Shown one piece after another: positions 1 through 64,000 of a stretch of DNA of 64,000 nucleotides; position 1 is the stretch's first letter; each line of letters opens with the position of its first letter. Both the position numbers and the translations under genes were made by a program. Source of the stretch: Polaribacter haliotis (GTDB lineage Bacteria > Bacteroidota > Bacteroidia > Flavobacteriales > Flavobacteriaceae); assembly GCF_014784055.1 (NCBI RefSeq), contig NZ_CP061813.1:1808001-1872000 (forward strand). Direction: 5' to 3'. The notes under the pieces are model-generated. The model was not told the DNA's origin. It worked only from the letters and a program-made list of their open reading frames with translations, and did not search any database.

Positions 1-1
1 A

Positions 2-3000
2 AGTAGTTTACTTTCACTTTCTCTAATTTTAATAGTCGTTTTCGCATCTTTTGCGCAAGATTTTTCTACCAATAATCAATTATTAAAATTTAAACAATTT
101 TCTTTATCTGAAGGTTTATCTCAAAGTTCGGTTTTAACTATTCTACAAGATTCAAAAGGGTTTTTATGGTTTGGAACCAGAGATGGATTAAACAAATACG
201 ATGGGCATAATTTTAAAACTTACAGATACGATTATAAAGATGAAACTAGTATTAGTAGTAGTTTTATTAGAACTTTATTAGAAGATAATAATGGAACTAT
301 TTGGATTGGAACCAACAATGGTTTAAATAAATATTTACCCACAGAAGATATTTTTGTTCGTTACAAACATAGCAATAATAAAAACAGTTTAATTAGTAAC
401 GAAATTTGGAGTTCTGCACTTGCAAAAGACAATTATTTGTGGATTGGGACTAGTGCTGGATTGGAGAAATTCAACACTAAAACAGGAGAAATAACGCATG
501 TTTTAAATGAAGATAAAAATCCGCTAAACACATCAGAAAATGAAATAAGATCGTTGTATGTTACTTCAGATGACAAACTATGGATTTGTAAGCAAAATGA
601 CATCATCGTTTTTAACAGTAAAGAAAATAAGTTCGAGAATTTCGAATATCCTAAAAGTGGTGTAAAAGAACAAAACAGAAATTATTCTCCTGTAATTTAT
701 CAAGATAAAGACAAAAATATCTGGTTGGGTTACAATGATGGTTTGGCAATTTTTGATGCAGATAAAAATGAATTTCAGCATTTTGTATTAGATTCTAAAA
801 ACAGTACTCAAATTTCTACAGAAGTTAGAACCATTCATCAAGATTTTTATAATAATATCTGGATTGGAACTTACAATGGTTTGTATATTTTAAACAAAGA
901 AAAAACAACTTTAAAACATTATACACATGATGAAAATAATGTGAATAGTTTAAGTCAGAATTCCATTTATAAGATTATTGGAGACACAAAAGGCGATGTT
1001 TGGATTGGTACGTATGCTGGAGGTGTAAATTATTACGACAGAAGTTTCGATTTGTTTAAACACTATTTAGCAGGTACAAACAATTTCAAATTAAATTATA
1101 AAGTAATTAGCTCGATTATTGAAGATCCAAAAGGCAATTTATGGATTGGTACAGAAGGTGGAGGAATTAATTATTTAGATAAGAAAACAGGGAAATTCAC
1201 CTATTACACGCATAATAAAAACAACCCAAATAGTATAAGTACTAATAATGTAAAAGCTATTTTAAGAACTAAAAATGGTAACTTTTGGATTGGAACGCAT
1301 GATGGAGGTTTAAATTTTTTAAATCCGAATAAAAAACCTTTTATCTTTAAAAAATACAAAAGTAGTACGAACTCAAATAGTTTGAGTAATGATAGAATCA
1401 TATCCTTATTCGAAGATGTCTATGGAAATATATGGATTGGAACTTCTGGAGGAGGATTAAATGTTTTGGATGTAAAAAATAATTCTTTTTTAAGAATTGA
1501 AAACTCCGAACTTACTTTTGGAGAAATAATTTTTAATATTTCTGAAACTTCAAATGATAAAATTCTTTTAGTTTCTGGAGATAATGGTTTGGCAAAAATT
1601 AATATCGATTCAAAAAAAATAACGCCAATAAATTATAAGTTAGAAAGCGAAAAAAACAATAACATTTCCATAACATTATCTGCTTATGAAGACAATTCTA
1701 AAAATATTTGGATTGGCACAGAAGGAAATAGTCTTTATTACTACAATACAACTACTAAAAAAAGCACGAAATATGGCATTGCAGAAGGTTTGCCAAATGA
1801 AGTTATTTATAGCATTTTACCTGACGATTATAATAATTTATGGTTTAGCACCAACAAAGGTTTAAGTCGTTTTAATTTAGAATCTCGTCAATTTAAAAAT
1901 TTTGGTGTTTCAGATGGTTTAGTAGAAAATGAATTCAATTATGGTTCTAAATTAAAGTTAAAAAACAAAGAATTAATGTTTGGTAGCGCAAACGGAATTG
2001 TGTTTTTTAACCCTAATGAAATTATAGAAAACTCTTTTATTCCGCCAGTTTATGTCACTTCACTTTTTGTAAATAACCAACCTTATTTGTCAGGTACAAA
2101 TATTGATAAAGAAATTACTTTAGACCATAATCAGAATGTATTTAGTTTTAATTTTATTGCGTTAAGTTATTCACAATCAGATAAAAACAACTATGCTTAT
2201 ATGTTAGATGGTTTTGATGAGGATTGGAATTATATTGGAAATAGAAAATCTGCAACTTATACAAATTTAGATGCAGGTAATTATACTTTTAAAATAAAAG
2301 CATCTAATAGTGATGGTTTATGGAATGAAAAAGGACAAGCTGTAAAAGTGAAAATTTTGCCTCCTTTTTGGAAAACTTGGTGGGCATATATCATATATAG
2401 TTTACTTGTAATTGGAGCATTAATTACTTTCAGAAAATACAGTTTATTAAGAATTATAGAGAAAAACGAACTAAAGCAAGAACGTTTAGAAAAAGAAAAA
2501 ATTGAAGAAATTAATCGTTTAAAACTAAAGTTATTTACCAACATTTCTCATGATTTTAGAACGCCATTAACATTAATTATTGGTCCTTTAGAACGAATGC
2601 TAAAGAATAAAGAAGGCAACACAAATGTGCAGAAACAACACCAAATAATGTACAGAAATGCTAGTGTATTGTTGCAATTGATTAATCAATTATTAGATTT
2701 TAGAAAAAGTGAATCTGGTAAATTAAAACTAAAAGCATCAAAAAACAATATTGTAAATTTTATTGAAAACATAAAATTATCTTTTGATGAATTGGCTAAT
2801 TTTAGAGAGATTGATTATTCTTTTAAATCTTCGGATAAAAATATAGAAACTTGGTTTGATGTTGTAAATCTTAAAAAAGTAATCTTTAATTTATTATCGA
2901 ATGCGTTTAAATTCACGCCAAATAATGGCTTTATAAAAATTAGAGTAACCACAATTGAAAAAACAAAAAAGCAACAAGAATTTGTAAAAATTGATATTAA

Positions 3001-4132
3001 AGATACAGGGAAAGGAATTCCGAGTAAAAATATAAAATACGTTTTCGACCGTTTTTATCAAATTGAAAGAGACGAAAATGCAAGAACAGGAACTGGAATT
3101 GGTTTGGCTTTGGCAAAAAGTGTCATTAAATTACATGGAGGAAACATCAAAATAAAAAGTAAAGAAAACGAAGGAACTTCATTTACTATTTTGTTGCCTT
3201 TGGGAAAAAAACATTTAAGTGAAGACCAAATTATAAATCAAACCAATGAAATTGAAGAAATTGGTTTGTATGAAGACAATACAAATTATTTGTTACCAGA
3301 AACTAACGAAGAAAAATCAACTAAAAAAATAACTAAAAACACAGAAGCACCAACACTTTTATTGGTGGAAGATAATGAAGATGTTAGAGCATTTATCAAA
3401 GAAATTTTTGAAGAAAAATACCATATTTTAGAAGCAGAAAATGGGCAAATTGCATTAGATATTGCAAAAAGTAACACTATCGATTTAATTATTAGTGATG
3501 TAATGATGCCTATTATGAATGGTATTGATTTATGTAATAACATTAAAACAAACATTTTAACAAGCCACATTCCAGTTTTATTATTAACCGCAAAAACTTC
3601 TGATGAATCACAAAAAGAAGGATTTAAAATTGGCGCAGATGCCTATATTACAAAACCTTTTGATGCTAGTGTTTTAGAGATAAGAGTTAATAATGTTTTA
3701 AAAACGAGGCAAAACTTAATCAAAAAGTTTAAAAAGGACATTATCCTAAAACCAAAAGAATTAGAAATTACCTCTGCAGATGAAGTTTTCCTAAAAAAGA
3801 GTATTTCTTTAATTGAAAAAAATATCAATAATTCAGAATTTACGATTCAAGATTTTATTTCTGAATTAGGTATGAGCAGATCTGCCTTATACAGAAAATT
3901 AAAAGCATTAACAGGGCAATCTATTACAGAATTTATTAGAACTATAAAACTGAAAAGAGCTGCACAATTAATTGCTCAATCTCAATTAACAATTTCAGAA
4001 ATTGCTTTCGATTTAGGTTTTAATGATTTGAAACACTTCAGAAAATCTTTTCAAAAATTATTTGATGAATTACCTTCTCAATACCGTTTAAAAAATGCTA
4101 AAAAAGATATTGATAAAAAACTGAATCATTAA
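2..4132 (+). CDS. Hybrid two-component system regulator (HTCS) of PUL1, 5' end outside window
   Basis: One-protein sensor-regulator that probably senses an oligosaccharide from the glycosaminoglycan and activates the downstream genes. The reading frame is open from base 2 and begins inside a signal peptide (hydrophobic stretch ending ASFAQD), so only the first few residues are missing. A later TTG at 437 is internal, not the start. In order: about fourteen two-bladed-propeller repeats (WIGT.GGL type) to about residue 680, a Y_Y_Y domain, one membrane segment after LPPFWKTWWAY, a histidine kinase (ISHDFRTPLT, His near visible residue 850; ATP-binding GTGIGLALAKS), a receiver domain (DVMMPIMNG, Asp near 1166) and a C-terminal AraC-type helix-turn-helix. 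This is the usual HTCS layout: periplasmic sensor, cytoplasmic DNA-binding output. It lies directly upstream of and collinear with susC. Confidence 0.95.
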   Translation, partial: SSLLSLSLILIVVFASFAQDFSTNNQLLKFKQFSLSEGLSQSSVLTILQDSKGFLWFGTRDGLNKYDGHNFKTYRYDYKDETSISSSFIRTLLEDNNGTIWIGTNNGLNKYLPTEDIFVRYKHSNNKNSLISNEIWSSALAKDNYLWIGTSAGLEKFNTKTGEITHVLNEDKNPLNTSENEIRSLYVTSDDKLWICKQNDIIVFNSKENKFENFEYPKSGVKEQNRNYSPVIYQDKDKNIWLGYNDGLAIFDADKNEFQHFVLDSKNSTQISTEVRTIHQDFYNNIWIGTYNGLYILNKEKTTLKHYTHDENNVNSLSQNSIYKIIGDTKGDVWIGTYAGGVNYYDRSFDLFKHYLAGTNNFKLNYKVISSIIEDPKGNLWIGTEGGGINYLDKKTGKFTYYTHNKNNPNSISTNNVKAILRTKNGNFWIGTHDGGLNFLNPNKKPFIFKKYKSSTNSNSLSNDRIISLFEDVYGNIWIGTSGGGLNVLDVKNNSFLRIENSELTFGEIIFNISETSNDKILLVSGDNGLAKINIDSKKITPINYKLESEKNNNISITLSAYEDNSKNIWIGTEGNSLYYYNTTTKKSTKYGIAEGLPNEVIYSILPDDYNNLWFSTNKGLSRFNLESRQFKNFGVSDGLVENEFNYGSKLKLKNKELMFGSANGIVFFNPNEIIENSFIPPVYVTSLFVNNQPYLSGTNIDKEITLDHNQNVFSFNFIALSYSQSDKNNYAYMLDGFDEDWNYIGNRKSATYTNLDAGNYTFKIKASNSDGLWNEKGQAVKVKILPPFWKTWWAYIIYSLLVIGALITFRKYSLLRIIEKNELKQERLEKEKIEEINRLKLKLFTNISHDFRTPLTLIIGPLERMLKNKEGNTNVQKQHQIMYRNASVLLQLINQLLDFRKSESGKLKLKASKNNIVNFIENIKLSFDELANFREIDYSFKSSDKNIETWFDVVNLKKVIFNLLSNAFKFTPNNGFIKIRVTTIEKTKKQQEFVKIDIKDTGKGIPSKNIKYVFDRFYQIERDENARTGTGIGLALAKSVIKLHGGNIKIKSKENEGTSFTILLPLGKKHLSEDQIINQTNEIEEIGLYEDNTNYLLPETNEEKSTKKITKNTEAPTLLLVEDNEDVRAFIKEIFEEKYHILEAENGQIALDIAKSNTIDLIISDVMMPIMNGIDLCNNIKTNILTSHIPVLLLTAKTSDESQKEGFKIGADAYITKPFDASVLEIRVNNVLKTRQNLIKKFKKDIILKPKELEITSADEVFLKKSISLIEKNINNSEFTIQDFISELGMSRSALYRKLKALTGQSITEFIRTIKLKRAAQLIAQSQLTISEIAFDLGFNDLKHFRKSFQKLFDELPSQYRLKNAKKDIDKKLNH

Positions 4133-4211
4133 TTTTTCTATTTTTAATATATTTTTTTTATTTTCTACAAAAACTCTTTAAAAACAACCATTTTGAAGAA
4201 TTCAGAACAAA

Positions 4212-4271
4212 TAACCCCACTACAAAGAGACAAAAACCCCCTTACTTCTTTTCATTTCAACGCTAACTTTA
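4212..4271 (+). promoter_or_regulatory. Candidate HTCS operator and promoter of the susC-susD operon
   Basis: Two direct repeats, TAACCCCACTAC (from 4212) and AAACCCCCTTAC (from 4234), have matching AA-C steps 22 bp apart, two helical turns. A -7-like box TAACTTTA (4264-4271) begins 24 bp after the CCTT core of the second repeat. The same geometry occurs before the genes at 10263 and 20990. AraC-family outputs commonly bind such direct repeats; that HTCS binds here is inferred. Confidence 0.6.
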
Positions 4272-4300
4272 CATCATAATTTTTAACCAAAATAATAAAG

Positions 4301-7300
4301 ATGAAAAATCATTACAAACAATCTTTAAATAGTTCAAAAGCGAATAGAATTATTCTCTTTATGTTCTTATTTAGTGCATTCTTTACTTTATCAGTAAATG
4401 CACAAATAAAAACAATAACAGGAACAGTGTTAGACGAAATTGGGACTCCATTACCAGGAGTATCTGTAACAGAGACTGGAACTTTAAATGGTGTTTCTAC
4501 AGATTTCGATGGAAAATATTCAATAAAAGCAAAAATAGGTTCTTCTTTAACCTTTAGATATTTAGGATATAAACAAATTGTAAAAATTGTTGGAAAAGAA
4601 AATGTTATTAATGTTTCTCTTGACCCAGATACAGAAAATTTAGATGAAATTGTAGTAATTGGTTATGGTTCTGTACAAAAGAAGGATTTAACAGGCTCTG
4701 TAGCCACTATTAAAATGGATAAAATTACAGAGGCACCAGTTGCAAATTTCGACCAAGCACTTGCAGGTAGAGTTACAGGTGTACAAGTTAGTGGTGGAAG
4801 TGGAGAACCAGGTAGTGGAATGAATATTGTAATTAGAGGTGGAAATACTATAAATGGAGATAATTCTCCATTATATGTATTAGATGGTTTCATAATGGAC
4901 AATTTTAATCCTGGTTTGGTAGATCCTTCAGACATAGAATCTATGAGTGTTTTAAAAGACGCTTCTGCAACAGCAATTTATGGTGTACGTGGTGCAAATG
5001 GTGTTGTTATAATTACAACGAAAAGAGCAAAATCTGGCAAGACAAAAATTTCTTATGAAACAAGATTAGATGCTAAAGTCGTTGCTAAAAAATTAGAAGT
5101 GTTAAGTCCTTATGAGTTTTTAAAACTTTCTTTAGAAATAAATGAAGCTAGTACAACCTCAAGATTTTTCTCTGTTTTTGATGAAACTCTAGGACAAAGT
5201 GTACAAGTTGGTGGTTTAGAAGATTACAGAAATGAAATTGGAAGAAATTGGCAAGATGAAGCTTTTAGAGCTGCATTTACAAAAACACACAAACTTAATA
5301 TTTCTAGTGGAGGAGATAAAACTAGGTTTAATGCTTCTATTAATGCAGTTGAAGACCAAGGTTCTTTATTAAATTCTGAATATTCAAGAATAAATGGTAG
5401 AATTACTTTAGACCACAAATTAAATGACAAGTTCGATGTAAGAATGGATGTTTTATATACATCACAACAACAAGATGGATTAGACACAAAAGGTAACTCT
5501 TCCTACTCTTTTATGAGAAACTTGATTACTTATAATCCTGTTGCTAATAAATTTATAGATTATCCAGATGGTTTTAGCCCTTTAGATGATGTAAGTGATG
5601 AATTTGATTTGATAAACATTGTTAGCTGGCATCCTATAGTTTCACTAAATAATGAATATAGAAGACGTAAAATAGATCAATTTATAGCAAACCTTGGTTT
5701 AAAGTATAAATTGAATTCTAACATAACATTAGAATCTAAAGCTAGTTTTAATAATCAGTTTAGAGAAACAGGGGTTTTTAATAACAGTAAAACTGTCTAT
5801 GGAAGAATAATTAATAAAATTGATGGAATTAATGGTTCAATTGACAATCAAAGATTTAATAATTTTAACTCTGTTAATACAGTTAATTATAAAAATAACT
5901 TTAATGGACACTCTATAAATGTTTTATTAGGAGCGACATTAAATACAAGAAAAAACTCAAGAACTTTAATTAGATCTATAGATATCCCTCAATATTTAGA
6001 AGGTTTAGGAATAAACTCTTTAGATGGTGGAACTTTAAACAGTTCTAATGATATTATAGGAGATAACGAATCTAAAATATTCTCTTTATTAAGCAGAGTT
6101 AATTACGGTTATAAAGGGAAATACTTATTTACTGCTTCTTTAAGAAGAGATGCTTCTTCTATCTTTCCAGAAAAAAATAGAGTTGGTTATTTTCCTTCTG
6201 CTGCAGTTTCTTGGAATGCTCATAAAGAAGGTTTTATTAAAAGTTTAGATGTATTTTCTCAATTAAAATTTAAAGCTGGTTATGGTAAAACAGGGAATGA
6301 TAGAATTCCTGGTGATGCAAGATTCGAATTTTTAACGGACGAAAATTCTAATTACTTCTTTAATAACCAAGTTGTACAAGGACAAAGACCAACAAGTTTT
6401 GGTGCAAATTCAAATTTATTTTGGGAAACTACAGAGCAAGTAAATATCGGTTTAGATGCTGGCTTTTTTAATGGACGTCTTTCTGTAGCTGTGGAAGCAT
6501 ATCAAAAAGATACAAAAGATTTATTAATAAATGCAGATGCTGCTTTGTCTCAAGGATACGAAACTATCTATATAAATTCTGGTCAAGTAAGAAATAGAGG
6601 ATTAGAAATAGGTATCAACACAACAAATATTTCTACTAAAGATTTTCAATGGACTACAGATTTTAATATTTCTTTCAATCAAAATACAATAGAATCTTTA
6701 CCTGATAGTAAACCAATTTTTGGTAGACCTAATTATTATAGATTGCTAAGTACCAATCAATTTATTGTTGAAGAAGGAAAACCTTTGGGGAATATGTATG
6801 GTTATGTTTCTGATGGAGTTTACCAAATTGATGATTTCGAAAATTACGATGCAACTGCAACTACACATACTTTAAATTCTGGACAACCAAGTTATAGAAG
6901 TCATCAACCAGGAGACGAAAAATACAAAGATTTAAATGGAGATGGAGAAATAACTGCTGCAGATAAAACAATTATTGGTAATGGACTTCCTGTACATTTT
7001 GGAGGTTTAGGAAATACTTTTACCTATAAAAATTTCGAATTAAGTACCTTTTTACAATGGTCTTATGGAAGCGATATTTTAAATGCGAATAGATTAGTTT
7101 TTGAAAATATGGATAGGCCAAATCAAAACCAATTAGCAACAACTTTAAATAGATGGACTCCAGATAATCAAAACACAACAATGCACAGAGCTGGAGGACA
7201 AGGTTTCGAAGACATTTCTTCTAGAGTTATTGAAGATGGTTCTTACTTGAGATTAAAAACTGTAAATTTTTCATATAACTTTTCAAAAGACGTTTTAGAC

Positions 7301-7480
7301 AAGTTTAAATTAAATAGCTTAAAAGTATATTTCGCAGCTCAAAACCTTTTTACTTGGACTAATTATAGTGGTTTCGACCCAGATGTTTCTGTTGTTAACT
7401 CTTTAATAATGCCTGGTGTAGATTATTCTGGATATCCAATCCATAAAATAATGAGTGTAGGTTTAAATGTTTCTTTCTAA
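4301..7480 (+). CDS. SusC-like TonB-dependent outer-membrane oligosaccharide importer (PUL1)
   Basis: Outer-membrane beta-barrel that pulls oligosaccharides into the periplasm using TonB energy, with the SusD-like protein as lid. 1059 residues, normal for the family. Signal peptide ends near NA-34/Q35. Next comes a carboxypeptidase-regulatory-like fold (TGTVLDEIGTPLPGVSVTE), then the TonB box/plug region with DEIVVIGYGSVQKKDLTGSV and the plug motif LKDASATAIYGVRGANGVV, then the barrel ending in an aromatic residue (GLNVSF), as expected for BAM recognition. The susD gene starts 12 bp downstream. Clustering with a PL8 lyase and GH88 points to chondroitin/hyaluronan-derived oligosaccharides as cargo, which is inference. 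Confidence 0.96.
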   Translation: MKNHYKQSLNSSKANRIILFMFLFSAFFTLSVNAQIKTITGTVLDEIGTPLPGVSVTETGTLNGVSTDFDGKYSIKAKIGSSLTFRYLGYKQIVKIVGKENVINVSLDPDTENLDEIVVIGYGSVQKKDLTGSVATIKMDKITEAPVANFDQALAGRVTGVQVSGGSGEPGSGMNIVIRGGNTINGDNSPLYVLDGFIMDNFNPGLVDPSDIESMSVLKDASATAIYGVRGANGVVIITTKRAKSGKTKISYETRLDAKVVAKKLEVLSPYEFLKLSLEINEASTTSRFFSVFDETLGQSVQVGGLEDYRNEIGRNWQDEAFRAAFTKTHKLNISSGGDKTRFNASINAVEDQGSLLNSEYSRINGRITLDHKLNDKFDVRMDVLYTSQQQDGLDTKGNSSYSFMRNLITYNPVANKFIDYPDGFSPLDDVSDEFDLINIVSWHPIVSLNNEYRRRKIDQFIANLGLKYKLNSNITLESKASFNNQFRETGVFNNSKTVYGRIINKIDGINGSIDNQRFNNFNSVNTVNYKNNFNGHSINVLLGATLNTRKNSRTLIRSIDIPQYLEGLGINSLDGGTLNSSNDIIGDNESKIFSLLSRVNYGYKGKYLFTASLRRDASSIFPEKNRVGYFPSAAVSWNAHKEGFIKSLDVFSQLKFKAGYGKTGNDRIPGDARFEFLTDENSNYFFNNQVVQGQRPTSFGANSNLFWETTEQVNIGLDAGFFNGRLSVAVEAYQKDTKDLLINADAALSQGYETIYINSGQVRNRGLEIGINTTNISTKDFQWTTDFNISFNQNTIESLPDSKPIFGRPNYYRLLSTNQFIVEEGKPLGNMYGYVSDGVYQIDDFENYDATATTHTLNSGQPSYRSHQPGDEKYKDLNGDGEITAADKTIIGNGLPVHFGGLGNTFTYKNFELSTFLQWSYGSDILNANRLVFENMDRPNQNQLATTLNRWTPDNQNTTMHRAGGQGFEDISSRVIEDGSYLRLKTVNFSYNFSKDVLDKFKLNSLKVYFAAQNLFTWTNYSGFDPDVSVVNSLIMPGVDYSGYPIHKIMSVGLNVSF

Positions 7481-7491
7481 AAAATAAAATC

Positions 7492-9126
7492 ATGAAAATA
7501 AAATCAATATTAACAATCGTATTTGCCACAATTTTATTTGTAAGTTGTGATGATCAGTTAGAAATACCTCAAAACGATAATATTTCTGCAGACAATTTGT
7601 ACAATACAGAATCTGGTGCTTTGGCTGGTTTAGCTGGAGCATACAGTCGTATTGTAGCCAATTATAGAGAAGCAGTAATAAACGCACAATACCCAACAAA
7701 TTATACAGATGAAGGGCATTATAATAGAAATGGTCTTCGAAGTATTCTAAAGAATAACTTTACGGCTTCAGAACCAGATTTAAGAACAATTTGGGGAACT
7801 TATTACGAAGCTATCTCTGCAACGAATACTTTAATTAGTGGTCTTAAAAATTCTCCATTAGATGAGAATATAAAAAAGACATATTTAGCAGATGCTTACT
7901 TTTTAAGAGCTTTTGTATATTTCGATATTCAAAAAGCATTTGGTGGTATAGAAGGAATTCCAATGCCATTAGAGGAAACGAACAAACAATTATTACCAAG
8001 AACAGCAGGTATAGATGTTTACAAACAAATTGTTTCAGATTTAGAAATTGCAGAAAAGAATTTACCAACAGCAGCAATATCTGTTTCTGGTAGAGCAAAT
8101 AAATCTTCTGCAAGAGGTTTATTAGCTAAGGCATATTTATATATGGCAAGCCAGCCATTTAATGAAGCAGGAGCTTACGAAAAAGCAAGAGATTGGAGTA
8201 AAAAAGTAATTGACGATTCATATCATGTCTTAAACCCAAGTTACGAAGACGTATTCAATCAATTAGCTATGGAGCAATATGAGAAACAAGAAATGTTATT
8301 TCAAATAGGGTTTTCATTCGCTAATTTAGATTCACAACAATCCTCTAAATTGGGTTCAGCTTTTGGAATGAAAATAGATGACGAAGGTTGTGGAAAAGGA
8401 TTTGCTTTAACGTACGCAACTATTTCTTTAATTCAAAAATATAGATCAGACCCTTCAGATGAAAGAGGTTTTTGGAACACCTATCCTTATTTTAATAAAA
8501 GAAATAATAATTGTGAATTAAGTACCATAAACAATCAATTTACATATCCAGCATCTAAATACCGTAGATTTTTAGAAAGCAATAACACAAATACAAGTTA
8601 TGGTCCTCATCATTGGCCAGTGTTACGTTTTTCTGATGTGTTATTAATGTATGCAGAAGCAGAAAATAAAATAACTCCAGGATCTGCATTGGCATTAAAT
8701 GCCGTAAATAGAGTTAGAAACAGAGCAAAAGCAACTCCATTAACAACTATTACAGAAGAAGCTATTCAAGAGGAACGTTTATTAGAATTGTGCTTTGAAG
8801 GTCAAAGAAAGTACGATTTAGTAAGATGGGGAATTTTAGAACAAAAAGTAAACGAAACCAAAATTACAATGGAAACATTAGGGGCAGATACTAATTTTAT
8901 TAATGATGATTGGACTTCTTATGGAGAACCAAATTTAGGTCCAGATGAGCTTCCAGAAAGTGGAGACGAACCAGCTGTTAGAAATATAAGAAAAAATAAT
9001 CTCCATTCTTCATTCAATTATTTTGATGGTTATAATGATTTTGATCCAAACAAGCATTATATATTACCAATTCCAGAACAAGAATTAGGTGTAAATACCA
9101 ATATAAAGCAAACGAAAGGTTGGTAA
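7492..9126 (+). CDS. SusD-like surface glycan-binding lipoprotein (PUL1)
   Basis: Partner of the adjacent SusC; captures glycan at the cell surface and closes over the transporter. 544 residues. Signal peptide with lipobox FVSC (Cys19) followed by acidic DD, a pattern associated with surface export of lipoproteins in this phylum. Recognisable RagB/SusD features are the helical TPR-like middle (YLADAYFLRAFVYFDIQKAFG), FSDVLLMYAEAENKI, NRVRNRAKA and the terminal ILPIPEQELGVN. Start chosen at 7492 because the signal peptide begins there, 12 bp after susC. Ligand not determinable from sequence. Confidence 0.95.
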   Translation: MKIKSILTIVFATILFVSCDDQLEIPQNDNISADNLYNTESGALAGLAGAYSRIVANYREAVINAQYPTNYTDEGHYNRNGLRSILKNNFTASEPDLRTIWGTYYEAISATNTLISGLKNSPLDENIKKTYLADAYFLRAFVYFDIQKAFGGIEGIPMPLEETNKQLLPRTAGIDVYKQIVSDLEIAEKNLPTAAISVSGRANKSSARGLLAKAYLYMASQPFNEAGAYEKARDWSKKVIDDSYHVLNPSYEDVFNQLAMEQYEKQEMLFQIGFSFANLDSQQSSKLGSAFGMKIDDEGCGKGFALTYATISLIQKYRSDPSDERGFWNTYPYFNKRNNNCELSTINNQFTYPASKYRRFLESNNTNTSYGPHHWPVLRFSDVLLMYAEAENKITPGSALALNAVNRVRNRAKATPLTTITEEAIQEERLLELCFEGQRKYDLVRWGILEQKVNETKITMETLGADTNFINDDWTSYGEPNLGPDELPESGDEPAVRNIRKNNLHSSFNYFDGYNDFDPNKHYILPIPEQELGVNTNIKQTKGW

Positions 9127-9153
9127 AAAGTAGAAACTTTAAAAACACATAAG

Positions 9154-10107
9154 ATGAAAAAAATAAAATTTATATTAACTAGTTTATTCGTAATTGCTCT
9201 AGTATTTCAAAGTTGTGAAGATTTAGAAGAAGTAGAAACTCCAGATTTTTCTATTAATTACAATCTAAAAGCCAAAGTTGGTGAACCTGTAGAGTTTACA
9301 GTAGAAAACTCACCTAACTTTTTATATTTTTATGCAGGTGATTTTGGTCATCAATATAAATACAAAGATAGAACCAATGCAGAAGGTGTTGTAAATATGT
9401 CTTTTTTAAACTCACAAAAATGGGGTACAGGAACAAATAAAGAAGGCAATTTAACAGTTTGGTATTCTAAAGATTATGATGGTTCAGGAGAAGCAGCATC
9501 CGTAAATAATGCAACTTGGGTAGAAATAACAGACAGATTTAATATCTCTAAATTATATGATTTTACATTGCAAGAATCTGGTGTTGTAGATATAACAGAT
9601 TTAGCAGATGGAAATACTATTTACTTCGGATTCAAATATTTTGCTGACGATTTAAGTGGAAGACCATCTGAATGGTATTTAGACGATTTAAATATTGAAA
9701 TGGATGTAGCAGATACACCTGCTCCACTAAAAATCGCAAACGAAATTAATCCTGGTTTTCTGCCAGTTGATTTGCAGGGTATTGATAGTAATTGGAATGC
9801 CAACAAATGGTATTTCGATACTGGTAAAGGAGGTCCAGAATTTAAAGGATTGTGGAGAATGAGAGGTCAAGTTAAAATTGCAGGAAGTTGGGTTGTAAAC
9901 GAAGATTGGCTAATTACAAAACCTATAAACCTTACAAAAGTAAATCCAGATAAAGGTGAAGCTTTAAAGACGTATTCAGAAAAGTTAAAAACATTTTCTT
10001 ACACTTATACAGAACCAGGAACTTATACAATTACTTTGGTTGGTAATAACACTACTATTTATGGAGATAAAGAAACTGTTAAAGAATTTACGATTGAAGT
10101 AGAATAA
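9154..10107 (+). CDS. Surface lipoprotein, DUF5017-like, SusE/F position
   Basis: Probable surface glycan-binding protein occupying the SusE/F position after susD. 317 residues, lipobox FQSC (Cys21) followed by EDLEE. The sequence around YFYAGDFGHQYKYKDR, the tryptophan-rich middle (EWYLDDLNIEMD) and the second half (LWRMRGQVKIAGSW, WLITKPINL) resemble DUF5017 proteins, which have a beta-sandwich of the choice-of-anchor kind. The C-terminal 50 residues (YTYTEPGTYTITLVGNN) look like a PKD/Ig-type strand pattern. 27 bp after susD and followed by a terminator, so it closes the susCD transcript. Family assignment is from memory of motifs; glycan binding is inferred from position. Confidence 0.7.
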   Translation: MKKIKFILTSLFVIALVFQSCEDLEEVETPDFSINYNLKAKVGEPVEFTVENSPNFLYFYAGDFGHQYKYKDRTNAEGVVNMSFLNSQKWGTGTNKEGNLTVWYSKDYDGSGEAASVNNATWVEITDRFNISKLYDFTLQESGVVDITDLADGNTIYFGFKYFADDLSGRPSEWYLDDLNIEMDVADTPAPLKIANEINPGFLPVDLQGIDSNWNANKWYFDTGKGGPEFKGLWRMRGQVKIAGSWVVNEDWLITKPINLTKVNPDKGEALKTYSEKLKTFSYTYTEPGTYTITLVGNNTTIYGDKETVKEFTIEVE

Positions 10108-10134
10108 TTCCAAAAAATAAATAATAAAACTATC

Positions 10135-10163
10135 AAAACACTCCATTTATGGGGTGTTTTCTA
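10135..10163 (+). terminator. Intrinsic terminator after susC-susD-DUF5017
   Basis: Hairpin with 12 pairs (one G-U), AAAACACTCCAT / ATGGGGTGTTTT with a two-base loop, ending in a T run. It separates the importer transcript from the following secreted-protein gene, which has its own operator. Confidence 0.85.
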
Positions 10164-10178
10164 TTTAATCTGGTTAAT

Positions 10179-10237
10179 TAACACCTCTTAAAGAATAGCA
10201 AACCCCCTCTGAAAAATACATTTTGAGTCTAATTTTA
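10179..10237 (+). promoter_or_regulatory. Candidate HTCS operator and promoter of the T9SS protein gene
   Basis: Two CCTCT cores (10184 and 10206) are 22 bp apart, in TTAACACCTCT and CAAACCCCCTCT. A -7-like box TAATTTTA (10230-10237) starts 24 bp after the second core. Same geometry as at 4212 and 20904. Confidence 0.6.
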
Positions 10238-10262
10238 CAATCAATAAACTTAAAAACTTTTT

Positions 10263-11732
10263 ATGATGAAAAAAATTACTTTAAAAAACATTTTATTTTT
10301 GATGTTTGGATTCATTGCATTTTCTATAAGTGCACAAACCACATATTACGAAGACTTTAGATTCGAAAATGAAGGAAGAGGTTTTACTGTACAAAAAGTT
10401 GCACTTGGTGGACAAGATGCTGCGCAAATAGGAAAAAGAGTGAGTGATGTTGTAGACGCAACAGACTCAAGCCCTGTTTTTGATGAAAGTACAAGACCAG
10501 CAAATAGAATTCCAAATGGAGCAGCAAGAGATCAAAGAGCTATTTCGTTTTCAAATACAAGTGGAGCAGATGCAACTTTAGCAAATCATGAGATTGAAGG
10601 TTGGGCAATGATGACGAATCAAGATTTATCTACTACAAATTCACCAAAAGTTTCTTTTTGGACAGAGCAACGTTCTGTAGTTGGTGGTGGAGCAACACTT
10701 TCTATAATGGTTTCAGAAAACTATACACATGGAGCTGTACCTAATACTGCAACTTGGACAGATGAAACTGCAAATATTACAGGTGCAATAGCAACTTCAG
10801 ATGTTGCTCCTTTAACTTATGTATCTGGAAGTTTAGATTTATCTGCTTACACAAGTAGTTCAGTAACAATAGCTTTTAAAGTTGTTACAGATAATTCAGC
10901 TTTTGAAAAAGATGTAAAACAACATGGCGTATTTTATATTTCTGATGTCGTATTTGAGGCTTCTAGAGAAGATGTTGCGAATGGAGCATTTTCCGCTTTA
11001 AATACAAGTTCTTCAGGACAAGTTGGTATATTTAATACACCATCTGCAGCTAATGCAGAAAGTAATTTTTCTAACACTAGTAAATGGGCAGATGTTTTAA
11101 CAACTCAAGGTTCTGTGCCTAGATTGGCAAATGGAATTTTAATTCCTGTTGGAGAAGGTTATAAATTTGAAGTAGCAGATAAATACAATAAAATTGCTGT
11201 TACAGAAGTAAGATATAAGTTAGTAAATGGTACTTCTAATAAAGGTGCTCCAGATGAATCTAAATGGATTGTTCAAGGAAGTAATGACGATACTTCTTGG
11301 GATGATTTAAGTGATCCTGTTGGAATGTTTAGTAATAATAGTGGATCAACAGAATTCCCTATTACACTAACAACAACAAAACCATATAGATATTATCGTT
11401 TTGTTTTATCAACGGCTTGGACACCAAATTCAAACTTTACAGCTTTGCAACAATTAGATTTTACTGTAGATTCCTCTATATTATCTGTTAAAGATGATGT
11501 TTTAAACAACGCTTTTACAGTATATCCAAACCCTACAAATAGCTTTATAAATATTTCTAAATTGAATATAGAAGTTAAAAATATACAGTTAATAAATCTT
11601 ACTGGTAAAGTAATTTATAAAAATAATAATGCACAACCTATTGATGTAAGAAATTATTCAAAAGGATTATATATGTTAAAAATAGTATCTCAAAAAGGTG
11701 GTGTTACAAGTAAAAAAGTTATAATTAATTAA
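10263..11732 (+). CDS. Secreted T9SS protein with duplicated PUL1 module and discoidin-like domain
   Basis: 489 residues. Signal peptide ends SISAQ. Residues about 25-235 form a beta-rich module beginning YEDFRFENEGRGF, with the landmarks NRIPNG and LDLSAYTSSSVTIAF and ending FYISDVVFEA. A clearly related module occurs in the protein at 20990. Residues about 240-400 look like an F5/8 type C (discoidin) fold (WIVQGSNDDTSWDDL, YRYYRFVLS). The C-terminus (VYPNPTNSFINIS ... KGLYMLKIVSQ ... KKVIIN) is a type A T9SS sorting domain, so the protein should be secreted and surface-attached. No catalytic motif seen. Probable surface glycan-binding protein of PUL1; function inferred. ATG at 10263 and 10266 are both possible starts. 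Confidence 0.75.
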   Translation: MMKKITLKNILFLMFGFIAFSISAQTTYYEDFRFENEGRGFTVQKVALGGQDAAQIGKRVSDVVDATDSSPVFDESTRPANRIPNGAARDQRAISFSNTSGADATLANHEIEGWAMMTNQDLSTTNSPKVSFWTEQRSVVGGGATLSIMVSENYTHGAVPNTATWTDETANITGAIATSDVAPLTYVSGSLDLSAYTSSSVTIAFKVVTDNSAFEKDVKQHGVFYISDVVFEASREDVANGAFSALNTSSSGQVGIFNTPSAANAESNFSNTSKWADVLTTQGSVPRLANGILIPVGEGYKFEVADKYNKIAVTEVRYKLVNGTSNKGAPDESKWIVQGSNDDTSWDDLSDPVGMFSNNSGSTEFPITLTTTKPYRYYRFVLSTAWTPNSNFTALQQLDFTVDSSILSVKDDVLNNAFTVYPNPTNSFINISKLNIEVKNIQLINLTGKVIYKNNNAQPIDVRNYSKGLYMLKIVSQKGGVTSKKVIIN

Positions 11733-11756
11733 AAAGTGTTTGACTTTTATTATTTT

Positions 11757-11796
11757 AAAAGAGCATTATACATTACACAGATAGTGCTCTTTTCGT
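11757..11796 (+). terminator. Intrinsic terminator after T9SS protein gene
   Basis: Stem AAAAGAGCATTAT paired with ATAGTGCTCTTTT (one G-U), 11-base loop region, followed by a T-rich tail. It lies 25 bp after the stop codon. Confidence 0.75.
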
Positions 11797-11832
11797 TATT
11801 AAAAGATAAAATCTTACTAAAAGACCAAAAAG

Positions 11833-11889
11833 CAACCCTTATTTGAACCCTTATACCTCTTTAAAATTTTAATTCTTGCTATAAATTTG
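11833..11889 (+). promoter_or_regulatory. Probable promoter of the GH88-sulfatase-PL8 operon with degenerate operator
   Basis: A full -7 box TAAATTTG lies at 11882-11889. Upstream are CAACCCTTAT (11833), GAACCCTTAT (11845) and ATACCTCTTT (11854), resembling the operator cores of the other PUL1 promoters. Their spacing (12 and about 20 bp) departs from the 22-bp rule, so the operator part is tentative. Confidence 0.4.
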
Positions 11890-11951
11890 TTTAAAACGAA
11901 ATCTTAAAATTTCAAATTAAAAAAGTCAGTGTAATTTAAAATCAAAATCAA

Positions 11952-13178
11952 ATGCGTTTCAAAATATTTTTTCTATTTTTTTTGGTAAGTTTTGTAAGTT
12001 GTAAAAACTCAAAAAAACCAACTCTTATTGCTTCAGTTTCTAATAATGAAACTTCAATAGATTTACAAAAACAAATTGATGATTGTGAACACCAATTAGA
12101 AATTGCAGTTCCTAAATTAACAGACTTAACAAAACACCCAAGGTTAATAGATGCTGATAAAACAGCGTGGAAAGAAGTTACAAACAACAAACTAATTTGG
12201 ACTTCTGGTTTTTATCCTGGAATTTTATGGTATGCTTATGATGTAACAGGAAACGAAAGATGGAAAAATGAAGCTATAAAACGTACAGAGGTTTTTGAAG
12301 ATTTTAAAAATATTACAGAACACCATGATATTGGTTTTATGATGTTTCCTGCTTATGGGAATGGGTATAAAATTGGTGGTAAAAAAGAGTACAAAGATAT
12401 TTTATTAACATCAGCAAAATCTTTAGCATCGAGATTTAACTCAAATGTTGGTACCATAAGATCTTGGTCTAACAAAATGCATCCTCGTTGGAAACAACAC
12501 ATTACAATTATCGATAATATGTTGAATTTAGAATTGCTTTTCTGGGCTTCTAAACATAGTAATGATTCAAAATTTTATGATATTGCTGTAAAACATGCAG
12601 AAACTACTATGAAAAATCATTTTAGAAAAGATTTAACTTCTTGGCATGTTATTGAATACGATTCTATAAACGGAAATGTATTAAACAGACATACAAAACA
12701 AGGTTTTGCAGACGACAGTAGATGGTCTCGTGGACAAGCTTGGGGCGTTTATGGTTATACAATGGTTTACAAAGAAACAAAAGACAAGAAGTTTTTAGAT
12801 TTTGCTCAAAAAATTACAGATAAGTATTTAGATTTATTGCCAGAAGATATGGTTCCTGCTTGGGATTTCGATGTACAAAGCAATCCAAAAGAAGAAAAAG
12901 ATGCTTCTGCAGCAGCAGTTGTTGCATCTGCATTATTAGATTTAAGCACTTTTGTCGAAAGTAAAGAAGACCAAGAAAGGTATTATAATGCAGCAATTAA
13001 AATGTTGAAATCTTTAGGGTCAGAAAATTATTCTGCAGTGGGCAAAGCAGATTCTTTTTTACTACATTCTACAGGTGCAAAATCTTTAGGTCATGAAATT
13101 GATGTTGCTTTAATTTACGCAGATTATTATTACATTGAAGCACTCTCAAGATTAAAAAATTTAGAAGCAAAAAAATAA
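11952..13178 (+). CDS. GH88 unsaturated glucuronyl hydrolase, lipoprotein
   Basis: Hydrolyses the unsaturated uronic acid from the non-reducing end of the di- and oligosaccharides made by polysaccharide lyases. 408 residues, normal for GH88. Lipobox VSC at Cys17. The (alpha/alpha)6 barrel landmarks are WTSGFYPGILWYAYD, HHDIGFMMFPAYGNG and IIDNMLNLELLFWASK, with DDSRWSRGQAWGVYGY further on. Asp126 (in HHDIG) and Asp188 (in IIDNM) are 62 residues apart and match the two essential aspartates known for the family. First gene of a run leading to sulfatase, orphan lipoprotein, PL8 and a second sulfatase. Specificity for chondroitin disaccharides is inferred from the neighbouring PL8. Confidence 0.95.
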   Translation: MRFKIFFLFFLVSFVSCKNSKKPTLIASVSNNETSIDLQKQIDDCEHQLEIAVPKLTDLTKHPRLIDADKTAWKEVTNNKLIWTSGFYPGILWYAYDVTGNERWKNEAIKRTEVFEDFKNITEHHDIGFMMFPAYGNGYKIGGKKEYKDILLTSAKSLASRFNSNVGTIRSWSNKMHPRWKQHITIIDNMLNLELLFWASKHSNDSKFYDIAVKHAETTMKNHFRKDLTSWHVIEYDSINGNVLNRHTKQGFADDSRWSRGQAWGVYGYTMVYKETKDKKFLDFAQKITDKYLDLLPEDMVPAWDFDVQSNPKEEKDASAAAVVASALLDLSTFVESKEDQERYYNAAIKMLKSLGSENYSAVGKADSFLLHSTGAKSLGHEIDVALIYADYYYIEALSRLKNLEAKK

Positions 13179-13193
13179 ACTATTATTCTTAAA

Positions 13194-14693
13194 ATGAATT
13201 ATTTAAAGATTTTATCACTCATTTGTGTTTCAGTATTTATAGTTTCTTGTAAAACGAATTCAACTTCGGAAGAAACCAAAAAAGAGAAACCAAATATCTT
13301 ATTTATTTTTCCAGATCAGTTTAGAAATGCTGCAATTGGTATTAATAATCAAGATCCTGTAGTTACACCTAATTTAGATAAATTAGGAAAAGAAGGAATG
13401 GTAATTTCGAACGCAATTAGCAATTATCCATTATGCAGTCCATACAGAGGAATGTTAATGACAGGGAAATTGCCATATAATAATTCAGTTTTAAGTAACA
13501 GTAATTCCAACAGACATAAATACAATAATTCTTGGCAAAAAGACGACGTTAGTATTTCTGATGTTTTAGTAGAAAACGGATATGATGCTGGTTATGTAGG
13601 CAAATTACACTTAACCTCTCCTGCTCCAATTCAAGGAAAAGATTCTGTGCTTTGGGATGCTTATCAACCTAAAGAATTACGTCATAATTTTAATTTTTGG
13701 TATGCCTATGGAACTTTTGACGAACACAATACACCTCACTATTGGAAAAATGAAGCTAAAGAAGATGAGGTTACAGAAATTAAAGAATGGTCTGCAAAAC
13801 ACGAAGCAAATGTTATTATCGATTATATTAAAAATCCTTCACCAGAAACAAGAAGTGCAGACAAACCTTTTGCTTTATTTTGGTCTGTAAATCCACCTCA
13901 TCCACCTTATCAATATGTTCCCGAAAAATATTTAAAGAACTATAAAGACAAATCTTTGGATGAATTATTGGTTAGAGAAAATGTAGCTTTAGATTCAGAT
14001 GTAAGTGAATTTGCTTTTCACGCTGGAGCAACAAGAAATAGAACACATTTGGCAAAAGAACATGTTCGTAATCATTTTGCGATGGTTACTGGTGTTGATG
14101 AACAAATAGGGCGAGTTTTAAAATCTTTAAAAGATGAAGGTATAGAAGAAAATACGATTGTAATCATCACTTCAGATCATGGAGAAATGATGGGAAGCCA
14201 TGGTTTGATGTCTAAAAATGTTTGGTTTGAAGAAGCTATAAATGTGCCTTTTATTATTAAATGGCCGAGAAAGATAAGGGCGAATCAAAAAAGTGATTTA
14301 ATTGTAAGTGTAACTGATATTATGCCAACAATTTTAAATTTAGTGGAAGCTACAGATGGAATTCCAAAGAATTTAGATGGTCGAGATTTATCGTCCATAA
14401 TTTTGAATGATGAAGGAGATAAACCAACTTCTGCTCTGTATTATTTTATTTTGGAAGGAGAACCTGCTTCTGGTCATAGAGGAATTAGAACGCACAAAAA
14501 CACGTACGTTATTACTATTGATAAAAATAATATAGAACGCAAATTTTTATATGATAATGTAAATGATCCGTATCAAAAAACAAATTTGATTGGTAAAAAT
14601 GCAGATTTAGAAAAAAAATTGTATTCAGAATTAATTAAAAATTTAGAGGAGAAAAAAGATCCTTGGCTGGAGAAATATCAAAACTTAAAATAA
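13194..14693 (+). CDS. S1-family sulfatase, lipoprotein (first PUL1 sulfatase)
   Basis: Removes sulfate esters from the glycosaminoglycan or its oligosaccharides. 499 residues, lipobox IVSC (Cys19). The formylglycine signature is C81-S-P-Y-R85 within YPLCSPYRGMLMTG, of the Cys type matured by a formylglycine-generating enzyme, not present in this window. Metal-site regions are visible: N-terminal FIFPDQFRN, and ITSDHGEMMGSHG towards the C-terminus. The CSPYRGMLMTG context reminds me of glycosaminoglycan sulfatases of gut Bacteroides, including the chondroitin 4-O-sulfatase type, but I cannot assign the subfamily or position specificity. Starts 15 bp after GH88 and its stop is 3 bp from the next start, so clearly co-transcribed. 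Confidence 0.92.
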   Translation: MNYLKILSLICVSVFIVSCKTNSTSEETKKEKPNILFIFPDQFRNAAIGINNQDPVVTPNLDKLGKEGMVISNAISNYPLCSPYRGMLMTGKLPYNNSVLSNSNSNRHKYNNSWQKDDVSISDVLVENGYDAGYVGKLHLTSPAPIQGKDSVLWDAYQPKELRHNFNFWYAYGTFDEHNTPHYWKNEAKEDEVTEIKEWSAKHEANVIIDYIKNPSPETRSADKPFALFWSVNPPHPPYQYVPEKYLKNYKDKSLDELLVRENVALDSDVSEFAFHAGATRNRTHLAKEHVRNHFAMVTGVDEQIGRVLKSLKDEGIEENTIVIITSDHGEMMGSHGLMSKNVWFEEAINVPFIIKWPRKIRANQKSDLIVSVTDIMPTILNLVEATDGIPKNLDGRDLSSIILNDEGDKPTSALYYFILEGEPASGHRGIRTHKNTYVITIDKNNIERKFLYDNVNDPYQKTNLIGKNADLEKKLYSELIKNLEEKKDPWLEKYQNLK

Positions 14694-14696
14694 GAA

Positions 14697-15461
14697 ATGA
14701 AGTTAAATGCAAATCCTTTTTTTTCTTTAGTAGATAAAAGTAAAATTATTGTTTTCATCTGCTTATCTATGCTTTTTTTAAGCTGTGAAAAAGAGAATAA
14801 ATTTGCAAAAACAGATTATAAAAGTGATTTTTCTAAAATAACACAAACTACACTTCCAGAATTAGAATATGCTTCAGAAAATAGTAAAGAATGGCAAATT
14901 ATAAATAACAAAATTGAATGTTTGGTAAGTAATGAAGATAGAAAAATTAGTTTGCGAACAAGACAATTAGGAAACCAAGAAGGCGATTTAGAAATGTCAG
15001 TTCATATGGGTTTTTATAATGATGAAATTTCTAACTTAAATAAAAATTGGGCGGGTTTTCATATTGGTTCTAAATCCGATTTTAAAGTAAATGCTCCAAA
15101 TTCCAAAAAAGGCATAAATATTGGAATGTGTACAAATGGAGCTTTGTTTATTGGAGCTCCAAGTCCAAATCATAAAAACAAAACAATTATAGAAGCATTA
15201 AAAAAAGGGGTGAATTTAAAAATGTCTATTTCAAATCATTTTAATAATTACACTATCGATCTTTCTGTGATAGATACCACAAATGGAAAAGTTTTAGGTA
15301 GAATCTCTAAAAAAGACATTGCCAAAGAACAAATAACTGGAGATTTGGCATTAATTAGTAGCTTCGAAAATATAGAAAATGAGAATTCTAACCCAACAAA
15401 AAGTGTTTGGTTTCAAGACTGGGAAATAAAAGGATCTAAAGTTACATTACTTACTAAATAG
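14697..15461 (+). CDS. Orphan lipoprotein, beta-sandwich fold of unknown function
   Basis: 254 residues with a long N-region, then lipobox FLSC (Cys30). The mature part looks all-beta (EWQIINNKIECLVSNEDRK, RTRQLGNQEGDLEMSVHMGF, GINIGMCTNGALFIGAPS, VWFQDWEIKGS) and resembles the N-terminal concanavalin-like region found fused to some secreted PhoD-type phosphatases and sulfatases, here without any catalytic domain. No catalytic residues recognised. Sandwiched between a sulfatase (3 bp upstream) and the PL8 lyase (37 bp downstream). A carbohydrate-binding accessory is the simplest idea, but function is unknown. Confidence 0.6.
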   Translation: MKLNANPFFSLVDKSKIIVFICLSMLFLSCEKENKFAKTDYKSDFSKITQTTLPELEYASENSKEWQIINNKIECLVSNEDRKISLRTRQLGNQEGDLEMSVHMGFYNDEISNLNKNWAGFHIGSKSDFKVNAPNSKKGINIGMCTNGALFIGAPSPNHKNKTIIEALKKGVNLKMSISNHFNNYTIDLSVIDTTNGKVLGRISKKDIAKEQITGDLALISSFENIENENSNPTKSVWFQDWEIKGSKVTLLTK

Positions 15462-15498
15462 TAATAAAAATAAAGGTTCTTAAAACAAAATTATAAAT

Positions 15499-18400
15499 AT
15501 GAATACATCAAAAAAAACATATTTTTCTTCCATATTAATTATTTTAATTGGCTTCTTTGGTTATGCACAACACAACAAACCTGCAATAGAATCTTTTGAG
15601 GATGAAGCAGTTTTAAATGAATATAAAACTACAAATAGTACCATTTCTACGAGTGAAGACCATTTTAAATTTGGTGATAAATCTTTAAAATGGACTTGGA
15701 CAAATGTAGCTTCTGTAACTACTTCAAACTTTAAGTTTTTAACTTTAGATGAAAGTCCTTTGGCTTATGGAGATCATTTTCCTGCAAGTCCTACTTTACA
15801 AATGGATATCTATAATGAAATTCCTCAAAATGAAACAATAACTATTTCTTACCAAAAAAACGGACAAAAAGAAGTTTGGTTCGATATTGCTTTAACCTTT
15901 AAAGGATGGCGAACAATTTGGGTTCCTTTTTACGAAATGAAAGGAAATACCCCAAAAAAAGGAGCTATTATAGATTACGATTCTTTTAAAATTACCACAA
16001 ATTCAAAAAGTGGAACTTTATATTTTGATGATATTATTTTTTCTCAATACCAAGATGACAGACATCAATATCCAGATGAAATTGTTCCATTTATTAAAGA
16101 TGGCCAAGATTTAGCTAAAGATCATTGGATGCCATTAATTAGCAATTACAATCGTATAAAAAACGTAAAAGAAAAACCTATTTCTGTAGCTACAAGAATC
16201 GACTTAAAAAAGTTCGAGCAAAAAATTGATGCAGATTTAGTAATTCCAAAAAAATATAGGATTTATATTAATTCTTTAAAAGAAGACTTCAATAAATTAA
16301 ATCTAAAGGATAATGGAGAAATAATTACAGGACCACCTTTAACTTTTCAAAGAAAACAATCTTTCTACGATAAAATACAACAAGGTAAGAATGAGTTTAA
16401 TGATGTTGGTGAATTAGGTAAAATATTAAAAAAATTAGCTAATTTTCATAAAAGAGGTAATGCAGAAGAAACAGCAACAATTGAAGAAATGTTTTTAACC
16501 GGAACAAAATATTTTTTAGACCAAGGTTGGCAAGCAGGTTCTAATGGCGGAACAAGACATCATGTTGGTTACAATGTTAGAGAAATTACAGATGCATTCT
16601 TTATTATGCGAAGATTTTTATATGAAAAAGGCTTGTTAAAAGAAGTTGCAAGTAGCTTACATTGGTTATTTAATTTAGGAATGGTTTTAGACGACGAAAG
16701 TAAATTTCACGTAAATATAGACTATTTAAACACCCAAGCATATTATCATTTAAAGCTAATTTTCATGTTTGAAAAACAAGAAACACAAGCTAGAATGTTA
16801 AGTGCATATTCTAAATACATGTCTATTATTTTAGCACAACAAAAAGAAGAATGGGGTTTTAAAATAGATGGAACTGCTTGGCACCATAATGGACATTATC
16901 CTGCGTATGGAATTGGTGCTTTTCAAAATGTACCAAAAGTAATAAATACGTTAGCAAGAACAAGATTTAGAGTAAGAACAGAAGGCCATGAAAATTTTAG
17001 AAAAGCCTTTTTAGCATCCAGAATTTATAGTCAGAAATACAATTGGGGTTTTGGTAATGCTGGACGTCATCCATTAGAAAACAATGGAATAAATTCTCTA
17101 AAAGAAGAATTTTTATTGATGGCAAATGCTGGAGATCCGACAGGAAAAACTAAAATAGACAAGGAAGTTGCAGCAGCATATTTAAGACTTTGGGGAAAAG
17201 AGGATGTTTTAAACTCTACTTTATTTACTCAAATAAACGGAATAAATGAAGAAAATCTTACTGGTTTTTACACGTTTCCTTATGGAGCAACTGCTGTAAA
17301 AAGACAAAATGATTGGGCAGCAATTATTAAAGGATATAGCAAATATGTTTGGGCATCAGAAATTTATGTGGCTTCTAACAGGTATGGAAGATATCCTGCA
17401 AACGGAACCATACAATTATTGAATAAAAAAGGCGAAAAAGGAAGTGGTTTTAAACAAGAAGGTTGGGATTGGAACAGATATCCTGCAGCAACTGTTATCT
17501 ATTTACCTTTTGAGGAATTAGAACCAAAAATGCCCTTAATTATGTTTCGTTCTGCAGAAACTTTTGCAGGAACTACAACTTTAGGAGAGAATGGAATTTT
17601 CGGAATGATTTTAAACGAAAGTAAAGGTTCTAATGCAGATGGAAATGAAGTAAATGTTGGTTTTCCTGGAAAGTTAAAAGCGAAGAAATCGGTATTTTCT
17701 TTTGGAAATAAATTAATTTGTATTGGTACAGATATTTCGAGTATCGATGCTAAAAATCCAACTCAAACAAACTTATTTCAAACATTTTTAAAAGATGAAA
17801 AAGATCTGATTTACATTCCTTCAGATGAAATTAAAAATTTTCCTTTTAAAGGAGAAATCCCTAAAAACAACGAACAAAAAAACTGGATTATAGATAATTA
17901 TGGAAACGGATATCATATTTTATCTAATGATGCTGTTCAATTCAAAAAAGAAAAACAAAAATCATATCACAATAAATATTCTATCAATACTGGTAAAATG
18001 AATCCGAAAGGAAAAGGAGCAAAAGAAACTGAAGGTAATTATGCTTCTGCATGGATAAATCATGGTTTAGCACCAAAAAACGCCAATTATCAATATGTAA
18101 TTTATCCATTCAATAATGAAGGAGAAATAAAGAATTTTGATCAAAAAGTAAAGAACGACAATTCTTATACCATTTTAAAAGCAGATGGAATTGCACACAT
18201 TGTTAAAGATGAAAAAACAAATACTACAGGTTATGTTGTTTTTGAAGCTGATAAAAATGTAGAAAACGGAATTTTAAAATCGGTTTCTAAACCTGCCTTA
18301 ATTATGGCAAGAAAAGACAGTACAAACAAAACAACATTAAGTGTAGTACAACCAGATTTAAATTTTCAACAAATAAGAAGTAACAGATATATCAACTTTA

Positions 18401-18561
18401 GTAGGCCTGTAAAATTTATGATTACACTGCATGGAAAATGGTCTGCTCCAATTTCAGAAAATGTGCTTTCAGTTGACAATTCTTCTGATACAACAATTAT
18501 TTCTTTAGAATTAAAAGATGGTTTGTCTCACGAGGTTGTTTTAATAAAACTAAAGTCTTAA
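15499..18561 (+). CDS. PL8 chondroitin-ABC-type lyase
   Basis: Cleaves the uronic acid-linked glycosidic bond by beta-elimination, giving unsaturated oligosaccharides for GH88. 1020 residues with a Sec signal (FFGYAQ). Residues about 25-185 are a galactose-binding-like domain (SFEDEAVLNEY, DKSLKWTWTN). Next is the alpha/alpha toroid, then the central beta-sandwich and C-terminal domains. Compared with Proteus vulgaris chondroitinase ABC I (H501, Y508, R560, E653) the equivalents are His463 and Tyr470 in WHHNGHYPAYG, Arg523 in NAGRHP, and Glu654 in QEGWDWNR; SNRYGRYPANGT is also conserved. All four catalytic residues are intact. Chondroitin and dermatan are the likely substrates, hyaluronan possible. 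No T9SS domain, so it may act in the periplasm or leave by another route. Confidence 0.95.
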   Translation: MNTSKKTYFSSILIILIGFFGYAQHNKPAIESFEDEAVLNEYKTTNSTISTSEDHFKFGDKSLKWTWTNVASVTTSNFKFLTLDESPLAYGDHFPASPTLQMDIYNEIPQNETITISYQKNGQKEVWFDIALTFKGWRTIWVPFYEMKGNTPKKGAIIDYDSFKITTNSKSGTLYFDDIIFSQYQDDRHQYPDEIVPFIKDGQDLAKDHWMPLISNYNRIKNVKEKPISVATRIDLKKFEQKIDADLVIPKKYRIYINSLKEDFNKLNLKDNGEIITGPPLTFQRKQSFYDKIQQGKNEFNDVGELGKILKKLANFHKRGNAEETATIEEMFLTGTKYFLDQGWQAGSNGGTRHHVGYNVREITDAFFIMRRFLYEKGLLKEVASSLHWLFNLGMVLDDESKFHVNIDYLNTQAYYHLKLIFMFEKQETQARMLSAYSKYMSIILAQQKEEWGFKIDGTAWHHNGHYPAYGIGAFQNVPKVINTLARTRFRVRTEGHENFRKAFLASRIYSQKYNWGFGNAGRHPLENNGINSLKEEFLLMANAGDPTGKTKIDKEVAAAYLRLWGKEDVLNSTLFTQINGINEENLTGFYTFPYGATAVKRQNDWAAIIKGYSKYVWASEIYVASNRYGRYPANGTIQLLNKKGEKGSGFKQEGWDWNRYPAATVIYLPFEELEPKMPLIMFRSAETFAGTTTLGENGIFGMILNESKGSNADGNEVNVGFPGKLKAKKSVFSFGNKLICIGTDISSIDAKNPTQTNLFQTFLKDEKDLIYIPSDEIKNFPFKGEIPKNNEQKNWIIDNYGNGYHILSNDAVQFKKEKQKSYHNKYSINTGKMNPKGKGAKETEGNYASAWINHGLAPKNANYQYVIYPFNNEGEIKNFDQKVKNDNSYTILKADGIAHIVKDEKTNTTGYVVFEADKNVENGILKSVSKPALIMARKDSTNKTTLSVVQPDLNFQQIRSNRYINFSRPVKFMITLHGKWSAPISENVLSVDNSSDTTIISLELKDGLSHEVVLIKLKS

Positions 18562-18630
18562 AACATTTTACAAAGTTTTTTTGTTAAGCTAATTAAAGCA
18601 TTAAAAATTTTGTAAGTTTAAATCCAAATT

Positions 18631-20202
18631 ATGAAATCGACAATTAAATTTATTTTTGTTTTGTGCTTTTTTTTAAGTTGCAAAGACAAATCATCAGAAG
18701 AAAAAATTGCTAAAAGTAAAATCAAAAAACCAAATATTGTTTTCATTTATACAGACGATTTAGGTTATGGAGATGTAAGTGCTTATGGTGCAACAGAAAT
18801 TAAAACTCCTGCAATAGATAAATTGGCATCTGAAGGTATTTTATTTAAAAACGCCTATGCAACTGCTGCAACTTGCACACCTTCCAGATATTCTTTGTTA
18901 ACTGGAAACTATGCTTGGCGAAAAAAAGGAACTGGAGTTGCTAAAGGCGATGAGTCGCTTTTAATAGATACAAAAAGAACAACTTTACCTGGAGTTTTAC
19001 AAAAAGCGGGTTATCTAACAGGAATTGTTGGAAAATGGCATTTAGGTTTAGGAGACGAAAATGGCCCAAATTGGAACGGAAAAATCAGTCCAGGTCCATT
19101 AGAAATTGGGTTTGATTATTCGTATTTAATTCCTGCAACTGGAGACAGAGTTCCTTGTGTTTTTGTTGAAAATCATCATATTGTAAATTTAGATCCAAAA
19201 GACCCTATAACCGTAAATTATACAGAAAAAGTTGGAGATTGGCCAACAGGAAAAGAAAATCCGGAGTTGTTAAGAATGAAAACCTCGCAAGGTCATAACA
19301 ACACAATTGTAAACGGAATTAGTAGAATTGGTTACATGACTGGTGGAAAAACTGCTTTGTGGGATGATGAAACGATACCAATGGAATTGGTAGATAAATC
19401 TAAAAAATTCATCAATTCTAATAAAAATCAACCTTTTTTCTTATTGCTATCAACACACGATATTCACGTACCAAGAATTGCTAATAAAATGTTTCAAGGT
19501 AAAAGTGGTTTAGGCCCAAGAGGAGATGTTATTTTACAGTTAGATTGGACAGTAAATGAAATTGTAAAAACGTTGAAAGAACAAAATTTATTAGACAATA
19601 CAATTATCGTTTTTTCGAGTGATAATGGCCCAGTTGTAGATGATGGTTATCAAGATCAAGCAAGAGAATTATTAGGAAACCACAAACCAACAGCTGGTTT
19701 ACGAGGTGGAAAATATAGTGCTTACAATGGAGGAACTAAAATTCCATTAATTATTCGTTGGCCAAATGGAAAAGGAAAAGGCACAGTTTCTAATGCGTTG
19801 GTTAGTCAGGTTGATTTTTTAAGTTCTTTTGCTGCTTTAACAGGAATAGAAAAAGTTAAAAATGATGTAATTGATAGTAAAAATACACTAGATGTTCTTT
19901 TAGGTGATAATAAAATTGGAAGAACTGCAATTGTACAAGAAAGTTTTATGGGACCAGTTTCTTATTTAGAAGGAGATTGGAAATATATAGAACCTTTAGA
20001 TGGTCCAAAATTAGTTCCTTGGGGTCCAATTATAGAAACTGGTTTTCAAACGGAACCTCAATTATATCATTTAAAAGAAGATATAAATGAGCAAAATAAT
20101 TTAGCATCAAAATATCCAGAAAAAGTAAAAGATTTAAGAGAAAAACTGTTTAATATAAAGAAAAACGGTTTTAAGAATCAGCATGAGGTTAATTTGAATT
20201 AA
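18631..20202 (+). CDS. S1-family sulfatase, lipoprotein (second PUL1 sulfatase)
   Basis: 523 residues, lipobox FLSC (Cys17). Formylglycine motif C82-T-P-S-R86 in AATCTPSRYSLLTGNYAWRK; N-terminal metal-binding stretch FIYTDDLGYGD; second metal region FSSDNGPVVDDGYQD; HDIHVP. The SRYSLLTGNYAWRKKGTG context is typical of arylsulfatase A-like enzymes of the kind that includes bacterial GalNAc-6-O-sulfatases, which would fit chondroitin 6-sulfate. That specificity is inference. It differs strongly from the first sulfatase, suggesting two sulfate positions are served. 69 bp after the PL8 gene, with no hairpin between. Confidence 0.92.
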   Translation: MKSTIKFIFVLCFFLSCKDKSSEEKIAKSKIKKPNIVFIYTDDLGYGDVSAYGATEIKTPAIDKLASEGILFKNAYATAATCTPSRYSLLTGNYAWRKKGTGVAKGDESLLIDTKRTTLPGVLQKAGYLTGIVGKWHLGLGDENGPNWNGKISPGPLEIGFDYSYLIPATGDRVPCVFVENHHIVNLDPKDPITVNYTEKVGDWPTGKENPELLRMKTSQGHNNTIVNGISRIGYMTGGKTALWDDETIPMELVDKSKKFINSNKNQPFFLLLSTHDIHVPRIANKMFQGKSGLGPRGDVILQLDWTVNEIVKTLKEQNLLDNTIIVFSSDNGPVVDDGYQDQARELLGNHKPTAGLRGGKYSAYNGGTKIPLIIRWPNGKGKGTVSNALVSQVDFLSSFAALTGIEKVKNDVIDSKNTLDVLLGDNKIGRTAIVQESFMGPVSYLEGDWKYIEPLDGPKLVPWGPIIETGFQTEPQLYHLKEDINEQNNLASKYPEKVKDLREKLFNIKKNGFKNQHEVNLN

Positions 20203-20240
20203 TAACATCACTTTTAAAATTAGTATATAAAATACAAGTA

Positions 20241-20879
20241 TTGAAAACATACATCGTACATAAAATTGATAACAAAGACATTATTCTTTCTGGAAAAGGT
20301 AATCATTCCATTTGGAAAAAAGCAAGTAGCATAACAGACTTTTCTTCTCCTTGGGATAATAATCCTATTAAAAAAATAGAATTTAAAGCAGTTCATAATT
20401 CAGAAAAAATATTTTTTCAATTTAAGGTTGATGACAATCACGTATATATTCATCCTGCAGAAGATAAAAATGATAGTATAAATAATTCAGACAGAGTAGA
20501 ATTGTTTTTTAGAAGTGATGCTTTTCTAAATCCTTATTATTGTTTAGAGATAGATCCACTTGGAAGAATAATGGATTTTAAAGCAAAACCAAATAAAAAT
20601 TTCGACTTTAATTGGAATTGGCCTTCAAAAGATATTGAAGTAAAATCAGAAATTGAAGCTAATTATTTTATAGTCGAAATTGCAATTACACTTCAATCTT
20701 TAAAAAATCTAAATCTTTTAAAGAAAGGAAAATTAGAAACAGGCATTTACAGAGCAAAGTACAATCAACAAAAAGACAAGTCATTTAAGCCAACTTGGAT
20801 TCCTTGGATTGATCCCAATACAGAAACACCTAATTTTCACACACCAACCTCTTTCGGTATCTTAACCCTTGAAAATTAA
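20241..20879 (+). CDS. CBM9-like carbohydrate-binding protein
   Basis: 212 residues, one CBM9-like domain over almost the whole length: WKKASSITDF, VHNSEKIFFQFKVDD, SDRVELFFRSD, YYCLEIDPLGRIMDFKAK, FIVEIAITLQSL, ending TSFGILTLEN. Such domains bind glycan chain ends in known members. The start is TTG at 20241, as no upstream in-frame ATG exists before stop codons. The product lacks a recognisable signal peptide or lipobox, odd for a PUL carbohydrate-binding protein. It could be a cytoplasmic protein or use another export route. Placed 38 bp after the second sulfatase. Confidence 0.7.
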   Translation: MKTYIVHKIDNKDIILSGKGNHSIWKKASSITDFSSPWDNNPIKKIEFKAVHNSEKIFFQFKVDDNHVYIHPAEDKNDSINNSDRVELFFRSDAFLNPYYCLEIDPLGRIMDFKAKPNKNFDFNWNWPSKDIEVKSEIEANYFIVEIAITLQSLKNLNLLKKGKLETGIYRAKYNQQKDKSFKPTWIPWIDPNTETPNFHTPTSFGILTLEN

Positions 20880-20903
20880 CAAAATACACAATAAAAGAAC
20901 AAA

Positions 20904-20963
20904 TAACCCACCTCTTTTGAATTGCTAACCACCTCAAATAAATTTGATTCCACAGTAATTTTA
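20904..20963 (+). promoter_or_regulatory. Candidate HTCS operator and promoter of the large T9SS protein gene
   Basis: Direct repeats TAACCCACCTC (20904-20914) and TAACCACCTC (20926-20935); the AACC steps are 22 bp apart. The -7-like box TAATTTTA (20956-20963) starts 24 bp after the second CCTC. This is the clearest of the three copies. Confidence 0.65.
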
Positions 20964-20989
20964 TCCTAATTAATTTAAAACTTAACAGG

Positions 20990-23677
20990 ATGAAAAAAAT
21001 TACAATTAAAAAAGCATTTGCAATACTTGCTTTTCTTTTTATTGGAAGTATAACATTTGCACAAATACAACCTGCAGGGAAATGGTCTCCAGAAGGAGAT
21101 TTAAATATACTTAAAGTTACTGGTGATGCAGACAATGGAGATGGAGTTAGTGATGGCGCATTAAACTTTAATGGTGTGGGTACAGTTGTAGGACAAGGAG
21201 GTGTTTTTACTTTTGATGGCACTATGCAAGAAGGTAAAAATTATACTATTAATAGTGCATTGTATAATGCAAACGGATCCTTTGTTAAGGTAAGAGTTTC
21301 TTTACACAACAAAACTGATAATACAGAACTGGCAGTTTATATTGATGCAGGTACTCAAATGAATAACGGCGATATTGAGTCTGTTGTATTTAGTTATACA
21401 GCTGTTTCAACTGACGCTGGAGATGTTTTAGAATTACGTTTTATAAGAAATGATGATGGCAATCCTGCTCGTGATTTTAGAGTAGATAATGTAAATTTAA
21501 ATGGAGATACTGTAGGAGCAAGAACTATCGTTTATTCAGAAGATTTTAGATTTGCATCTACTGCTAGAGGTTTTGAAGCAAAAATAATTACAGATGGAGG
21601 ACATACTGCTCCTGCAAATATATTAAACAGAGTTAATGATATACCAGATTTAGCAGATAGCAATAACCTTTTTGATCCTTCTATTGATAGAGAAGCAAAT
21701 AGAATTCCAAACGGAACTGTTAGAAATCAAAAAACTATTTCAACAAGAGGAGATAATGGCACAACTAATTTTGCAGTAGATGCTTATGCAGTTTTTACAA
21801 CATTAGACTTAACGAGTTCAAATACAGAAATTAACCCAAGTGATGATTTTGTCTACGCAAGTTTCTGGACACAAAGAAGATTTGCACAAGGAGATATTGC
21901 CACAATAACTGCTAGAGTTTCTACAGATTATGCAGGTGATGCAAGTACAGCAACTTGGACTACAGTTCCTTTACATTCTGGAAAATTTGGTAATTCTACA
22001 AACGATGATCAAACTTTTGTAAAAGGTATTGTAGATTTAAGTGCTTACACTAGCAGTTCAACTGTAACCTTTGCAATTCGTTATCAGGGTAGTACAAGCG
22101 CATATTCAAGTTCAAATAGAAATGGTACTTTTTACATTTCTGATTTACAATTTATAGCCCAAGAAACACCAATTATAAATGTTTGGAATGGTGCAAGTGC
22201 AGTTTTAACTGCAGAATCAAACTGGAATACAAAAGCGGCTCCAGTAACAACAACAAATAATTATGTTTTTCCTTCTGGATTAGCAAATTACCCAACAATA
22301 ACTGGAACATTAGTAGCGAATAATATTACTATTGAAGATGGAGCAAGTTTGGTAACAAATGGAGCAACAATAACATCTAATATAACTTACAAAAGACAAT
22401 TAACTACACCAACTCCTACAGGAAATCCTGTTATAGATAATTTAGAAGGATGGCATTTAGTTTCTTCTCCAGTCTTAAATCAAGCTTTAAATGATACTTT
22501 TATATCAGGAAACTCAATAGCAAGCGGCTCACTTACAAGAAAAGGAGTTGCAACATATACCGAAAATGGAAATATTTGGGATTATTTTGAAAACACAGAA
22601 ACTGCAACCTTTGCTAAAGGACAAGGATATTCTATAAAAAGAAGCTCAACAGGAAATGTTTCTTTTAATGGTAATTTACACCTTGCAGATGTAGAAACAG
22701 CAACTTTAACAAGAGCCACAGATGGTTTTCAATTAGTGGGAAATCCTTTTCCAGCATATATTAGTAGCAAATCATTTTTAGATAATAATGCCATTTTATC
22801 TGCTAATAAAATGATTTGGATTTGGAATGATAGTTCTAATTCTTACGATTCTTATGTTTCTACTACAAATTTTATAATTGCACCAGGACAAGCATTTTTT
22901 GTGCAAGTTAATCCTGCTGAAAGTGGTACCTTAACTTTTGCTGAAAATAACCAACAACATAATGGATCAGATACTTTTCAAAGAAGTTCTAAAACAGCAA
23001 TTAAATTGATAGTTGATAACGGAACTACAAATAGGTATGCCAAAATTAATTATGATGATAATGCTACAAAAAGTTTTGATAGTGGTTCTGATGGTGAAGT
23101 TTTTGGGGGTGTACCAAACTCATTTGAATTGTACACTCAATTATTAAAAAGTAATCAAGAAAAAAAATATCAAATACAATCTTTACCAAATTCAGATTTA
23201 GAATCTATGATAATACCTATTGGTATAAAAACAACAGCTAGAGAAATTACTTTTTCTGCTGAAGCTTCAAACTTACCATCAGATTTAAAAGTATTTTTAG
23301 AAGATAGAATTAATAGTACCTTTACACGTTTAGATGAAGCAAATACAGTTTATAAAGTAACATTATCAAAAGCTTTAAATGGTACTGGTAGATTCTTCTT
23401 ACATACTGCACAAAAAGCTTTAAGCGTAAATGATAATGCTATATTAGAAAATGTAAGAATTTATAAATCTGGTTTATCTACCCTAAAAATCGTTGGTTTA
23501 CAAGAAGGAAAATCAACTATAAAATTATTTAATATTATTGGAAAAAAAGTAATGCAATCTTCTTTTGATTATAATGGAACTCAAGAAATCGCTTTACCTA
23601 AATTAGCAAAAGGAATTTATATCGTTCAATTGACTTCTAAAGCTGGAAAGTTGAATAAAAAAATAATTTTAGAATAA
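20990..23677 (+). CDS. Large secreted multi-domain T9SS surface protein
   Basis: 895 residues, signal peptide ending TFAQ. Residues about 25-180 are a carbohydrate-binding-like beta domain ending DFRVDNVNLNG. Residues about 180-390 are the module shared with the protein at 10263 (SEDFRFASTARGF, NRIPNGTVRNQ, VDLSAYTSSSTVTFA, FYISDLQFIAQ). A linker-like region with SNWNTKAAPVTTTNN follows, then further beta-rich repeats (GWHLVSSPV, QLVGNPFPAYIS) typical of long flavobacterial surface proteins. The end (LKIVGLQEGKSTIKLFNIIGK ... KGIYIVQLTSKAGKLNKKIILE) is a T9SS type A sorting domain, residues roughly 820-895. No catalytic site recognised. Probably a surface glycan-binding or substrate-tethering protein of PUL1; that role is inferred from domains, operator and location. 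Confidence 0.75.
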   Translation: MKKITIKKAFAILAFLFIGSITFAQIQPAGKWSPEGDLNILKVTGDADNGDGVSDGALNFNGVGTVVGQGGVFTFDGTMQEGKNYTINSALYNANGSFVKVRVSLHNKTDNTELAVYIDAGTQMNNGDIESVVFSYTAVSTDAGDVLELRFIRNDDGNPARDFRVDNVNLNGDTVGARTIVYSEDFRFASTARGFEAKIITDGGHTAPANILNRVNDIPDLADSNNLFDPSIDREANRIPNGTVRNQKTISTRGDNGTTNFAVDAYAVFTTLDLTSSNTEINPSDDFVYASFWTQRRFAQGDIATITARVSTDYAGDASTATWTTVPLHSGKFGNSTNDDQTFVKGIVDLSAYTSSSTVTFAIRYQGSTSAYSSSNRNGTFYISDLQFIAQETPIINVWNGASAVLTAESNWNTKAAPVTTTNNYVFPSGLANYPTITGTLVANNITIEDGASLVTNGATITSNITYKRQLTTPTPTGNPVIDNLEGWHLVSSPVLNQALNDTFISGNSIASGSLTRKGVATYTENGNIWDYFENTETATFAKGQGYSIKRSSTGNVSFNGNLHLADVETATLTRATDGFQLVGNPFPAYISSKSFLDNNAILSANKMIWIWNDSSNSYDSYVSTTNFIIAPGQAFFVQVNPAESGTLTFAENNQQHNGSDTFQRSSKTAIKLIVDNGTTNRYAKINYDDNATKSFDSGSDGEVFGGVPNSFELYTQLLKSNQEKKYQIQSLPNSDLESMIIPIGIKTTAREITFSAEASNLPSDLKVFLEDRINSTFTRLDEANTVYKVTLSKALNGTGRFFLHTAQKALSVNDNAILENVRIYKSGLSTLKIVGLQEGKSTIKLFNIIGKKVMQSSFDYNGTQEIALPKLAKGIYIVQLTSKAGKLNKKIILE

Positions 23678-23704
23678 TATCGAGAACTTTTAATATAAAA
23701 CATC

Positions 23705-23884
23705 ATGAAAAAACAAATAGAAAATACACAAGATAATACTCAAGAAATTTCTCGTAAAGACGCTCTTAAAAAAATAGGAAGTTACGGAAAATATGCAGCC
23801 TTAACTGCATTAGGAACTTATATGATATTAAATCCGCAGAAAGCACAAGCACAAAGTCCTGAAGCCCCTGGAGCAGGATTTTAA
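23705..23884 (+). CDS. Small 59-residue peptide with hydrophobic leader-like core
   Basis: ATG at 23705, stop at 23882-23884, 27 bp after the T9SS protein gene and on the same strand, so probably translated from the same message. Sequence layout: polar charged N-terminus, ISRKDALKKIG, a hydrophobic stretch around AALTALGTYMIL, then NPQKAQAQ, then a short tail SPEAPGAGF. The SRK-DALKKIG segment followed by a hydrophobic core and AQAQ looks like a degenerate Tat- or Sec-type signal with almost no mature protein. I recall similar very short genes in other flavobacteria but know no function. It could be a membrane peptide, a secreted small peptide, or a remnant. Confidence 0.6.
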   Translation: MKKQIENTQDNTQEISRKDALKKIGSYGKYAALTALGTYMILNPQKAQAQSPEAPGAGF

Positions 23885-23910
23885 TATCTAATGTTTAAAA
23901 AAATAACAAT

Positions 23911-23948
23911 AAAAAAAAGGGCTTAAAATTATTTAAGTCCTTTTTTAT
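23911..23948. terminator. Bidirectional terminator between PUL1 and kbl
   Basis: Stem GGGCTTAAA / TTTAAGTCC (one G-U) with an A-run before and a T-run after, so it can end transcripts from both the plus-strand PUL1 genes and the minus-strand tdh-kbl pair. Confidence 0.85.
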
Positions 23949-23973
23949 TATTTAATATCTAAACTGATTGTTT

Positions 23974-25167
23974 TTAAATTACTCCTAACTCTATACCAAC
24001 TTTTTTAAAAGCCGAAATCGCTTTATCTAAATGTTCTTGTGTATGTGCTGCAGATAACTGTACTCGTATTCTTGCTTTTTCTTTTGGAACTACTGGAAAG
24101 AAAAATCCAATTACATAAATACCTTCTTCTAATAACTTATTTGCCATTGTTTGAGATAATTGTGCATCATACAACATTACTGGTACAATTGCTGCATCTG
24201 CTCCAACCAAATCGAAACCTGCTTTTTCCATTTCTGTTCTAAAGTAATTCGTGTTCCATTCTAGCTTATCTCTTAAAGTGGTATCATTAGAAATTAAATC
24301 GAAAACTTTTAAAGAAGCTCCAACAATTGCTGGCGCTAATGAATTTGAAAATAAATATGGTCGAGAACGTTGTCGTAAAATCTCAATAATCTCTTTTTTT
24401 CCTGTGGTGTAACCACCCATTGCTCCTCCAAGCGCTTTTCCTAAAGTTCCTGTAACGATGTCTACTCTATTCATTACGTTTTTAAGCTCCACAGTTCCTC
24501 TTCCTGTTTTTCCTATAAAACCTGTTGCATGGCATTCATCAACCATAACCAAAGCATCGTATTTATCTGCTAAATCGCAAATATCATCTAATTTCGCAAC
24601 AATGCCATCCATGGAGAAAACACCATCTGTAACAATAATTTTAAAACGGTGATTTTGTTTATTCGCTTCAATTAATTGTTCTTCTAAAGAATGCATGTCG
24701 TTATTATTGTAACGATATCTGGCAGATTTACACAAACGAACGCCATCTATAATGGAAGCATGATTTAAACTATCGGAAATAATTGCATCTTCTTTTGTTA
24801 ATAAAGGCTCAAAAACGCCTCCATTTGCATCGAATGCTGCTGCGTATAAAATAGTATCTTCTGTGGTGTAGAAATCTGCAATTTTTTGTTCTAACTTTTT
24901 ATGGATATCTTGTGTACCACAAATAAAACGAACAGAAGACATTCCAAATCCGTGAGAATCTAAGGTGTCTTTTGCAGCCTGAATTACTTCTGGATTGTTA
25001 GACAAGCCCAAATAATTATTCGCACAAAAGTTTATAACTTCTTCTCCAGTGGATATTTTTATAACTGCATCTTGAGATGATGTTATAATCCTTTCAGATT
25101 TGTATAAACCTGCATCTTTTATTTCTTGAAGTTCTTGCGATAATTGCTCTTTTATTTTTCCGTACAT
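23974..25167 (-). CDS. kbl: 2-amino-3-ketobutyrate CoA ligase (glycine C-acetyltransferase)
   Basis: Converts 2-amino-3-ketobutyrate plus CoA to glycine and acetyl-CoA, second step of threonine degradation. PLP enzyme of the alpha-oxoamine synthase family, 397 residues, full length. Visible landmarks: [16 protein letters not shown] near the N-terminus, [27 protein letters not shown] with the PLP-contacting Asp/His, and [15 protein letters not shown] carrying the Schiff-base lysine. The start is 5 bp after the stop of the dehydrogenase gene, so the two form an operon for complete threonine to glycine conversion. Confidence 0.96.
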
Positions 25168-25172
25168 ATTTT

Positions 25173-26123
25173 TTAAATTGTTACTAATTTATACTTTTCT
25201 TCTAATTTTTGAATCATAATTTTAGACATCGTATTTAAATTGTAAACTGGTTTCCAGCCCCAATCTACTCTTGCATTTGTATCGTTAATACTTTGTGGCC
25301 AAGAACTTGCTATTTTTTGTCTAAAATCTGGCTTATAACTTATTTCAAAATCTGGGTATATCTTTTTTATTGCTTCAAAAATTTCTTTTGGATTAAAACT
25401 CATTCCTGCTAAATTATAAGAAGTTCTTATAGAAATTCTTTCTTTTGGAGCATCCATTAATTCTAATGTAGCTCTAATTGCGTCTTCCATAAAAATCATA
25501 GGCAATATAGTATCTTCTTCTAAAAAACAGCTAAATTTTTCTTTTTTAACTGCTTTGTGATAAATATCTACAGCATAATCTGTAGTACCTCCTCCAGGCA
25601 AGGATTGGTAACCAATAACTCCTGGATATCTTAACGATCTTACATCTAATCCATATTTTTCGAAATAATAATTCCCCCAATTCTCCCCAGAACTTTTGCT
25701 AATTCCGTAAACGGTAGTTGGTGTTAAATTTGGATTTTGTGGTGTGTTTTCTCGTTCTATTTTATCACCAAATACAGCTATTGAACTTGGATAAAATACT
25801 TTATCTACTCCATTTAATCTAGAAATTTCTAAAACATTAAAAAGAGATTTCATATTAATATCCCAAGTTCTTAGCGGGTTTTCTTCTCCTTTTGCAGATA
25901 AAATTGCTGCTAAATGGTAAATTTGGGTTATTTTATTTTTGGTTACGATTTTTTCCATCGCTTTGTAATTTGTAGCATCTAATTGTTCGAAATGTCCAAT
26001 GAAATTTGGTTTTTCAAACAAATCTGTGGCAATTACATTTTGCTCGCCAAATTTTTGTTGCAATTCTTTCGTTAATACAGATCCTAACTGACCTCCTGCA
26101 CCAGTTATTAAAATTTTAATCAT
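25173..26123 (-). CDS. tdh: L-threonine 3-dehydrogenase, SDR/epimerase-like type
   Basis: Oxidises L-threonine to 2-amino-3-ketobutyrate with NAD+. 316 residues of the extended short-chain dehydrogenase fold: NAD-binding GAGGQLGS at residues 8-15, YPSSIAVFG, and the catalytic Tyr-x3-Lys in TVYGISK. General sequence resembles UDP-sugar epimerases, but the adjacency to kbl and resemblance to the known flavobacterial SDR-type threonine dehydrogenase favour this function. Unusually, its upstream region (26165-26220) carries an operator-like repeat of the PUL2 type, suggesting joint control with glycan use. Confidence 0.92.
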
Positions 26124-26164
26124 AACCGTAATTTATTTTATGAATAATTATGTACATTTTAAGG

Positions 26165-26220
26165 ACAAATTTCCATTTAATTTCAATTTAAAATGGATGT
26201 TTTATTCATCAAAAGAGGTG
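26165..26220 (-). promoter_or_regulatory. PUL2-type operator and promoter upstream of tdh-kbl
   Basis: Read on the minus strand: CACCTCTTTTGATGAAT (first repeat) and CATCCATTTTAAAT (second), their CA steps 21 bp apart and CC steps 22 bp apart. A -7-like box GAAATTTG (26173-26166) follows at 23 bp, the same distance as for susC of PUL2. The motif CTTTTGATGAAT nearly matches CCTTTTTGATGAAT (minus strand of 35737-35750). Confidence 0.5.
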
Positions 26221-26269
26221 CATTAATTTGTCAATTAAAAGTATTTTGGTTTGTTTAGATAAAATGGTT

Positions 26270-26312
26270 AAAAAGAAAGGAATAAATCGATATTTTTTCA
26301 TCAATTTATTCC
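26270..26312 (-). terminator. Terminator after the short DUF3472 gene
   Basis: Minus-strand hairpin GGAATAAAT / ATTTATTCC followed by a T-rich run (A-rich on plus, 26270-26278). The same hairpin stem and the flank AAACTAATTCAAA recur after the longer paralogue at 27839-27880. Confidence 0.7.
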
Positions 26313-26354
26313 TAATAAAACTAATTCAAACACTAATTTTTATTGCTCTTTGTT

Positions 26355-27704
26355 TTAAAGGATAGGTTTTGGTAACTTAGAAAAGTTAATATTAGGTGCT
26401 TTACCATTTGCTTCTCTAGAAAAATTTGTTTTTGGAGTTACATTTTCATTAAAAAAACCACAGTTTTTTAAGAAAAATTTATTTCCAATAACTCCCCCTG
26501 CATAATCTAATCTTTCATTTGCATTTGCTGTGGCATCTGCAGTAAATGTTCCTTCTGTAATTTCTAACCATTCTTTATTTGTGGTATAAACCCATTGATT
26601 TCCGAAATTAACTTTTCTTGTTTGGTTTCCAGTACTTGGATAAAAATTCTCTAAAAATGAATACAACCCTTTTAAATGTGTGGATGTTTTTGGTCTCCTT
26701 AAGCTCGCTATTATTTGCCAATTTCCAATTAATGGATCATAAAAATAGGCAGTATAATCAGTAGATCCTGCCACAGAAGATGGTTCTCCTTTCAATAAAA
26801 ATCGGTAGGCTGTATCTACTTTCCAGTTTACATTTTTAAAACACTGAATTCCAGAACCTTCTCCTCCAAAATTTTTAATAATTACTCCTTCTCCACCTCC
26901 TAAACTTGTTACTGTATAATCTTTTGGAATTTGTTTTGGATCGTCTGTCACAAAAGCACTCCAAATAGAAAATAATACACGTCTTTCTGATTTAGAATTT
27001 ACTTGTATTCCAAAATAACCCTGTGCATGTCCATTTGCCATAAAAAAGCTGCCTAATTTATCTTCTCCAGCTGGAACTATAATTTCATTATAAAAATACT
27101 CCACTTCTCCACTTTTTGGTTGGTTGTAATTAAAATGTACAGAAGGGCCTCTTCTACCAAAATGATGATTTTTAGATGGTACAAAATTTAAAGTTTTCTT
27201 AACGGCTGTACCTCCAAAAAGTACTTCGTCTATATCTGCAATTATGTTTCCCTTTTTCTCTTTTCCTTGAATTTCGATTTTTACATATCCTTCATCAACA
27301 TTAAAAGTTCCTACGTTTATAGTTTGGTACTCTTTATTTTCTACCTCTATTGTTTTTGTAACATTATTTACAGTTATGTTCATTTTAGATTTCCCATCAG
27401 GAGATTTCATTTTTAAACCAACGTTTAATTTTCCACTTCCTGTTCTTACATAGGTGTTAAGCACATCGTCTAAAGAAGTCCAATTACGGATTTCTTCTTT
27501 TGTAAGAATGTTACCATTTTCTGGGTTATTTCCAGCAATCCAACTATTAGAAGCTATTGGAACACTTGCTGTAAAAACTGTATCTAATGTCGCATTTTTC
27601 TTTGCCACATTTGAACAAGAATAGTTAGATAGTATAATTTGTAATATAAACATCGTAAAAAACACTTTTCTAACGTTGTTTTTTTTATTCATTACATTAT
27701 TCAT
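26355..27704 (-). CDS. DUF5077-DUF3472 lipoprotein, short paralogue
   Basis: 449 residues; lipobox YSC after a long signal. Residues about 45-165 are a DUF5077-like beta domain (SNSWIAGNNPENGN, GKLNVGLKMKSPDGKSKMN, GYVKIEIQGKEKKGN). The rest is DUF3472-like (FGRRGPSVHFNYN, FYNEIIVPAGEDKLGSFFMA, GHAQGYFGIQVNS, RRVLFSIWSAFVTDDP, IASLRRPKTSTHLKG, KNCGFFNENV). I know of no defined reaction for DUF3472; these proteins recur in PULs, so a glycan-active or glycan-binding role is plausible. Close tandem copy of the neighbouring gene but without its C-terminal F5/8 domain. It has its own operator at 27752-27806. Confidence 0.8.
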   Translation of the reverse strand: MNNVMNKKNNVRKVFFTMFILQIILSNYSCSNVAKKNATLDTVFTASVPIASNSWIAGNNPENGNILTKEEIRNWTSLDDVLNTYVRTGSGKLNVGLKMKSPDGKSKMNITVNNVTKTIEVENKEYQTINVGTFNVDEGYVKIEIQGKEKKGNIIADIDEVLFGGTAVKKTLNFVPSKNHHFGRRGPSVHFNYNQPKSGEVEYFYNEIIVPAGEDKLGSFFMANGHAQGYFGIQVNSKSERRVLFSIWSAFVTDDPKQIPKDYTVTSLGGGEGVIIKNFGGEGSGIQCFKNVNWKVDTAYRFLLKGEPSSVAGSTDYTAYFYDPLIGNWQIIASLRRPKTSTHLKGLYSFLENFYPSTGNQTRKVNFGNQWVYTTNKEWLEITEGTFTADATANANERLDYAGGVIGNKFFLKNCGFFNENVTPKTNFSREANGKAPNINFSKLPKPIL

Positions 27705-27751
27705 AATATATTAAAATTTCTGGTTGTTGATTATTGAAATAAACTTCTCTA

Positions 27752-27806
27752 CAAAATTGAGATATTTTTATTATAAAATGAGGGACTTATTCATCAGAAA
27801 AGGAGT
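27752..27806 (-). promoter_or_regulatory. PUL2-type operator upstream of the short DUF3472 gene
   Basis: Minus strand: ACTCCTTTTCTGATGAAT (from 27806) followed 22 bp on by a weaker CCTCATTTT, then AATTTTG (27758-27752) as a -7-like box. The ATTCATCAGAAAAGGAGT form on the plus strand matches that upstream of susC2 with one base inserted/changed. Confidence 0.45.
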
Positions 27807-27838
27807 ATAATTTTGCGAAAACGTCTTTTTAATCTCTA

Positions 27839-27880
27839 GAAAAAAAGGAATAAACCAATAACTTCTTATCGATTTATTCC
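27839..27880 (-). terminator. Terminator after the long DUF3472 gene
   Basis: Minus-strand stem GGAATAAA / TTTATTCC with a T run after it (plus-strand A run 27841-27846). Homologous to the terminator at 26270, consistent with duplication of gene plus 3' untranslated region. Confidence 0.6.
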
Positions 27881-27911
27881 TAACCAAACTAATTCAAAAT
27901 AATTGGTGTTA

Positions 27912-29762
27912 TTAATATGTATATGCTTTTACTTCTGCTAATGCTGCGTTTTCTGTACCATCATGAGAAGCACGAGCAATAATTTTAAAATACCTGAAGG
28001 TTTTAGGCGCATTAAAATCTATATTTTGTGCTAATTTAGAATTCTCTAACGTAAAACTCCCTAAAGAAGTCCATGTGGTTTTATCTGAGCTTATTTCTAT
28101 ATCTAATGTTTTTATAGTTCTCGATAAATTTTGTCTTTGAAAGAATTGTAATCCTTCTACAGTTTGCTCAGAACCCATATTAACAATTAGATTATGAGGT
28201 GCAGTTGCAACACAACCTCCACTCCAACAAGAATGCCAAAAAGTATCTAGTTTTCCATCAATAATATCTGCAGCTCTTCCTGTACTCCCTTCTCCACCTT
28301 TATCTTCTTGGGTACTAAAACTATCTAATGTCCAAGAAGAATTATTTAATATGTTTACATCTTTGGGTGTTGCAAGAATCGTTGGTACAGGTAATTTAGA
28401 GAAATCTATAATTGGTGCAGTGCCATTTAAACTTCTAGTAAATAATGTGTTTGGTGTTACATTATCATTAAAAAAACCACAGTTTCTTAAATAGAAAGAA
28501 TTCCCTTCTGTACCTCCTGCATAATCGAATCTATCTCCTTCTGAAGCTGTAGCATCTGCAGTATAAGTTCCTTCATTTAATTCTATCCAATTTCCTTCTG
28601 TAGTATAAGCCCATTGATTTCCATACTTTACTTTTCTTTCCTGATTACCTGTACTTGGAATAAAATTCTCTAAAAAAGAGTGTGTTCTTTTTATATAAGT
28701 TGTTGTTTTTGGTCTTCTTAAACTAGCTATTAATTCCCATTCTCCTACTTCTGGATCAAAAAAGTAACCAGTATAATCTGTTGAACCTTCTACAGATGCT
28801 GGTTCTCCTTTTAATAAAAACTTATAAGTAGTTCCTGCTTTCCAATTTGCATTTTTAAAACTTTGCAATCCTGACCCTTCATTACCAAAATCTTGTACTG
28901 TTACTCCTGGTCCATTTCCTAAATTGGTTACTTTATAGTCTTTAGGAATTTGATTTGGATCATCAGTTACATAGGCACTCCAAACAGAAAATAACACACG
29001 TCTTTCTGTACTTGAATTTACTTGCATTCCAAAATACCCATTTGAATGTCCATTTACCATAAAGAAAGTTCCTAATTTATCTTGTCCTTCTGTTACAGTA
29101 ACTTCGTTATAAAACCATTTTGTATCTTTTCCATTAGGAAGTTTGTAGCCCATATGTACAGATGGCCCTCTTCTACCAAAATAATCGTTAGTATCTGGCA
29201 CAAAATTTAAAGTTGTTGCTACTGCTGTTCCTCCAAAAAGAATTTCATTAATGTCTCCAATATAAGTTCCTTTTTTACTATTTCCTTGAATTTCAATTTT
29301 CACATACCCTTCAGTAACATCAAAAATTCCTACATCTACAATTTCGTAGCTTGTATTTTTAATATCTATGGTTTTTGTAACTCCATTTATTGTTACATTA
29401 ATTTTAGATTCACCATCTGAAGATTTCATTTTTAAACCAACATTTAATTTTCCACTTCCTGTCTTTACATAAGTGTTAATTACATCGTTTAAAGATTGCC
29501 AATTATGTATACCTTCTTTAGAAATAATATCTCTATCTTTTTCAGGATCTCCAACTAGCCAGCTATTAGAACCAATGGGAACCGTTTTTGTAAGACTTAA
29601 TCTTGTTGGAGCTGGATCTGAATCTCCACCTTCAGGAGCTACTTCTACTGGAACTGAATCCACAGTTCCTTTACTTGAACAAGAAGAAAGATATAGTGTT
29701 GTATTTAATAATAATATTACAAAAAGAAAAAACTGTAAATTTTTAGATTTGTTCGTTATCAT
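27912..29762 (-). CDS. DUF5077-DUF3472 lipoprotein with C-terminal F5/8 type C domain
   Basis: 616 residues, lipobox LSSC followed by a low-complexity linker (PVEVAPEGGDSDPAPT). DUF5077-like domain about residues 60-180, DUF3472-like domain about 185-470 (FGRRGPSVHMGY, FYNEVTVTEGQDKLG, RRVLFSVWSAYVTDDP, LRNCGFFNDNV), then a discoidin/CBM32-like domain about 480-616 (GRAADIIDGKLDTFWHSCW, HNLIVNMGSEQTVEGLQFF, FRYFKIIARAS). CBM32 modules often bind galactose or GalNAc, fitting the GH109 gene 31 bp upstream with which it is co-transcribed. Enzymatic activity of the DUF3472 part is unknown. Confidence 0.82.
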   Translation of the reverse strand: MITNKSKNLQFFLFVILLLNTTLYLSSCSSKGTVDSVPVEVAPEGGDSDPAPTRLSLTKTVPIGSNSWLVGDPEKDRDIISKEGIHNWQSLNDVINTYVKTGSGKLNVGLKMKSSDGESKINVTINGVTKTIDIKNTSYEIVDVGIFDVTEGYVKIEIQGNSKKGTYIGDINEILFGGTAVATTLNFVPDTNDYFGRRGPSVHMGYKLPNGKDTKWFYNEVTVTEGQDKLGTFFMVNGHSNGYFGMQVNSSTERRVLFSVWSAYVTDDPNQIPKDYKVTNLGNGPGVTVQDFGNEGSGLQSFKNANWKAGTTYKFLLKGEPASVEGSTDYTGYFFDPEVGEWELIASLRRPKTTTYIKRTHSFLENFIPSTGNQERKVKYGNQWAYTTEGNWIELNEGTYTADATASEGDRFDYAGGTEGNSFYLRNCGFFNDNVTPNTLFTRSLNGTAPIIDFSKLPVPTILATPKDVNILNNSSWTLDSFSTQEDKGGEGSTGRAADIIDGKLDTFWHSCWSGGCVATAPHNLIVNMGSEQTVEGLQFFQRQNLSRTIKTLDIEISSDKTTWTSLGSFTLENSKLAQNIDFNAPKTFRYFKIIARASHDGTENAALAEVKAYTY

Positions 29763-29793
29763 AGTAATTTTTTTAATTAATTTATTTTATTTA

Positions 29794-31164
29794 CTAAAAA
29801 GAACTTTTCATCCAATTATATGGTTTTCTTTTAATCCAATTTCCTCTTGTAAAATCTGGGAAATCTTGCGCTTCTCCATTATTTTCAATTGAAACTTCCG
29901 ACAAAGGGGTAACTGCACTCCAAGCTGCTGCATCATAAGCATCCATAGGTGGTGCAATATTTTCTTTTGCAGATTCTACAAATGCATTTAAAACGAAAAA
30001 GTCGATTCCTCCATGACCTGCTTCTGTTGCTGAGTCTCCAAATTTTTTCCAAAGTGGGTGATCGTATTTTTTAAACCATTCGTCCATACCTTCCCAATTA
30101 TGTGCTTTTGTTTTCCCTTCTATATGAATTCTTTGGGTATGAAAATCGAATTCTGCGATACCTTGTGCTCCTTGAACTTCAAAACCTAAAGAATATGGTC
30201 TTGGTGAATTTACATCGTGCGTTACAATAATTGTTTCTCCATTAGCAGTTTCTATGGTTGAAGTAATAATATCTCCCTGCTTCCATTTTAATTTTGCGTT
30301 AGGATGATCTTTACCTCCATTCTCTACAATATATTTATTTAATCCTATCGCTTTTGTTGCGTTAGAACTAATTGATACAAAACGATTTCCTCTATTTACA
30401 TCTATCATTGTAGCAACTGGACCTAAACCATGTGTTGGATACACATCTGCATTTCTAAGAAGTGAATGTTGTGTTCTCCAAGCTGCTTCAGATATACCTT
30501 TTTCACCAAACTCGACTCCTTTTCCATATCCAGTTTTACCATCGTTAAATTTCACAAACCTTAAATCGTGTTTGTAACCACATCTAAAATGTAACATTTC
30601 CCCAAAAACATTTTGTTTTACCATGTTTAAAACCGCTAAAACATCTCTACGATAATTTACGTTTTCTAAAATCATTAAGTGAGAACCTGTTTCTTCGTGA
30701 GTATTCACTAAATCCCAACATTCTTCCATGGTGTTTGCAGCAGAAACTTCTAAACCAGTATATTTTCCAGCTTTCATAGAATCTACAGCCATTTTTGTAT
30801 GCCACAACCAAGGTGTAGAAATTATAACAGCATCAATTTCTTCTAAAGCTAACAAATTTTTATAGTCATGTTCTCCTTTTCCAAATACCTTTGGCGCTTT
30901 AAAACCAGCTTTTTTAATTCTTTCTAAAGAAACCTTAATTCTGTCTGGATCAATATCGCAAATTGCAGTTACCTCTACATCTTTTCTTTTTAATGCATTT
31001 GCCAAGTGACCAATACCTCTTAAACCCACTCCAATAAATGCTACTTTTAATATCTCTTTCTTATTATTAAAATTTGCTCCGTAAGCGAAGTTTGGCATTA
31101 ATGAAATTCCTGCACCTACTACAGCAGTTTTCTTTAGGAAAGATCTTCTTGAATTTGATTCCAT
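29794..31164 (-). CDS. GH109-type alpha-N-acetylgalactosaminidase, Tat-exported
   Basis: NAD-dependent glycosidase family built on a Gfo/Idh/MocA oxidoreductase fold; known members remove terminal alpha-linked GalNAc. 456 residues from ATG at 31164, chosen because it begins a twin-arginine signal (SRRSFLKKTAVVGAG); an upstream ATG at 31281 would bury the signal behind 39 residues. Rossmann motif VGLRGIGH, then ICDIDPDR. Family landmarks match my memory of the Elizabethkingia enzyme: STPWLWH, ENVNYRRDVLAVLNMV, GEKGISEAAWRT, YPTHGLGPVATM, GNRFVSISSNA, QDFPDFTRGNW. A plain dehydrogenase is the alternative, but the match is extensive. First gene of a minus-strand PUL2 operon, divergent from the HTCS gene. 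Confidence 0.88.
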   Translation of the reverse strand: MESNSRRSFLKKTAVVGAGISLMPNFAYGANFNNKKEILKVAFIGVGLRGIGHLANALKRKDVEVTAICDIDPDRIKVSLERIKKAGFKAPKVFGKGEHDYKNLLALEEIDAVIISTPWLWHTKMAVDSMKAGKYTGLEVSAANTMEECWDLVNTHEETGSHLMILENVNYRRDVLAVLNMVKQNVFGEMLHFRCGYKHDLRFVKFNDGKTGYGKGVEFGEKGISEAAWRTQHSLLRNADVYPTHGLGPVATMIDVNRGNRFVSISSNATKAIGLNKYIVENGGKDHPNAKLKWKQGDIITSTIETANGETIIVTHDVNSPRPYSLGFEVQGAQGIAEFDFHTQRIHIEGKTKAHNWEGMDEWFKKYDHPLWKKFGDSATEAGHGGIDFFVLNAFVESAKENIAPPMDAYDAAAWSAVTPLSEVSIENNGEAQDFPDFTRGNWIKRKPYNWMKSSF

Positions 31165-31223
31165 ATTTATATTTTGAAATTGTTTTTTTACAAATTTGAT
31201 ATTAAATCGATTATTATTTGAGA

Positions 31224-31299
31224 TAAATTCTTCAAAAAGGCAAATTTTAAGGTCAATTCTAATATTATGATTAATTATCACCCCTTTTTGAAGAATTTA
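31224..31299. promoter_or_regulatory. 17-bp inverted repeat between GH109 and HTCS2
   Basis: TAAATTCTTCAAAAAGG at 31224-31240 is the exact reverse complement of CCTTTTTGAAGAATTTA at 31283-31299, arms separated by 42 bp. Each arm resembles the PUL2 operator half (CCTTTTTGATGAAT). It lies between the two divergent genes and is a candidate shared control site. A related inverted pair precedes susC2. Confidence 0.6.
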
Positions 31300-31385
31300 G
31301 ACCGAAGTCATTTTCACTTTAGTCACAGAAATTATAAAAAAACAATATATTTATAAAATAAAATCTTTATACAATTACTATTGTT

Positions 31386-34300
31386 ATGAATATAAAAACA
31401 CTTCCATTATTTATAATCTTACTTCTTTTTTCGACTTACTTTTTTTCACAGAATAGTATAAAAATTAAGAATATAAATCCAGTTTATAATAATAAAAAGA
31501 TAGCTATTAGTAGTGTTTCTAATGACTTAACAGGTAATATTTGGATGGCAAATTCTCTAGGTATTTTAAAATACAATGGCTATTCTTATACTTTAATAAA
31601 AAATACAGATGTATTTCCAGAAATTTCTTCTTCAGATAGGGTTTATGAAATGTATTCAGACAAAGAACATAATATTTGGATACGTTCACTTGAAGGTTTA
31701 GTGTCTAAATACAATTCTAAAACAGGGGTTTTTATTCCTATTTACAAGCTATTAAATGAAAAAATAAGAACAATAAAACCTATAGATAATGGGTTAATTT
31801 TAGGTTCTAATAGCGGAAAAATTTACACCTATTTTAATGAAAATATTAAACATATATGTACAATTCCTAATATTAATGGAACAGATAAACGAATACTTGA
31901 TTTAGAATTTGATGGGAATACTACTTTTTTTATATCTGATAATTCCGGAAAAATTTACACATATAATAAAAACTCTAAAAATTTAAAAGAACTAGTAAAT
32001 GGGTTTATTGATTTTGAAGTAAATACAATTCTTCAAATGGACAATTATAACAAACTTTGGATTGGTACAGATGCACAAGGTTTTTTTATTTATGACACAA
32101 AAGAAAACAAGTTTATTGAAAAAAAATTTTTAAAAGGTGCCGTTAATAAATTAGATAAAGAACTTTTTATAAGTATTTTTAAAGACAGTTTTGGCATTAT
32201 TTGGGCTGGTACAGATGGTGGAGGTTTGTATAAAATGGATTCAAAAACAGGATTAGTAGAAGTTTTTAAACACACATACCCTTCAGAATTTACATTGGGC
32301 AGTAACACTATTTTAAGTGTTAGCGAAGATCTTAATAATAATATTTGGATTGTCTGCAATTTTCAAATTATAAACGTTATTCCTAAAACGAACCCAACAG
32401 TAAATTTTATTCCTGGTTCTGCAGATAAAAGAACAACACGAGTATTAAGTTTACATAAAAGCAAAAACGGTACTCTATGGGTAGGTACAGATGGAAATGG
32501 TTTGAGTGAACTTAAAAACAACAAACAATCTAAACAATATTTTAATGATATTAATAATAACTTCTATGTACAATGTATTACAGAAGACGATTATGGAAAC
32601 ATTTGGTTTGGAACTTATCGAAATGGTATTTGGAAATATAATACCCGCTCAAAATCTTTTAAAAAAATACCATTAAAAAATAAACAAAATCAGTTTGCGA
32701 TTGACGTAAGATTAACATTTAAAGATTCTAAAGGTCGTATTTGGGTAGGTTCTAATGTTGCTTTAAATGTATATGATAAAAATGAAAAATTAATTGCAAG
32801 TTTTAACAATAGAGAAAATGGACTTGATGGTTTTAGTATAGAAACAGCACTCGAAGACGAGAATAATGTACTTTGGTTTGGACAACAGTTTGGTGGTTTA
32901 TTCAGATTTGATGAAGCAGAAAACCTGCAAGAATCTCGTTTTGCAAATTTCGATAACGGTAAAATTAACGGAGAAATTCGTGTAATAGACATGGTTTTAG
33001 GTAAGAAAAACGAAATTTGGTTTATAAACGAGAAGCTAAAGTTAATTTTATTTAATACAGTAACGAAAGAGTTTAAAGACTTCAAAGATTCTTACCAAAA
33101 TAAAACACTTAATTTCACAGCAATAAATACTTTAGATAGAGAAAATTTTTGGCTGAGTTCTATCCAAGGAGTTCATCACTTTAATTCCAAAACAAAAAAA
33201 ATATTATCCTACTACTCTACAGATGGTTTTCAGGAAAATAGATATTTCTACAGAAGTACACTAACAAATAATGGAAATATATATTTTGGAGGAGAAAAAG
33301 GAATAAATTACTTTAATCCTTTAAAATTAGAAAAAATGGTTGCGCATCCGCAATTATCTATCTCAGATATTACCATATTAAATCAACCAGCTAGAGATAT
33401 TATTCCAAATCAAATTTCTTCTAACAATTACGATTTTAAAGAAATAACACTTAAAAACAATCAATCTTCATTTTCTGTAAAATTCGCAGCAATCGATAAT
33501 ATTTTAAATCCTAATTTTTTATACTCTTATCGATTAAAAGGATTTGAAGAAGAATGGAAAACAACATATTCTGAAGGTATAGCCACTTATACCAATATTC
33601 CAGATGGAACATATACATTAGAAATTAAAGCAAAGGAAATAAACCAAACAACTGCAACATTAAAAAATAATATCCATATAAATATTTTACCACCTTTTTG
33701 GAAAACTTGGTGGGCATGTTTAATTTATCTACTACTTTTTACCTTACTTGTTTTAGTTTTTTTTAAATGGTATGGACTTAGAAAAAAGTTTTTAATAAAT
33801 CGAATAAGTAGAAGAAAAGAAAAAGAACTTCATTCGGAAAAAATGAACTTTTTCACAAAAATGTCTCATGAAATTCAAACCCCTATTACACTTATTATTG
33901 GTCCAATAGAAGACATGTTAAAAAGAGCAGAGATGAATGGAAACTTACTCTTAGAAGAACGTTTAAATATTATTAGAAATAATGCAGTAAGACTTTCTCG
34001 AATTGCGAAAGAATTAACTCTTGTAAAAAACAAAGATTTAAAAAGACTAAAATTATCTGTCACAGAAAACGATTTATATACAGACATTAACAGCATCTGC
34101 TTATCCTTTAAAGAAATAGCGAGAAGTAAAAAAATAGATTTCTCTGTAAACTGCCCAAAAAATATTGAAAGTGCCTGGTATGATAAAGAAAAATTAGAAC
34201 ATATTTTATATAATATAATTGGCAATGCTTTTAAGTTTACACCAGTTGAAGGAAATATTCAAGTAATTGTTAAGCCTGTAGATAAGAAAAACAATATTAA

Positions 34301-35459
34301 AATTTCTATTTCAGACTCTGGAGTAGGTATACCAAAGAGCGATTTAGAAGATATTTTTAAGCTTTTTTATCGATCAAAAAATAAAACAAAAGCAAAAGGA
34401 ACTGGTATAGGACTTGCTTTAACAAAAGAATTAGTCGATTTACACAAAGCAAAAATAAAAGTTAATAGTTCTAAATCTGAAGGAACAACTTTTACATTAA
34501 AAATTTCTATTTCTGAAGAAAATTATACAGACGAAGAAAAAATAACTTCAAGTAAAAAGATTGGTGTTATTGATGAAGCTAACATTACCAACAAGGATAA
34601 TAAAGTTGTTTTAAAGAAAAACAGCGATCCTAATAGTAATAAAACAATTCTAATTGTTGAAGATAATTTCGAGCTTCAAAATTTTATAAAAGACCTATTA
34701 TCTGATCAATACAATATTTTACAAGCAGAAAATGGAAAAGAGGGTTTTTATTACGCTAAAAACAATATTCCAGATTTAATTATTAGCGATATTATGATGC
34801 CAGAAATGGACGGAATCGAACTCTGCCAAGCATTAAATAAAGACAATTTAACAAAGCATATACCTGTTATTTTATTAACAGCCAAAAACTCCACACAATC
34901 TAAAATTACAGGTTTAAAAGCAGGAGCTTTAGAATACATAAATAAACCATTTAACACCAACGAACTTCTTTTAAAAGTAAATAATATTATAAACTCAAAA
35001 GACTCTATAATTTCTAAATATCGAAAAGAATTAATTAGCAGACCTTCTATAAAATTAGAGCAATCGCAAGACGAAATATTTTTAGAGAATTTAAATAAAA
35101 TTGTAAACGAAAATTTAAATGATGCCAATTTTAAAGTGGATTCTTTAGCTGAAAAACTAAACATGAGTCATTCTAGTTTGTATAGAAAATGTTCTAATTT
35201 AACAGGATTAAGCTTAATCGATTATATACGCCAAATGCGTTTAAAGAAAGGTGCAATTATACTTGTAAAGTACGGTTACAACATTTCTGAAGTAGCATAT
35301 ATGGTAGGCTTTAACAATCCAAAATATTTTTCTAAAAGCTTTAAAAGTCAGTTTGGCAAGAGCCCAAAAGAGTTTAAAAGCACTGCAACATCCACAGAAA
35401 GTATCGAAGAATTCTTAGAAAAAAACAATATAGATTTCAAAAACTTTAATGAAGCCTAG
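31386..35459 (+). CDS. Hybrid two-component system regulator (HTCS) of PUL2
   Basis: 1357 residues with Sec signal (TYFFSQN). Two seven-bladed-propeller halves of repeats such as IWMANSLGILKYNG, LWIGTDAQGFF and IWAGTDGGGLY, to about residue 690; Y_Y_Y domain; one membrane segment after LPPFWKTWWACLIY; histidine kinase with His828 in MSHEIQTPITLII (the usual Arg after HEI is Gln831); ATPase box GTGIGLALTKE; receiver with Asp1135 in ISDIMMPEMDG; AraC-type HTH at the C-terminus (YNISEVAYMVGFNNPKYFSKSF). Presumably controls GH109/DUF3472 genes on one side and susCD on the other. The ligand is unknown. Confidence 0.95.
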   Translation: MNIKTLPLFIILLLFSTYFFSQNSIKIKNINPVYNNKKIAISSVSNDLTGNIWMANSLGILKYNGYSYTLIKNTDVFPEISSSDRVYEMYSDKEHNIWIRSLEGLVSKYNSKTGVFIPIYKLLNEKIRTIKPIDNGLILGSNSGKIYTYFNENIKHICTIPNINGTDKRILDLEFDGNTTFFISDNSGKIYTYNKNSKNLKELVNGFIDFEVNTILQMDNYNKLWIGTDAQGFFIYDTKENKFIEKKFLKGAVNKLDKELFISIFKDSFGIIWAGTDGGGLYKMDSKTGLVEVFKHTYPSEFTLGSNTILSVSEDLNNNIWIVCNFQIINVIPKTNPTVNFIPGSADKRTTRVLSLHKSKNGTLWVGTDGNGLSELKNNKQSKQYFNDINNNFYVQCITEDDYGNIWFGTYRNGIWKYNTRSKSFKKIPLKNKQNQFAIDVRLTFKDSKGRIWVGSNVALNVYDKNEKLIASFNNRENGLDGFSIETALEDENNVLWFGQQFGGLFRFDEAENLQESRFANFDNGKINGEIRVIDMVLGKKNEIWFINEKLKLILFNTVTKEFKDFKDSYQNKTLNFTAINTLDRENFWLSSIQGVHHFNSKTKKILSYYSTDGFQENRYFYRSTLTNNGNIYFGGEKGINYFNPLKLEKMVAHPQLSISDITILNQPARDIIPNQISSNNYDFKEITLKNNQSSFSVKFAAIDNILNPNFLYSYRLKGFEEEWKTTYSEGIATYTNIPDGTYTLEIKAKEINQTTATLKNNIHINILPPFWKTWWACLIYLLLFTLLVLVFFKWYGLRKKFLINRISRRKEKELHSEKMNFFTKMSHEIQTPITLIIGPIEDMLKRAEMNGNLLLEERLNIIRNNAVRLSRIAKELTLVKNKDLKRLKLSVTENDLYTDINSICLSFKEIARSKKIDFSVNCPKNIESAWYDKEKLEHILYNIIGNAFKFTPVEGNIQVIVKPVDKKNNIKISISDSGVGIPKSDLEDIFKLFYRSKNKTKAKGTGIGLALTKELVDLHKAKIKVNSSKSEGTTFTLKISISEENYTDEEKITSSKKIGVIDEANITNKDNKVVLKKNSDPNSNKTILIVEDNFELQNFIKDLLSDQYNILQAENGKEGFYYAKNNIPDLIISDIMMPEMDGIELCQALNKDNLTKHIPVILLTAKNSTQSKITGLKAGALEYINKPFNTNELLLKVNNIINSKDSIISKYRKELISRPSIKLEQSQDEIFLENLNKIVNENLNDANFKVDSLAEKLNMSHSSLYRKCSNLTGLSLIDYIRQMRLKKGAIILVKYGYNISEVAYMVGFNNPKYFSKSFKSQFGKSPKEFKSTATSTESIEEFLEKNNIDFKNFNEA

Positions 35460-35935
35460 AAACTAGAGAAATAAATATAAAAACTATTTATATCCATAAT
35501 GTATAATTGGCCATTTCTAAAAGAGATAAGATTATAAATTAGTCATCATAGCTATACTTCACAGTTTTTTAAAAAATTTTGAAACTTATTTATTCTAAAT
35601 AAATAACCTATACATTTTAAATTTAAGTACAATAACAATATTGGAACAATATTCTTCTATTTCACTTAAAACCAAGTATCTTCTTCATTACATAAAAGAA
35701 ACAGAAACTTTACAAACAAATTCTAGTCGGATTTAAATTCATCAAAAAGGAGTAAAAAACAGTCAAATGCTAATTATTTCTTAAAATAACCCCTTTTTCT
35801 GGTTGAAATTAAACCTTTGAAATTGGGTTAAATTCTAATATTTGTAATTATAAAAATATCCGCTTTTAAGAATTTTGAAAACATATTTAATTAAAACGGA
35901 TATTTAATAGTTAGATAAATAATCAAATTTGAATT
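35460..35935. other. 476-bp intergenic region before susC2
   Basis: No coding potential seen. It is AT-rich, has no clear terminator after the HTCS gene, and holds the PUL2 operator pair (35734-35844) in its second half. The first 250 bp show nothing I can name. Confidence 0.6.
35734..35844. promoter_or_regulatory. PUL2 operator pair and promoter of susC2
   Basis: Minus-oriented half TAAATTCATCAAAAAGGAGT (35734-35753, one mismatch to 31224-31240 in its first 17 bp) and plus-oriented half AACCCCTTTTT (from 35788) with a second CCTTT at 35814, 22 bp on. AATATTTG (35837-35844) as -7-like box starts 23 bp after it. The gap between the opposed arms is 41 bp, as at 31224-31299 (42 bp). Confidence 0.55.
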
Positions 35936-38900
35936 ATGACAAAAGCAACATTTACTTACCTGTTTTTAATTGTTTTTACAATAACAGGTTATTCTCAAAC
36001 AAAAACTGTTAGAGGTTCTGTATACGAAAAAGATACAGGTTATCCATTACCTAGCGCAAACGTTCAGGTAAAAGGTACATCTAAAGGTGTAACAACCAAT
36101 TTTGATGGTAATTATGAAATTAATGTTAAAGTAGGAGACATTATTGTTTTCAGCTATCTTGGTTTCGAGAACAAAGAAGTAAAAATCGAACAGAAAGATG
36201 TAATTGATGTTTACCTTACTTCTTCTGCATCGCAATTAGATGAAATTATTCTGGTAGGTTATGGTAAACAGAAAAAGCAAAGTGCAGTTGGGGCACAGTC
36301 TTCAATTAAAGCAACAGAACTAAAAATACCTGTTAGAGATTTAACTACAGCTATTGCTGGAAGGCTATCAGGAGTTGTTTCTACTGAAAGAGGAGGAGGT
36401 CCTGGTTCTAATGGTGCTAATTTATTTATTAGAGGTGTTGCAACATTTTCATCTAGCCCACAAGGACCACTTTTAGTTGTAGATGGAGTTCCAGATAGAT
36501 CTATAAATAATATAGATCCAGAAGACATAGAAAGTTTTACCATTTTAAAAGATGCAACTTCTACAGCAGTTTATGGAACTAGAGGGGCAAATGGTGTTAT
36601 ATTAATTGTTACCAAAAAAGGTAAGGTTGGTAAACCAATAATTAATGTCGAAGTAAATCAAGCTATCACAAAATTCACGGCACTTCCAGAATTTATAGAT
36701 GGACCAACGTTTCAAACATTATATAATGAAGCGCAAGTAACTAGAGGTAAAAATCCTGCATTTACACAAGATAGAATAGATTTAACAGCAAGTGGAGCAG
36801 ACCCAGATTTGTATCCAAATGTAGATTGGTACGATACTATTTTAAGAGATTTTGCTACGAATAAGAGGTTAAATATAAGTGTTTCTGGAGGAGCAGAAGC
36901 TGCAAGATATTATATCTCTGCTGGTTATTTTGGAGAAGATGGTCTTTTTAAAACTGGAGATGTAGATAATTTTAACTCTAAACTAAGCTTAGATAGATTT
37001 AATTTTACAAGTAATGTAGATGTTAATATAACTAAATCTACTAAATTAGATTTAGGTATTACCGGTTTTGTTACCAATTTTAATGCTCCTGCAATTGGAG
37101 TAAATGAATTGTTTAATTTAACAACATCTACAGCACCACATATTATTCCTGGAGGAACATATAGTAATGGACAATGGCCACAATTGCAAGGTACAAGAGA
37201 AAGCCCTTTTCAAGCTCTTACTCAATCTGGTGTACAAAACGTATACAGAAATAGTTTTAGAACAAATATTCGTTTAACACAAGAATTAGACTTTATTTTA
37301 GATGGACTGAGTGCTACAGGAATGTTTGCTTTTGATATTAATGCAACAAACACTAACAGAAGATCTCGATTTTTACAAACCTATTATGCAACAGGTAGAG
37401 ATGCAGATGGCAACCTAATTACAGAAGTATCTTCTCCAGGAAACGAGGAATTATCTTTTTCTAATTCTTCATCTTCAGATAGAAGATTTTATACTGAGGC
37501 AGCTGTGAATTATGCGCAAACTTTTGGAAATCACGAAGTATCTGGGCTTTTATTATTCAATCAGTCAGATTTTAGAATTGCAAACCCAGGATCTTATGTA
37601 GCATCACTACCATTTCGTCAAAGAAATTATGTAGGTAGAGCTACTTACGGTTATAACGAGAAATATTTTGCTGAGGCAAACTTCTCATATTCTGGTTCAG
37701 ACCAATTTGTTCCTAGTGAGAGATATGGTTTTTTCCCTTCATTTGGAGCTGGTTGGTTAGTGTCTAACGAGAAATTTTTCAAACCAATCGAAAATATTGT
37801 TTCTTACATGAAATTAAGATATAGTTTTGGTCAATCAGGAAACGCAGCAGTTTCAGACCCTAACTTAAGATTTTTATACTTATCTCGTTTAGGAGATTCA
37901 GGTGGTTATACTTTTGGTTCTCCTGGAGCAACAAGAGGTTTTACTGGTTTTAACGAACAGCTTATTGGAGGTAATACAAAGTGGGAAACTACTTATAAAC
38001 AAAACTTAGGTATAGAAGTTAGTTTCTTAAATAACGATTTAGACTTAATTGTTGAGTTATTTAATGAAAGAAGAGAAGGTATTTTATTAAAGAACTTTGT
38101 TATACCTTATTCTTCTGGTTTAACTGTAGGTAATATTCCTTTAAGTAATGTTGGTAAAACAAAAAATAAAGGAATTGATATTACTTTAAATTACGATAAG
38201 CGTTGGTCTATGGATAATTTCTTCTCTTTCAGAGGAACTTTTAACTATAATAAAAACGAAGCAGTATTTAACGGTTTACCTCCTTTTAGATACGATTATC
38301 AAAATAGAATAGGACAACCTATTAGTCAACGTTTTGGTTATGTAGCAACAGGTTTATTTGAAACTCAAGACGAAGTTGATAATGCTGCTATACAAAATGG
38401 AGATACAAGACCAGGAGATATTAGATATAAAGATTTAAATGGAGATGGAATAATTAATAGTGATGATCAAACAGCAATAGGTTTAGGTAGTATTCCAAGA
38501 ATTACATACGGATTAACATTCGCTGGAGGTTTTAAAGGATTTGATGCTAGTTTATTTTTCCAAGGAGTTGGACAAGTAGATTTTAATTATGCATCAGGTT
38601 TTGGAACACAACCTTTCGTACAAGGGCCAACTTATGGTAACGTTTATACAAACGTATTAGATCGTTGGACAGAAGCTAATCCAAATCCAAATGCATTTTA
38701 CCCAAGATTATCAACTAACGAAACTCTTACTTCTAACTATGTTACTAGTACATTCTGGACGAAAAGAGCAGATTATATAAGATTAAAGCAAGCAGAAATT
38801 GGATACACTTTAGTTGGTGGAGAAGATGTTAGTGAAAAATATTTTAAAAAGCTTAGAATTTTTATTAACGGTACAAACTTATTAACTTTCTCTAAATGGG

Positions 38901-38989
38901 ATTTTTGGGATCCAGAATTAGGTGATGGTAATGGTGCTGTATATCCGAATATCTCAACATATAACTTTGGTCTTAGACTTACATTTTAA
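35936..38989 (+). CDS. SusC-like TonB-dependent outer-membrane importer (PUL2)
   Basis: 1017 residues. Signal peptide ending TGYSQ; carboxypeptidase-regulatory-like domain (RGSVYEKDTGYPLPSANVQV); DEIILVGYGKQKKQSAVGAQ leading into the plug; plug motif LKDATSTAVYGTRGANGV; barrel with terminal aromatic (NFGLRLTF). Imports an oligosaccharide together with the SusD-like protein 10 bp downstream. It is not a close copy of the PUL1 SusC (different plug and loop sequences), consistent with another substrate. Transcribed from the operator-promoter at 35734-35844. Confidence 0.96.
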   Translation: MTKATFTYLFLIVFTITGYSQTKTVRGSVYEKDTGYPLPSANVQVKGTSKGVTTNFDGNYEINVKVGDIIVFSYLGFENKEVKIEQKDVIDVYLTSSASQLDEIILVGYGKQKKQSAVGAQSSIKATELKIPVRDLTTAIAGRLSGVVSTERGGGPGSNGANLFIRGVATFSSSPQGPLLVVDGVPDRSINNIDPEDIESFTILKDATSTAVYGTRGANGVILIVTKKGKVGKPIINVEVNQAITKFTALPEFIDGPTFQTLYNEAQVTRGKNPAFTQDRIDLTASGADPDLYPNVDWYDTILRDFATNKRLNISVSGGAEAARYYISAGYFGEDGLFKTGDVDNFNSKLSLDRFNFTSNVDVNITKSTKLDLGITGFVTNFNAPAIGVNELFNLTTSTAPHIIPGGTYSNGQWPQLQGTRESPFQALTQSGVQNVYRNSFRTNIRLTQELDFILDGLSATGMFAFDINATNTNRRSRFLQTYYATGRDADGNLITEVSSPGNEELSFSNSSSSDRRFYTEAAVNYAQTFGNHEVSGLLLFNQSDFRIANPGSYVASLPFRQRNYVGRATYGYNEKYFAEANFSYSGSDQFVPSERYGFFPSFGAGWLVSNEKFFKPIENIVSYMKLRYSFGQSGNAAVSDPNLRFLYLSRLGDSGGYTFGSPGATRGFTGFNEQLIGGNTKWETTYKQNLGIEVSFLNNDLDLIVELFNERREGILLKNFVIPYSSGLTVGNIPLSNVGKTKNKGIDITLNYDKRWSMDNFFSFRGTFNYNKNEAVFNGLPPFRYDYQNRIGQPISQRFGYVATGLFETQDEVDNAAIQNGDTRPGDIRYKDLNGDGIINSDDQTAIGLGSIPRITYGLTFAGGFKGFDASLFFQGVGQVDFNYASGFGTQPFVQGPTYGNVYTNVLDRWTEANPNPNAFYPRLSTNETLTSNYVTSTFWTKRADYIRLKQAEIGYTLVGGEDVSEKYFKKLRIFINGTNLLTFSKWDFWDPELGDGNGAVYPNISTYNFGLRLTF

Positions 38990-38999
38990 AAAAAATATT

Positions 39000-40829
39000 A
39001 TGAAAATTTCAAATTATAAACAAACTGTTTTTCTTTTATTATCATTACTATTTGTTTTTCAAAGTTGTGATAGTGATTATTTAGAAGCACAGCCAGAAAA
39101 CAATCTTAATACAGACGCAATATTTCAAAACAGAAACCAAACAGAAAGATGGTGGGCAGGTTTATTTACACGTATTCCAGATTTCTTTAACATGCCATAT
39201 GGTTTTCAATATTCGTTTATGACAGACGAATTAGATTCAAGTCAATGGAACTTACCTGTCATTAATAGTGGAGCATTAAATCCTGCTTCTTCCCCATCTA
39301 ACTTTCAACAGTTATATGAATCTATTCGTTTATGTTCTATATTTTTACAAAACATAGAAGGCAATCAAGAATTACAATCTTTACAAAATGGAGATAAAAT
39401 TATTGCACAATACAGAGGAGAAGCAACATTTTTAAGAGCATATTATTATTGGTATATGATGCGTCAAGTAGGGCCTGTTGTAATTGTACCTTTAGAACCA
39501 GCAAGTCCAACAGACGAATTACAAATTCCTAGAAGTACTTGGGATGAGTCTGTAGAATTTGTACTAACTCAATTAGAATTAGCAAAGGCAGATTTACCTA
39601 CAGACTATTTTCAAACTGGTACCACTACTGTAGATGCTTCACAAATTGGACGTATCAATAAAATGATTGTTGAAGCTGTAGAATCTCAAATATTACTTTA
39701 TCATGCAAGCCCATTGTATAATGGTAATACAACTATGACAGATTTTACTAACTTAGATGGAACTCAATTATTAAATAGTAATTACGACGCTGGTAGATGG
39801 GCAACAGCAGCAACTGCTGCCAAGAGAGCTATTGATATTGCTGAAGCTAATGGAAAAGGATTATATACTGCTAATGGAAGTAGTGCTTTTGAAACTGCAT
39901 ACAACTCAGTAAGAAACATGTATTGGGATGGATGGCAAACAGAAGGAGTTTGGGTAAGACCATCTTCTGCAGTAACCGGAACTTACGAAATTCATGCTTC
40001 ACCAAGAGGAATTGCAGGAACTGCATATAATGGAATTGCTGTTGTTCAAAAATTAGTTGATGATTTTAGAACAGCAAGTGGCTTAAAAATTGAAGATGAT
40101 CCAAATTATACAGAAGTAAATTATGAAGCAACTGCAACACCATATTATGTTGCTGGAACAAACTCTATGTTTGCAAATAGGGAAGCAAGATTTTATGCTA
40201 ACGTTAACTTTAATGGAGCTGTTATGCCTGGAAATCCAAAACCGGGAGAAACTGCAGTAGAATTCTACAACACAGGAAATTCTGGAAAAGCCGGAGCTCC
40301 AAGAGATTGGCCTAAAACCGGTTTTTCTGCTAGAAAAAACGTACATCCAACATTTAGTGTAAACCCTTATGTAGCTGTAAGCAGACCAGCAATGCTTATA
40401 AGAGTTGCAGAATTATACTTAAATTATGCAGAAGCACTTAACGAATCTAGTCCTGGAAATCCAGATATTACTAATTATTTAAACAGAGTTAGAAATAGAG
40501 CAGGTTTACCAAATATAGCAAGTGGGTTAAGTCAATCTCAAATGAGAGAAGAAATAAGATTGGAAAGAAGAATAGAACTTTGTTACGAAGGTGCTCACAG
40601 ATTTTCTGATGTAAGAAGATGGATGGTTGCAGAAGAAGAAGGTTATAAACAAGGAGGAGACTACTTTGGAATGACAATGGACGCTGGAAATACATTATCA
40701 AGCCCAGAATTTCATGTTAGATCTAAAGCATTCGAAAGAGCATCTTGGCAACGTAAATACTATTTTTTACCTTACGGTCAGAATGAAGCTGATAGAAATT
40801 TAGAATTAGTTCAGTTTCCAGGATATTAA
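39000..40829 (+). CDS. SusD-like surface glycan-binding lipoprotein (PUL2)
   Basis: 609 residues from ATG at 39000, which opens the signal peptide with lipobox FQSC (Cys23); an in-frame ATG at 38922 lies inside susC and is rejected. RagB/SusD features: FLRAYYYWYMMRQVGPV, AMLIRVAELYLNYAEALNE, NYLNRVRNRAGLP, RIELCYEGAHRFSDVRRWM, and the end YFLPYGQNEADRN. Acidic residues after the cysteine suggest surface display. Works with the SusC-like protein at 35936. Confidence 0.95.
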   Translation: MKISNYKQTVFLLLSLLFVFQSCDSDYLEAQPENNLNTDAIFQNRNQTERWWAGLFTRIPDFFNMPYGFQYSFMTDELDSSQWNLPVINSGALNPASSPSNFQQLYESIRLCSIFLQNIEGNQELQSLQNGDKIIAQYRGEATFLRAYYYWYMMRQVGPVVIVPLEPASPTDELQIPRSTWDESVEFVLTQLELAKADLPTDYFQTGTTTVDASQIGRINKMIVEAVESQILLYHASPLYNGNTTMTDFTNLDGTQLLNSNYDAGRWATAATAAKRAIDIAEANGKGLYTANGSSAFETAYNSVRNMYWDGWQTEGVWVRPSSAVTGTYEIHASPRGIAGTAYNGIAVVQKLVDDFRTASGLKIEDDPNYTEVNYEATATPYYVAGTNSMFANREARFYANVNFNGAVMPGNPKPGETAVEFYNTGNSGKAGAPRDWPKTGFSARKNVHPTFSVNPYVAVSRPAMLIRVAELYLNYAEALNESSPGNPDITNYLNRVRNRAGLPNIASGLSQSQMREEIRLERRIELCYEGAHRFSDVRRWMVAEEEGYKQGGDYFGMTMDAGNTLSSPEFHVRSKAFERASWQRKYYFLPYGQNEADRNLELVQFPGY

Positions 40830-40850
40830 TATTTAATTAAAGTTATAATT

Positions 40851-41813
40851 ATGAAAACAAATAATATATACAAATCATTTTTAATTGTAATAATGGTTTC
40901 TCTTTCAATTTCTTGTGAAGATGAAACACCAGCTTATGAACAATTAACAGATTCAAAAGAGAATGCTCAAATATTTATTGCAAAAGCTGTAAATGGAGCT
41001 GTAGATTTAGAAATTTTTCCTTATGCAGACCAAAGAGAAACTAACTTTGGTATTGGTTTTGGAGGTGTAGGACTTCCTGCTAGTGATATTTCTGTTAAAC
41101 TAGAAATAAACCAAACTGCTTTAGATAGTTTAAATCAAATAAGAGTTGCAAGTGGTAGAGATCCTTATTTAATTTTCCCATCAGATGCATATGAAATAGG
41201 AGATTTATCTTTTACAATTCCAGCAGGAAAACAATCTTCTGGAGTAACTAAACTTACTTATTTCCCTAATAAATTTGATAGCTCTTCCGATTTTGCTTTG
41301 CCATTGACAATTGTAGAATCTTCAGGTTACAATGTAAACCCTTCAACTAAAAATATTATTTTTTTAGCAAATGCACCAAGAGAAAGAGTTGCAAATACAA
41401 ATGGTTGGATAGCAACTGCGTCTTCATCTCAAGACAATGGTTGGGAAAATACAGGTTTAGCTAGTGCACTTTTAGATGGTGATCTAAATACGATTTGGCA
41501 CTCAGAATACAGTCCTACAACTCCAGGCTACCCTCATACTGTAAGTTTTGATATGACAAAAAAGATATTTGTTACAAAAGTACAAATAGCTCCACGTCAA
41601 AATAATAACTCTGGGCCTACTAAATTTTATTTAGAAGGTACAAATGGTGGAGATTGGATAAAACTAACAGAAGAATTAGATTTTAATCCAGCAAACATTG
41701 ATTTTCAAGAATACGTTATAACAGGGCAAACTTTAGATAAGATTAGAATGGTTATGACAGAAGGAAGGCAAACAGTAAGCTTCTTATCAGAATTTAAAGT
41801 CTTTGCGTTCTAA
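40851..41813 (+). CDS. DUF1735-F5/8 type C surface lipoprotein
   Basis: 320 residues, lipobox SISC (Cys22) followed by EDE. Residues about 40-175 are DUF1735-like (FIAKAVNGAVDLEIFPYADQ, DAYEIGDLSFTIPAGKQSSG, FALPLTIVESSGYNV); such domains occur in surface binding proteins and some endo-glycosidase lipoproteins. Residues about 180-320 are a discoidin/CBM32-like domain (GLASALLDGDLNTIWHSEY, HTVSFDMTKKIFVTKVQI). No catalytic domain, so it is probably the SusE-position glycan-binding protein of PUL2. 21 bp after susD and followed by a strong terminator. Confidence 0.85.
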   Translation: MKTNNIYKSFLIVIMVSLSISCEDETPAYEQLTDSKENAQIFIAKAVNGAVDLEIFPYADQRETNFGIGFGGVGLPASDISVKLEINQTALDSLNQIRVASGRDPYLIFPSDAYEIGDLSFTIPAGKQSSGVTKLTYFPNKFDSSSDFALPLTIVESSGYNVNPSTKNIIFLANAPRERVANTNGWIATASSSQDNGWENTGLASALLDGDLNTIWHSEYSPTTPGYPHTVSFDMTKKIFVTKVQIAPRQNNNSGPTKFYLEGTNGGDWIKLTEELDFNPANIDFQEYVITGQTLDKIRMVMTEGRQTVSFLSEFKVFAF

Positions 41814-41854
41814 AAAGAGAAGAATCTTATAATTTATACTTATTTTAATATAGA

Positions 41855-41889
41855 AAAATCTGTGGAAAATAATTCCACAGATTTTTTTA
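41855..41889 (+). terminator. Intrinsic terminator of the susC2-susD2 operon
   Basis: Stem AAATCTGTGGAA / TTCCACAGATTT, 12 perfect pairs with a five-base loop, followed by a T run. It lies 42 bp after the stop codon. Confidence 0.9.
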
Positions 41890-41907
41890 TTTACTATAGT
41901 TTTAGAA

Positions 41908-41931
41908 AGTAACAGTTTTAATTCTGTTACT
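41908..41931 (+). repeat. Inverted repeat upstream of the galactose operon
   Basis: AGTAACAG and CTGTTACT, perfect 8-bp arms with an eight-base spacer, followed by ATAAAAAAAA. Could be a second hairpin after the upstream operon or a protein-binding site; I cannot decide. Confidence 0.45.
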
Positions 41932-42003
41932 ATAAAAAAAATTTTCATGATATCTGTTTAAATTAATTTGAAATATATTGAATAATTATTACAAATAAAA
42001 CAT

Positions 42004-42019
42004 ACCAGTACCTACTAGT
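42004..42019. promoter_or_regulatory. Candidate operator of the GntR-type gal regulator
   Basis: ACCAGTA and TACTAGT, 7-bp arms with one mismatch around a CC spacer. It overlaps the TTG -33 element of the galactose operon promoter, a position expected for autorepression. Confidence 0.5.
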
Positions 42020-42048
42020 TGTTTTATAATAAAATATTGATATCTTTG
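42019..42048 (+). promoter_or_regulatory. Promoter of the galactose operon
   Basis: TTG (42019-42021), 19-bp spacer, TATCTTTG (42041-42048), a full match to the Bacteroidota TTG/TAnnTTTG consensus. The ATG at 42053 is only 5 nt past the -7 box, so the transcript would be leaderless or nearly so. Confidence 0.8.
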
Positions 42049-42052
42049 CAAC

Positions 42053-43048
42053 ATGAAAATAGTTTCTCTAAAAAAATCTGGTGTTCCAAAATACAAGCAA
42101 ATTGTAAACTCAATTGAGCGTGCAATTGTTAGTGGAAAACTAAAAAAAGGAGACAAGCTACCTTCTTTAAATGTTGTAAAAGACCAACATAAATTATCCA
42201 GAGACACTGTTTTAAACGCTTTTAACGAACTTAAAACGAGAGGAATCATTCATTCTGTGGTTGGAAAAGGCTATTTTGTAAGTAGTGAAGATGTACTTGT
42301 AAAAAAGAAAATCTTTCTACTTTTCGATGAATTAAATTCTTTTAAAGAAGATTTATACAACTCATTTTTAGATTGTTTGGGCGATAATTGTCAAGTAGAT
42401 ATTTTTTTTCATCATTTTAACGAAGATGTTTTTAACAAATTGATAAACGACAATAATGGCAATTACAGTTCTTATGTAATAATGCCTGCAAATCTAAAAA
42501 ATGTAAATGTTGCAGTTGATAATTTACCGAAAGAGAACGTTTATATTTTAGATCAAAAACATCCTGAGCTATTAGACTATCCAGTAATTTTTCAAAATTT
42601 CGAAAAAGATATTTTCAACGGACTTTCCAGTGCTTTATCAAAACTAAAAAATTACAAAAAACTGATTTTATTATTCCCAAAAGTGAAACAACCTAAAGGA
42701 ATTTTAAATGGTTTTCAACTATTTTGTGACGCAAACAATTTTAATTCGGAAGTAATTTCTTCTTTAGAAAACAGCACTCCCAAAAAAGGAGAAGTCTATT
42801 TAATTTTAGATGATAAAAACCTGATTCGAATCATTAAAAAGATAAAAGAAAACAACTTACAATTATCTAAAGATATTGGTTTAATTTCTTTTAATGATAC
42901 TATTTTAAAGGAAGTTGTTGCAGATGGAATTACAACCATATCTACCGATTTTAATTTAATGGGAGAAAAATTGGCGCAAATGATTTTAAATAACGAGCAC
43001 ACGAAAATTGAAAATCCGAGTGCCTTAATTTTAAGAAAATCTTTATAA
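42053..43048 (+). CDS. GntR-family regulator with sugar-binding-like C-terminus
   Basis: 331 residues. Residues 1-80 are a GntR winged helix (YKQIVNSIERAIVSGKLKKG, LPSLNVVKDQHKLSRDTV, VGKGYFV). From about 90 on the fold looks like a LacI-type periplasmic-binding domain (KKIFLLFDELNSFKEDLYNS, IGLISFNDTILKEVVADGIT, ISTDFNLMGEKLAQMIL). Such proteins repress sugar genes until a sugar or sugar phosphate binds. Its stop is 2 bp from galM, so it heads the galactose operon and probably controls it, with a candidate operator over its own promoter at 42004. The effector is inferred to be galactose-derived. Confidence 0.88.
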   Translation: MKIVSLKKSGVPKYKQIVNSIERAIVSGKLKKGDKLPSLNVVKDQHKLSRDTVLNAFNELKTRGIIHSVVGKGYFVSSEDVLVKKKIFLLFDELNSFKEDLYNSFLDCLGDNCQVDIFFHHFNEDVFNKLINDNNGNYSSYVIMPANLKNVNVAVDNLPKENVYILDQKHPELLDYPVIFQNFEKDIFNGLSSALSKLKNYKKLILLFPKVKQPKGILNGFQLFCDANNFNSEVISSLENSTPKKGEVYLILDDKNLIRIIKKIKENNLQLSKDIGLISFNDTILKEVVADGITTISTDFNLMGEKLAQMILNNEHTKIENPSALILRKSL

Positions 43049-43050
43049 AT

Positions 43051-43941
43051 ATGTTTACTATTAAAGAAAAAAACGAAAGTAGTTTCAACTTAGTAGAACT
43101 AAATAACACCAGAAACAATTCGCATGCTCGTATTTCTCTAAATGAAGGTGGAAGATTACAAAACTTAAAATTTAAAGGGATTTCTATTATTGAAGATCAA
43201 CCAAATTTCCATTATAAAGACTGTTATTCCTCTGCGATTTTATTTCCATTTGCCAATAGAATCGAAGAAGGAAAATATACTTACAAAAACAAAGAATATC
43301 AATTTAAAAGCAACGAACCTAAAAGTAAAAACGCCTTACATGGTTTGGTTTTTAACAAAGATTTTAAAATTTTAGAAAAAGAAATTACTTCTAATAGTGC
43401 TTCTGTTACTATATATTATTCAGAAAAAAATGACTGTAAAAGCTTTCCTTTTAAATATTCGCTTTATGCAACCTACACGCTTTTAGAAGAAGAATTACAA
43501 CTAAAAATATCTGTAAAAAACGATGACTCAACATCATTTCCATTTGTTTTAGGCTGGCATCCTTATTTTAATTGCGACGATTTTAAAAACAGTTTCCTCA
43601 ATTTTAAAAGTGATAAAAAAGTAATTTTCGATAAAAATTTAATTACAAAAGAAATAGTAGACCATAAAACAGCTTCAAAATTTGAATTGGAGAACAAACA
43701 TTTAGACGATGGATTTGTTCTTGAAAATGATGTTATAAAGTTTTCTACGCCTAAATATCAATTAGAATTATCATCAACATCTAAAGAAAACTTTTTACAA
43801 TTATACACTCCTAAAGATAAACCAATTATTGCTATTGAATCTATGACAGGGATTTCTAATAGTTTTAACAACAAAATAGGTTTGCAAGAATTAGAAGCTA
43901 AAAAAAGCTATGCTTTAACTTGGACTGTAAAATTTTTATAA
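43051..43941 (+). CDS. galM: Aldose 1-epimerase (mutarotase)
   Basis: Interconverts alpha and beta anomers of galactose, feeding galactokinase. 296 residues, slightly short but whole. Visible family features: GGRLQNLKFKGISII, FPFANRIEEGKY with the conserved Arg, NALHGLVFNK with the active-site His, LGWHPYFN with the second His, and the late LQLYTPKDKPIIAIESMTG holding the conserved Glu. Cytoplasmic, no signal. Lies between the regulator and galK with short gaps of 2 and 12 bp. The divergent group would also fit a generic aldose 1-epimerase; context makes galactose most likely. Confidence 0.88.
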   Translation: MFTIKEKNESSFNLVELNNTRNNSHARISLNEGGRLQNLKFKGISIIEDQPNFHYKDCYSSAILFPFANRIEEGKYTYKNKEYQFKSNEPKSKNALHGLVFNKDFKILEKEITSNSASVTIYYSEKNDCKSFPFKYSLYATYTLLEEELQLKISVKNDDSTSFPFVLGWHPYFNCDDFKNSFLNFKSDKKVIFDKNLITKEIVDHKTASKFELENKHLDDGFVLENDVIKFSTPKYQLELSSTSKENFLQLYTPKDKPIIAIESMTGISNSFNNKIGLQELEAKKSYALTWTVKFL

Positions 43942-43953
43942 AACCGAATTAAT

Positions 43954-45102
43954 ATGAGTAACCAATTAATTAAAGAAGTAAAAGACGAATTCAAGAAAAC
44001 ATTTTCTGCGAATCCTTTATTGGTATTTTCACCAGGAAGAATAAATATTATTGGAGAACATACAGATTATAATGGCGGTTTTGTATTTCCTGCAGCTGTA
44101 GATAAAGGAATTGCAGCCGCAATTCAAAAAAGCGATACTGGGTCTTGTACTGCAATTGCAATGGATTTAGAGAGCACAATAGAATTTGAATTAGACAAAT
44201 TAAAAACCTCCAAAGAGGGAAATTGGGAAAATTACGTTTTTGGTGTAGTTGCAGAAATTCAAAATAGAAATAAAATTATTGGCGATTTTAATATCATTTT
44301 TAAAGGAAATATTCCTGGAGGAGCAGGCATGTCTTCTTCTGCTGCTTTAGAAAACAGTGTGGTTTTTGGTTTAAACGAATTGTTCGATTTAGGGTTATCA
44401 AAAACAGAAATGATTTTAATTTCACAAAAAGCAGAACACAATTATGTGGGGGTAAAATGTGGAATTATGGACCAATATGCAAGTATGTTTGGTATTAAAG
44501 ATAATGCTTTACTATTAGATTGCAGAACGATAAAATCGAAACCTTATAAAATCGATTTTAAAGAGCATCAATTAATGTTAATCAACACAAATGTAAAGCA
44601 TAGCTTGTCTGACAGTGCATATAACGATAGACGTTCTGCCTGCGAAAGCATTGCAGAATTATTAAATGTAGAAACTTTAAGAGAAGCTTCTGAAAAAGAT
44701 TTAGAAAAAATTATTGATAAAGTTACGCCAGAAAATTACCAAAAAGCATTGTATGTAATTCAAGAAATTGAAAGAACACAAAAAGCTGCAAAAGCAATTG
44801 AAGAAAATGATTTGGAAACTTTAGGTGCTTTAATTTATGGTTCTCATAATGGTTTGCAACACCAATATAAAGTAAGTTGCGATGAGCTGGATTTTTTGGT
44901 AAACCAAGCTAAAAAAAACAAAGACGTTTTAGGCGCAAGAATGATGGGTGGTGGTTTTGGTGGTTGTACCATTAACTTAATTAAAAAAGATGAAGCAAAA
45001 AACTTTGCAAAAACTGCATCTAAAGCATATAAAAATAAGTTCGACAAAGACTGTTCTGTGTATTTTATAGAACTTTCTAATGGTACACATTTGGTAAAAT
45101 AA
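43954..45102 (+). CDS. galK: Galactokinase
   Basis: Phosphorylates alpha-D-galactose at C1 with ATP, first Leloir step. GHMP kinase of 382 residues, the usual size. Galactokinase signature GRINIIGEHTDYNGG at about residues 29-43, ATP loop GGAGMSSSAALE, GIMDQYASMFG with the catalytic Asp, and the third motif ARMMGGGFGGC near the C-terminus. 19 bp before galT. GalNAc kinase is a conceivable variant but the signature is standard for galactose. Confidence 0.95.
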   Translation: MSNQLIKEVKDEFKKTFSANPLLVFSPGRINIIGEHTDYNGGFVFPAAVDKGIAAAIQKSDTGSCTAIAMDLESTIEFELDKLKTSKEGNWENYVFGVVAEIQNRNKIIGDFNIIFKGNIPGGAGMSSSAALENSVVFGLNELFDLGLSKTEMILISQKAEHNYVGVKCGIMDQYASMFGIKDNALLLDCRTIKSKPYKIDFKEHQLMLINTNVKHSLSDSAYNDRRSACESIAELLNVETLREASEKDLEKIIDKVTPENYQKALYVIQEIERTQKAAKAIEENDLETLGALIYGSHNGLQHQYKVSCDELDFLVNQAKKNKDVLGARMMGGGFGGCTINLIKKDEAKNFAKTASKAYKNKFDKDCSVYFIELSNGTHLVK

Positions 45103-45121
45103 TCAACTAACAAACAATCGT

Positions 45122-46144
45122 ATGAACAATACAAATTTGCAAGATTACTCGCATAAAAGATTTAATATTTTAACTGGAGAATGGGTTTTGGTTTCTCCTC
45201 ACAGAGCAAAAAGACCTTGGCAAGGACAAAATGAAGAAATTTCTACTGAAAAAAGACCTTCTTATGACGAAAGTTGCTATTTATGTGCAACAAACACAAG
45301 AATTAACGGGGAAGTAAATCCCGATTATAAAGACGTTTTTATTTTTACCAACGATTTTGCTGCGCTTCAAAAAGATTCGCCAAAATTTAATGTGAATGAT
45401 GGTTTATTGCAAGCAAAAAGCGAAAATGGAATTTGTAAAGTAATTTGTTTTAGCCCAGATCATTCAAAGAGTTTGGCAGACATGGAAGTTGCTGACATTA
45501 AAAAGGTGGTAAATACTTGGCAAAAAGAATATGTTTCTATTGGTGAAATTGAAGGCATAAATTATGTTCAAATTTTTGAAAACAAAGGAGCAGTAATGGG
45601 TTGTAGCAATCCTCATCCTCATGGACAAATCTGGAGTCAGACTTCGTTACCTAATGAAGTTGATAAAAAAAATCAGCAACAATTAGCCTATTATAAAGAG
45701 AAAAAAAGTAGTCTTTTAGGAGATTATTTACAACAAGAACAAACATCTAAAGAAAGAATTATTTTTGAAAATGACGATTTTTTAGTGTTGACTCCTTTTT
45801 GGGCAATTTGGCCTTTTGAAGTGATGATTGCTCCTAAAAAAGCGCAAAAAAACATCACAGAAATGACCGAAAACGAAGCTTTAAATTTCGCAGAAGCAAT
45901 TTCTGTTATTACAAAAGCGTATGACAAGTTGTTCAACACTTCTTTCCCATATTCTTCTGGAATACATCAAGCACCCACAGATGGAGAAGAAAATAAACAT
46001 TGGCATTGGCATATGAGTTTTTATCCACCTTTGTTAAGAAGCGCAACTGTAAAGAAATTTATGGTGGGTTATGAGATGTTTGGATCGCCACAAAGAGATA
46101 TTACTGCAGAAATTGCTGCAGCTAGATTAAAAGAATTAGTTTAA
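45122..46144 (+). CDS. galT: Galactose-1-phosphate uridylyltransferase
   Basis: Transfers UMP from UDP-glucose to galactose-1-phosphate. 340 residues, full length. Active-site HxH in CSNPHPHGQIWSQ, N-terminal metal-binding CYLCATNT, and HWHWHMSFYPPLLRS near the end. Third enzyme of the operon. No UDP-glucose 4-epimerase gene lies beside it; the epimerase-like gene at 25173 is better read as threonine dehydrogenase, so galE must be elsewhere. Confidence 0.95.
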   Translation: MNNTNLQDYSHKRFNILTGEWVLVSPHRAKRPWQGQNEEISTEKRPSYDESCYLCATNTRINGEVNPDYKDVFIFTNDFAALQKDSPKFNVNDGLLQAKSENGICKVICFSPDHSKSLADMEVADIKKVVNTWQKEYVSIGEIEGINYVQIFENKGAVMGCSNPHPHGQIWSQTSLPNEVDKKNQQQLAYYKEKKSSLLGDYLQQEQTSKERIIFENDDFLVLTPFWAIWPFEVMIAPKKAQKNITEMTENEALNFAEAISVITKAYDKLFNTSFPYSSGIHQAPTDGEENKHWHWHMSFYPPLLRSATVKKFMVGYEMFGSPQRDITAEIAAARLKELV

Positions 46145-46267
46145 AGATTACCTTTCAAGAGGAATTCAAAAATAAAAGTCCTAAAAAAAATTAACAATTA
46201 CATCTTCTAAAAATTCTGATGTATATTTAGACACATTTAAAATCAACTTACAACTAAAAACCAAATT

Positions 46268-47914
46268 ATGCAATTTCTAACCTTTATAGGATTTACGGCT
46301 TTAGTGGCAATTATCGCTTATTTAAAAACAAGAAGCACAAAGGAAGATTCTTCAGATGGATATTTTTTAGGAGGACGAAGTTTAACAGCTGGAGTTATAG
46401 CTGGTTCTTTATTATTAACTAATCTATCTACAGAACAAATCGTTGGCTTAAATGGAGCTGCTTACGAAAGTGGATTATCTGTAATGGTTTGGGAGACATT
46501 AGCAGCAATTGCAATGGTAGTAACAGCCATGTTTTTATTACCAAGATACTTAAAAGGCGGTTTAACAACAGTTCCTGGGTTCTTGGCGAAAAGATTCGAT
46601 GTTACCACAAAAACACTTACCTCTGGATTATTTCTAACAGGTTATGTAGTTGTTCTGCTTCCTGTAATTTTATATTCTGGTTCTTTAGCCATTAGCGGAA
46701 TGTTCGATGTTCCTGAATTATTAGGTGTTACTCAAAAAGAATCTATTTGGATTTGTGTTTGGGGAATTGGAATTATAGGTTCTATTTATGCTGTTTTTGG
46801 AGGATTAAAAGCAGTTGCAGTTTCAGATTCTATTAACGCAATTGGTTTATTAATTGGAGGTATTTTAATTCCTATTTTTGGATTGATGATGATTGGAGAT
46901 GGAAGTTTGTTAGATGGTTTATCCATCTTAACAACAGAAAATCCAGATAAATTTAAATCTATGGGAGGAGAAGCAGATCCTGTTCCTTTTTATACGATTT
47001 TTACAGGAATGATGCTAGTTCAATTATTTTATTGGGGAACCAACCAACAGATTATACAAAGAGCTTTAGGAGCAAAAGATTTAAAAGAAGGGCAAAAAGG
47101 TTTATTATTAGCTTCATTTATAAAAATATTGGGGCCAATAATTGTTGTTTTGCCAGGTTTAATTGCTTTTCACTTATTTCAAGGGAATTTAGAATCTGCA
47201 GACAGTGCATATCCAGAATTGGTTAGAAAAGTATTGCCACAAGCTTGGGTTGGTTTCTTTGCTGCTGTTTTATTTGGTGCAATTTTAAGTTCTTTTAATA
47301 GTGTTTTAAACAGTTCTGTAACTTTATTTGGTATAGATATTTACAAACAGCACATCAACAAAGAGGCAGACGAAAAAACAGTAGTAAAATATGGTAAAAC
47401 ATTTGGAGTTATATTAGCAATTGCAGCGATGTTTATTGCTCCATTAATAGCAAATGCAGGAAGCTTATTTGATTATTTACAAGAAATTAACGGAATATAT
47501 AGTATCCCTATTTTAACGATTATTATTGTTGGTTACTTAACAAAATATGTTCCAGCAATAGCCGCTAAAATTGGTTTAGTTTCTGGATGTTTATTGTATG
47601 TAATGAGTCAATTTTTTATGCAACCTTATTTTGTAGATGCTGCAATGGAAGAAGCAAACATAAAAGGAATTACAGATGCAACAGAACTAGCTATTATTGA
47701 AGCACAAGCATATCCTCACTTTTTAGATGTTATGGCTATTTTATTCATTCTAAACGTAATTATTATGTTGATAATCGGAAAATTATATCCAAGAAAAGAA
47801 CCTTTTATTCAAGAATATACAAAACAAGTAGATATTACGCCTTGGAAATACACAAAACATGCTGGTATAGCTATTTGCTTAATTGTGGTTGGGGTTTATG
47901 TTTACTTTGCTTAA
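46268..47914 (+). CDS. Sodium:solute symporter, probable galactose/sugar uptake
   Basis: 548 residues, SSS family (vSGLT-like), cytoplasmic-membrane transporter with about 14 membrane helices. Signature-like stretch SLLLTNLSTEQIVGLNGAAYESG in helix 2 corresponds to the substrate/Na+ region of sugar symporters; YWGTNQQIIQRALGAKD and FGAILSSFNSVLNSS are the other family blocks. Last gene of the galactose operon, 123 bp after galT, followed by a terminator. It would bring monosaccharide from periplasm to cytoplasm after outer-membrane import. Specificity for galactose is inferred from position. Confidence 0.9.
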   Translation: MQFLTFIGFTALVAIIAYLKTRSTKEDSSDGYFLGGRSLTAGVIAGSLLLTNLSTEQIVGLNGAAYESGLSVMVWETLAAIAMVVTAMFLLPRYLKGGLTTVPGFLAKRFDVTTKTLTSGLFLTGYVVVLLPVILYSGSLAISGMFDVPELLGVTQKESIWICVWGIGIIGSIYAVFGGLKAVAVSDSINAIGLLIGGILIPIFGLMMIGDGSLLDGLSILTTENPDKFKSMGGEADPVPFYTIFTGMMLVQLFYWGTNQQIIQRALGAKDLKEGQKGLLLASFIKILGPIIVVLPGLIAFHLFQGNLESADSAYPELVRKVLPQAWVGFFAAVLFGAILSSFNSVLNSSVTLFGIDIYKQHINKEADEKTVVKYGKTFGVILAIAAMFIAPLIANAGSLFDYLQEINGIYSIPILTIIIVGYLTKYVPAIAAKIGLVSGCLLYVMSQFFMQPYFVDAAMEEANIKGITDATELAIIEAQAYPHFLDVMAILFILNVIIMLIIGKLYPRKEPFIQEYTKQVDITPWKYTKHAGIAICLIVVGVYVYFA

Positions 47915-47943
47915 ATAGGATATTATTATTCTAAAATATAGAT

Positions 47944-47979
47944 GTCCTGATAAATTTATTTTATTGGGACTTATTTTTT
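47944..47979 (+). terminator. Terminator of the galactose operon
   Basis: Stem GTCCTGATAAA / TTTATTGGGAC (two G-U pairs), five-base loop, followed by TTATTTTTT. 30 bp after the symporter stop. Confidence 0.75.
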
Positions 47980-48061
47980 GAATTCATTATTGAATAAATT
48001 GCAACGATTTTATTTAAGGAATAACTACCTTTAAATTTAATAAAATTACACCTCAGAAGTT

Positions 48062-48829
48062 ATGGATATAAAATTAGCAGTATTAATAGATGGCGATAAT
48101 ATACCATCTGCTTACGTAAAAGAAATGATGGAAGAAATTGCTAAATATGGCAATCCAACCATTAAACGTATTTATGGAGACTGGACCAAACCACACTTGT
48201 CTAAATGGAAAAACATGCTGTTAGAAAATGCCATTACTCCTATTCAACAATATGGTTATACAACTGGTAAAAACGCTACAGATTCTGCAATGATTATAGA
48301 TGCAATGGATATTTTATATTCAGAAAAAGTAGATGGTTTTTGCTTGGTTTCTAGTGATAGCGATTTTACACGTTTGGCAACTCGTTTGCGAGAAGCAGGC
48401 ATGAAAGTGTATGGTTTGGGCGAAAAGAAAACGCCAAATCCTTTTATTGTTGCTTGCGACAAGTTTATTTATATTGAAATCTTAAAACAAGAAGCCTCTG
48501 AAAATGAAGAAGAATCTACAGAAATAGAAAAAAATACTAAAAACAAATACGATAAAATAACTCAAAAAGAAATTAAATTTATAGCATCTACCATAGAAGA
48601 TGTTGCAGATGATGATGGTTGGGCATTTTTAGGTGATGTTGGTAGTTTACTCCAAAAGAAACAACCCAATTTCGATTCTAGAAATTATGGTTTTCAAAAA
48701 TTAACGCCTTTAATTAAATCGATAAATAATTTTGAAATCGAAAAAAGAGACACTTCTAAAGGAAGATTAAAACTTATTTATGTAAAGATTAAAGAAGTAA
48801 AATCTAAAAGGGAAAAAAGTAGTAACTAA
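48062..48829 (+). CDS. NYN-domain (LabA-like) protein with OST-HTH/LOTUS domain
   Basis: 255 residues, cytoplasmic. Residues about 1-145 are a NYN/PIN-like nuclease domain: VLIDGDNIPS with the first acidic cluster, TKPHLSKWKNML, ATDSAMIIDAMDIL and VSSDSDFTRLATRLREAG, where the Asp residues form the expected metal site. Residues about 170-245 are an OST-HTH/LOTUS-like RNA-binding domain (DDGWAFLGDVGSLLQKKQPNFD, RNYGFQKLTPLIKS). A metal-dependent RNase is likely but unproven. Monocistronic between two terminators. Confidence 0.88.
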   Translation: MDIKLAVLIDGDNIPSAYVKEMMEEIAKYGNPTIKRIYGDWTKPHLSKWKNMLLENAITPIQQYGYTTGKNATDSAMIIDAMDILYSEKVDGFCLVSSDSDFTRLATRLREAGMKVYGLGEKKTPNPFIVACDKFIYIEILKQEASENEEESTEIEKNTKNKYDKITQKEIKFIASTIEDVADDDGWAFLGDVGSLLQKKQPNFDSRNYGFQKLTPLIKSINNFEIEKRDTSKGRLKLIYVKIKEVKSKREKSSN

Positions 48830-48866
48830 AATTATTTCACTTTTAATAAAATGAAATATTATAAAC

Positions 48867-48899
48867 AAAAAAAAGCATCTCAATAAAGAGATGCTTTTT
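48867..48899. terminator. Bidirectional terminator between NYN gene and tRNA-Asp
   Basis: AAAAGCATCTC / GAGATGCTTTT, 11 perfect pairs, six-base loop, A run on one side and T run on the other. It serves the minus-strand tRNA (ends 48901) and possibly the plus-strand NYN gene. Confidence 0.9.
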
Positions 48900-48900
48900 G

Positions 48901-48974
48901 CGGTCTGGACGGGACTCGAACCCGCGACCCCCTGCGTGACAGGCAGGTATTCTAACCAGCTGAACTACCAGACC
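48901..48974 (-). tRNA. tRNA-Asp (anticodon GTC)
   Basis: Minus strand, 74 nt: acceptor GGTCTGG pairs CCAGACC, D arm TAGTTCAGCTGGTTAGA, anticodon arm CCTGC CTGTCAC GCAGG with anticodon GTC, T arm GCGGGTTCGAGTCCCGT, discriminator G. The CCA end is not encoded; the terminator follows at once. Confidence 0.97.
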
Positions 48975-48991
48975 GTTGCTATTAGCGGTGG

Positions 48992-49021
48992 CAAATATAT
49001 AATAGATTTTAATATCTACAA
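48992..49021 (-). promoter_or_regulatory. Promoter of tRNA-Asp
   Basis: Minus strand: TTG (49021-49019), 19-bp spacer, TATATTTG (48999-48992). Start of transcription would fall about 10 nt before the mature tRNA 5' end. Same TTG-N19-TAnnTTTG form as the galactose operon promoter. Confidence 0.8.
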
Positions 49022-49036
49022 ACAAAAAAATGATTT

Positions 49037-49957
49037 TTATTTAATTTTTTTTCTACTAATTAAATATTTTGTGAGAATTTGATTAAATCCAGAATGAATA
49101 TCTACAGGAACATAATCAATTTGATATTGTAAACATTTATTTTTCAATTCTTTAAAATAATTTTCTACAATTTCTTTGTATTTTTCTTGCACATTCTCTG
49201 CGTAGACATTTATTTCTTCTCCAGTTTCTAAATCGACAAATTTTTTGGGTGAATTGTCAAAATTGAAGTTTAATTCTGTTTTTCCATCGAAAGTGTGAAA
49301 TAAAACCACCTCGTGTTTGTTATATTTTAAATGACGTAAGGCTTCAAAAAGTGCTTCGTCGTCTTTAGAAGTTTGAAACATGTCTGTAAAAACAAAAATT
49401 AAAGAGCGTCTGTGAATTTTTTCAGCAATTTCGTGTAAATATTTATAAGTATCTGTAGTTGCACTCGATTTTGAAACCAATAATTGCTCTAATTGATGCA
49501 ATAACATCTTTCTATGGCGCTCACTACCCTTTTCTGGCGCATAATATTCATAAGAATCTGCATAAATACTTAAACCAACTGAGTCTCTTTGTTTTTTGAA
49601 AATTTCCATTAATGCAGCTGCTGCAACTGCAGAAAAACCGACCTTATTTAAAGAATCTACTGTTTGCTTTTTTACAACAGGATAATGCATTGAAGCTGAA
49701 TTATCTATAATAATATGACAACGCAAGTTCGTTTCTTCCTCATATTTTTTAGTGTAGAGTTTCTCTGTTTTTGCAAACAGTTTCCAATCGATATGTCGTG
49801 TGCTTTCGCCTTTATTGTATAATTTATGTTCGGAAAATTCTACAGAAAACCCATGAAACGGACTTTTATGCATTCCTGTGATAAAACCTTCCACCACTTG
49901 TTTTGCAAGGATATCTAAATTTTTAATTTCCGAAGATTGTACGTTTGATAAATCCAT
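49037..49957 (-). CDS. DUF58 (von Willebrand A-like) protein
   Basis: 306 residues, cytoplasmic. DUF58 block at residues about 35-85 (HGFSVEFSEHKLYNKGES, RHIDWKLFAKTEKLYTKKYEEE), then a VWA-like domain with the MIDAS start IIDNSASMHYP and later FVFTDMF. Such proteins accompany MoxR ATPases and are thought to help assemble metalloproteins or secreted complexes; the exact job is unknown. Its ATG is 2 bp from the stop of the upstream aminopeptidase gene, implying coupling; no MoxR gene in view. Confidence 0.88.
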   Translation of the reverse strand: MDLSNVQSSEIKNLDILAKQVVEGFITGMHKSPFHGFSVEFSEHKLYNKGESTRHIDWKLFAKTEKLYTKKYEEETNLRCHIIIDNSASMHYPVVKKQTVDSLNKVGFSAVAAAALMEIFKKQRDSVGLSIYADSYEYYAPEKGSERHRKMLLHQLEQLLVSKSSATTDTYKYLHEIAEKIHRRSLIFVFTDMFQTSKDDEALFEALRHLKYNKHEVVLFHTFDGKTELNFNFDNSPKKFVDLETGEEINVYAENVQEKYKEIVENYFKELKNKCLQYQIDYVPVDIHSGFNQILTKYLISRKKIK

Positions 49958-49959
49958 AC

Positions 49960-52518
49960 TTATTTTTTAATTTCTTGGGCTCTCGAAAGATTATCTGTTG
50001 TTTGCAGTAATTTTTTCTCTAAAATAGGATTGTAATTCGGATTTTCATCTAAAAATTTACTTAAAATTTCAAATGCTTCTTTTGATGAATAATTTCCAAT
50101 AGAACTTGCCAACCAACCTTTAGGAAAGAAAATATCTCCAGTTAATTGTACTTCTTCTAATTTTTCTAAAATAGATTTTAAATGTTTTGTAGAAGATTTT
50201 TGTCTTAAAGGATGATGTATGTTGTTCAAAGCACTTTGCACCCAAGATTCTTTTTCTCTGTTTTCTTTTTGTAAAAGTGATTCCATAAACGCATCTCTAA
50301 CATTTTCATCATTAGAAAGCGATGGTAACAACCATTTAAAACGCTCTAATCTGTCTAGATTTGAAATTCGGGTTTGCTGTTCTTCTAAAATTTCATTGGC
50401 TTTTGGATGCTTGAAAATTGCTAATTTCATTGCCAAAGAAGTGTAATCGTTTTCATTTAAAAAGAGGTTTTTGATATTTTTATCTTTCTTCCAAATTGTA
50501 TACAAATTGTTTACACCAACTTCTGAAAAAGCAATAGATTGATATAGCCCAAAAAGGGTTCTTTTGATATTTTTAGGCAACTCACTTTCTAATAAATTAA
50601 AAATTGAAGTTTCTGAATTCTTCTGAATATTATTTTGCTCTTCCTCATTTAAGAACGTCCAAAATATATGCTGAATTCTACCTGATAAATAACCAGTAAT
50701 TAGTTCGTTTTCTTCTTTCTGAACTGCCTCTAAATACACATTGTAGGTTTCTAATGGAGTGATTTCTCCATTCAACATATTTTCGTATAAATTTATATAT
50801 TGATATCCTCTTGAAACTTCATCTTTTATGTTTTTATAAGAATCTATTTTATCTTTATAAATAGGAAAAACACCATAACCAAATCCGTTTGTATTGTACA
50901 AAATTTGCCCTGGTTTAAAATCTTTTGTTGCTAAAGTAATATCAAAAGATTTACCCATATTCTTTATGTTAATGTTCTTTAAATATCCTCTTTCATCTAA
51001 CAATTGAATTCTAAAAGATTGCGTCCAAATTTTATCTGAACCATCTTCTGCTTTTTGATGAATAACAAACTTGGTAACGTTTCCTTTTTCATTTAATTCG
51101 ATTTCTTCATAAAAAACAGGCCTTCCAGCTGAATTCACCCAAACATCACTCCAATTTTTAATATCTCCAGCAGATTTTTTATCTAATATTGAAACCAATT
51201 CGTTCCAATCTGCATTTGAGTTCTGGTATGTTTTTATATATTCTTGAATTCCTTGTTGAAAAGCTTCTTCTCCCAATAAAAACTCCAATTGACGCATCAT
51301 AATTGGTGCTTTGTTGTAAATAATTCTCCCATATAAAGAACCCGCATTTTTTAAGTTTCCTAAATATTGGCGAATGGCATTTGTACCTTTTGTTCTGTCT
51401 TCTGAATACGCACTTGGGTAATGAGACATCATAAAACTTAAATCGTGATTTATCTCTGGAAAAACAGGATTCATAATTTTATCTGCCATAAAATTGGCAA
51501 AAACCTCTTTCATCCAAACATCGTTAAACCATTTCATGGTAACCAAATCGCCAAACCACATGTGTGAAGTTTCGTGTGCAATTAATTTTGCTCTGCTTAA
51601 TTTTCTATTTTGAGTCGCATTTTTATCTAAAAATAAAGAAGAAGCTCTGTATTGAATCGCACCAACATGTTCCATTCCACCATATTGAAAGGGCGGAATT
51701 GCTGCAAAATCCATCTTTTGAAACGGGAATTTTACTTGTGTATAACTCTTTAGAAAACCCAACGAATTTTGATGAATTTTGTATACTTCATCCACACTTT
51801 CATCAATTTTTTCTTGGTTGTTTTCTCTGTATAAAAAACGCATATCGAATGCACCCGGATTTTTAATTTCTTCCGTAAATTTTCCAGCGACAAAAGAAAA
51901 TAAATACGTGCTCATTAAATCGGTTTTCGCAAACGTGTGTTCTGTAAAACCATCTATTTCTAATGCGCTTTCTTCAAAAGCTCCACACAACACTTTCCAA
52001 TCTTTTGGCGCAGTTATTCTTAATTTATAATTTGCTTTTATATCTGGTTGATCGAAACAAGGAAACAAGGTACTTGCCCTATCTGGAACTAATAAAGTGT
52101 ATAAAAACTCTTCGTTTCTATTGAGAGAAATTTCTCCAGCATTAAAAAATATTTCGATTGAATTCGCTCCTTTTACAAGATGTTTTTTATCGATAATTAA
52201 ATGCTCTTTTTCGTGTTTTATTTCTAAAATTTGTCCATTTACTTTTAATGATTTTAAATGTGATTTTTCTTCATTAAAATCTAAAATTAAATCATTTTCA
52301 AGATTATTCAAAGTTAAATCTAACTGTAATTTAGAAGAAATTGGGCTCGTTTTTTCCTTTGGAATTTTAAAATCTAAATGATATAAAACGTCAGAAATTT
52401 GTTGTTTTCTTAATTGTGCTAATTCTAAAGAAATTCCTTTGTCGAGAATAATATCATCTTGTTTAGAAGTACAAGAAAAAATAAATAAAATAGATAAAAA
52501 GTAAAATGCTTTTTTCAT
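49960..52518 (-). CDS. M1-family zinc aminopeptidase, lipoprotein
   Basis: Removes N-terminal residues from peptides. 852 residues, lipobox FSC near residue 16. Zinc site HETSH: His315, Glu316, His319, and Glu338 exactly 18 residues on (HExxH-x18-E). The substrate N-terminus motif, usually GAMEN, reads GGMEH. N-terminal beta domain residues 20-210, thermolysin-like core 220-470, C-terminal helical domain to 852 (ends LLQTTDNLSRAQEIKK). Likely periplasmic or outer-membrane attached, nutritional peptide breakdown. Two base pairs before the DUF58 gene. Confidence 0.92.
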   Translation of the reverse strand: MKKAFYFLSILFIFSCTSKQDDIILDKGISLELAQLRKQQISDVLYHLDFKIPKEKTSPISSKLQLDLTLNNLENDLILDFNEEKSHLKSLKVNGQILEIKHEKEHLIIDKKHLVKGANSIEIFFNAGEISLNRNEEFLYTLLVPDRASTLFPCFDQPDIKANYKLRITAPKDWKVLCGAFEESALEIDGFTEHTFAKTDLMSTYLFSFVAGKFTEEIKNPGAFDMRFLYRENNQEKIDESVDEVYKIHQNSLGFLKSYTQVKFPFQKMDFAAIPPFQYGGMEHVGAIQYRASSLFLDKNATQNRKLSRAKLIAHETSHMWFGDLVTMKWFNDVWMKEVFANFMADKIMNPVFPEINHDLSFMMSHYPSAYSEDRTKGTNAIRQYLGNLKNAGSLYGRIIYNKAPIMMRQLEFLLGEEAFQQGIQEYIKTYQNSNADWNELVSILDKKSAGDIKNWSDVWVNSAGRPVFYEEIELNEKGNVTKFVIHQKAEDGSDKIWTQSFRIQLLDERGYLKNINIKNMGKSFDITLATKDFKPGQILYNTNGFGYGVFPIYKDKIDSYKNIKDEVSRGYQYINLYENMLNGEITPLETYNVYLEAVQKEENELITGYLSGRIQHIFWTFLNEEEQNNIQKNSETSIFNLLESELPKNIKRTLFGLYQSIAFSEVGVNNLYTIWKKDKNIKNLFLNENDYTSLAMKLAIFKHPKANEILEEQQTRISNLDRLERFKWLLPSLSNDENVRDAFMESLLQKENREKESWVQSALNNIHHPLRQKSSTKHLKSILEKLEEVQLTGDIFFPKGWLASSIGNYSSKEAFEILSKFLDENPNYNPILEKKLLQTTDNLSRAQEIKK

Positions 52519-52543
52519 TTAAATTGAATTTTTGAAATAATTT

Positions 52544-52939
52544 CTATTGAGCTTTAATTGGCGAACAAATTTCAATAATAAACCCATTATTATCTGTTAC
52601 ATAACCCACTTTTTGACCCCAAGGTTTTTCTCTTATAGGTTCAAATTCTTTTGCTCCAAAAGAAATCGCTTTTTTAAAATCTATTTCTATATTTTCTGAA
52701 GTAAAAGCTAATTCTATACCAAAAGGTTTTCTCGAAATTGAACTTTTGACAAAACCTTTTTTAAAATTAGAATTCCCCAATTCAAATGAAGCAAAAGCAA
52801 TGGTAGTTTCACCTGAAATTAACTCGCCATAATCTTTTTCTGGAGTCATAAATTTTTCAGAAAAACCAAAAACTTTTTTATAAAACTCAAGTGTCTCAAA
52901 CACACTTTCTACATATAATATAGTGTAAGCATACTTCAT
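52544..52939 (-). CDS. VOC (glyoxalase/bleomycin-resistance fold) protein
   Basis: 131 residues, two beta-alpha-beta-beta-beta repeats: YAYTILYVESVFETLEFYKKVFGF starts the first; IELAFTSENIEIDFKKAISFGAKE starts the second; WGQKVGYVTDNNGFIIEICSP ends it. Reaction unknown; this superfamily covers metal-dependent isomerases, dioxygenases and binding proteins. Separated by 25 bp from the aminopeptidase gene on the same strand. Confidence 0.85.
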   Translation of the reverse strand: MKYAYTILYVESVFETLEFYKKVFGFSEKFMTPEKDYGELISGETTIAFASFELGNSNFKKGFVKSSISRKPFGIELAFTSENIEIDFKKAISFGAKEFEPIREKPWGQKVGYVTDNNGFIIEICSPIKAQ

Positions 52940-52979
52940 ATATTAATAATTTAAAGTTATGTTATACAAAACACCTAAA

Positions 52980-53014
52980 ATAAAAAAAGGTTTAGCGTTA
53001 GCCAAACCTTTTTA
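52980..53014 (-). terminator. Terminator after trxA
   Basis: Minus-strand hairpin AAAAAGGTTTGGC / GCTAAACCTTTTT around TAAC (one unpaired base in the stem), followed by a T run. 24 bp after the trxA stop, before the VOC gene. Confidence 0.8.
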
Positions 53015-53037
53015 ATATTATAAAATGTTAATTGTTA

Positions 53038-53355
53038 CTATAATGCAGCATCAATTTTTCCTGTGTATGTGTTTTTTGGAGCAACACCTACTTGCTTATC
53101 TACAACTTCTCCGTTTTTAAAGATTAAAACAGTTGGTATGTTTCTTACTCCGTATTTTGCTGCAAATTCTTGGTTTGCATCTACATCTACTTTACCAACT
53201 ACAGCTTTACCTTCGTATTCTGCATGAATTTCATCTACAATTGGTCCAACCATTCTACATGGTCCACACCAAGCTGCCCAGAAATCTACCAATACTGGCT
53301 TGTCTGATTTTAATACTACTTCTTCAAAATTCGCGTCTGTTATTTCTAATGCCAT
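53038..53355 (-). CDS. trxA: Thioredoxin
   Basis: Cytoplasmic thiol-disulfide reductant. 105 residues, full length. Active site WCGPC in VDFWAAWCGPCRMVGPI at about residues 24-40, the cis-proline region VRNIPTVLIFKNG, and a charged C-terminal helix. Monocistronic: own promoter upstream and terminator downstream. Confidence 0.97.
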   Translation of the reverse strand: MALEITDANFEEVVLKSDKPVLVDFWAAWCGPCRMVGPIVDEIHAEYEGKAVVGKVDVDANQEFAAKYGVRNIPTVLIFKNGEVVDKQVGVAPKNTYTGKIDAAL

Positions 53356-53393
53356 TTTTTATATTTTTAAATTCTTATTTCAGTTTTATATTA

Positions 53394-53401
53394 CAAAAGT
53401 A
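53394..53401 (-). promoter_or_regulatory. -7 box of the trxA promoter
   Basis: Minus-strand TACTTTTG, full match to TAnnTTTG, 39 nt before the ATG. No clear TTG at the -33 position. Confidence 0.55.
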
Positions 53402-53454
53402 AACAATTTATTTAGGTTCTATATTTCTAAAAAATTACTTTTTACTATTTGTCT

Positions 53455-53489
53455 ATCAATTGTATTTATTATTACAATTGATTGTAACT
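53455..53489. repeat. Palindromic ATTGTAA cluster upstream of trxA
   Basis: ATCAATTGTA (53455-53464) and TACAATTGAT (53473-53482) are perfect 10-bp arms with an 8-bp spacer; a third copy makes TTACAATTGATTGTAA next to it. Possible regulator-binding site. Confidence 0.5.
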
Positions 53490-53524
53490 AATTATAATAT
53501 TAGCTGAATTTAATTTGAGTAAGC

Positions 53525-53613
53525 GCGTTAGGGATTGAGCGGTTTGTTTGAGCTCTTTTTTGTTTTTACAAAAAAAGCGAGTAGCGAAAGCCCGACCTTT
53601 TTAGGGAACGCCC
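53525..53613 (+). repeat. Interspersed repeat, copy A (downstream of metF)
   Basis: 89 bp beginning GCGTTAGGGATTGA and ending CGACCTTTTTAGGGAACGCCC-type end (53593-53613), with an inner hairpin CTTTTTTG / CAAAAAAAG. The reverse complement of copy B (54651-54732) shares both ends; the last 21 bases are identical. GC-richer than the neighbourhood. I recall similar elements scattered through flavobacterial genomes. Confidence 0.75.
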
Positions 53614-53621
53614 AAAATATT

Positions 53622-54578
53622 TTAAAATAATTCGGATGCTATTGCATGTACATTATCGCTTTTTCCCATAGAATAATAGTGCAAAACTGGTACTCCTGCC
53701 GCCAATAATTCTTTCGATTGCTGAATAGCCCACTCAATACCAACTTGGCGAACGTCTTTATTTGTCTTACAATTTTCGACAGACGAAATTAAAGTTTCGG
53801 GTAAATCGATTTTAAAAACTTGAGGTAATAATTGCAAATGACGCTTTACTGCAATTGGCTTAATTCCTGGAATAATTGGCACATTAATTCCGGCTTTTTT
53901 TGCAGCTTCTACAAACGCAAAATATTTCTGATTATCGAAAAACATCTGTGTAACTACGTAATCTGCACCAGCATCTACTTTTTCTTTTAAACGTTTTAAA
54001 TCGGTTTGTAAAGATGGTGCTTCTAAATGTTTTTCTGGGTAACCTGCAACACCAATACAGAAATCTGCTTTATTTGTAGACTCTATAACATCATGCAAAT
54101 ATTTTCCGCAGTTTAAATCGCTAATCTGTTTTACCAAATCTGTTGCATAATGATTCCCACCTTGATTTGGCGTAAAATATTTTTGATGACTCATGGCATC
54201 TCCTCTCAAAGCCATTACATTGTCGATTCCTAAATAATGGCAATCTACCAAAACGTATTCTGTTTCCTCTTTTGTAAAACCTCCACACAACACATGTGGC
54301 ACTGTATCTACATCGTATTTATGCTTAATTGCAGCACAAATACCTACAGTTCCAGGACGCATTCTGGTTATTTTTCGATCTAATAAACCATTGCCTTTAT
54401 CGATATAAACATACTCTTCTCTGGAAGTTGTAACGTCTATAAAAGGCGGATTAAATTCCATTAATGGGTCTATGTTATTGTATAAATCATTGATGTTATT
54501 TCCCTTTTTTGGCGGAATAATTTCAAATGAAAACAATGTTTTTCCGTCTGCTTTTTTAATGTGTTCTGTAATCTTCAT
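53622..54578 (-). CDS. metF: Methylenetetrahydrofolate reductase
   Basis: Reduces 5,10-methylene-THF to 5-methyl-THF, the methyl donor for MetH. 318 residues, FAD-binding TIM barrel: SFEIIPPKKG at about residues 17-26 with the catalytic Glu, DVTTSREEY, HVLCGGFTKEETEYVL, VMALRGD, YPEKH and DYVVTQMFFDNQKYF. On the same strand as metH but 234 bp downstream of it; interspersed repeats lie on both sides, so its co-transcription with metH is uncertain. Confidence 0.96.
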   Translation of the reverse strand: MKITEHIKKADGKTLFSFEIIPPKKGNNINDLYNNIDPLMEFNPPFIDVTTSREEYVYIDKGNGLLDRKITRMRPGTVGICAAIKHKYDVDTVPHVLCGGFTKEETEYVLVDCHYLGIDNVMALRGDAMSHQKYFTPNQGGNHYATDLVKQISDLNCGKYLHDVIESTNKADFCIGVAGYPEKHLEAPSLQTDLKRLKEKVDAGADYVVTQMFFDNQKYFAFVEAAKKAGINVPIIPGIKPIAVKRHLQLLPQVFKIDLPETLISSVENCKTNKDVRQVGIEWAIQQSKELLAAGVPVLHYYSMGKSDNVHAIASELF

Positions 54579-54586
54579 AATAGGCC

Positions 54587-54617
54587 TCCCTTAATCCCTC
54601 CAAAGGAGGGAAAATTG
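54587..54617 (+). repeat. Small palindromic element 1
   Basis: CCTCCCTTAATC followed by the hairpin CCCTCC AAA GGAGGG. A diverged copy lies in opposite orientation at 54795-54825. Confidence 0.5.
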
Positions 54618-54650
54618 TCGCGGGTATTTTATGTTATTAATACTTTATTT

Positions 54651-54732
54651 GGGCGTTCCCTAAAAAGGTCGCGCTTTACACTATATCTTTTTGCTGAAAA
54701 AGCAAAAAGGATGTCGTTTCAATCGCTAACGC
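54651..54732 (-). repeat. Interspersed repeat, copy B (between metH and metF)
   Basis: 82 bp, plus strand from GGGCGTTCCCTAAAAAGGTCG to TCGCTAACGC; inner hairpin CTTTTTGCT / AGCAAAAAG with loop. It is the inverted counterpart of copy A 1.0 kb away on the other side of metF. Confidence 0.75.
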
Positions 54733-54794
54733 TACTTGTTTAGCAACTTTATTCATCATCAAAACTCTTTGCAAACTAATTTACACAAGAGTGT

Positions 54795-54825
54795 TTCTTC
54801 CCTTTGGGAAGATTAAGATGGGCTC
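54795..54825 (-). repeat. Small palindromic element 2
   Basis: Minus strand reads CCCATCTTAATC then the hairpin CTTCCC AAA GGGAAG. It resembles element 1 in the TTAATC lead and the GGAA-ended hairpin, in opposite orientation. It overlaps the last codons of metH. Confidence 0.45.
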
Positions 54826-57497
54826 TCCTCTGCTAAAGTTGGATGCAACCACTTTCTTGCTTTCTCTTTTGTAATTCCTTTTCTTGTGGAATAATCTGTT
54901 ACTTGATCGTCTGTAATTTTTCCTAAACCAAAATATTTTGCTTCTTTATTTGCAAAATAATATCCAGATACTGCTGCTGCAGGCCACATTGCCAAACTTT
55001 CTGTTAGAGTAACTCCTATGTTTTCTTCTACGCTTAATAAGTCCCAAATGGTTTCTTTTTCTAAATGATCTGGACACGCAGGATAACCTGGTGCTGGTCT
55101 AATTCCTTTGTAATTTTCTTTTATTAAATCGTCGTTTGTTAAAGTTTCGTCTGATGAATATCCCCAATGTTTTACTCTAATTTGTTTGTGTAAATATTCT
55201 GCCATTGCTTCTGCAAATCTGTCTGCAATTGCTTGGGCCATAATTGCATTGTAATCGTCTTCTTTTGCTCTGTAACTTTCTGCCAATTCTTGCGCTCCAA
55301 AAATACCGACACAAAATGCGCCCATATAATCAGTTTTATTGGTTTCTTTTGGCGCAATAAAATCTGCTAATGCATGGTTTGGAATTCCTTCTCTTTTCTT
55401 TAATTGCTGACGTAAAGTTCTAAAAATGGCAACTTCTTCTCCTTTTTTCTGAACAGAAATATCATCATCATTTATTGAGTTTGCTTCAAACAAACCGAAA
55501 ACTGCCTTAGGTTTTAATAATTGTTTGGCAATGATTTCTTTAATCATTTCTTGAGCTTCTGCATACATTATAGTCGCTTGTTCTCCAACTACTTTATCTG
55601 TTAGAATGTCTGGGAATTTCCCATGTAAATCCCAACTTCTAAAAAATGGACTCCAATCTATAAAAGGCAACAATTCTTTTAAACTCAATTGTTTTAAAAC
55701 CTGAATTCCTAATTCGTTAGGTTTCTTAATTTCCGAAGTTTCCCAATCAATTTTATATTTTCTTTTTCTTGCTTCTGTAATAGAAATATAAGATTTTTCT
55801 TTTCCTCGTTTTAGAAACTTGGTTCTAAATTCGTCGTAATCTTTCTTTAATTTTGCTGTATATAAATGGCTCGATTTCTTGTTCAGTAAATCTCCAACAA
55901 CAGTTACTGCTCTACTTGCATCATTTACATGAACCACTGCATTTTTATATTGTGTATCTATCTTAACAGCCGTATGCGCTTTGGATGTTGTTGCACCACC
56001 AATTAACAAAGGCAACACAAAATTCTGACGTTGCATTTCTTTAGCCAAATACACCATTTCATCTAAAGAAGGTGTAATTAAACCAGATAAACCAATTGCA
56101 TCAACACGTTCGTCAATAGCAGTTTGTATGATTTTTTCTGGCGGAACCATTACACCTAAATCTACAATTTCGTAATTATTACAAGCCAAAACAACACTCA
56201 CAATATTTTTTCCAATATCATGCACATCACCTTTTACAGTTGCCATTAAAATTTTACCAACAGGTTCTTGTTTGTCTCCTTTTTCTGCTTCAATAAACGG
56301 ATTTAAATAAGAAACCGCTTTTTTCATTACTCTTGCAGATTTTACAACTTGTGGCAAAAACATTTTTCCTGCGCCAAATAAATCTCCAACCACATTCATA
56401 CCAATCATTAAATTACCTTCGATAACTTCAATTGGTTTTTCTGCTTCTTGTCTTGCTTGCTCTACGTCTTCAATAATAAAAGCATCTATTCCTTTTACTA
56501 AAGCATGTGTAATTCTTTCTTGTAGTGTATTTTCTCTCCAAGATAAATCTGCAACTTTTTCTTTTTTAGAACCTTTTACTGTTTCTGCTAAATCTAATAA
56601 TCGTTCAGTTGCGTCTTCTCTTCTGTCTAATATTACGTCTTCTACATGTTCTAATAATTCCTTCGGAATATCATCATAAACCTCCAACAAAGCAGGATTT
56701 ACAATTCCGATATTCATACCAGCCTGAATTGCATAATATAAAAACACAGAGTGCATAGCTTCACGAACACCATCATTTCCTCTAAACGAAAACGACACAT
56801 TACTTACACCTCCACTTACAGAAACATTTGGTAAATTTTGTCTTACCCATCTTGTTGCTTCAATAAAATCGATGGCATTTCTTCTATGTTCGTCCATTCC
56901 TGTTGCTACAGGAAAAATATTCAAATCGAAAATGATGTCTTCACTTGGAAAACCAACTTTATTTACCAAAACGTCATAAGAACGTTTGGCAATTTCTATT
57001 CTTCTATCGTAATTATCTGCCTGACCTTCTTCATCAAAAGCCATTACAATTACTGCTGCTCCATAGCGTTTTATTTGTTTTGCTTCCCAAATAAATTTTT
57101 CTTCTCCTTCTTTTAAGGAAATAGAATTTACCACACATTTTCCTTGTACAACTTGTAAACCAGCTTCTATGATTTCCCATTTGGAACTATCAATCATAAT
57201 TGGGACTCTGCAAATATCTGGTTCTGCAGCAATTAAGTTTAGGAAACGAATCATTGCTTCTTTTCCGTCAATTAATCCATCATCGAAATTAATATCGATA
57301 ATTTGTGCACCACCATCTACTTGATGTCTTGCAATGTCTAATGCTTCATCGTATTTTTCTTCTTTTATCAAGCGTAGAAATTTACGAGAACCTGCTACAT
57401 TTGTACGTTCACCAACATTTATAAAATTGCTGTTTTCGTTTAAAACCAAAGGTTCTAAACCAGACAATTTCATGTATTTATTTTGTTTCACTTTCAT
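54813..57497 (-). CDS. metH: Cobalamin-dependent methionine synthase, folate/B12/activation part
   Basis: 894 residues. Order: pterin-binding methyl-THF domain, about 1-290 ([40 protein letters not shown]); B12-binding helical cap; Rossmann B12 domain with the axial His426 in GDVHDIGKN; reactivation domain, about 590-880 with the AdoMet motif [12 protein letters not shown]. The homocysteine-binding domain is missing here and is supplied by the separate gene 15 bp upstream, a split arrangement. Needs B12. Second gene behind the SAM-I riboswitch. Confidence 0.96.
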
Positions 57498-57512
57498 CTT
57501 CTTTCTTCCCTT

Positions 57513-58532
57513 TTAGTTAGCACTTTCAACCGAGTTCAAAGCATCTGCTTTTCTCGGTTTATATTTCTTCGCAATCTTTGCAATCTCACGAATATGCTCT
57601 GGACTTGTTCCACAACAACCACCAATAATATTGATTAGATTTTTCTTTAAATATTCTTCAATTTGTTCTCCCATTTCTTCGGCAGTTTCGTCATATTCTC
57701 CAAAAGCATTTGGCAATCCTGCGTTTGGATGAGCAGAAATCGCAAAATCTGTTTTATTTGCAATTGCTTCTAAATGTGGTTGTAATAAATTTGCTCCTAA
57801 AGCACAATTAAATCCGACTGATAATAATGGAATATGAGAAACAGAAATTAGAAAAGCTTCAGCAGTTTGCCCTGATAAAGTTCTACCTGATGCATCTGTA
57901 ATTGTTCCACTTAACATTACAGGAATATCTATACTTCTTTCTTCTTTTACCTGCTCAATTGCAAATAATGCTGCTTTTGCGTTTAAAGTATCGAAAACGG
58001 TTTCTACTAATAATAAATCTGCACCACCATCGATTAATGCTTCTGTTTGTTGTTTGTATGCGATTCTTAATTCATCGAAAGTTACAGCTCTATACCCAGG
58101 ATCGTTCACATCTGGAGACATGCTTGCTGTTCTGTTTGTTGGACCAATTGAACCTGCAACAAAACGAGGTTTGTGAGGTTCTTTTGCTGTAAATTCATCT
58201 GCAACTTCTTTGGCTATTTTTGCAGATTGATAGTTTAATTCATATACCAAATCTTCCATTTGATAATCTGCCATTGCAATTGTAGTTCCAGAAAAAGTGT
58301 TGGTTTCTATAATATCTGCACCTGCTTCAAAATATTTTCCATGAATGGTTTTTATTGCTTCTGGTTGCGTAATAGATAACAAATCGTTATTTCCTTGCAA
58401 TGGTGTTGGGTAGTCTTTAAAGCGTTCTCCTCTAAAATCTTCTTCAGTGAATTTATAAGCCTGCAACATGGTTCCCATGGCGCCGTCTAAAACTAAAATT
58501 CGTTCTTGTAATGCTTTGTAAATATTTGACAT
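57513..58532 (-). CDS. metH: Methionine synthase homocysteine-binding subunit (split MetH N-terminus)
   Basis: 339 residues equal to the first domain of MetH: homocysteine S-methyltransferase TIM barrel with [12 protein letters not shown] near the start, [28 protein letters not shown] with the first zinc Cys and [12 protein letters not shown] with the other two. It transfers the methyl group from methylcobalamin to homocysteine together with the downstream protein. First gene after the SAM-I riboswitch. Start at 58532 sits directly behind a small hairpin that may be part of the expression platform. Confidence 0.94.
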
Positions 58533-58535
58533 TTT

Positions 58536-58572
58536 TTGATATTTTTATCAATATATGTCATCAGGAAAGGTG
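58536..58572 (-). promoter_or_regulatory. Expression platform of the metH riboswitch
   Basis: RNA segment CACCTTTC (58572-58565) can pair with GAAAGGTG inside the aptamer (58624-58617). Next comes a hairpin TTGATA AAAA TATCAA (58551-58536) ending 4 nt before the ATG. No U-rich terminator, so control is probably translational; inferred. Confidence 0.45.
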
Positions 58573-58583
58573 TTTTTTTCGCT

Positions 58584-58684
58584 GTTATCTTTCAAGCCAA
58601 AGCTTGTAGAATGTAGCACCTTTCTCATAAGTGAGAGGTTGCCAAGGCTTCAACGGGTCTAATCCCTCTGCCTTTCGTGATAAC
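58584..58684 (-). ncRNA. SAM-I riboswitch (S-box) aptamer upstream of metH
   Basis: Minus strand. P1 GTTATC / GATAAC closes the element. Conserved S-box blocks are present in order: AGAGGGATTAGACCCGTTGAA, GCCTTGGCAACCTC, AAAGGTGCTACATTCTAC, and GAAAGATAACAG. Binding of S-adenosylmethionine should lower metH expression. The motifs match RF00162 as I know it. Confidence 0.93.
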
Positions 58685-58713
58685 GTAAATCAATAAGTTT
58701 ATGAACTATACTG

Positions 58714-58743
58714 CAAATAAACGGATTATTTTTTTATTTGCAG
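58714..58743 (-). promoter_or_regulatory. Probable metH operon promoter
   Basis: Minus strand CTG-N19-TTTATTTG (58721-58714), each box one base from consensus, about 30 nt before the riboswitch. Confidence 0.45.
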
Positions 58744-58762
58744 TATTTATACATTTAAAAAT

Positions 58763-59656
58763 CTATTCTTTTTCAAAAAGAGTGGAAGATAAATAACGAT
58801 CTCCTCTATCGCAAATAATTGCCACAACTACACCTTTATCTAATTTTTCGGCAACTTTTATTGCTGTTGCAACAGAACCTCCACTACTCATTCCTGCAAA
58901 AATTCCTTCTTCTGCAGCCAATCTCTGTGTCATTTCTTTAGACTCTTCTTCACTAACTTCTATTACTTCGTCAACTTTATTTCTATTGAAAATTGCTGGC
59001 AGATATTCTTCTGGCCATTTTCTAATTCCTGGAATTTTAGCTCCGTCTTTAGGTTGTGCACCAATAATTGTAATATTTTTATTTTGCTCTTTTAAATAAT
59101 CTGAAACGCCCATAATTGTTCCAGTAGTTCCCATTGCAGAAACAAAATGCGTTACTTCTCCTTCAGTATCTCTCCAAATTTCTGGTCCTGTAGTTTTGTA
59201 ATGTGCTTTAGAATTGTCTGTATTATCAAACTGATTCAATCTAAAATACCCTTTTTTGTATTTTAATTTTAAGGCATAATCTATAGAACCTTCCATACCA
59301 GATTCTTGTGGAGTTAAATGTACTTTTGCTCCATAAGCACGCATGGTTTTTACTCTTTCTATGGTAGAATTTTCTGGCATTACTAACACCATATTCACTC
59401 CTAAAACTTTTGCCATTAAAGCCAGTGCAATTCCTGTGTTTCCACTTGTTGCTTCTACTAAAGTATCTCCTTTTTTAATATTTTTTCTTCTTAAAGCTTC
59501 AGAAATCATATTATAAGCAGCTCTATCTTTTACGCTTCCTCCAGGATTATTACCTTCTAATTTCAGCAATAATGTAACTCCTTCTTTTTTGAAAATCTGT
59601 TGCGCTTCCACCAAAGGTGTGTTTCCAACAAAATCTATAATACTTTTAGTCTTCAT
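58763..59656 (-). CDS. cysM: Cysteine synthase B (O-acetylserine sulfhydrylase)
   Basis: Makes cysteine from O-acetylserine and sulfide. PLP enzyme, 297 residues. PLP lysine in NNPGGSVKDRAAYNMI at about residues 35-50, substrate loop EATSGNTGIALA, and GTTGTIMGVSDYL binding the PLP phosphate. The GGSVKD form and short length are CysM-like. One base pair after cysE, so serine acetylation and cysteine formation are encoded together. Confidence 0.94.
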   Translation of the reverse strand: MKTKSIIDFVGNTPLVEAQQIFKKEGVTLLLKLEGNNPGGSVKDRAAYNMISEALRRKNIKKGDTLVEATSGNTGIALALMAKVLGVNMVLVMPENSTIERVKTMRAYGAKVHLTPQESGMEGSIDYALKLKYKKGYFRLNQFDNTDNSKAHYKTTGPEIWRDTEGEVTHFVSAMGTTGTIMGVSDYLKEQNKNITIIGAQPKDGAKIPGIRKWPEEYLPAIFNRNKVDEVIEVSEEESKEMTQRLAAEEGIFAGMSSGGSVATAIKVAEKLDKGVVVAIICDRGDRYLSSTLFEKE

Positions 59657-59657
59657 C

Positions 59658-60413
59658 TTAATTTCTTTGAAAAATTTTATTTTCTGCCTGCACAGTTACT
59701 ACCGAATTTTCAAGAACAGTTTCTGTAATACACACATTTGCTCCAATTATTGAATTCTCTCCAATAACAACATCTCCTCCTAAAATAGTAGCATTTGCGT
59801 AAATAATTACATTGTTTTCTATAGTTGGATGACGTTTTGTAGAAGCCATACTTTTCTTTACTTGGATTCCACCTAAAGTAACTCCTTGAAAAATAGTTAC
59901 ATTATTTTTGATGATGGTGGTTTCTCCAATTACAATTCCTGTTGCGTGATCTATAAAAAACGAATCTCCAATTTCTGCTCCAGGATGAATATCTGTTCCT
60001 GTTGCTCCGTGTGCAAATTCGCTCATCATTCTTGGTAAAACAGGAATTTCTTGTTTTAACAATTGATTGCTTAATCTATAAACAGCAATTGCATAAAAAC
60101 CTGGATAAGCCAAATAAACTTCTCTTAAACTTTTTGCAGCAGGATCGCTATTTAAAGCAAACAAAGCATCTAAATCTAATTTTCTTCTTAATTCTGGAAA
60201 TGAATTTTCAAAAGCCGACCAAGAACAATCTTCATTATTAATAGACAATCTTTCTAAAATCTTGAAGAATTTATTTTTAGTTTCTGCACCTTTTTCCTCT
60301 TGATAATTTTTATCAAACAGACAATTTATAAGTTCTTTTGTAAAAACTTCCACAGCATCTCTTAAACACATACTGTAATTTTTTACGGGAACTTTTTGTG
60401 CTACTTCTTTCAT
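59658..60413 (-). CDS. cysE: Serine O-acetyltransferase
   Basis: Makes O-acetylserine from serine and acetyl-CoA. 251 residues; alpha-helical N-terminus to about 140, then left-handed beta-helix: GTDIHPGAEIGDSFFIDHAT (with the catalytic His), GVTLGGIQ, KRHPTIENNVIIYANATILG, NSIIGANV. Lies 6 bp after the ferredoxin gene and 1 bp before cysM. The C-terminus is short, lacking the clear Ile end that lets CysE dock in CysK. Confidence 0.94.
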   Translation of the reverse strand: MKEVAQKVPVKNYSMCLRDAVEVFTKELINCLFDKNYQEEKGAETKNKFFKILERLSINNEDCSWSAFENSFPELRRKLDLDALFALNSDPAAKSLREVYLAYPGFYAIAVYRLSNQLLKQEIPVLPRMMSEFAHGATGTDIHPGAEIGDSFFIDHATGIVIGETTIIKNNVTIFQGVTLGGIQVKKSMASTKRHPTIENNVIIYANATILGGDVVIGENSIIGANVCITETVLENSVVTVQAENKIFQRN

Positions 60414-60419
60414 TTTTAA

Positions 60420-60749
60420 TTATGATTCTGGCGCTAATTCTACTTCTAAACCATTAATTTCTGGCGTAATTTGAATCTGACAACCCAATCTACTATTATC
60501 TTCTACATTAAAAGCTTCTGCTAACATTGCATCTTCATCATCAGACATTTCTGGTAATTCGTGATCTGATTTTACATAACATTGACACGAAGCACACATT
60601 GCCATTCCTCCACAAATACCAATAGTTCCCTCTTCTGCCAATTCGTACGAACGAACAACTTCCATTAGATTCATTGCCATATCTGTTGGCGCAATCACAT
60701 CGTGAGTTACTCCATTTCTGTCTGTTATTTTAAGATTTACATCTTGCAT
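60420..60749 (-). CDS. [2Fe-2S] ferredoxin
   Basis: 109 residues from ATG at 60749 (MQDVNLKITDRNG). A TTG 30 bp further upstream is inside the promoter box and is rejected. Cluster ligands C-x5-C-x2-C in GICGGMAMCASCQCYV and the distal Cys in RLGCQI: adrenodoxin-type plant/ISC fold. It probably carries electrons from the reductase encoded next to it to the siroheme reductase at the window end. First gene of a ferredoxin-cysE-cysM operon. Confidence 0.92.
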   Translation of the reverse strand: MQDVNLKITDRNGVTHDVIAPTDMAMNLMEVVRSYELAEEGTIGICGGMAMCASCQCYVKSDHELPEMSDDEDAMLAEAFNVEDNSRLGCQIQITPEINGLEVELAPES

Positions 60750-60776
60750 TTTGATACTACTTTTTAGTTCTGTCTG

Positions 60777-60784
60777 CAAAGTTA
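60777..60784 (-). promoter_or_regulatory. -7 box of the ferredoxin-cysE-cysM promoter
   Basis: Minus-strand TAACTTTG, full match to TAnnTTTG, 28 nt before the ferredoxin ATG. No good TTG at -33. Confidence 0.55.
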
Positions 60785-60805
60785 CGCAAACCTATCAATA
60801 ATTTG

Positions 60806-61861
60806 TTACTGAATTGCTTTTACTACAGCTTTTGGTGCTTCTTTTCTTGTTCCATCAAAACCATCTACACCACCAACTGTTGTATATTTCATTACATATT
60901 TCTTATCTGGAAAGATTCTTTTATATGCACTCTGACACATTAAAGTTGCTTCATGAAATCCACATAAAATCAATTTTAATTTTCCTGGATAGGTGTTTAC
61001 ATCTCCAATTGCATAAATTCCTGGTATGTTTGTTTGATAGTCTAAAGCGTTATTTACTTTAATAGCATTCTTCTCGATTTCTAATCCCCAATCTCCTATT
61101 GGACCTAACTTTGGTGATAATCCGAAAAGTGGAATAAAATGATCTGTATCAATAATAAAAGCATCTTCACCTTTTTTCTCTACAGCAACTCCTGTTACTT
61201 TATCTGTTCCTAAAATTCCTTTTACTTCTGCAGGTGTTATAATATTTATCTTTCCTAAATTCTTTAATTCTTGTGCTTTTTCAACAGAATCTAAAGCGCC
61301 TCTAAATTCATTTCTTCTATGAATTAAAGTTACTTCTGATGCAATATTAGATAAGAAAATTGCCCAATCTAAAGCAGAATCTCCACCACCAGAAATAACT
61401 ACTTTTTTATCTCTGTAAAATTCTGGTTCTTTAATAATGTATTCTACTCCTTTATCTTCGAAATCTGCAATATTAGGAATTAATGGTTTTCTTGGCTCAA
61501 AAGAACCTAAACCACCTGCAATTGCAACAATTTTTGCGTGATGTTTCGTTCCTTTATTTGTTGTTACAATAAATGTACCATCATCTTGTTTATCGATTGT
61601 TTGGGCTCTTTCACCTAATGTAAAACCAGGCTCAAACTGCTTACTTTGTTCTATTAATTTATGCGTTAAATCTCCTGCTAAAATTTCTGGATATGCTGGA
61701 ATATCATAAATTGGTTTCTTCGGATAAATTTCTGAACATTGTCCTCCAGGTTGTGGTAAAGCATCAATTAAATGACATTTTAGTTTTAATAAACCTGCTT
61801 CAAAAACTGTAAATAAACCTGTTGGTCCTGCTCCAATAATTAGTATATCTGTTGTAATCAT
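60806..61861 (-). CDS. Ferredoxin-NADP+ reductase, thioredoxin-reductase-like
   Basis: 351 residues, FAD-binding GAGPTGLFTVFEAGLL at residues 8-23, QPGGQCSEIYP, NADP-binding SGGGDSALDWAI, and GDVNTYPGKLKLI near the C-terminus. No CxxC redox pair, which marks it as the YumC-type ferredoxin reductase instead of thioredoxin reductase. Supplies electrons to ferredoxin and so to sulfite reduction. 21 bp after the siroheme gene. Confidence 0.92.
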   Translation of the reverse strand: MITTDILIIGAGPTGLFTVFEAGLLKLKCHLIDALPQPGGQCSEIYPKKPIYDIPAYPEILAGDLTHKLIEQSKQFEPGFTLGERAQTIDKQDDGTFIVTTNKGTKHHAKIVAIAGGLGSFEPRKPLIPNIADFEDKGVEYIIKEPEFYRDKKVVISGGGDSALDWAIFLSNIASEVTLIHRRNEFRGALDSVEKAQELKNLGKINIITPAEVKGILGTDKVTGVAVEKKGEDAFIIDTDHFIPLFGLSPKLGPIGDWGLEIEKNAIKVNNALDYQTNIPGIYAIGDVNTYPGKLKLILCGFHEATLMCQSAYKRIFPDKKYVMKYTTVGGVDGFDGTRKEAPKAVVKAIQ

Positions 61862-61882
61862 AATCTTTAATTTCTAATATTT

Positions 61883-62455
61883 TTATTCAACTAAACTCTT
61901 CGTGAATTCGTTTAGTTTTTCTACTTTTTCTTCAAAATTCCCTTTGATCGATTTTCTGTATTCGTTTAGATTCTTAACTAAATCATCAATATTATTTGGA
62001 ATTACATCTTCAAAAAACTGACGTAATCTTTTGGCAGTTGTTGGCGATTTTCCGTTTGTAGAAATCGCAATTTTTACATTTCCTTTGGTTACAATTCCTC
62101 CCATATAAAAATCGCAATATGGAGGATTATCAGCAACATTTACCAAAATATTTCTTTCTTTACAATCTTTGTAAACTTCAACATTTACAGCTTCTTTATC
62201 TGTAGTTGCAATGACGATACTTTTGTTTGATAAATATGATTTTTCATACTTATCAACAATCATTTTTATTCCGAATTTATTCGCCAATTCTTGAGTTTCT
62301 TCTCTAAAAAAAGGAGAAACCATTGTTACTTTCGAATTAGGACTCGACTTCAACAAAAAAGATAATTTCTCTAATGCCACAAAACCTCCACCAACAATTA
62401 GGGTTTCTAATTGATTCGTTTTTAAAAAAATTGGATATAATTCGTTTTGTTCCAT
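61883..62455 (-). CDS. Precorrin-2 dehydrogenase/ferrochelatase (siroheme synthase N-part)
   Basis: 190 residues, the CysG N-terminal (Met8/SirC-like) part. NAD-binding VGGGFVALEKLSFLLKSS, VIATTDKEAVN, and NVADNPPYCDFYMGGIVTKGN, then KIAISTNGKSPTTAKRLR. It turns precorrin-2 into sirohydrochlorin and possibly inserts iron. Its ATG overlaps the stop of cobA by one base (TAATG), so the two halves of CysG are encoded as a coupled pair. Confidence 0.92.
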   Translation of the reverse strand: MEQNELYPIFLKTNQLETLIVGGGFVALEKLSFLLKSSPNSKVTMVSPFFREETQELANKFGIKMIVDKYEKSYLSNKSIVIATTDKEAVNVEVYKDCKERNILVNVADNPPYCDFYMGGIVTKGNVKIAISTNGKSPTTAKRLRQFFEDVIPNNIDDLVKNLNEYRKSIKGNFEEKVEKLNEFTKSLVE

Positions 62456-63228
62456 TATGAAGCAATTAATTCTCTTGAATATTCTTCTTGTACATTCGCT
62501 AAAACTGCTCTATGATTCACAACTTCGCCCAAAACAATAATTGCAGGATTGCTTAATTCCTGTTCTTTAACCACCTCTAAAATGGTATCTACAGTTCCAA
62601 TACCTATTTTTTCGTTGCTTCTTGTTCCATTTTGAATGATAGCAACTGGTAAATCGTTTTTATTTTCTTGTTGAAATAATTTAATGATTTCTGGCAGTTT
62701 TCCCATTCCCATTAAAACTACAACTGTTGCATTCGATTTTGCAGCCAAAGCAACATCATTAGATAGTTTATGCTCTTTTGTAGTTCCTGTAATTACCCAA
62801 AAACTTTCGGCACTTCCACGTTTTGTAACTGGAATATTTTGATATGCAGGAACCGCCAATGAAGATGAAATTCCTGGAACCATTGCAGTTTCTATTCCGA
62901 AACTTGCTGCAAATTCCATTTCTTCTGCTCCTCTTCCAAAAATGAAAGGATCTCCACCTTTTAAGCGAACTACATGTCCATGTGTTTTTGCTCTTGCAAC
63001 AATTAACTCGTTAATTTGTTCTTGCTGATATCTATAACAACCTCTTCTTTTTCCTACAAAAATTAGTTCTGCATTTGGGTTTATAAAATCTAATAATTCT
63101 TCGTTTACCAGAGCATCATACAAAACAACATCTGCCTTTTTTAAAACTTTTACTGCTTTTAATGTGATTAAATCTACATCTCCAGGACCAGCTCCAACTA
63201 CTGTTAATTTTGGTGTTTTATTATACAT
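62455..63228 (-). CDS. cobA: Uroporphyrinogen-III C-methyltransferase
   Basis: SAM-dependent double methylation of uroporphyrinogen III to precorrin-2, for siroheme (and cobalamin). 257 residues: VVGAGPGDVDLITLKAVKVL near the start, ADVVLYDALV, RLKGGDPFIFGRGAEE, and VPGISSSLAVPAYQNIPVTKRG. Overlaps the upstream reductase gene by 8 bp and the next gene by 1 bp. Confidence 0.95.
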   Translation of the reverse strand: MYNKTPKLTVVGAGPGDVDLITLKAVKVLKKADVVLYDALVNEELLDFINPNAELIFVGKRRGCYRYQQEQINELIVARAKTHGHVVRLKGGDPFIFGRGAEEMEFAASFGIETAMVPGISSSLAVPAYQNIPVTKRGSAESFWVITGTTKEHKLSNDVALAAKSNATVVVLMGMGKLPEIIKLFQQENKNDLPVAIIQNGTRSNEKIGIGTVDTILEVVKEQELSNPAIIVLGEVVNHRAVLANVQEEYSRELIAS

Positions 63229-64000
63229 GACTTACTTCTTGTTTTCTAAACGCATCTGCTTTTTTATAAAATGATTTTGCATCATTCAAATAACTTTCTG
63301 CAAACGTTTTGGTTGGTGCTTCTTTTTTAATTTGATATACTAAATCTTCAAAAGAACCATTCAATTCGAATTTATTAGTGTCTACAAAATGCTTCTGAAA
63401 ATCAGAAATAATTACTGCTTGTGTATTTGTTTTTACATTTTCTGCAATCAATAGTGCTTTTGCTGTATTTACCAAAGATGTATATGCATGATAAATACTA
63501 TCTGAAAACTGATTTTCTTTTAACGCTTCTTCTGAATTGGTAATTTTTTCTTCACTTTCAAATAAAAGTGTTGCAATTAAATCGATTACAACTCCTGCAC
63601 ATTCTCCTACTCCAATTGCTTTTACGTAGTTTTCTGAATGCCCCCAATCTATAAAATCGCTTGGTTCTAAATTAGTGGTGTCTTGCAATCCTTTTAATAA
63701 ATCGTAGAAATAAGTTTTTCCTTGTCTGTCGTAATATTGTAAAAAAGTCTCTTTTTCTTGCTGATTTTCTTCAACATCATTCAATAAAATACGTAAAGAT
63801 TCTGGTCCTCTTTTACTTGGTACTTTTACCAATTTGTCTGAAAAACGTCCTTTTCCATCACCTAAAATTCCTCCACCAATTAAAATTTGTAATGCTGGCG
63901 CTTGTAAATTTCCTACTTTAATAGACATTCCTTGAAAACCAATATGTGCCATATTATGTTGCCCACAAGCATTCATACAACCACTAATTTTAATGGCAAT
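63221..64000 (-). CDS. Siroheme sulfite/nitrite reductase, C-terminal part with HEPN-like tail (partial)
   Basis: The reading frame runs off the window edge; 259 residues seen, the 3' end of the gene. The visible beginning IAIKISGCMNACGQHNMAHI holds the second half of the 4Fe-4S/siroheme Cys motif (C-x3-C). Next comes the end of the reductase fold (VPSKRGPESLRILLNDVEEN). From about visible residue 150 a helical tail (SDSIYHAYTSLVNTAKALLIAEN, VIISDFQKHFVDT) resembles a HEPN domain. Cluster with cysteine and siroheme genes favours assimilatory sulfite reduction using ferredoxin; nitrite reduction is possible. No ATG start is in the window. Confidence 0.85.
   Translation of the reverse strand: MAIKISGCMNACGQHNMAHIGFQGMSIKVGNLQAPALQILIGGGILGDGKGRFSDKLVKVPSKRGPESLRILLNDVEENQQEKETFLQYYDRQGKTYFYDLLKGLQDTTNLEPSDFIDWGHSENYVKAIGVGECAGVVIDLIATLLFESEEKITNSEEALKENQFSDSIYHAYTSLVNTAKALLIAENVKTNTQAVIISDFQKHFVDTNKFELNGSFEDLVYQIKKEAPTKTFAESYLNDAKSFYKKADAFRKQEVSHV

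Follow-up and report, generated by a model that had tools for sequence, protein, structure and literature searches.

Gene content of the locus

The window, by which is meant the whole 64,000-nucleotide stretch of the Polaribacter haliotis genome that was analysed, carries the following features.

23974..25167, minus strand: kbl, glycine C-acetyltransferase (2-amino-3-ketobutyrate CoA ligase); TIGR01822, 688 bits, cut-off 493
25173..26123, minus strand: tdh, SDR-type L-threonine 3-dehydrogenase, accessory copy; matches PDB 5z75, 2yy7 and others
26278..26313, minus strand: terminator-like stem of 15 pairs between DUF3472 protein (a) and tdh
26355..27704, minus strand: DUF5077-DUF3472 protein (a), predicted O-glycopeptidase that starts like a lipoprotein; PF11958, E 1.8e-99
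27846..27881, minus strand: terminator-like stem of 16 pairs with a T run, 3' of DUF3472 protein (b)
27912..29762, minus strand: DUF5077-DUF3472-F5/8 protein (b), predicted HC7-like O-glycopeptidase that starts like a lipoprotein and has a CBM32-type domain; PF11958, PF16871, PF00754
29794..31164, minus strand: GH109, predicted alpha-N-acetylgalactosaminidase with Tat-type signal; PF21252, start inferred
31386..35459, plus strand: hybrid two-component regulator (HTCS) in divergent orientation to GH109; Pfam
35936..38989, plus strand: SusC-like TonB-dependent transporter; Pfam
39000..40829, plus strand: SusD-like lipoprotein; PDB matches, start inferred (listed ORF from 38922)
40851..41813, plus strand: surface glycan-binding protein (SGBP), BT_3987-like N domain and F5/8 domain; Pfam
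42053..43048, plus strand: GntR-type regulator with periplasmic-binding-protein-like domain; Pfam
43051..43941, plus strand: galM-like aldose 1-epimerase; PF01263
43954..45102, plus strand: galK galactokinase; TIGR00131 over cut-off
45122..46144, plus strand: galT hexose-1-phosphate uridylyltransferase; TIGR00209 and PRK11720 models over cut-off
46268..47914, plus strand: SSS-family sodium/sugar symporter; PRK10484 over cut-off, sodium/glucose cotransporter structure matches
Outside the 23974..47914 set, 437-23677: PUL with PL8, GH88-like and sulfatase genes
Outside the 23974..47914 set, 15499-18561: chondroitin-ABC-type PL8 lyase
Outside the 23974..47914 set, 49960-52518: M1-family peptidase

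KduI-family and SDR genes lie to the left of the PL8/GH88-like/sulfatase PUL. The preliminary description had placed kbl, tdh, GH109, galM, galK, galT and a sodium:solute symporter here, together with F5/8-type domains in two proteins; family or PDB matches recovered all of these genes, and Pfam located the two domains in 27912-29762 (minus strand) and 40851-41813 (plus strand). Its statement that the window holds no protease or endo-glycosidase is not confirmed, as a PL8 lyase, an M1 peptidase and two predicted DUF3472 glycopeptidases are present. The terminator-like stems are to be read against a regional total of 12 such sites, with 7.2 expected (sd 3.1). A flavobacterial promoter pattern was also considered as a signal and set aside as uninformative (5 matches against 8.6 expected).

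GH109, its regulator and the SusC/SusD system

The GH109 sequence scored 282 bits with PF21252 (cut-off 27) and matched PDB entry 2ixa with E 1.3e-148, the AGHGG loop being kept; the exact string GGHGG occurred in 0 of the 81 GH109 ORFs of the survey, and 2ixa itself reads AGHGG. The listed ORF (to 31281) probably starts too early, since its residue 40 is the first of a Tat-type signal, MESNSRRSFLKK; a start there would give a gene of 29794-31164. A homologous HTCS was found in 39 of 80 GH109 loci, mostly directly divergent from GH109. The SGBP (40851-41813) combines PF08522, which we take to be the former DUF1735, with PF00754, and the best PDB matches of the SusD-like protein were 7bll (E 4.8e-45), 5ck1 (E 1.5e-36) and 5cjz (E 2.2e-36). 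According to PMC11992087, 7BLL is BT3013 and 5CJZ is BT4246, and the SGBP architecture resembles that of BT4245 (section 6 of the same source).

The GH109 protein could also be a beta-GalNAc-ase serving the neighbouring chondroitin sulfate PUL, in an island directed at glycosaminoglycans or proteoglycans. The PL8/GH88-like/sulfatase PUL at 437-23677 and the KduI-family and SDR genes beside it are in favour of this, as is the GH109 of a Bacteroides caccae chondroitin PUL, described in PMC12269599 as an alpha/beta-GalNAc-ase. However, the PL8 protein of the window was matched in 0 of 80 GH109 loci, and the set of GH109, HTCS, SusCD and DUF3472 was found without PL8 in several genera, so that we consider this explanation very improbable.

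DUF3472 proteins as predicted glycopeptidases

Models of DUF3472 protein (b) matched the HC7 structures 8pn3, 8pn5 and 8pmu in the fold of the catalytic domain, at approximately 18% sequence identity, and a profile built from 44 DUF3472 proteins did not reach HC7 at E values up to 10. Likeness between the modelled DUF3472 fold and HC7 is no proof of a shared function. GH16-type glucanases have the same fold, with a weaker match than HC7, and the PUL might be imagined to target a polysaccharide that carries no peptide and has a high content of alpha-GalNAc and galactose, with DUF3472 as a GH16-like-fold hydrolase or binder and tdh-kbl unrelated to it. We regard such a target as unlikely.

Four Glu residues (220, 253, 295 and 365 in the numbering of protein b) are near-invariant, being kept in 98.8% or more of 240 sequences, and the catalytic pair is probably two of these; Glu 253 and 365 would be our guess from their position. 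In HC7, Glu200 appears to be catalytic, since the titles of the PDB entries refer to a mutant of it. Among the homologues, one 81% identical to protein (a) lies between GalNAc and galactose operons in a relative (G013), and five copies of low identity (43–45%) sit among housekeeping-looking genes.

Two other candidates for the protease were rejected. For M60, PF13402 gave 0 matches genome-wide, the search controls giving a match in 1 of 14 genomes (E. coli); M60 adjoins DUF3472 in one relative (G080). For the CBM32 metallopeptidase c85, matches fell in the F5/8 part alone, with no catalytic homologue in this genome. The protease missed by the preliminary description is probably DUF3472 itself.

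Threonine genes tdh and kbl

Both threonine proteins are family matches, to SDR-type L-threonine dehydrogenase and to KBL; the best PDB match of the former was the artificial 5z75 (E 1.6e-127), with the natural 2yy7 at E 1.8e-106. A second tdh, 54% identical to the window copy, lies at G000:C1:2117179 (G000 being this genome).

Searches of 166 genomes of the genus returned six with both DUF3472 and window-type tdh, and tdh was the next gene after DUF3472 in four of them (this genome, G081, G205 and G112), with kbl adjoining tdh in G205 and G112. In the fifth, G141, kbl rather than tdh directly follows DUF3472, and in G080 and G141 tdh is located elsewhere, with Lrp. The adjacency of tdh and DUF3472, in 4 of 6 genomes with both, is more than chance. 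DUF3472 linkage was seen in 0 of the 21 Lrp-flanked tdh copies read, and outside the genus all 7 of the 7 contexts read were of the Lrp type, the 153-aa regulator having been assigned to the Lrp family by eye from its sequence. These counts cover 20 of 29 genus copies, the other 9 lying in genomes with no DUF3472 match, and, beyond these, 7 from a further 23 copies whose identity is 63% or more, a 24th (G039) being the same genome as G205; the copies are not independent, as some genomes are close kin (e.g. G018 and G088). Judging from the tdh tree, the DUF3472-tdh linkage seems to have arisen independently two or more times; G000, G081 and G205 fall in one clade and therefore possibly reflect one event. 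A stem similar to that between DUF3472 and tdh here occurs in the corresponding gap of G081, and another between DUF3472 and kbl in G141, so that tdh-kbl may be transcribed apart.

That the threonine genes are accidental was considered on the basis of the GH109 survey, where tdh was found in 1 of 80 loci (L078, 53% identical and of generic type) and none of the 80 had kbl, and of the first three window-type tdh neighbourhoods read (G002, G016, G018), which contained the 153-aa regulator and no gene of the GH109 PUL. The genus-wide searches overturned this view. The apparent rarity was a sampling artefact, because most loci reached no further than 10 kb from GH109; in L003, tdh starts <1 kb past the end of the surveyed locus.

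Galactose and GalNAc genes

At E 1e-40 this genome gave no galK match besides the window gene. Among the 15 genomes of the genus that have DUF3472, galK shares a stretch with it in 3, the present genome being one of them. Homologues of the GntR-type regulator head the gal genes in G001, G006, G009, G013, G015 and G081. A GalNAc-kinase-type operon lies 9 kb left of the window in this genome and within a few genes of DUF3472 in 4 of the 15; a predicted APH-family kinase gene, assigned by family match and 83% identical to a protein of survey locus L119, is found outside the window at G000:C1:1797821. Pfam scans of 40 of the 47 listed ORFs of the window showed neither a beta-galactosidase nor, specifically, a GH2 beta-1,3-galactosidase, although BT4243-GH109 required prior removal of core galactose.

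The galactose part of the reading is the weakest, because five relatives (G001, G006, G009, G015 and G016) have Leloir genes in stretches that contain neither DUF3472 nor GH109. The same five relatives fit an arrangement of side-by-side modules with no joint function, in which the Leloir operon would be portable, the GH109 PUL mobile and tdh-kbl a pair that was duplicated and came to lie here, as do the 97.2% DNA identity of the window kbl to another copy in the genome, the Leloir genes of G006, already near DUF58-Trx-MTHFR as in this window, and the division of the minus strand by terminator-like stems. Such an assembly is nevertheless quite improbable, as the same combination is found again in species with different outer flanks.

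A predicted system for O-glycoprotein utilization

DUF3472, tdh/kbl, GH109 and GalNAc genes form a recurrent neighbourhood in other species. This recurrence supports the earlier proposal that the genes for GalNAc, galactose and threonine form one set, within limits: of the 15 genomes of the genus that carry DUF3472, 5, including the present one, have tdh or kbl next to it, and in the other 10 neither follows it directly. We estimate at roughly two in three the probability that the island is an O-glycoprotein utilization system composed of DUF3472 cutters, SusCD and SGBP, GH109, and galactose, GalNAc and threonine catabolism. The two DUF3472 lipoproteins, as predicted HC7-like glutamic O-glycopeptidases, would cleave GalNAc-bearing proteins; uptake of the glycopeptides would likely fall to the SusC/SusD/SGBP system; the predicted Tat-exported GH109 would release alpha-GalNAc; and galactose, GalNAc and threonine would likely be catabolized by the Leloir genes, the GalNAc-kinase-type operon and tdh-kbl, respectively. 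The analysis itself shows which genes are present, how DUF3472 matches HC7 in fold, which acidic residues are conserved and how the neighbourhood recurs. From this we infer that DUF3472 acts as a peptidase, in what order and in which cell compartments the steps take place, that the HTCS governs induction and that the threonine derives from the glycopeptide.

The chances seem about even that DUF3472 is an unrecognized branch of di-glutamate mucinases and that the PUL consumes the whole glycoprotein, including the threonine that anchors the glycan. Literature searches found nothing on threonine dehydrogenase in connection with mucin and polysaccharide utilization, and nothing for antifreeze glycoprotein, N-acetylgalactosaminidase and degradation combined; antifreeze glycoprotein as a substrate, also raised in the preliminary description, has no support beyond chemistry. 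If the reading is true, PULs can be built around the amino acid of a substrate as well as its sugar, and marine mucus-like glycoproteins would be a food source for these marine bacteria. Genomes and metagenomes contain DUF3472 proteins by the thousands, and copies occur in centipede venom. On this reading, the domain of unknown function would gain a testable role in the cutting of mucin-type glycoproteins, and the venom proteins a handle.

Comparison with known systems

The Lrp-tdh(-kbl) threonine locus of Flavobacteriia contains a tdh of the same clade as that of the window, often followed by kbl, whereas the window locus has no Lrp and has DUF3472 as its upstream neighbour. In the B. caccae chondroitin PUL, GH109 and chondroitin-degrading genes share one region, as here, but GH109 lies inside that PUL, whereas here the PUL of GH109 is distinct and has an HTCS and SusCD of its own. 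HC7, a di-glutamate mucinase of Bacillus cereus, has its fold in common with the DUF3472 models; it carries a CBM5, whereas the DUF3472 proteins have the CBM35/36/6-like DUF5077 in front and protein (b) a CBM32-type domain behind.

A further close counterpart is the BT4240-50 PUL of Bacteroides thetaiotaomicron, which targets mucin O-glycoprotein and GalNAc. Common to both are SusC/SusD, with PDB matches that relate the SusD to BT4246, an SGBP with DUF1735 and CBM32, and GH109, and, to the left of the window in this genome, an APH-family GalNAc-kinase-like gene and an MFS sugar transporter. M60 was not found in this genome, nor a GH2 beta-galactosidase in the window ORFs scanned; this locus has instead two DUF3472 proteins, Leloir genes and tdh-kbl, and an HTCS in contrast to the predicted ECF-sigma control of the BT4240-50 PUL. 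The locus is probably a variant of the mucin O-glycoprotein PUL that employs an unrecognized glycopeptidase family.

Gene content of the window and its left flank

The genome of P. haliotis (G000) is 3.80 Mb long in a single contig, in which the window is G000:C1:1808001-1872000. On the minus strand, from left to right, lie kbl, tdh, two DUF3472 genes (a and b, predicted to encode HC7-like O-glycopeptidases, b also with an F5/8 domain), and GH109. The plus strand order is HTCS, SusC, SusD, SGBP, GntR, galM, galK, galT, and SSS symporter. It had been proposed from the sequence that genes of this stretch serve the joint use of GalNAc, galactose, and threonine from O-glycoproteins, and the kbl, tdh, GH109, galM, galK, galT, and SSS symporter genes of that set were all identified. 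One further PUL was recognized.

437-23677, left part of window: chondroitin-type PUL (PL8, GH88-like, two sulfatases, SusCD, HTCS)

Its PL8 is near chondroitin ABC lyases (E 1e-105), and its GH88-like protein scores under the Pfam cut-off. Outside the window, on the left, is a row homologous to NagB–PIG-L, NagP-like transporter, APH kinase, NTP transferase, and LacI genes (the GalNAc operon), followed by KduI-family and SDR genes (L131:17071-18726). With this operon, the chondroitin/dermatan-type PUL may use one common GalNAc route with the GH109-side PUL.

Alike terminator-like stems stand after each DUF3472 gene (26278-26313 and 27846-27881), suggesting a tandem duplication that included the 3' ends. 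Both threonine genes are present twice in G000; the tdh copies share 54% identity, and the kbl copies are 97.2% identical at the DNA level. Between kbl at 23974-25167 and L129:9516-10709, ~97% identity spans ~1.21 kb and is confined to the gene, a pattern suggesting recent duplication or gene conversion.

Threonine genes beside DUF3472 across the genus

In the established pathway, Tdh and Kbl convert threonine to glycine and acetyl-CoA. Searches of 166 genus genomes found tdh of the window type in 28 (E 1e-125) and DUF3472 in 15 (E 1e-30), G000 counted in both, with six containing the two genes together (G000, G080, G081, G112, G141, and G205). In four of these six, DUF3472 is followed immediately by tdh, on the same strand across a gap of 231-305 bp, and in G141 kbl takes this place; neither gene directly follows DUF3472 in the other 10 of the 15 genomes. 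In G000 and G081 a terminator-like stem occupies the DUF3472-tdh gap, and G141 has one in its DUF3472-kbl gap; the stems of G205 and G112 are weaker. These stems count against one shared transcript.

Surroundings were read for 27 window-type tdh copies, including 7 from outside the genus. A divergent gene, labeled Lrp by eye, flanks 21 copies, among them all 7 outside the genus and a second copy in G112, and none of the 21 has DUF3472, NahK, galK, or GH109 in its stretch. Of the 6 without Lrp, 4 follow DUF3472, that of G183 is upstream of NTP-transferase and NahK genes, and that of G180 is preceded only by a DUF255 gene. The DUF3472- or GalNAc-linked copies fall in different tdh clades, one uniting G000, G081, and G205 (support 0.995) and another the DUF3472-linked copy of G112 with G114, G160, G180, and G183 (0.965); the threonine genes therefore seem, from these sequences, to have shifted beside DUF3472 or GalNAc genes on more than one occasion.

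GH109 and DUF3472 loci in relatives

GH109 searches gave 243 relatives, and among the best 80 of these 243 loci, the nearest being from Polaribacter, a homologous HTCS was found in 39, DUF3472 (by cluster) in 28, a GHMP kinase of uncertain substrate in 15, and galK at 56-59% identity in 5. The APH kinase lies ≤10 kb from GH109 in L008, L013, and L027. All 17 DUF3472 copies from the 15 genus genomes were read in context. GH109 is near (same stretch or overlapping L003 locus) in G000, G112, G131, G138, G141, and G205 (6/15); the GalNAc operon lies no more than a few genes away in G013, G081, G112, and G141 (4/15) and ~36 kb off in G000; and galK is near in G000, G013, and G081 (3/15). The G013 arrangement, GalNAc operon, LacI, DUF3472, DUF255, and GntR-galM-galK-galT, shows the bare core. 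Galactose is the softest leg of the O-glycoprotein reading because in G001, G006, G009, G015, and G016 the stretch that holds the Leloir genes has neither DUF3472 nor GH109.

Several other features were seen in these loci. A deeper DUF3472 branch (43-45% identical) occurs in five genus genomes (L127, L128, L167, L169, and L170) among housekeeping-looking neighbors, with no PUL gene recognized in the stretch. A DUF255 (YyaL-like) gene recurs in the genus beside DUF3472, HTCS, or tdh (L119:10034-12133, L145:15298-17490, L151, L154, and L003:3627-5729). Proteins with a metzincin-like HELGHGLNxPHN motif and a C-terminal CBM32-type domain, encoded beside GH109 PULs (L003:1861-3468, L009:3939-5537, and L168:6253-7839), are possibly a further, unrecognized O-glycopeptidase; Pfam gave no peptidase family above cut-off for the two searched (L003 and L168). 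In various Flavobacteriia, a GHMP kinase (23-27% to galK), often with an NTP transferase, directly follows GH109 (L078:11404-12483, L067:2673-3551, and similar loci) and is a candidate GalNAc 1-kinase of another family than the APH type. The ~1010-aa gene at L058:11659-14691 is by Pfam an APH kinase–M23–class III aminotransferase fusion, with similar genes at L124:15475-18513 and L126:18560-19900 and galK, GH2, or SSS genes as neighbors; we take it to resemble hydroxylysine kinase plus phospho-lyase, a candidate for galactosyl-hydroxylysine use. A further GH109 PUL in the same genome (L113:3576-17535) has two sulfatases and a PhoD-like protein. In Arenibacter, from which GH109 has been described (PMC3721217), an M28 peptidase gene, a sulfatase, and sometimes GH20 adjoin the GH109-HTCS-DUF3472 set (L020:1490-2449 and related loci).

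Predicted route and comparison with known systems

DUF3472 is predicted to cut the glycoprotein, SGBP and SusD to capture the product, and SusC to import it. By family, a GH109 predicted to be Tat-exported, which keeps the AGHGG loop, would release GalNAc, to be used through the kinase genes of the left flank; galactose would pass through galM-galK-galT and the symporter, and threonine through Tdh and Kbl. Removal of capping galactose is unaccounted for, and the GH109 BT4243 is described as inactive on T-antigen until a GH2 takes off galactose (PMC11992087), so either the substrate bears bare GalNAc or another enzyme coded elsewhere strips the cap.

A Bacteroides caccae GH109, coded within a chondroitin PUL, is described as having both α- and β-GalNAc-ase activity (PMC12269599). 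Loci L005 and L006 belong, by strain name, to the fish-gut strain Th78, discussed by its authors as equipped for mucus use (PMC4324048). Proteins with DUF3472, called a domain of unknown function, are described from centipede venom and probably came from bacteria (PMC7864903). The closest solved structure to the window SusD is 7bll, then 5ck1/5cjz; 7bll is BT3013, whose PUL is predicted to encode an M60-like peptidase, and 5CJZ is BT4246 (PMC11992087). The B. theta PUL BT4240-50 is described with SusC, SusD, an SGBP with DUF1735 and CBM32, GH109, GH2, a sugar transporter, a GalNAc kinase, and an M60 peptidase (PMC11992087), whereas M60 was not found in the whole G000 genome and GH2 was not seen in the window (40 of 47 listed ORFs scanned with Pfam). 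For these two reasons, the window system is not filed as a BT4240-50-type member; it would function alike.
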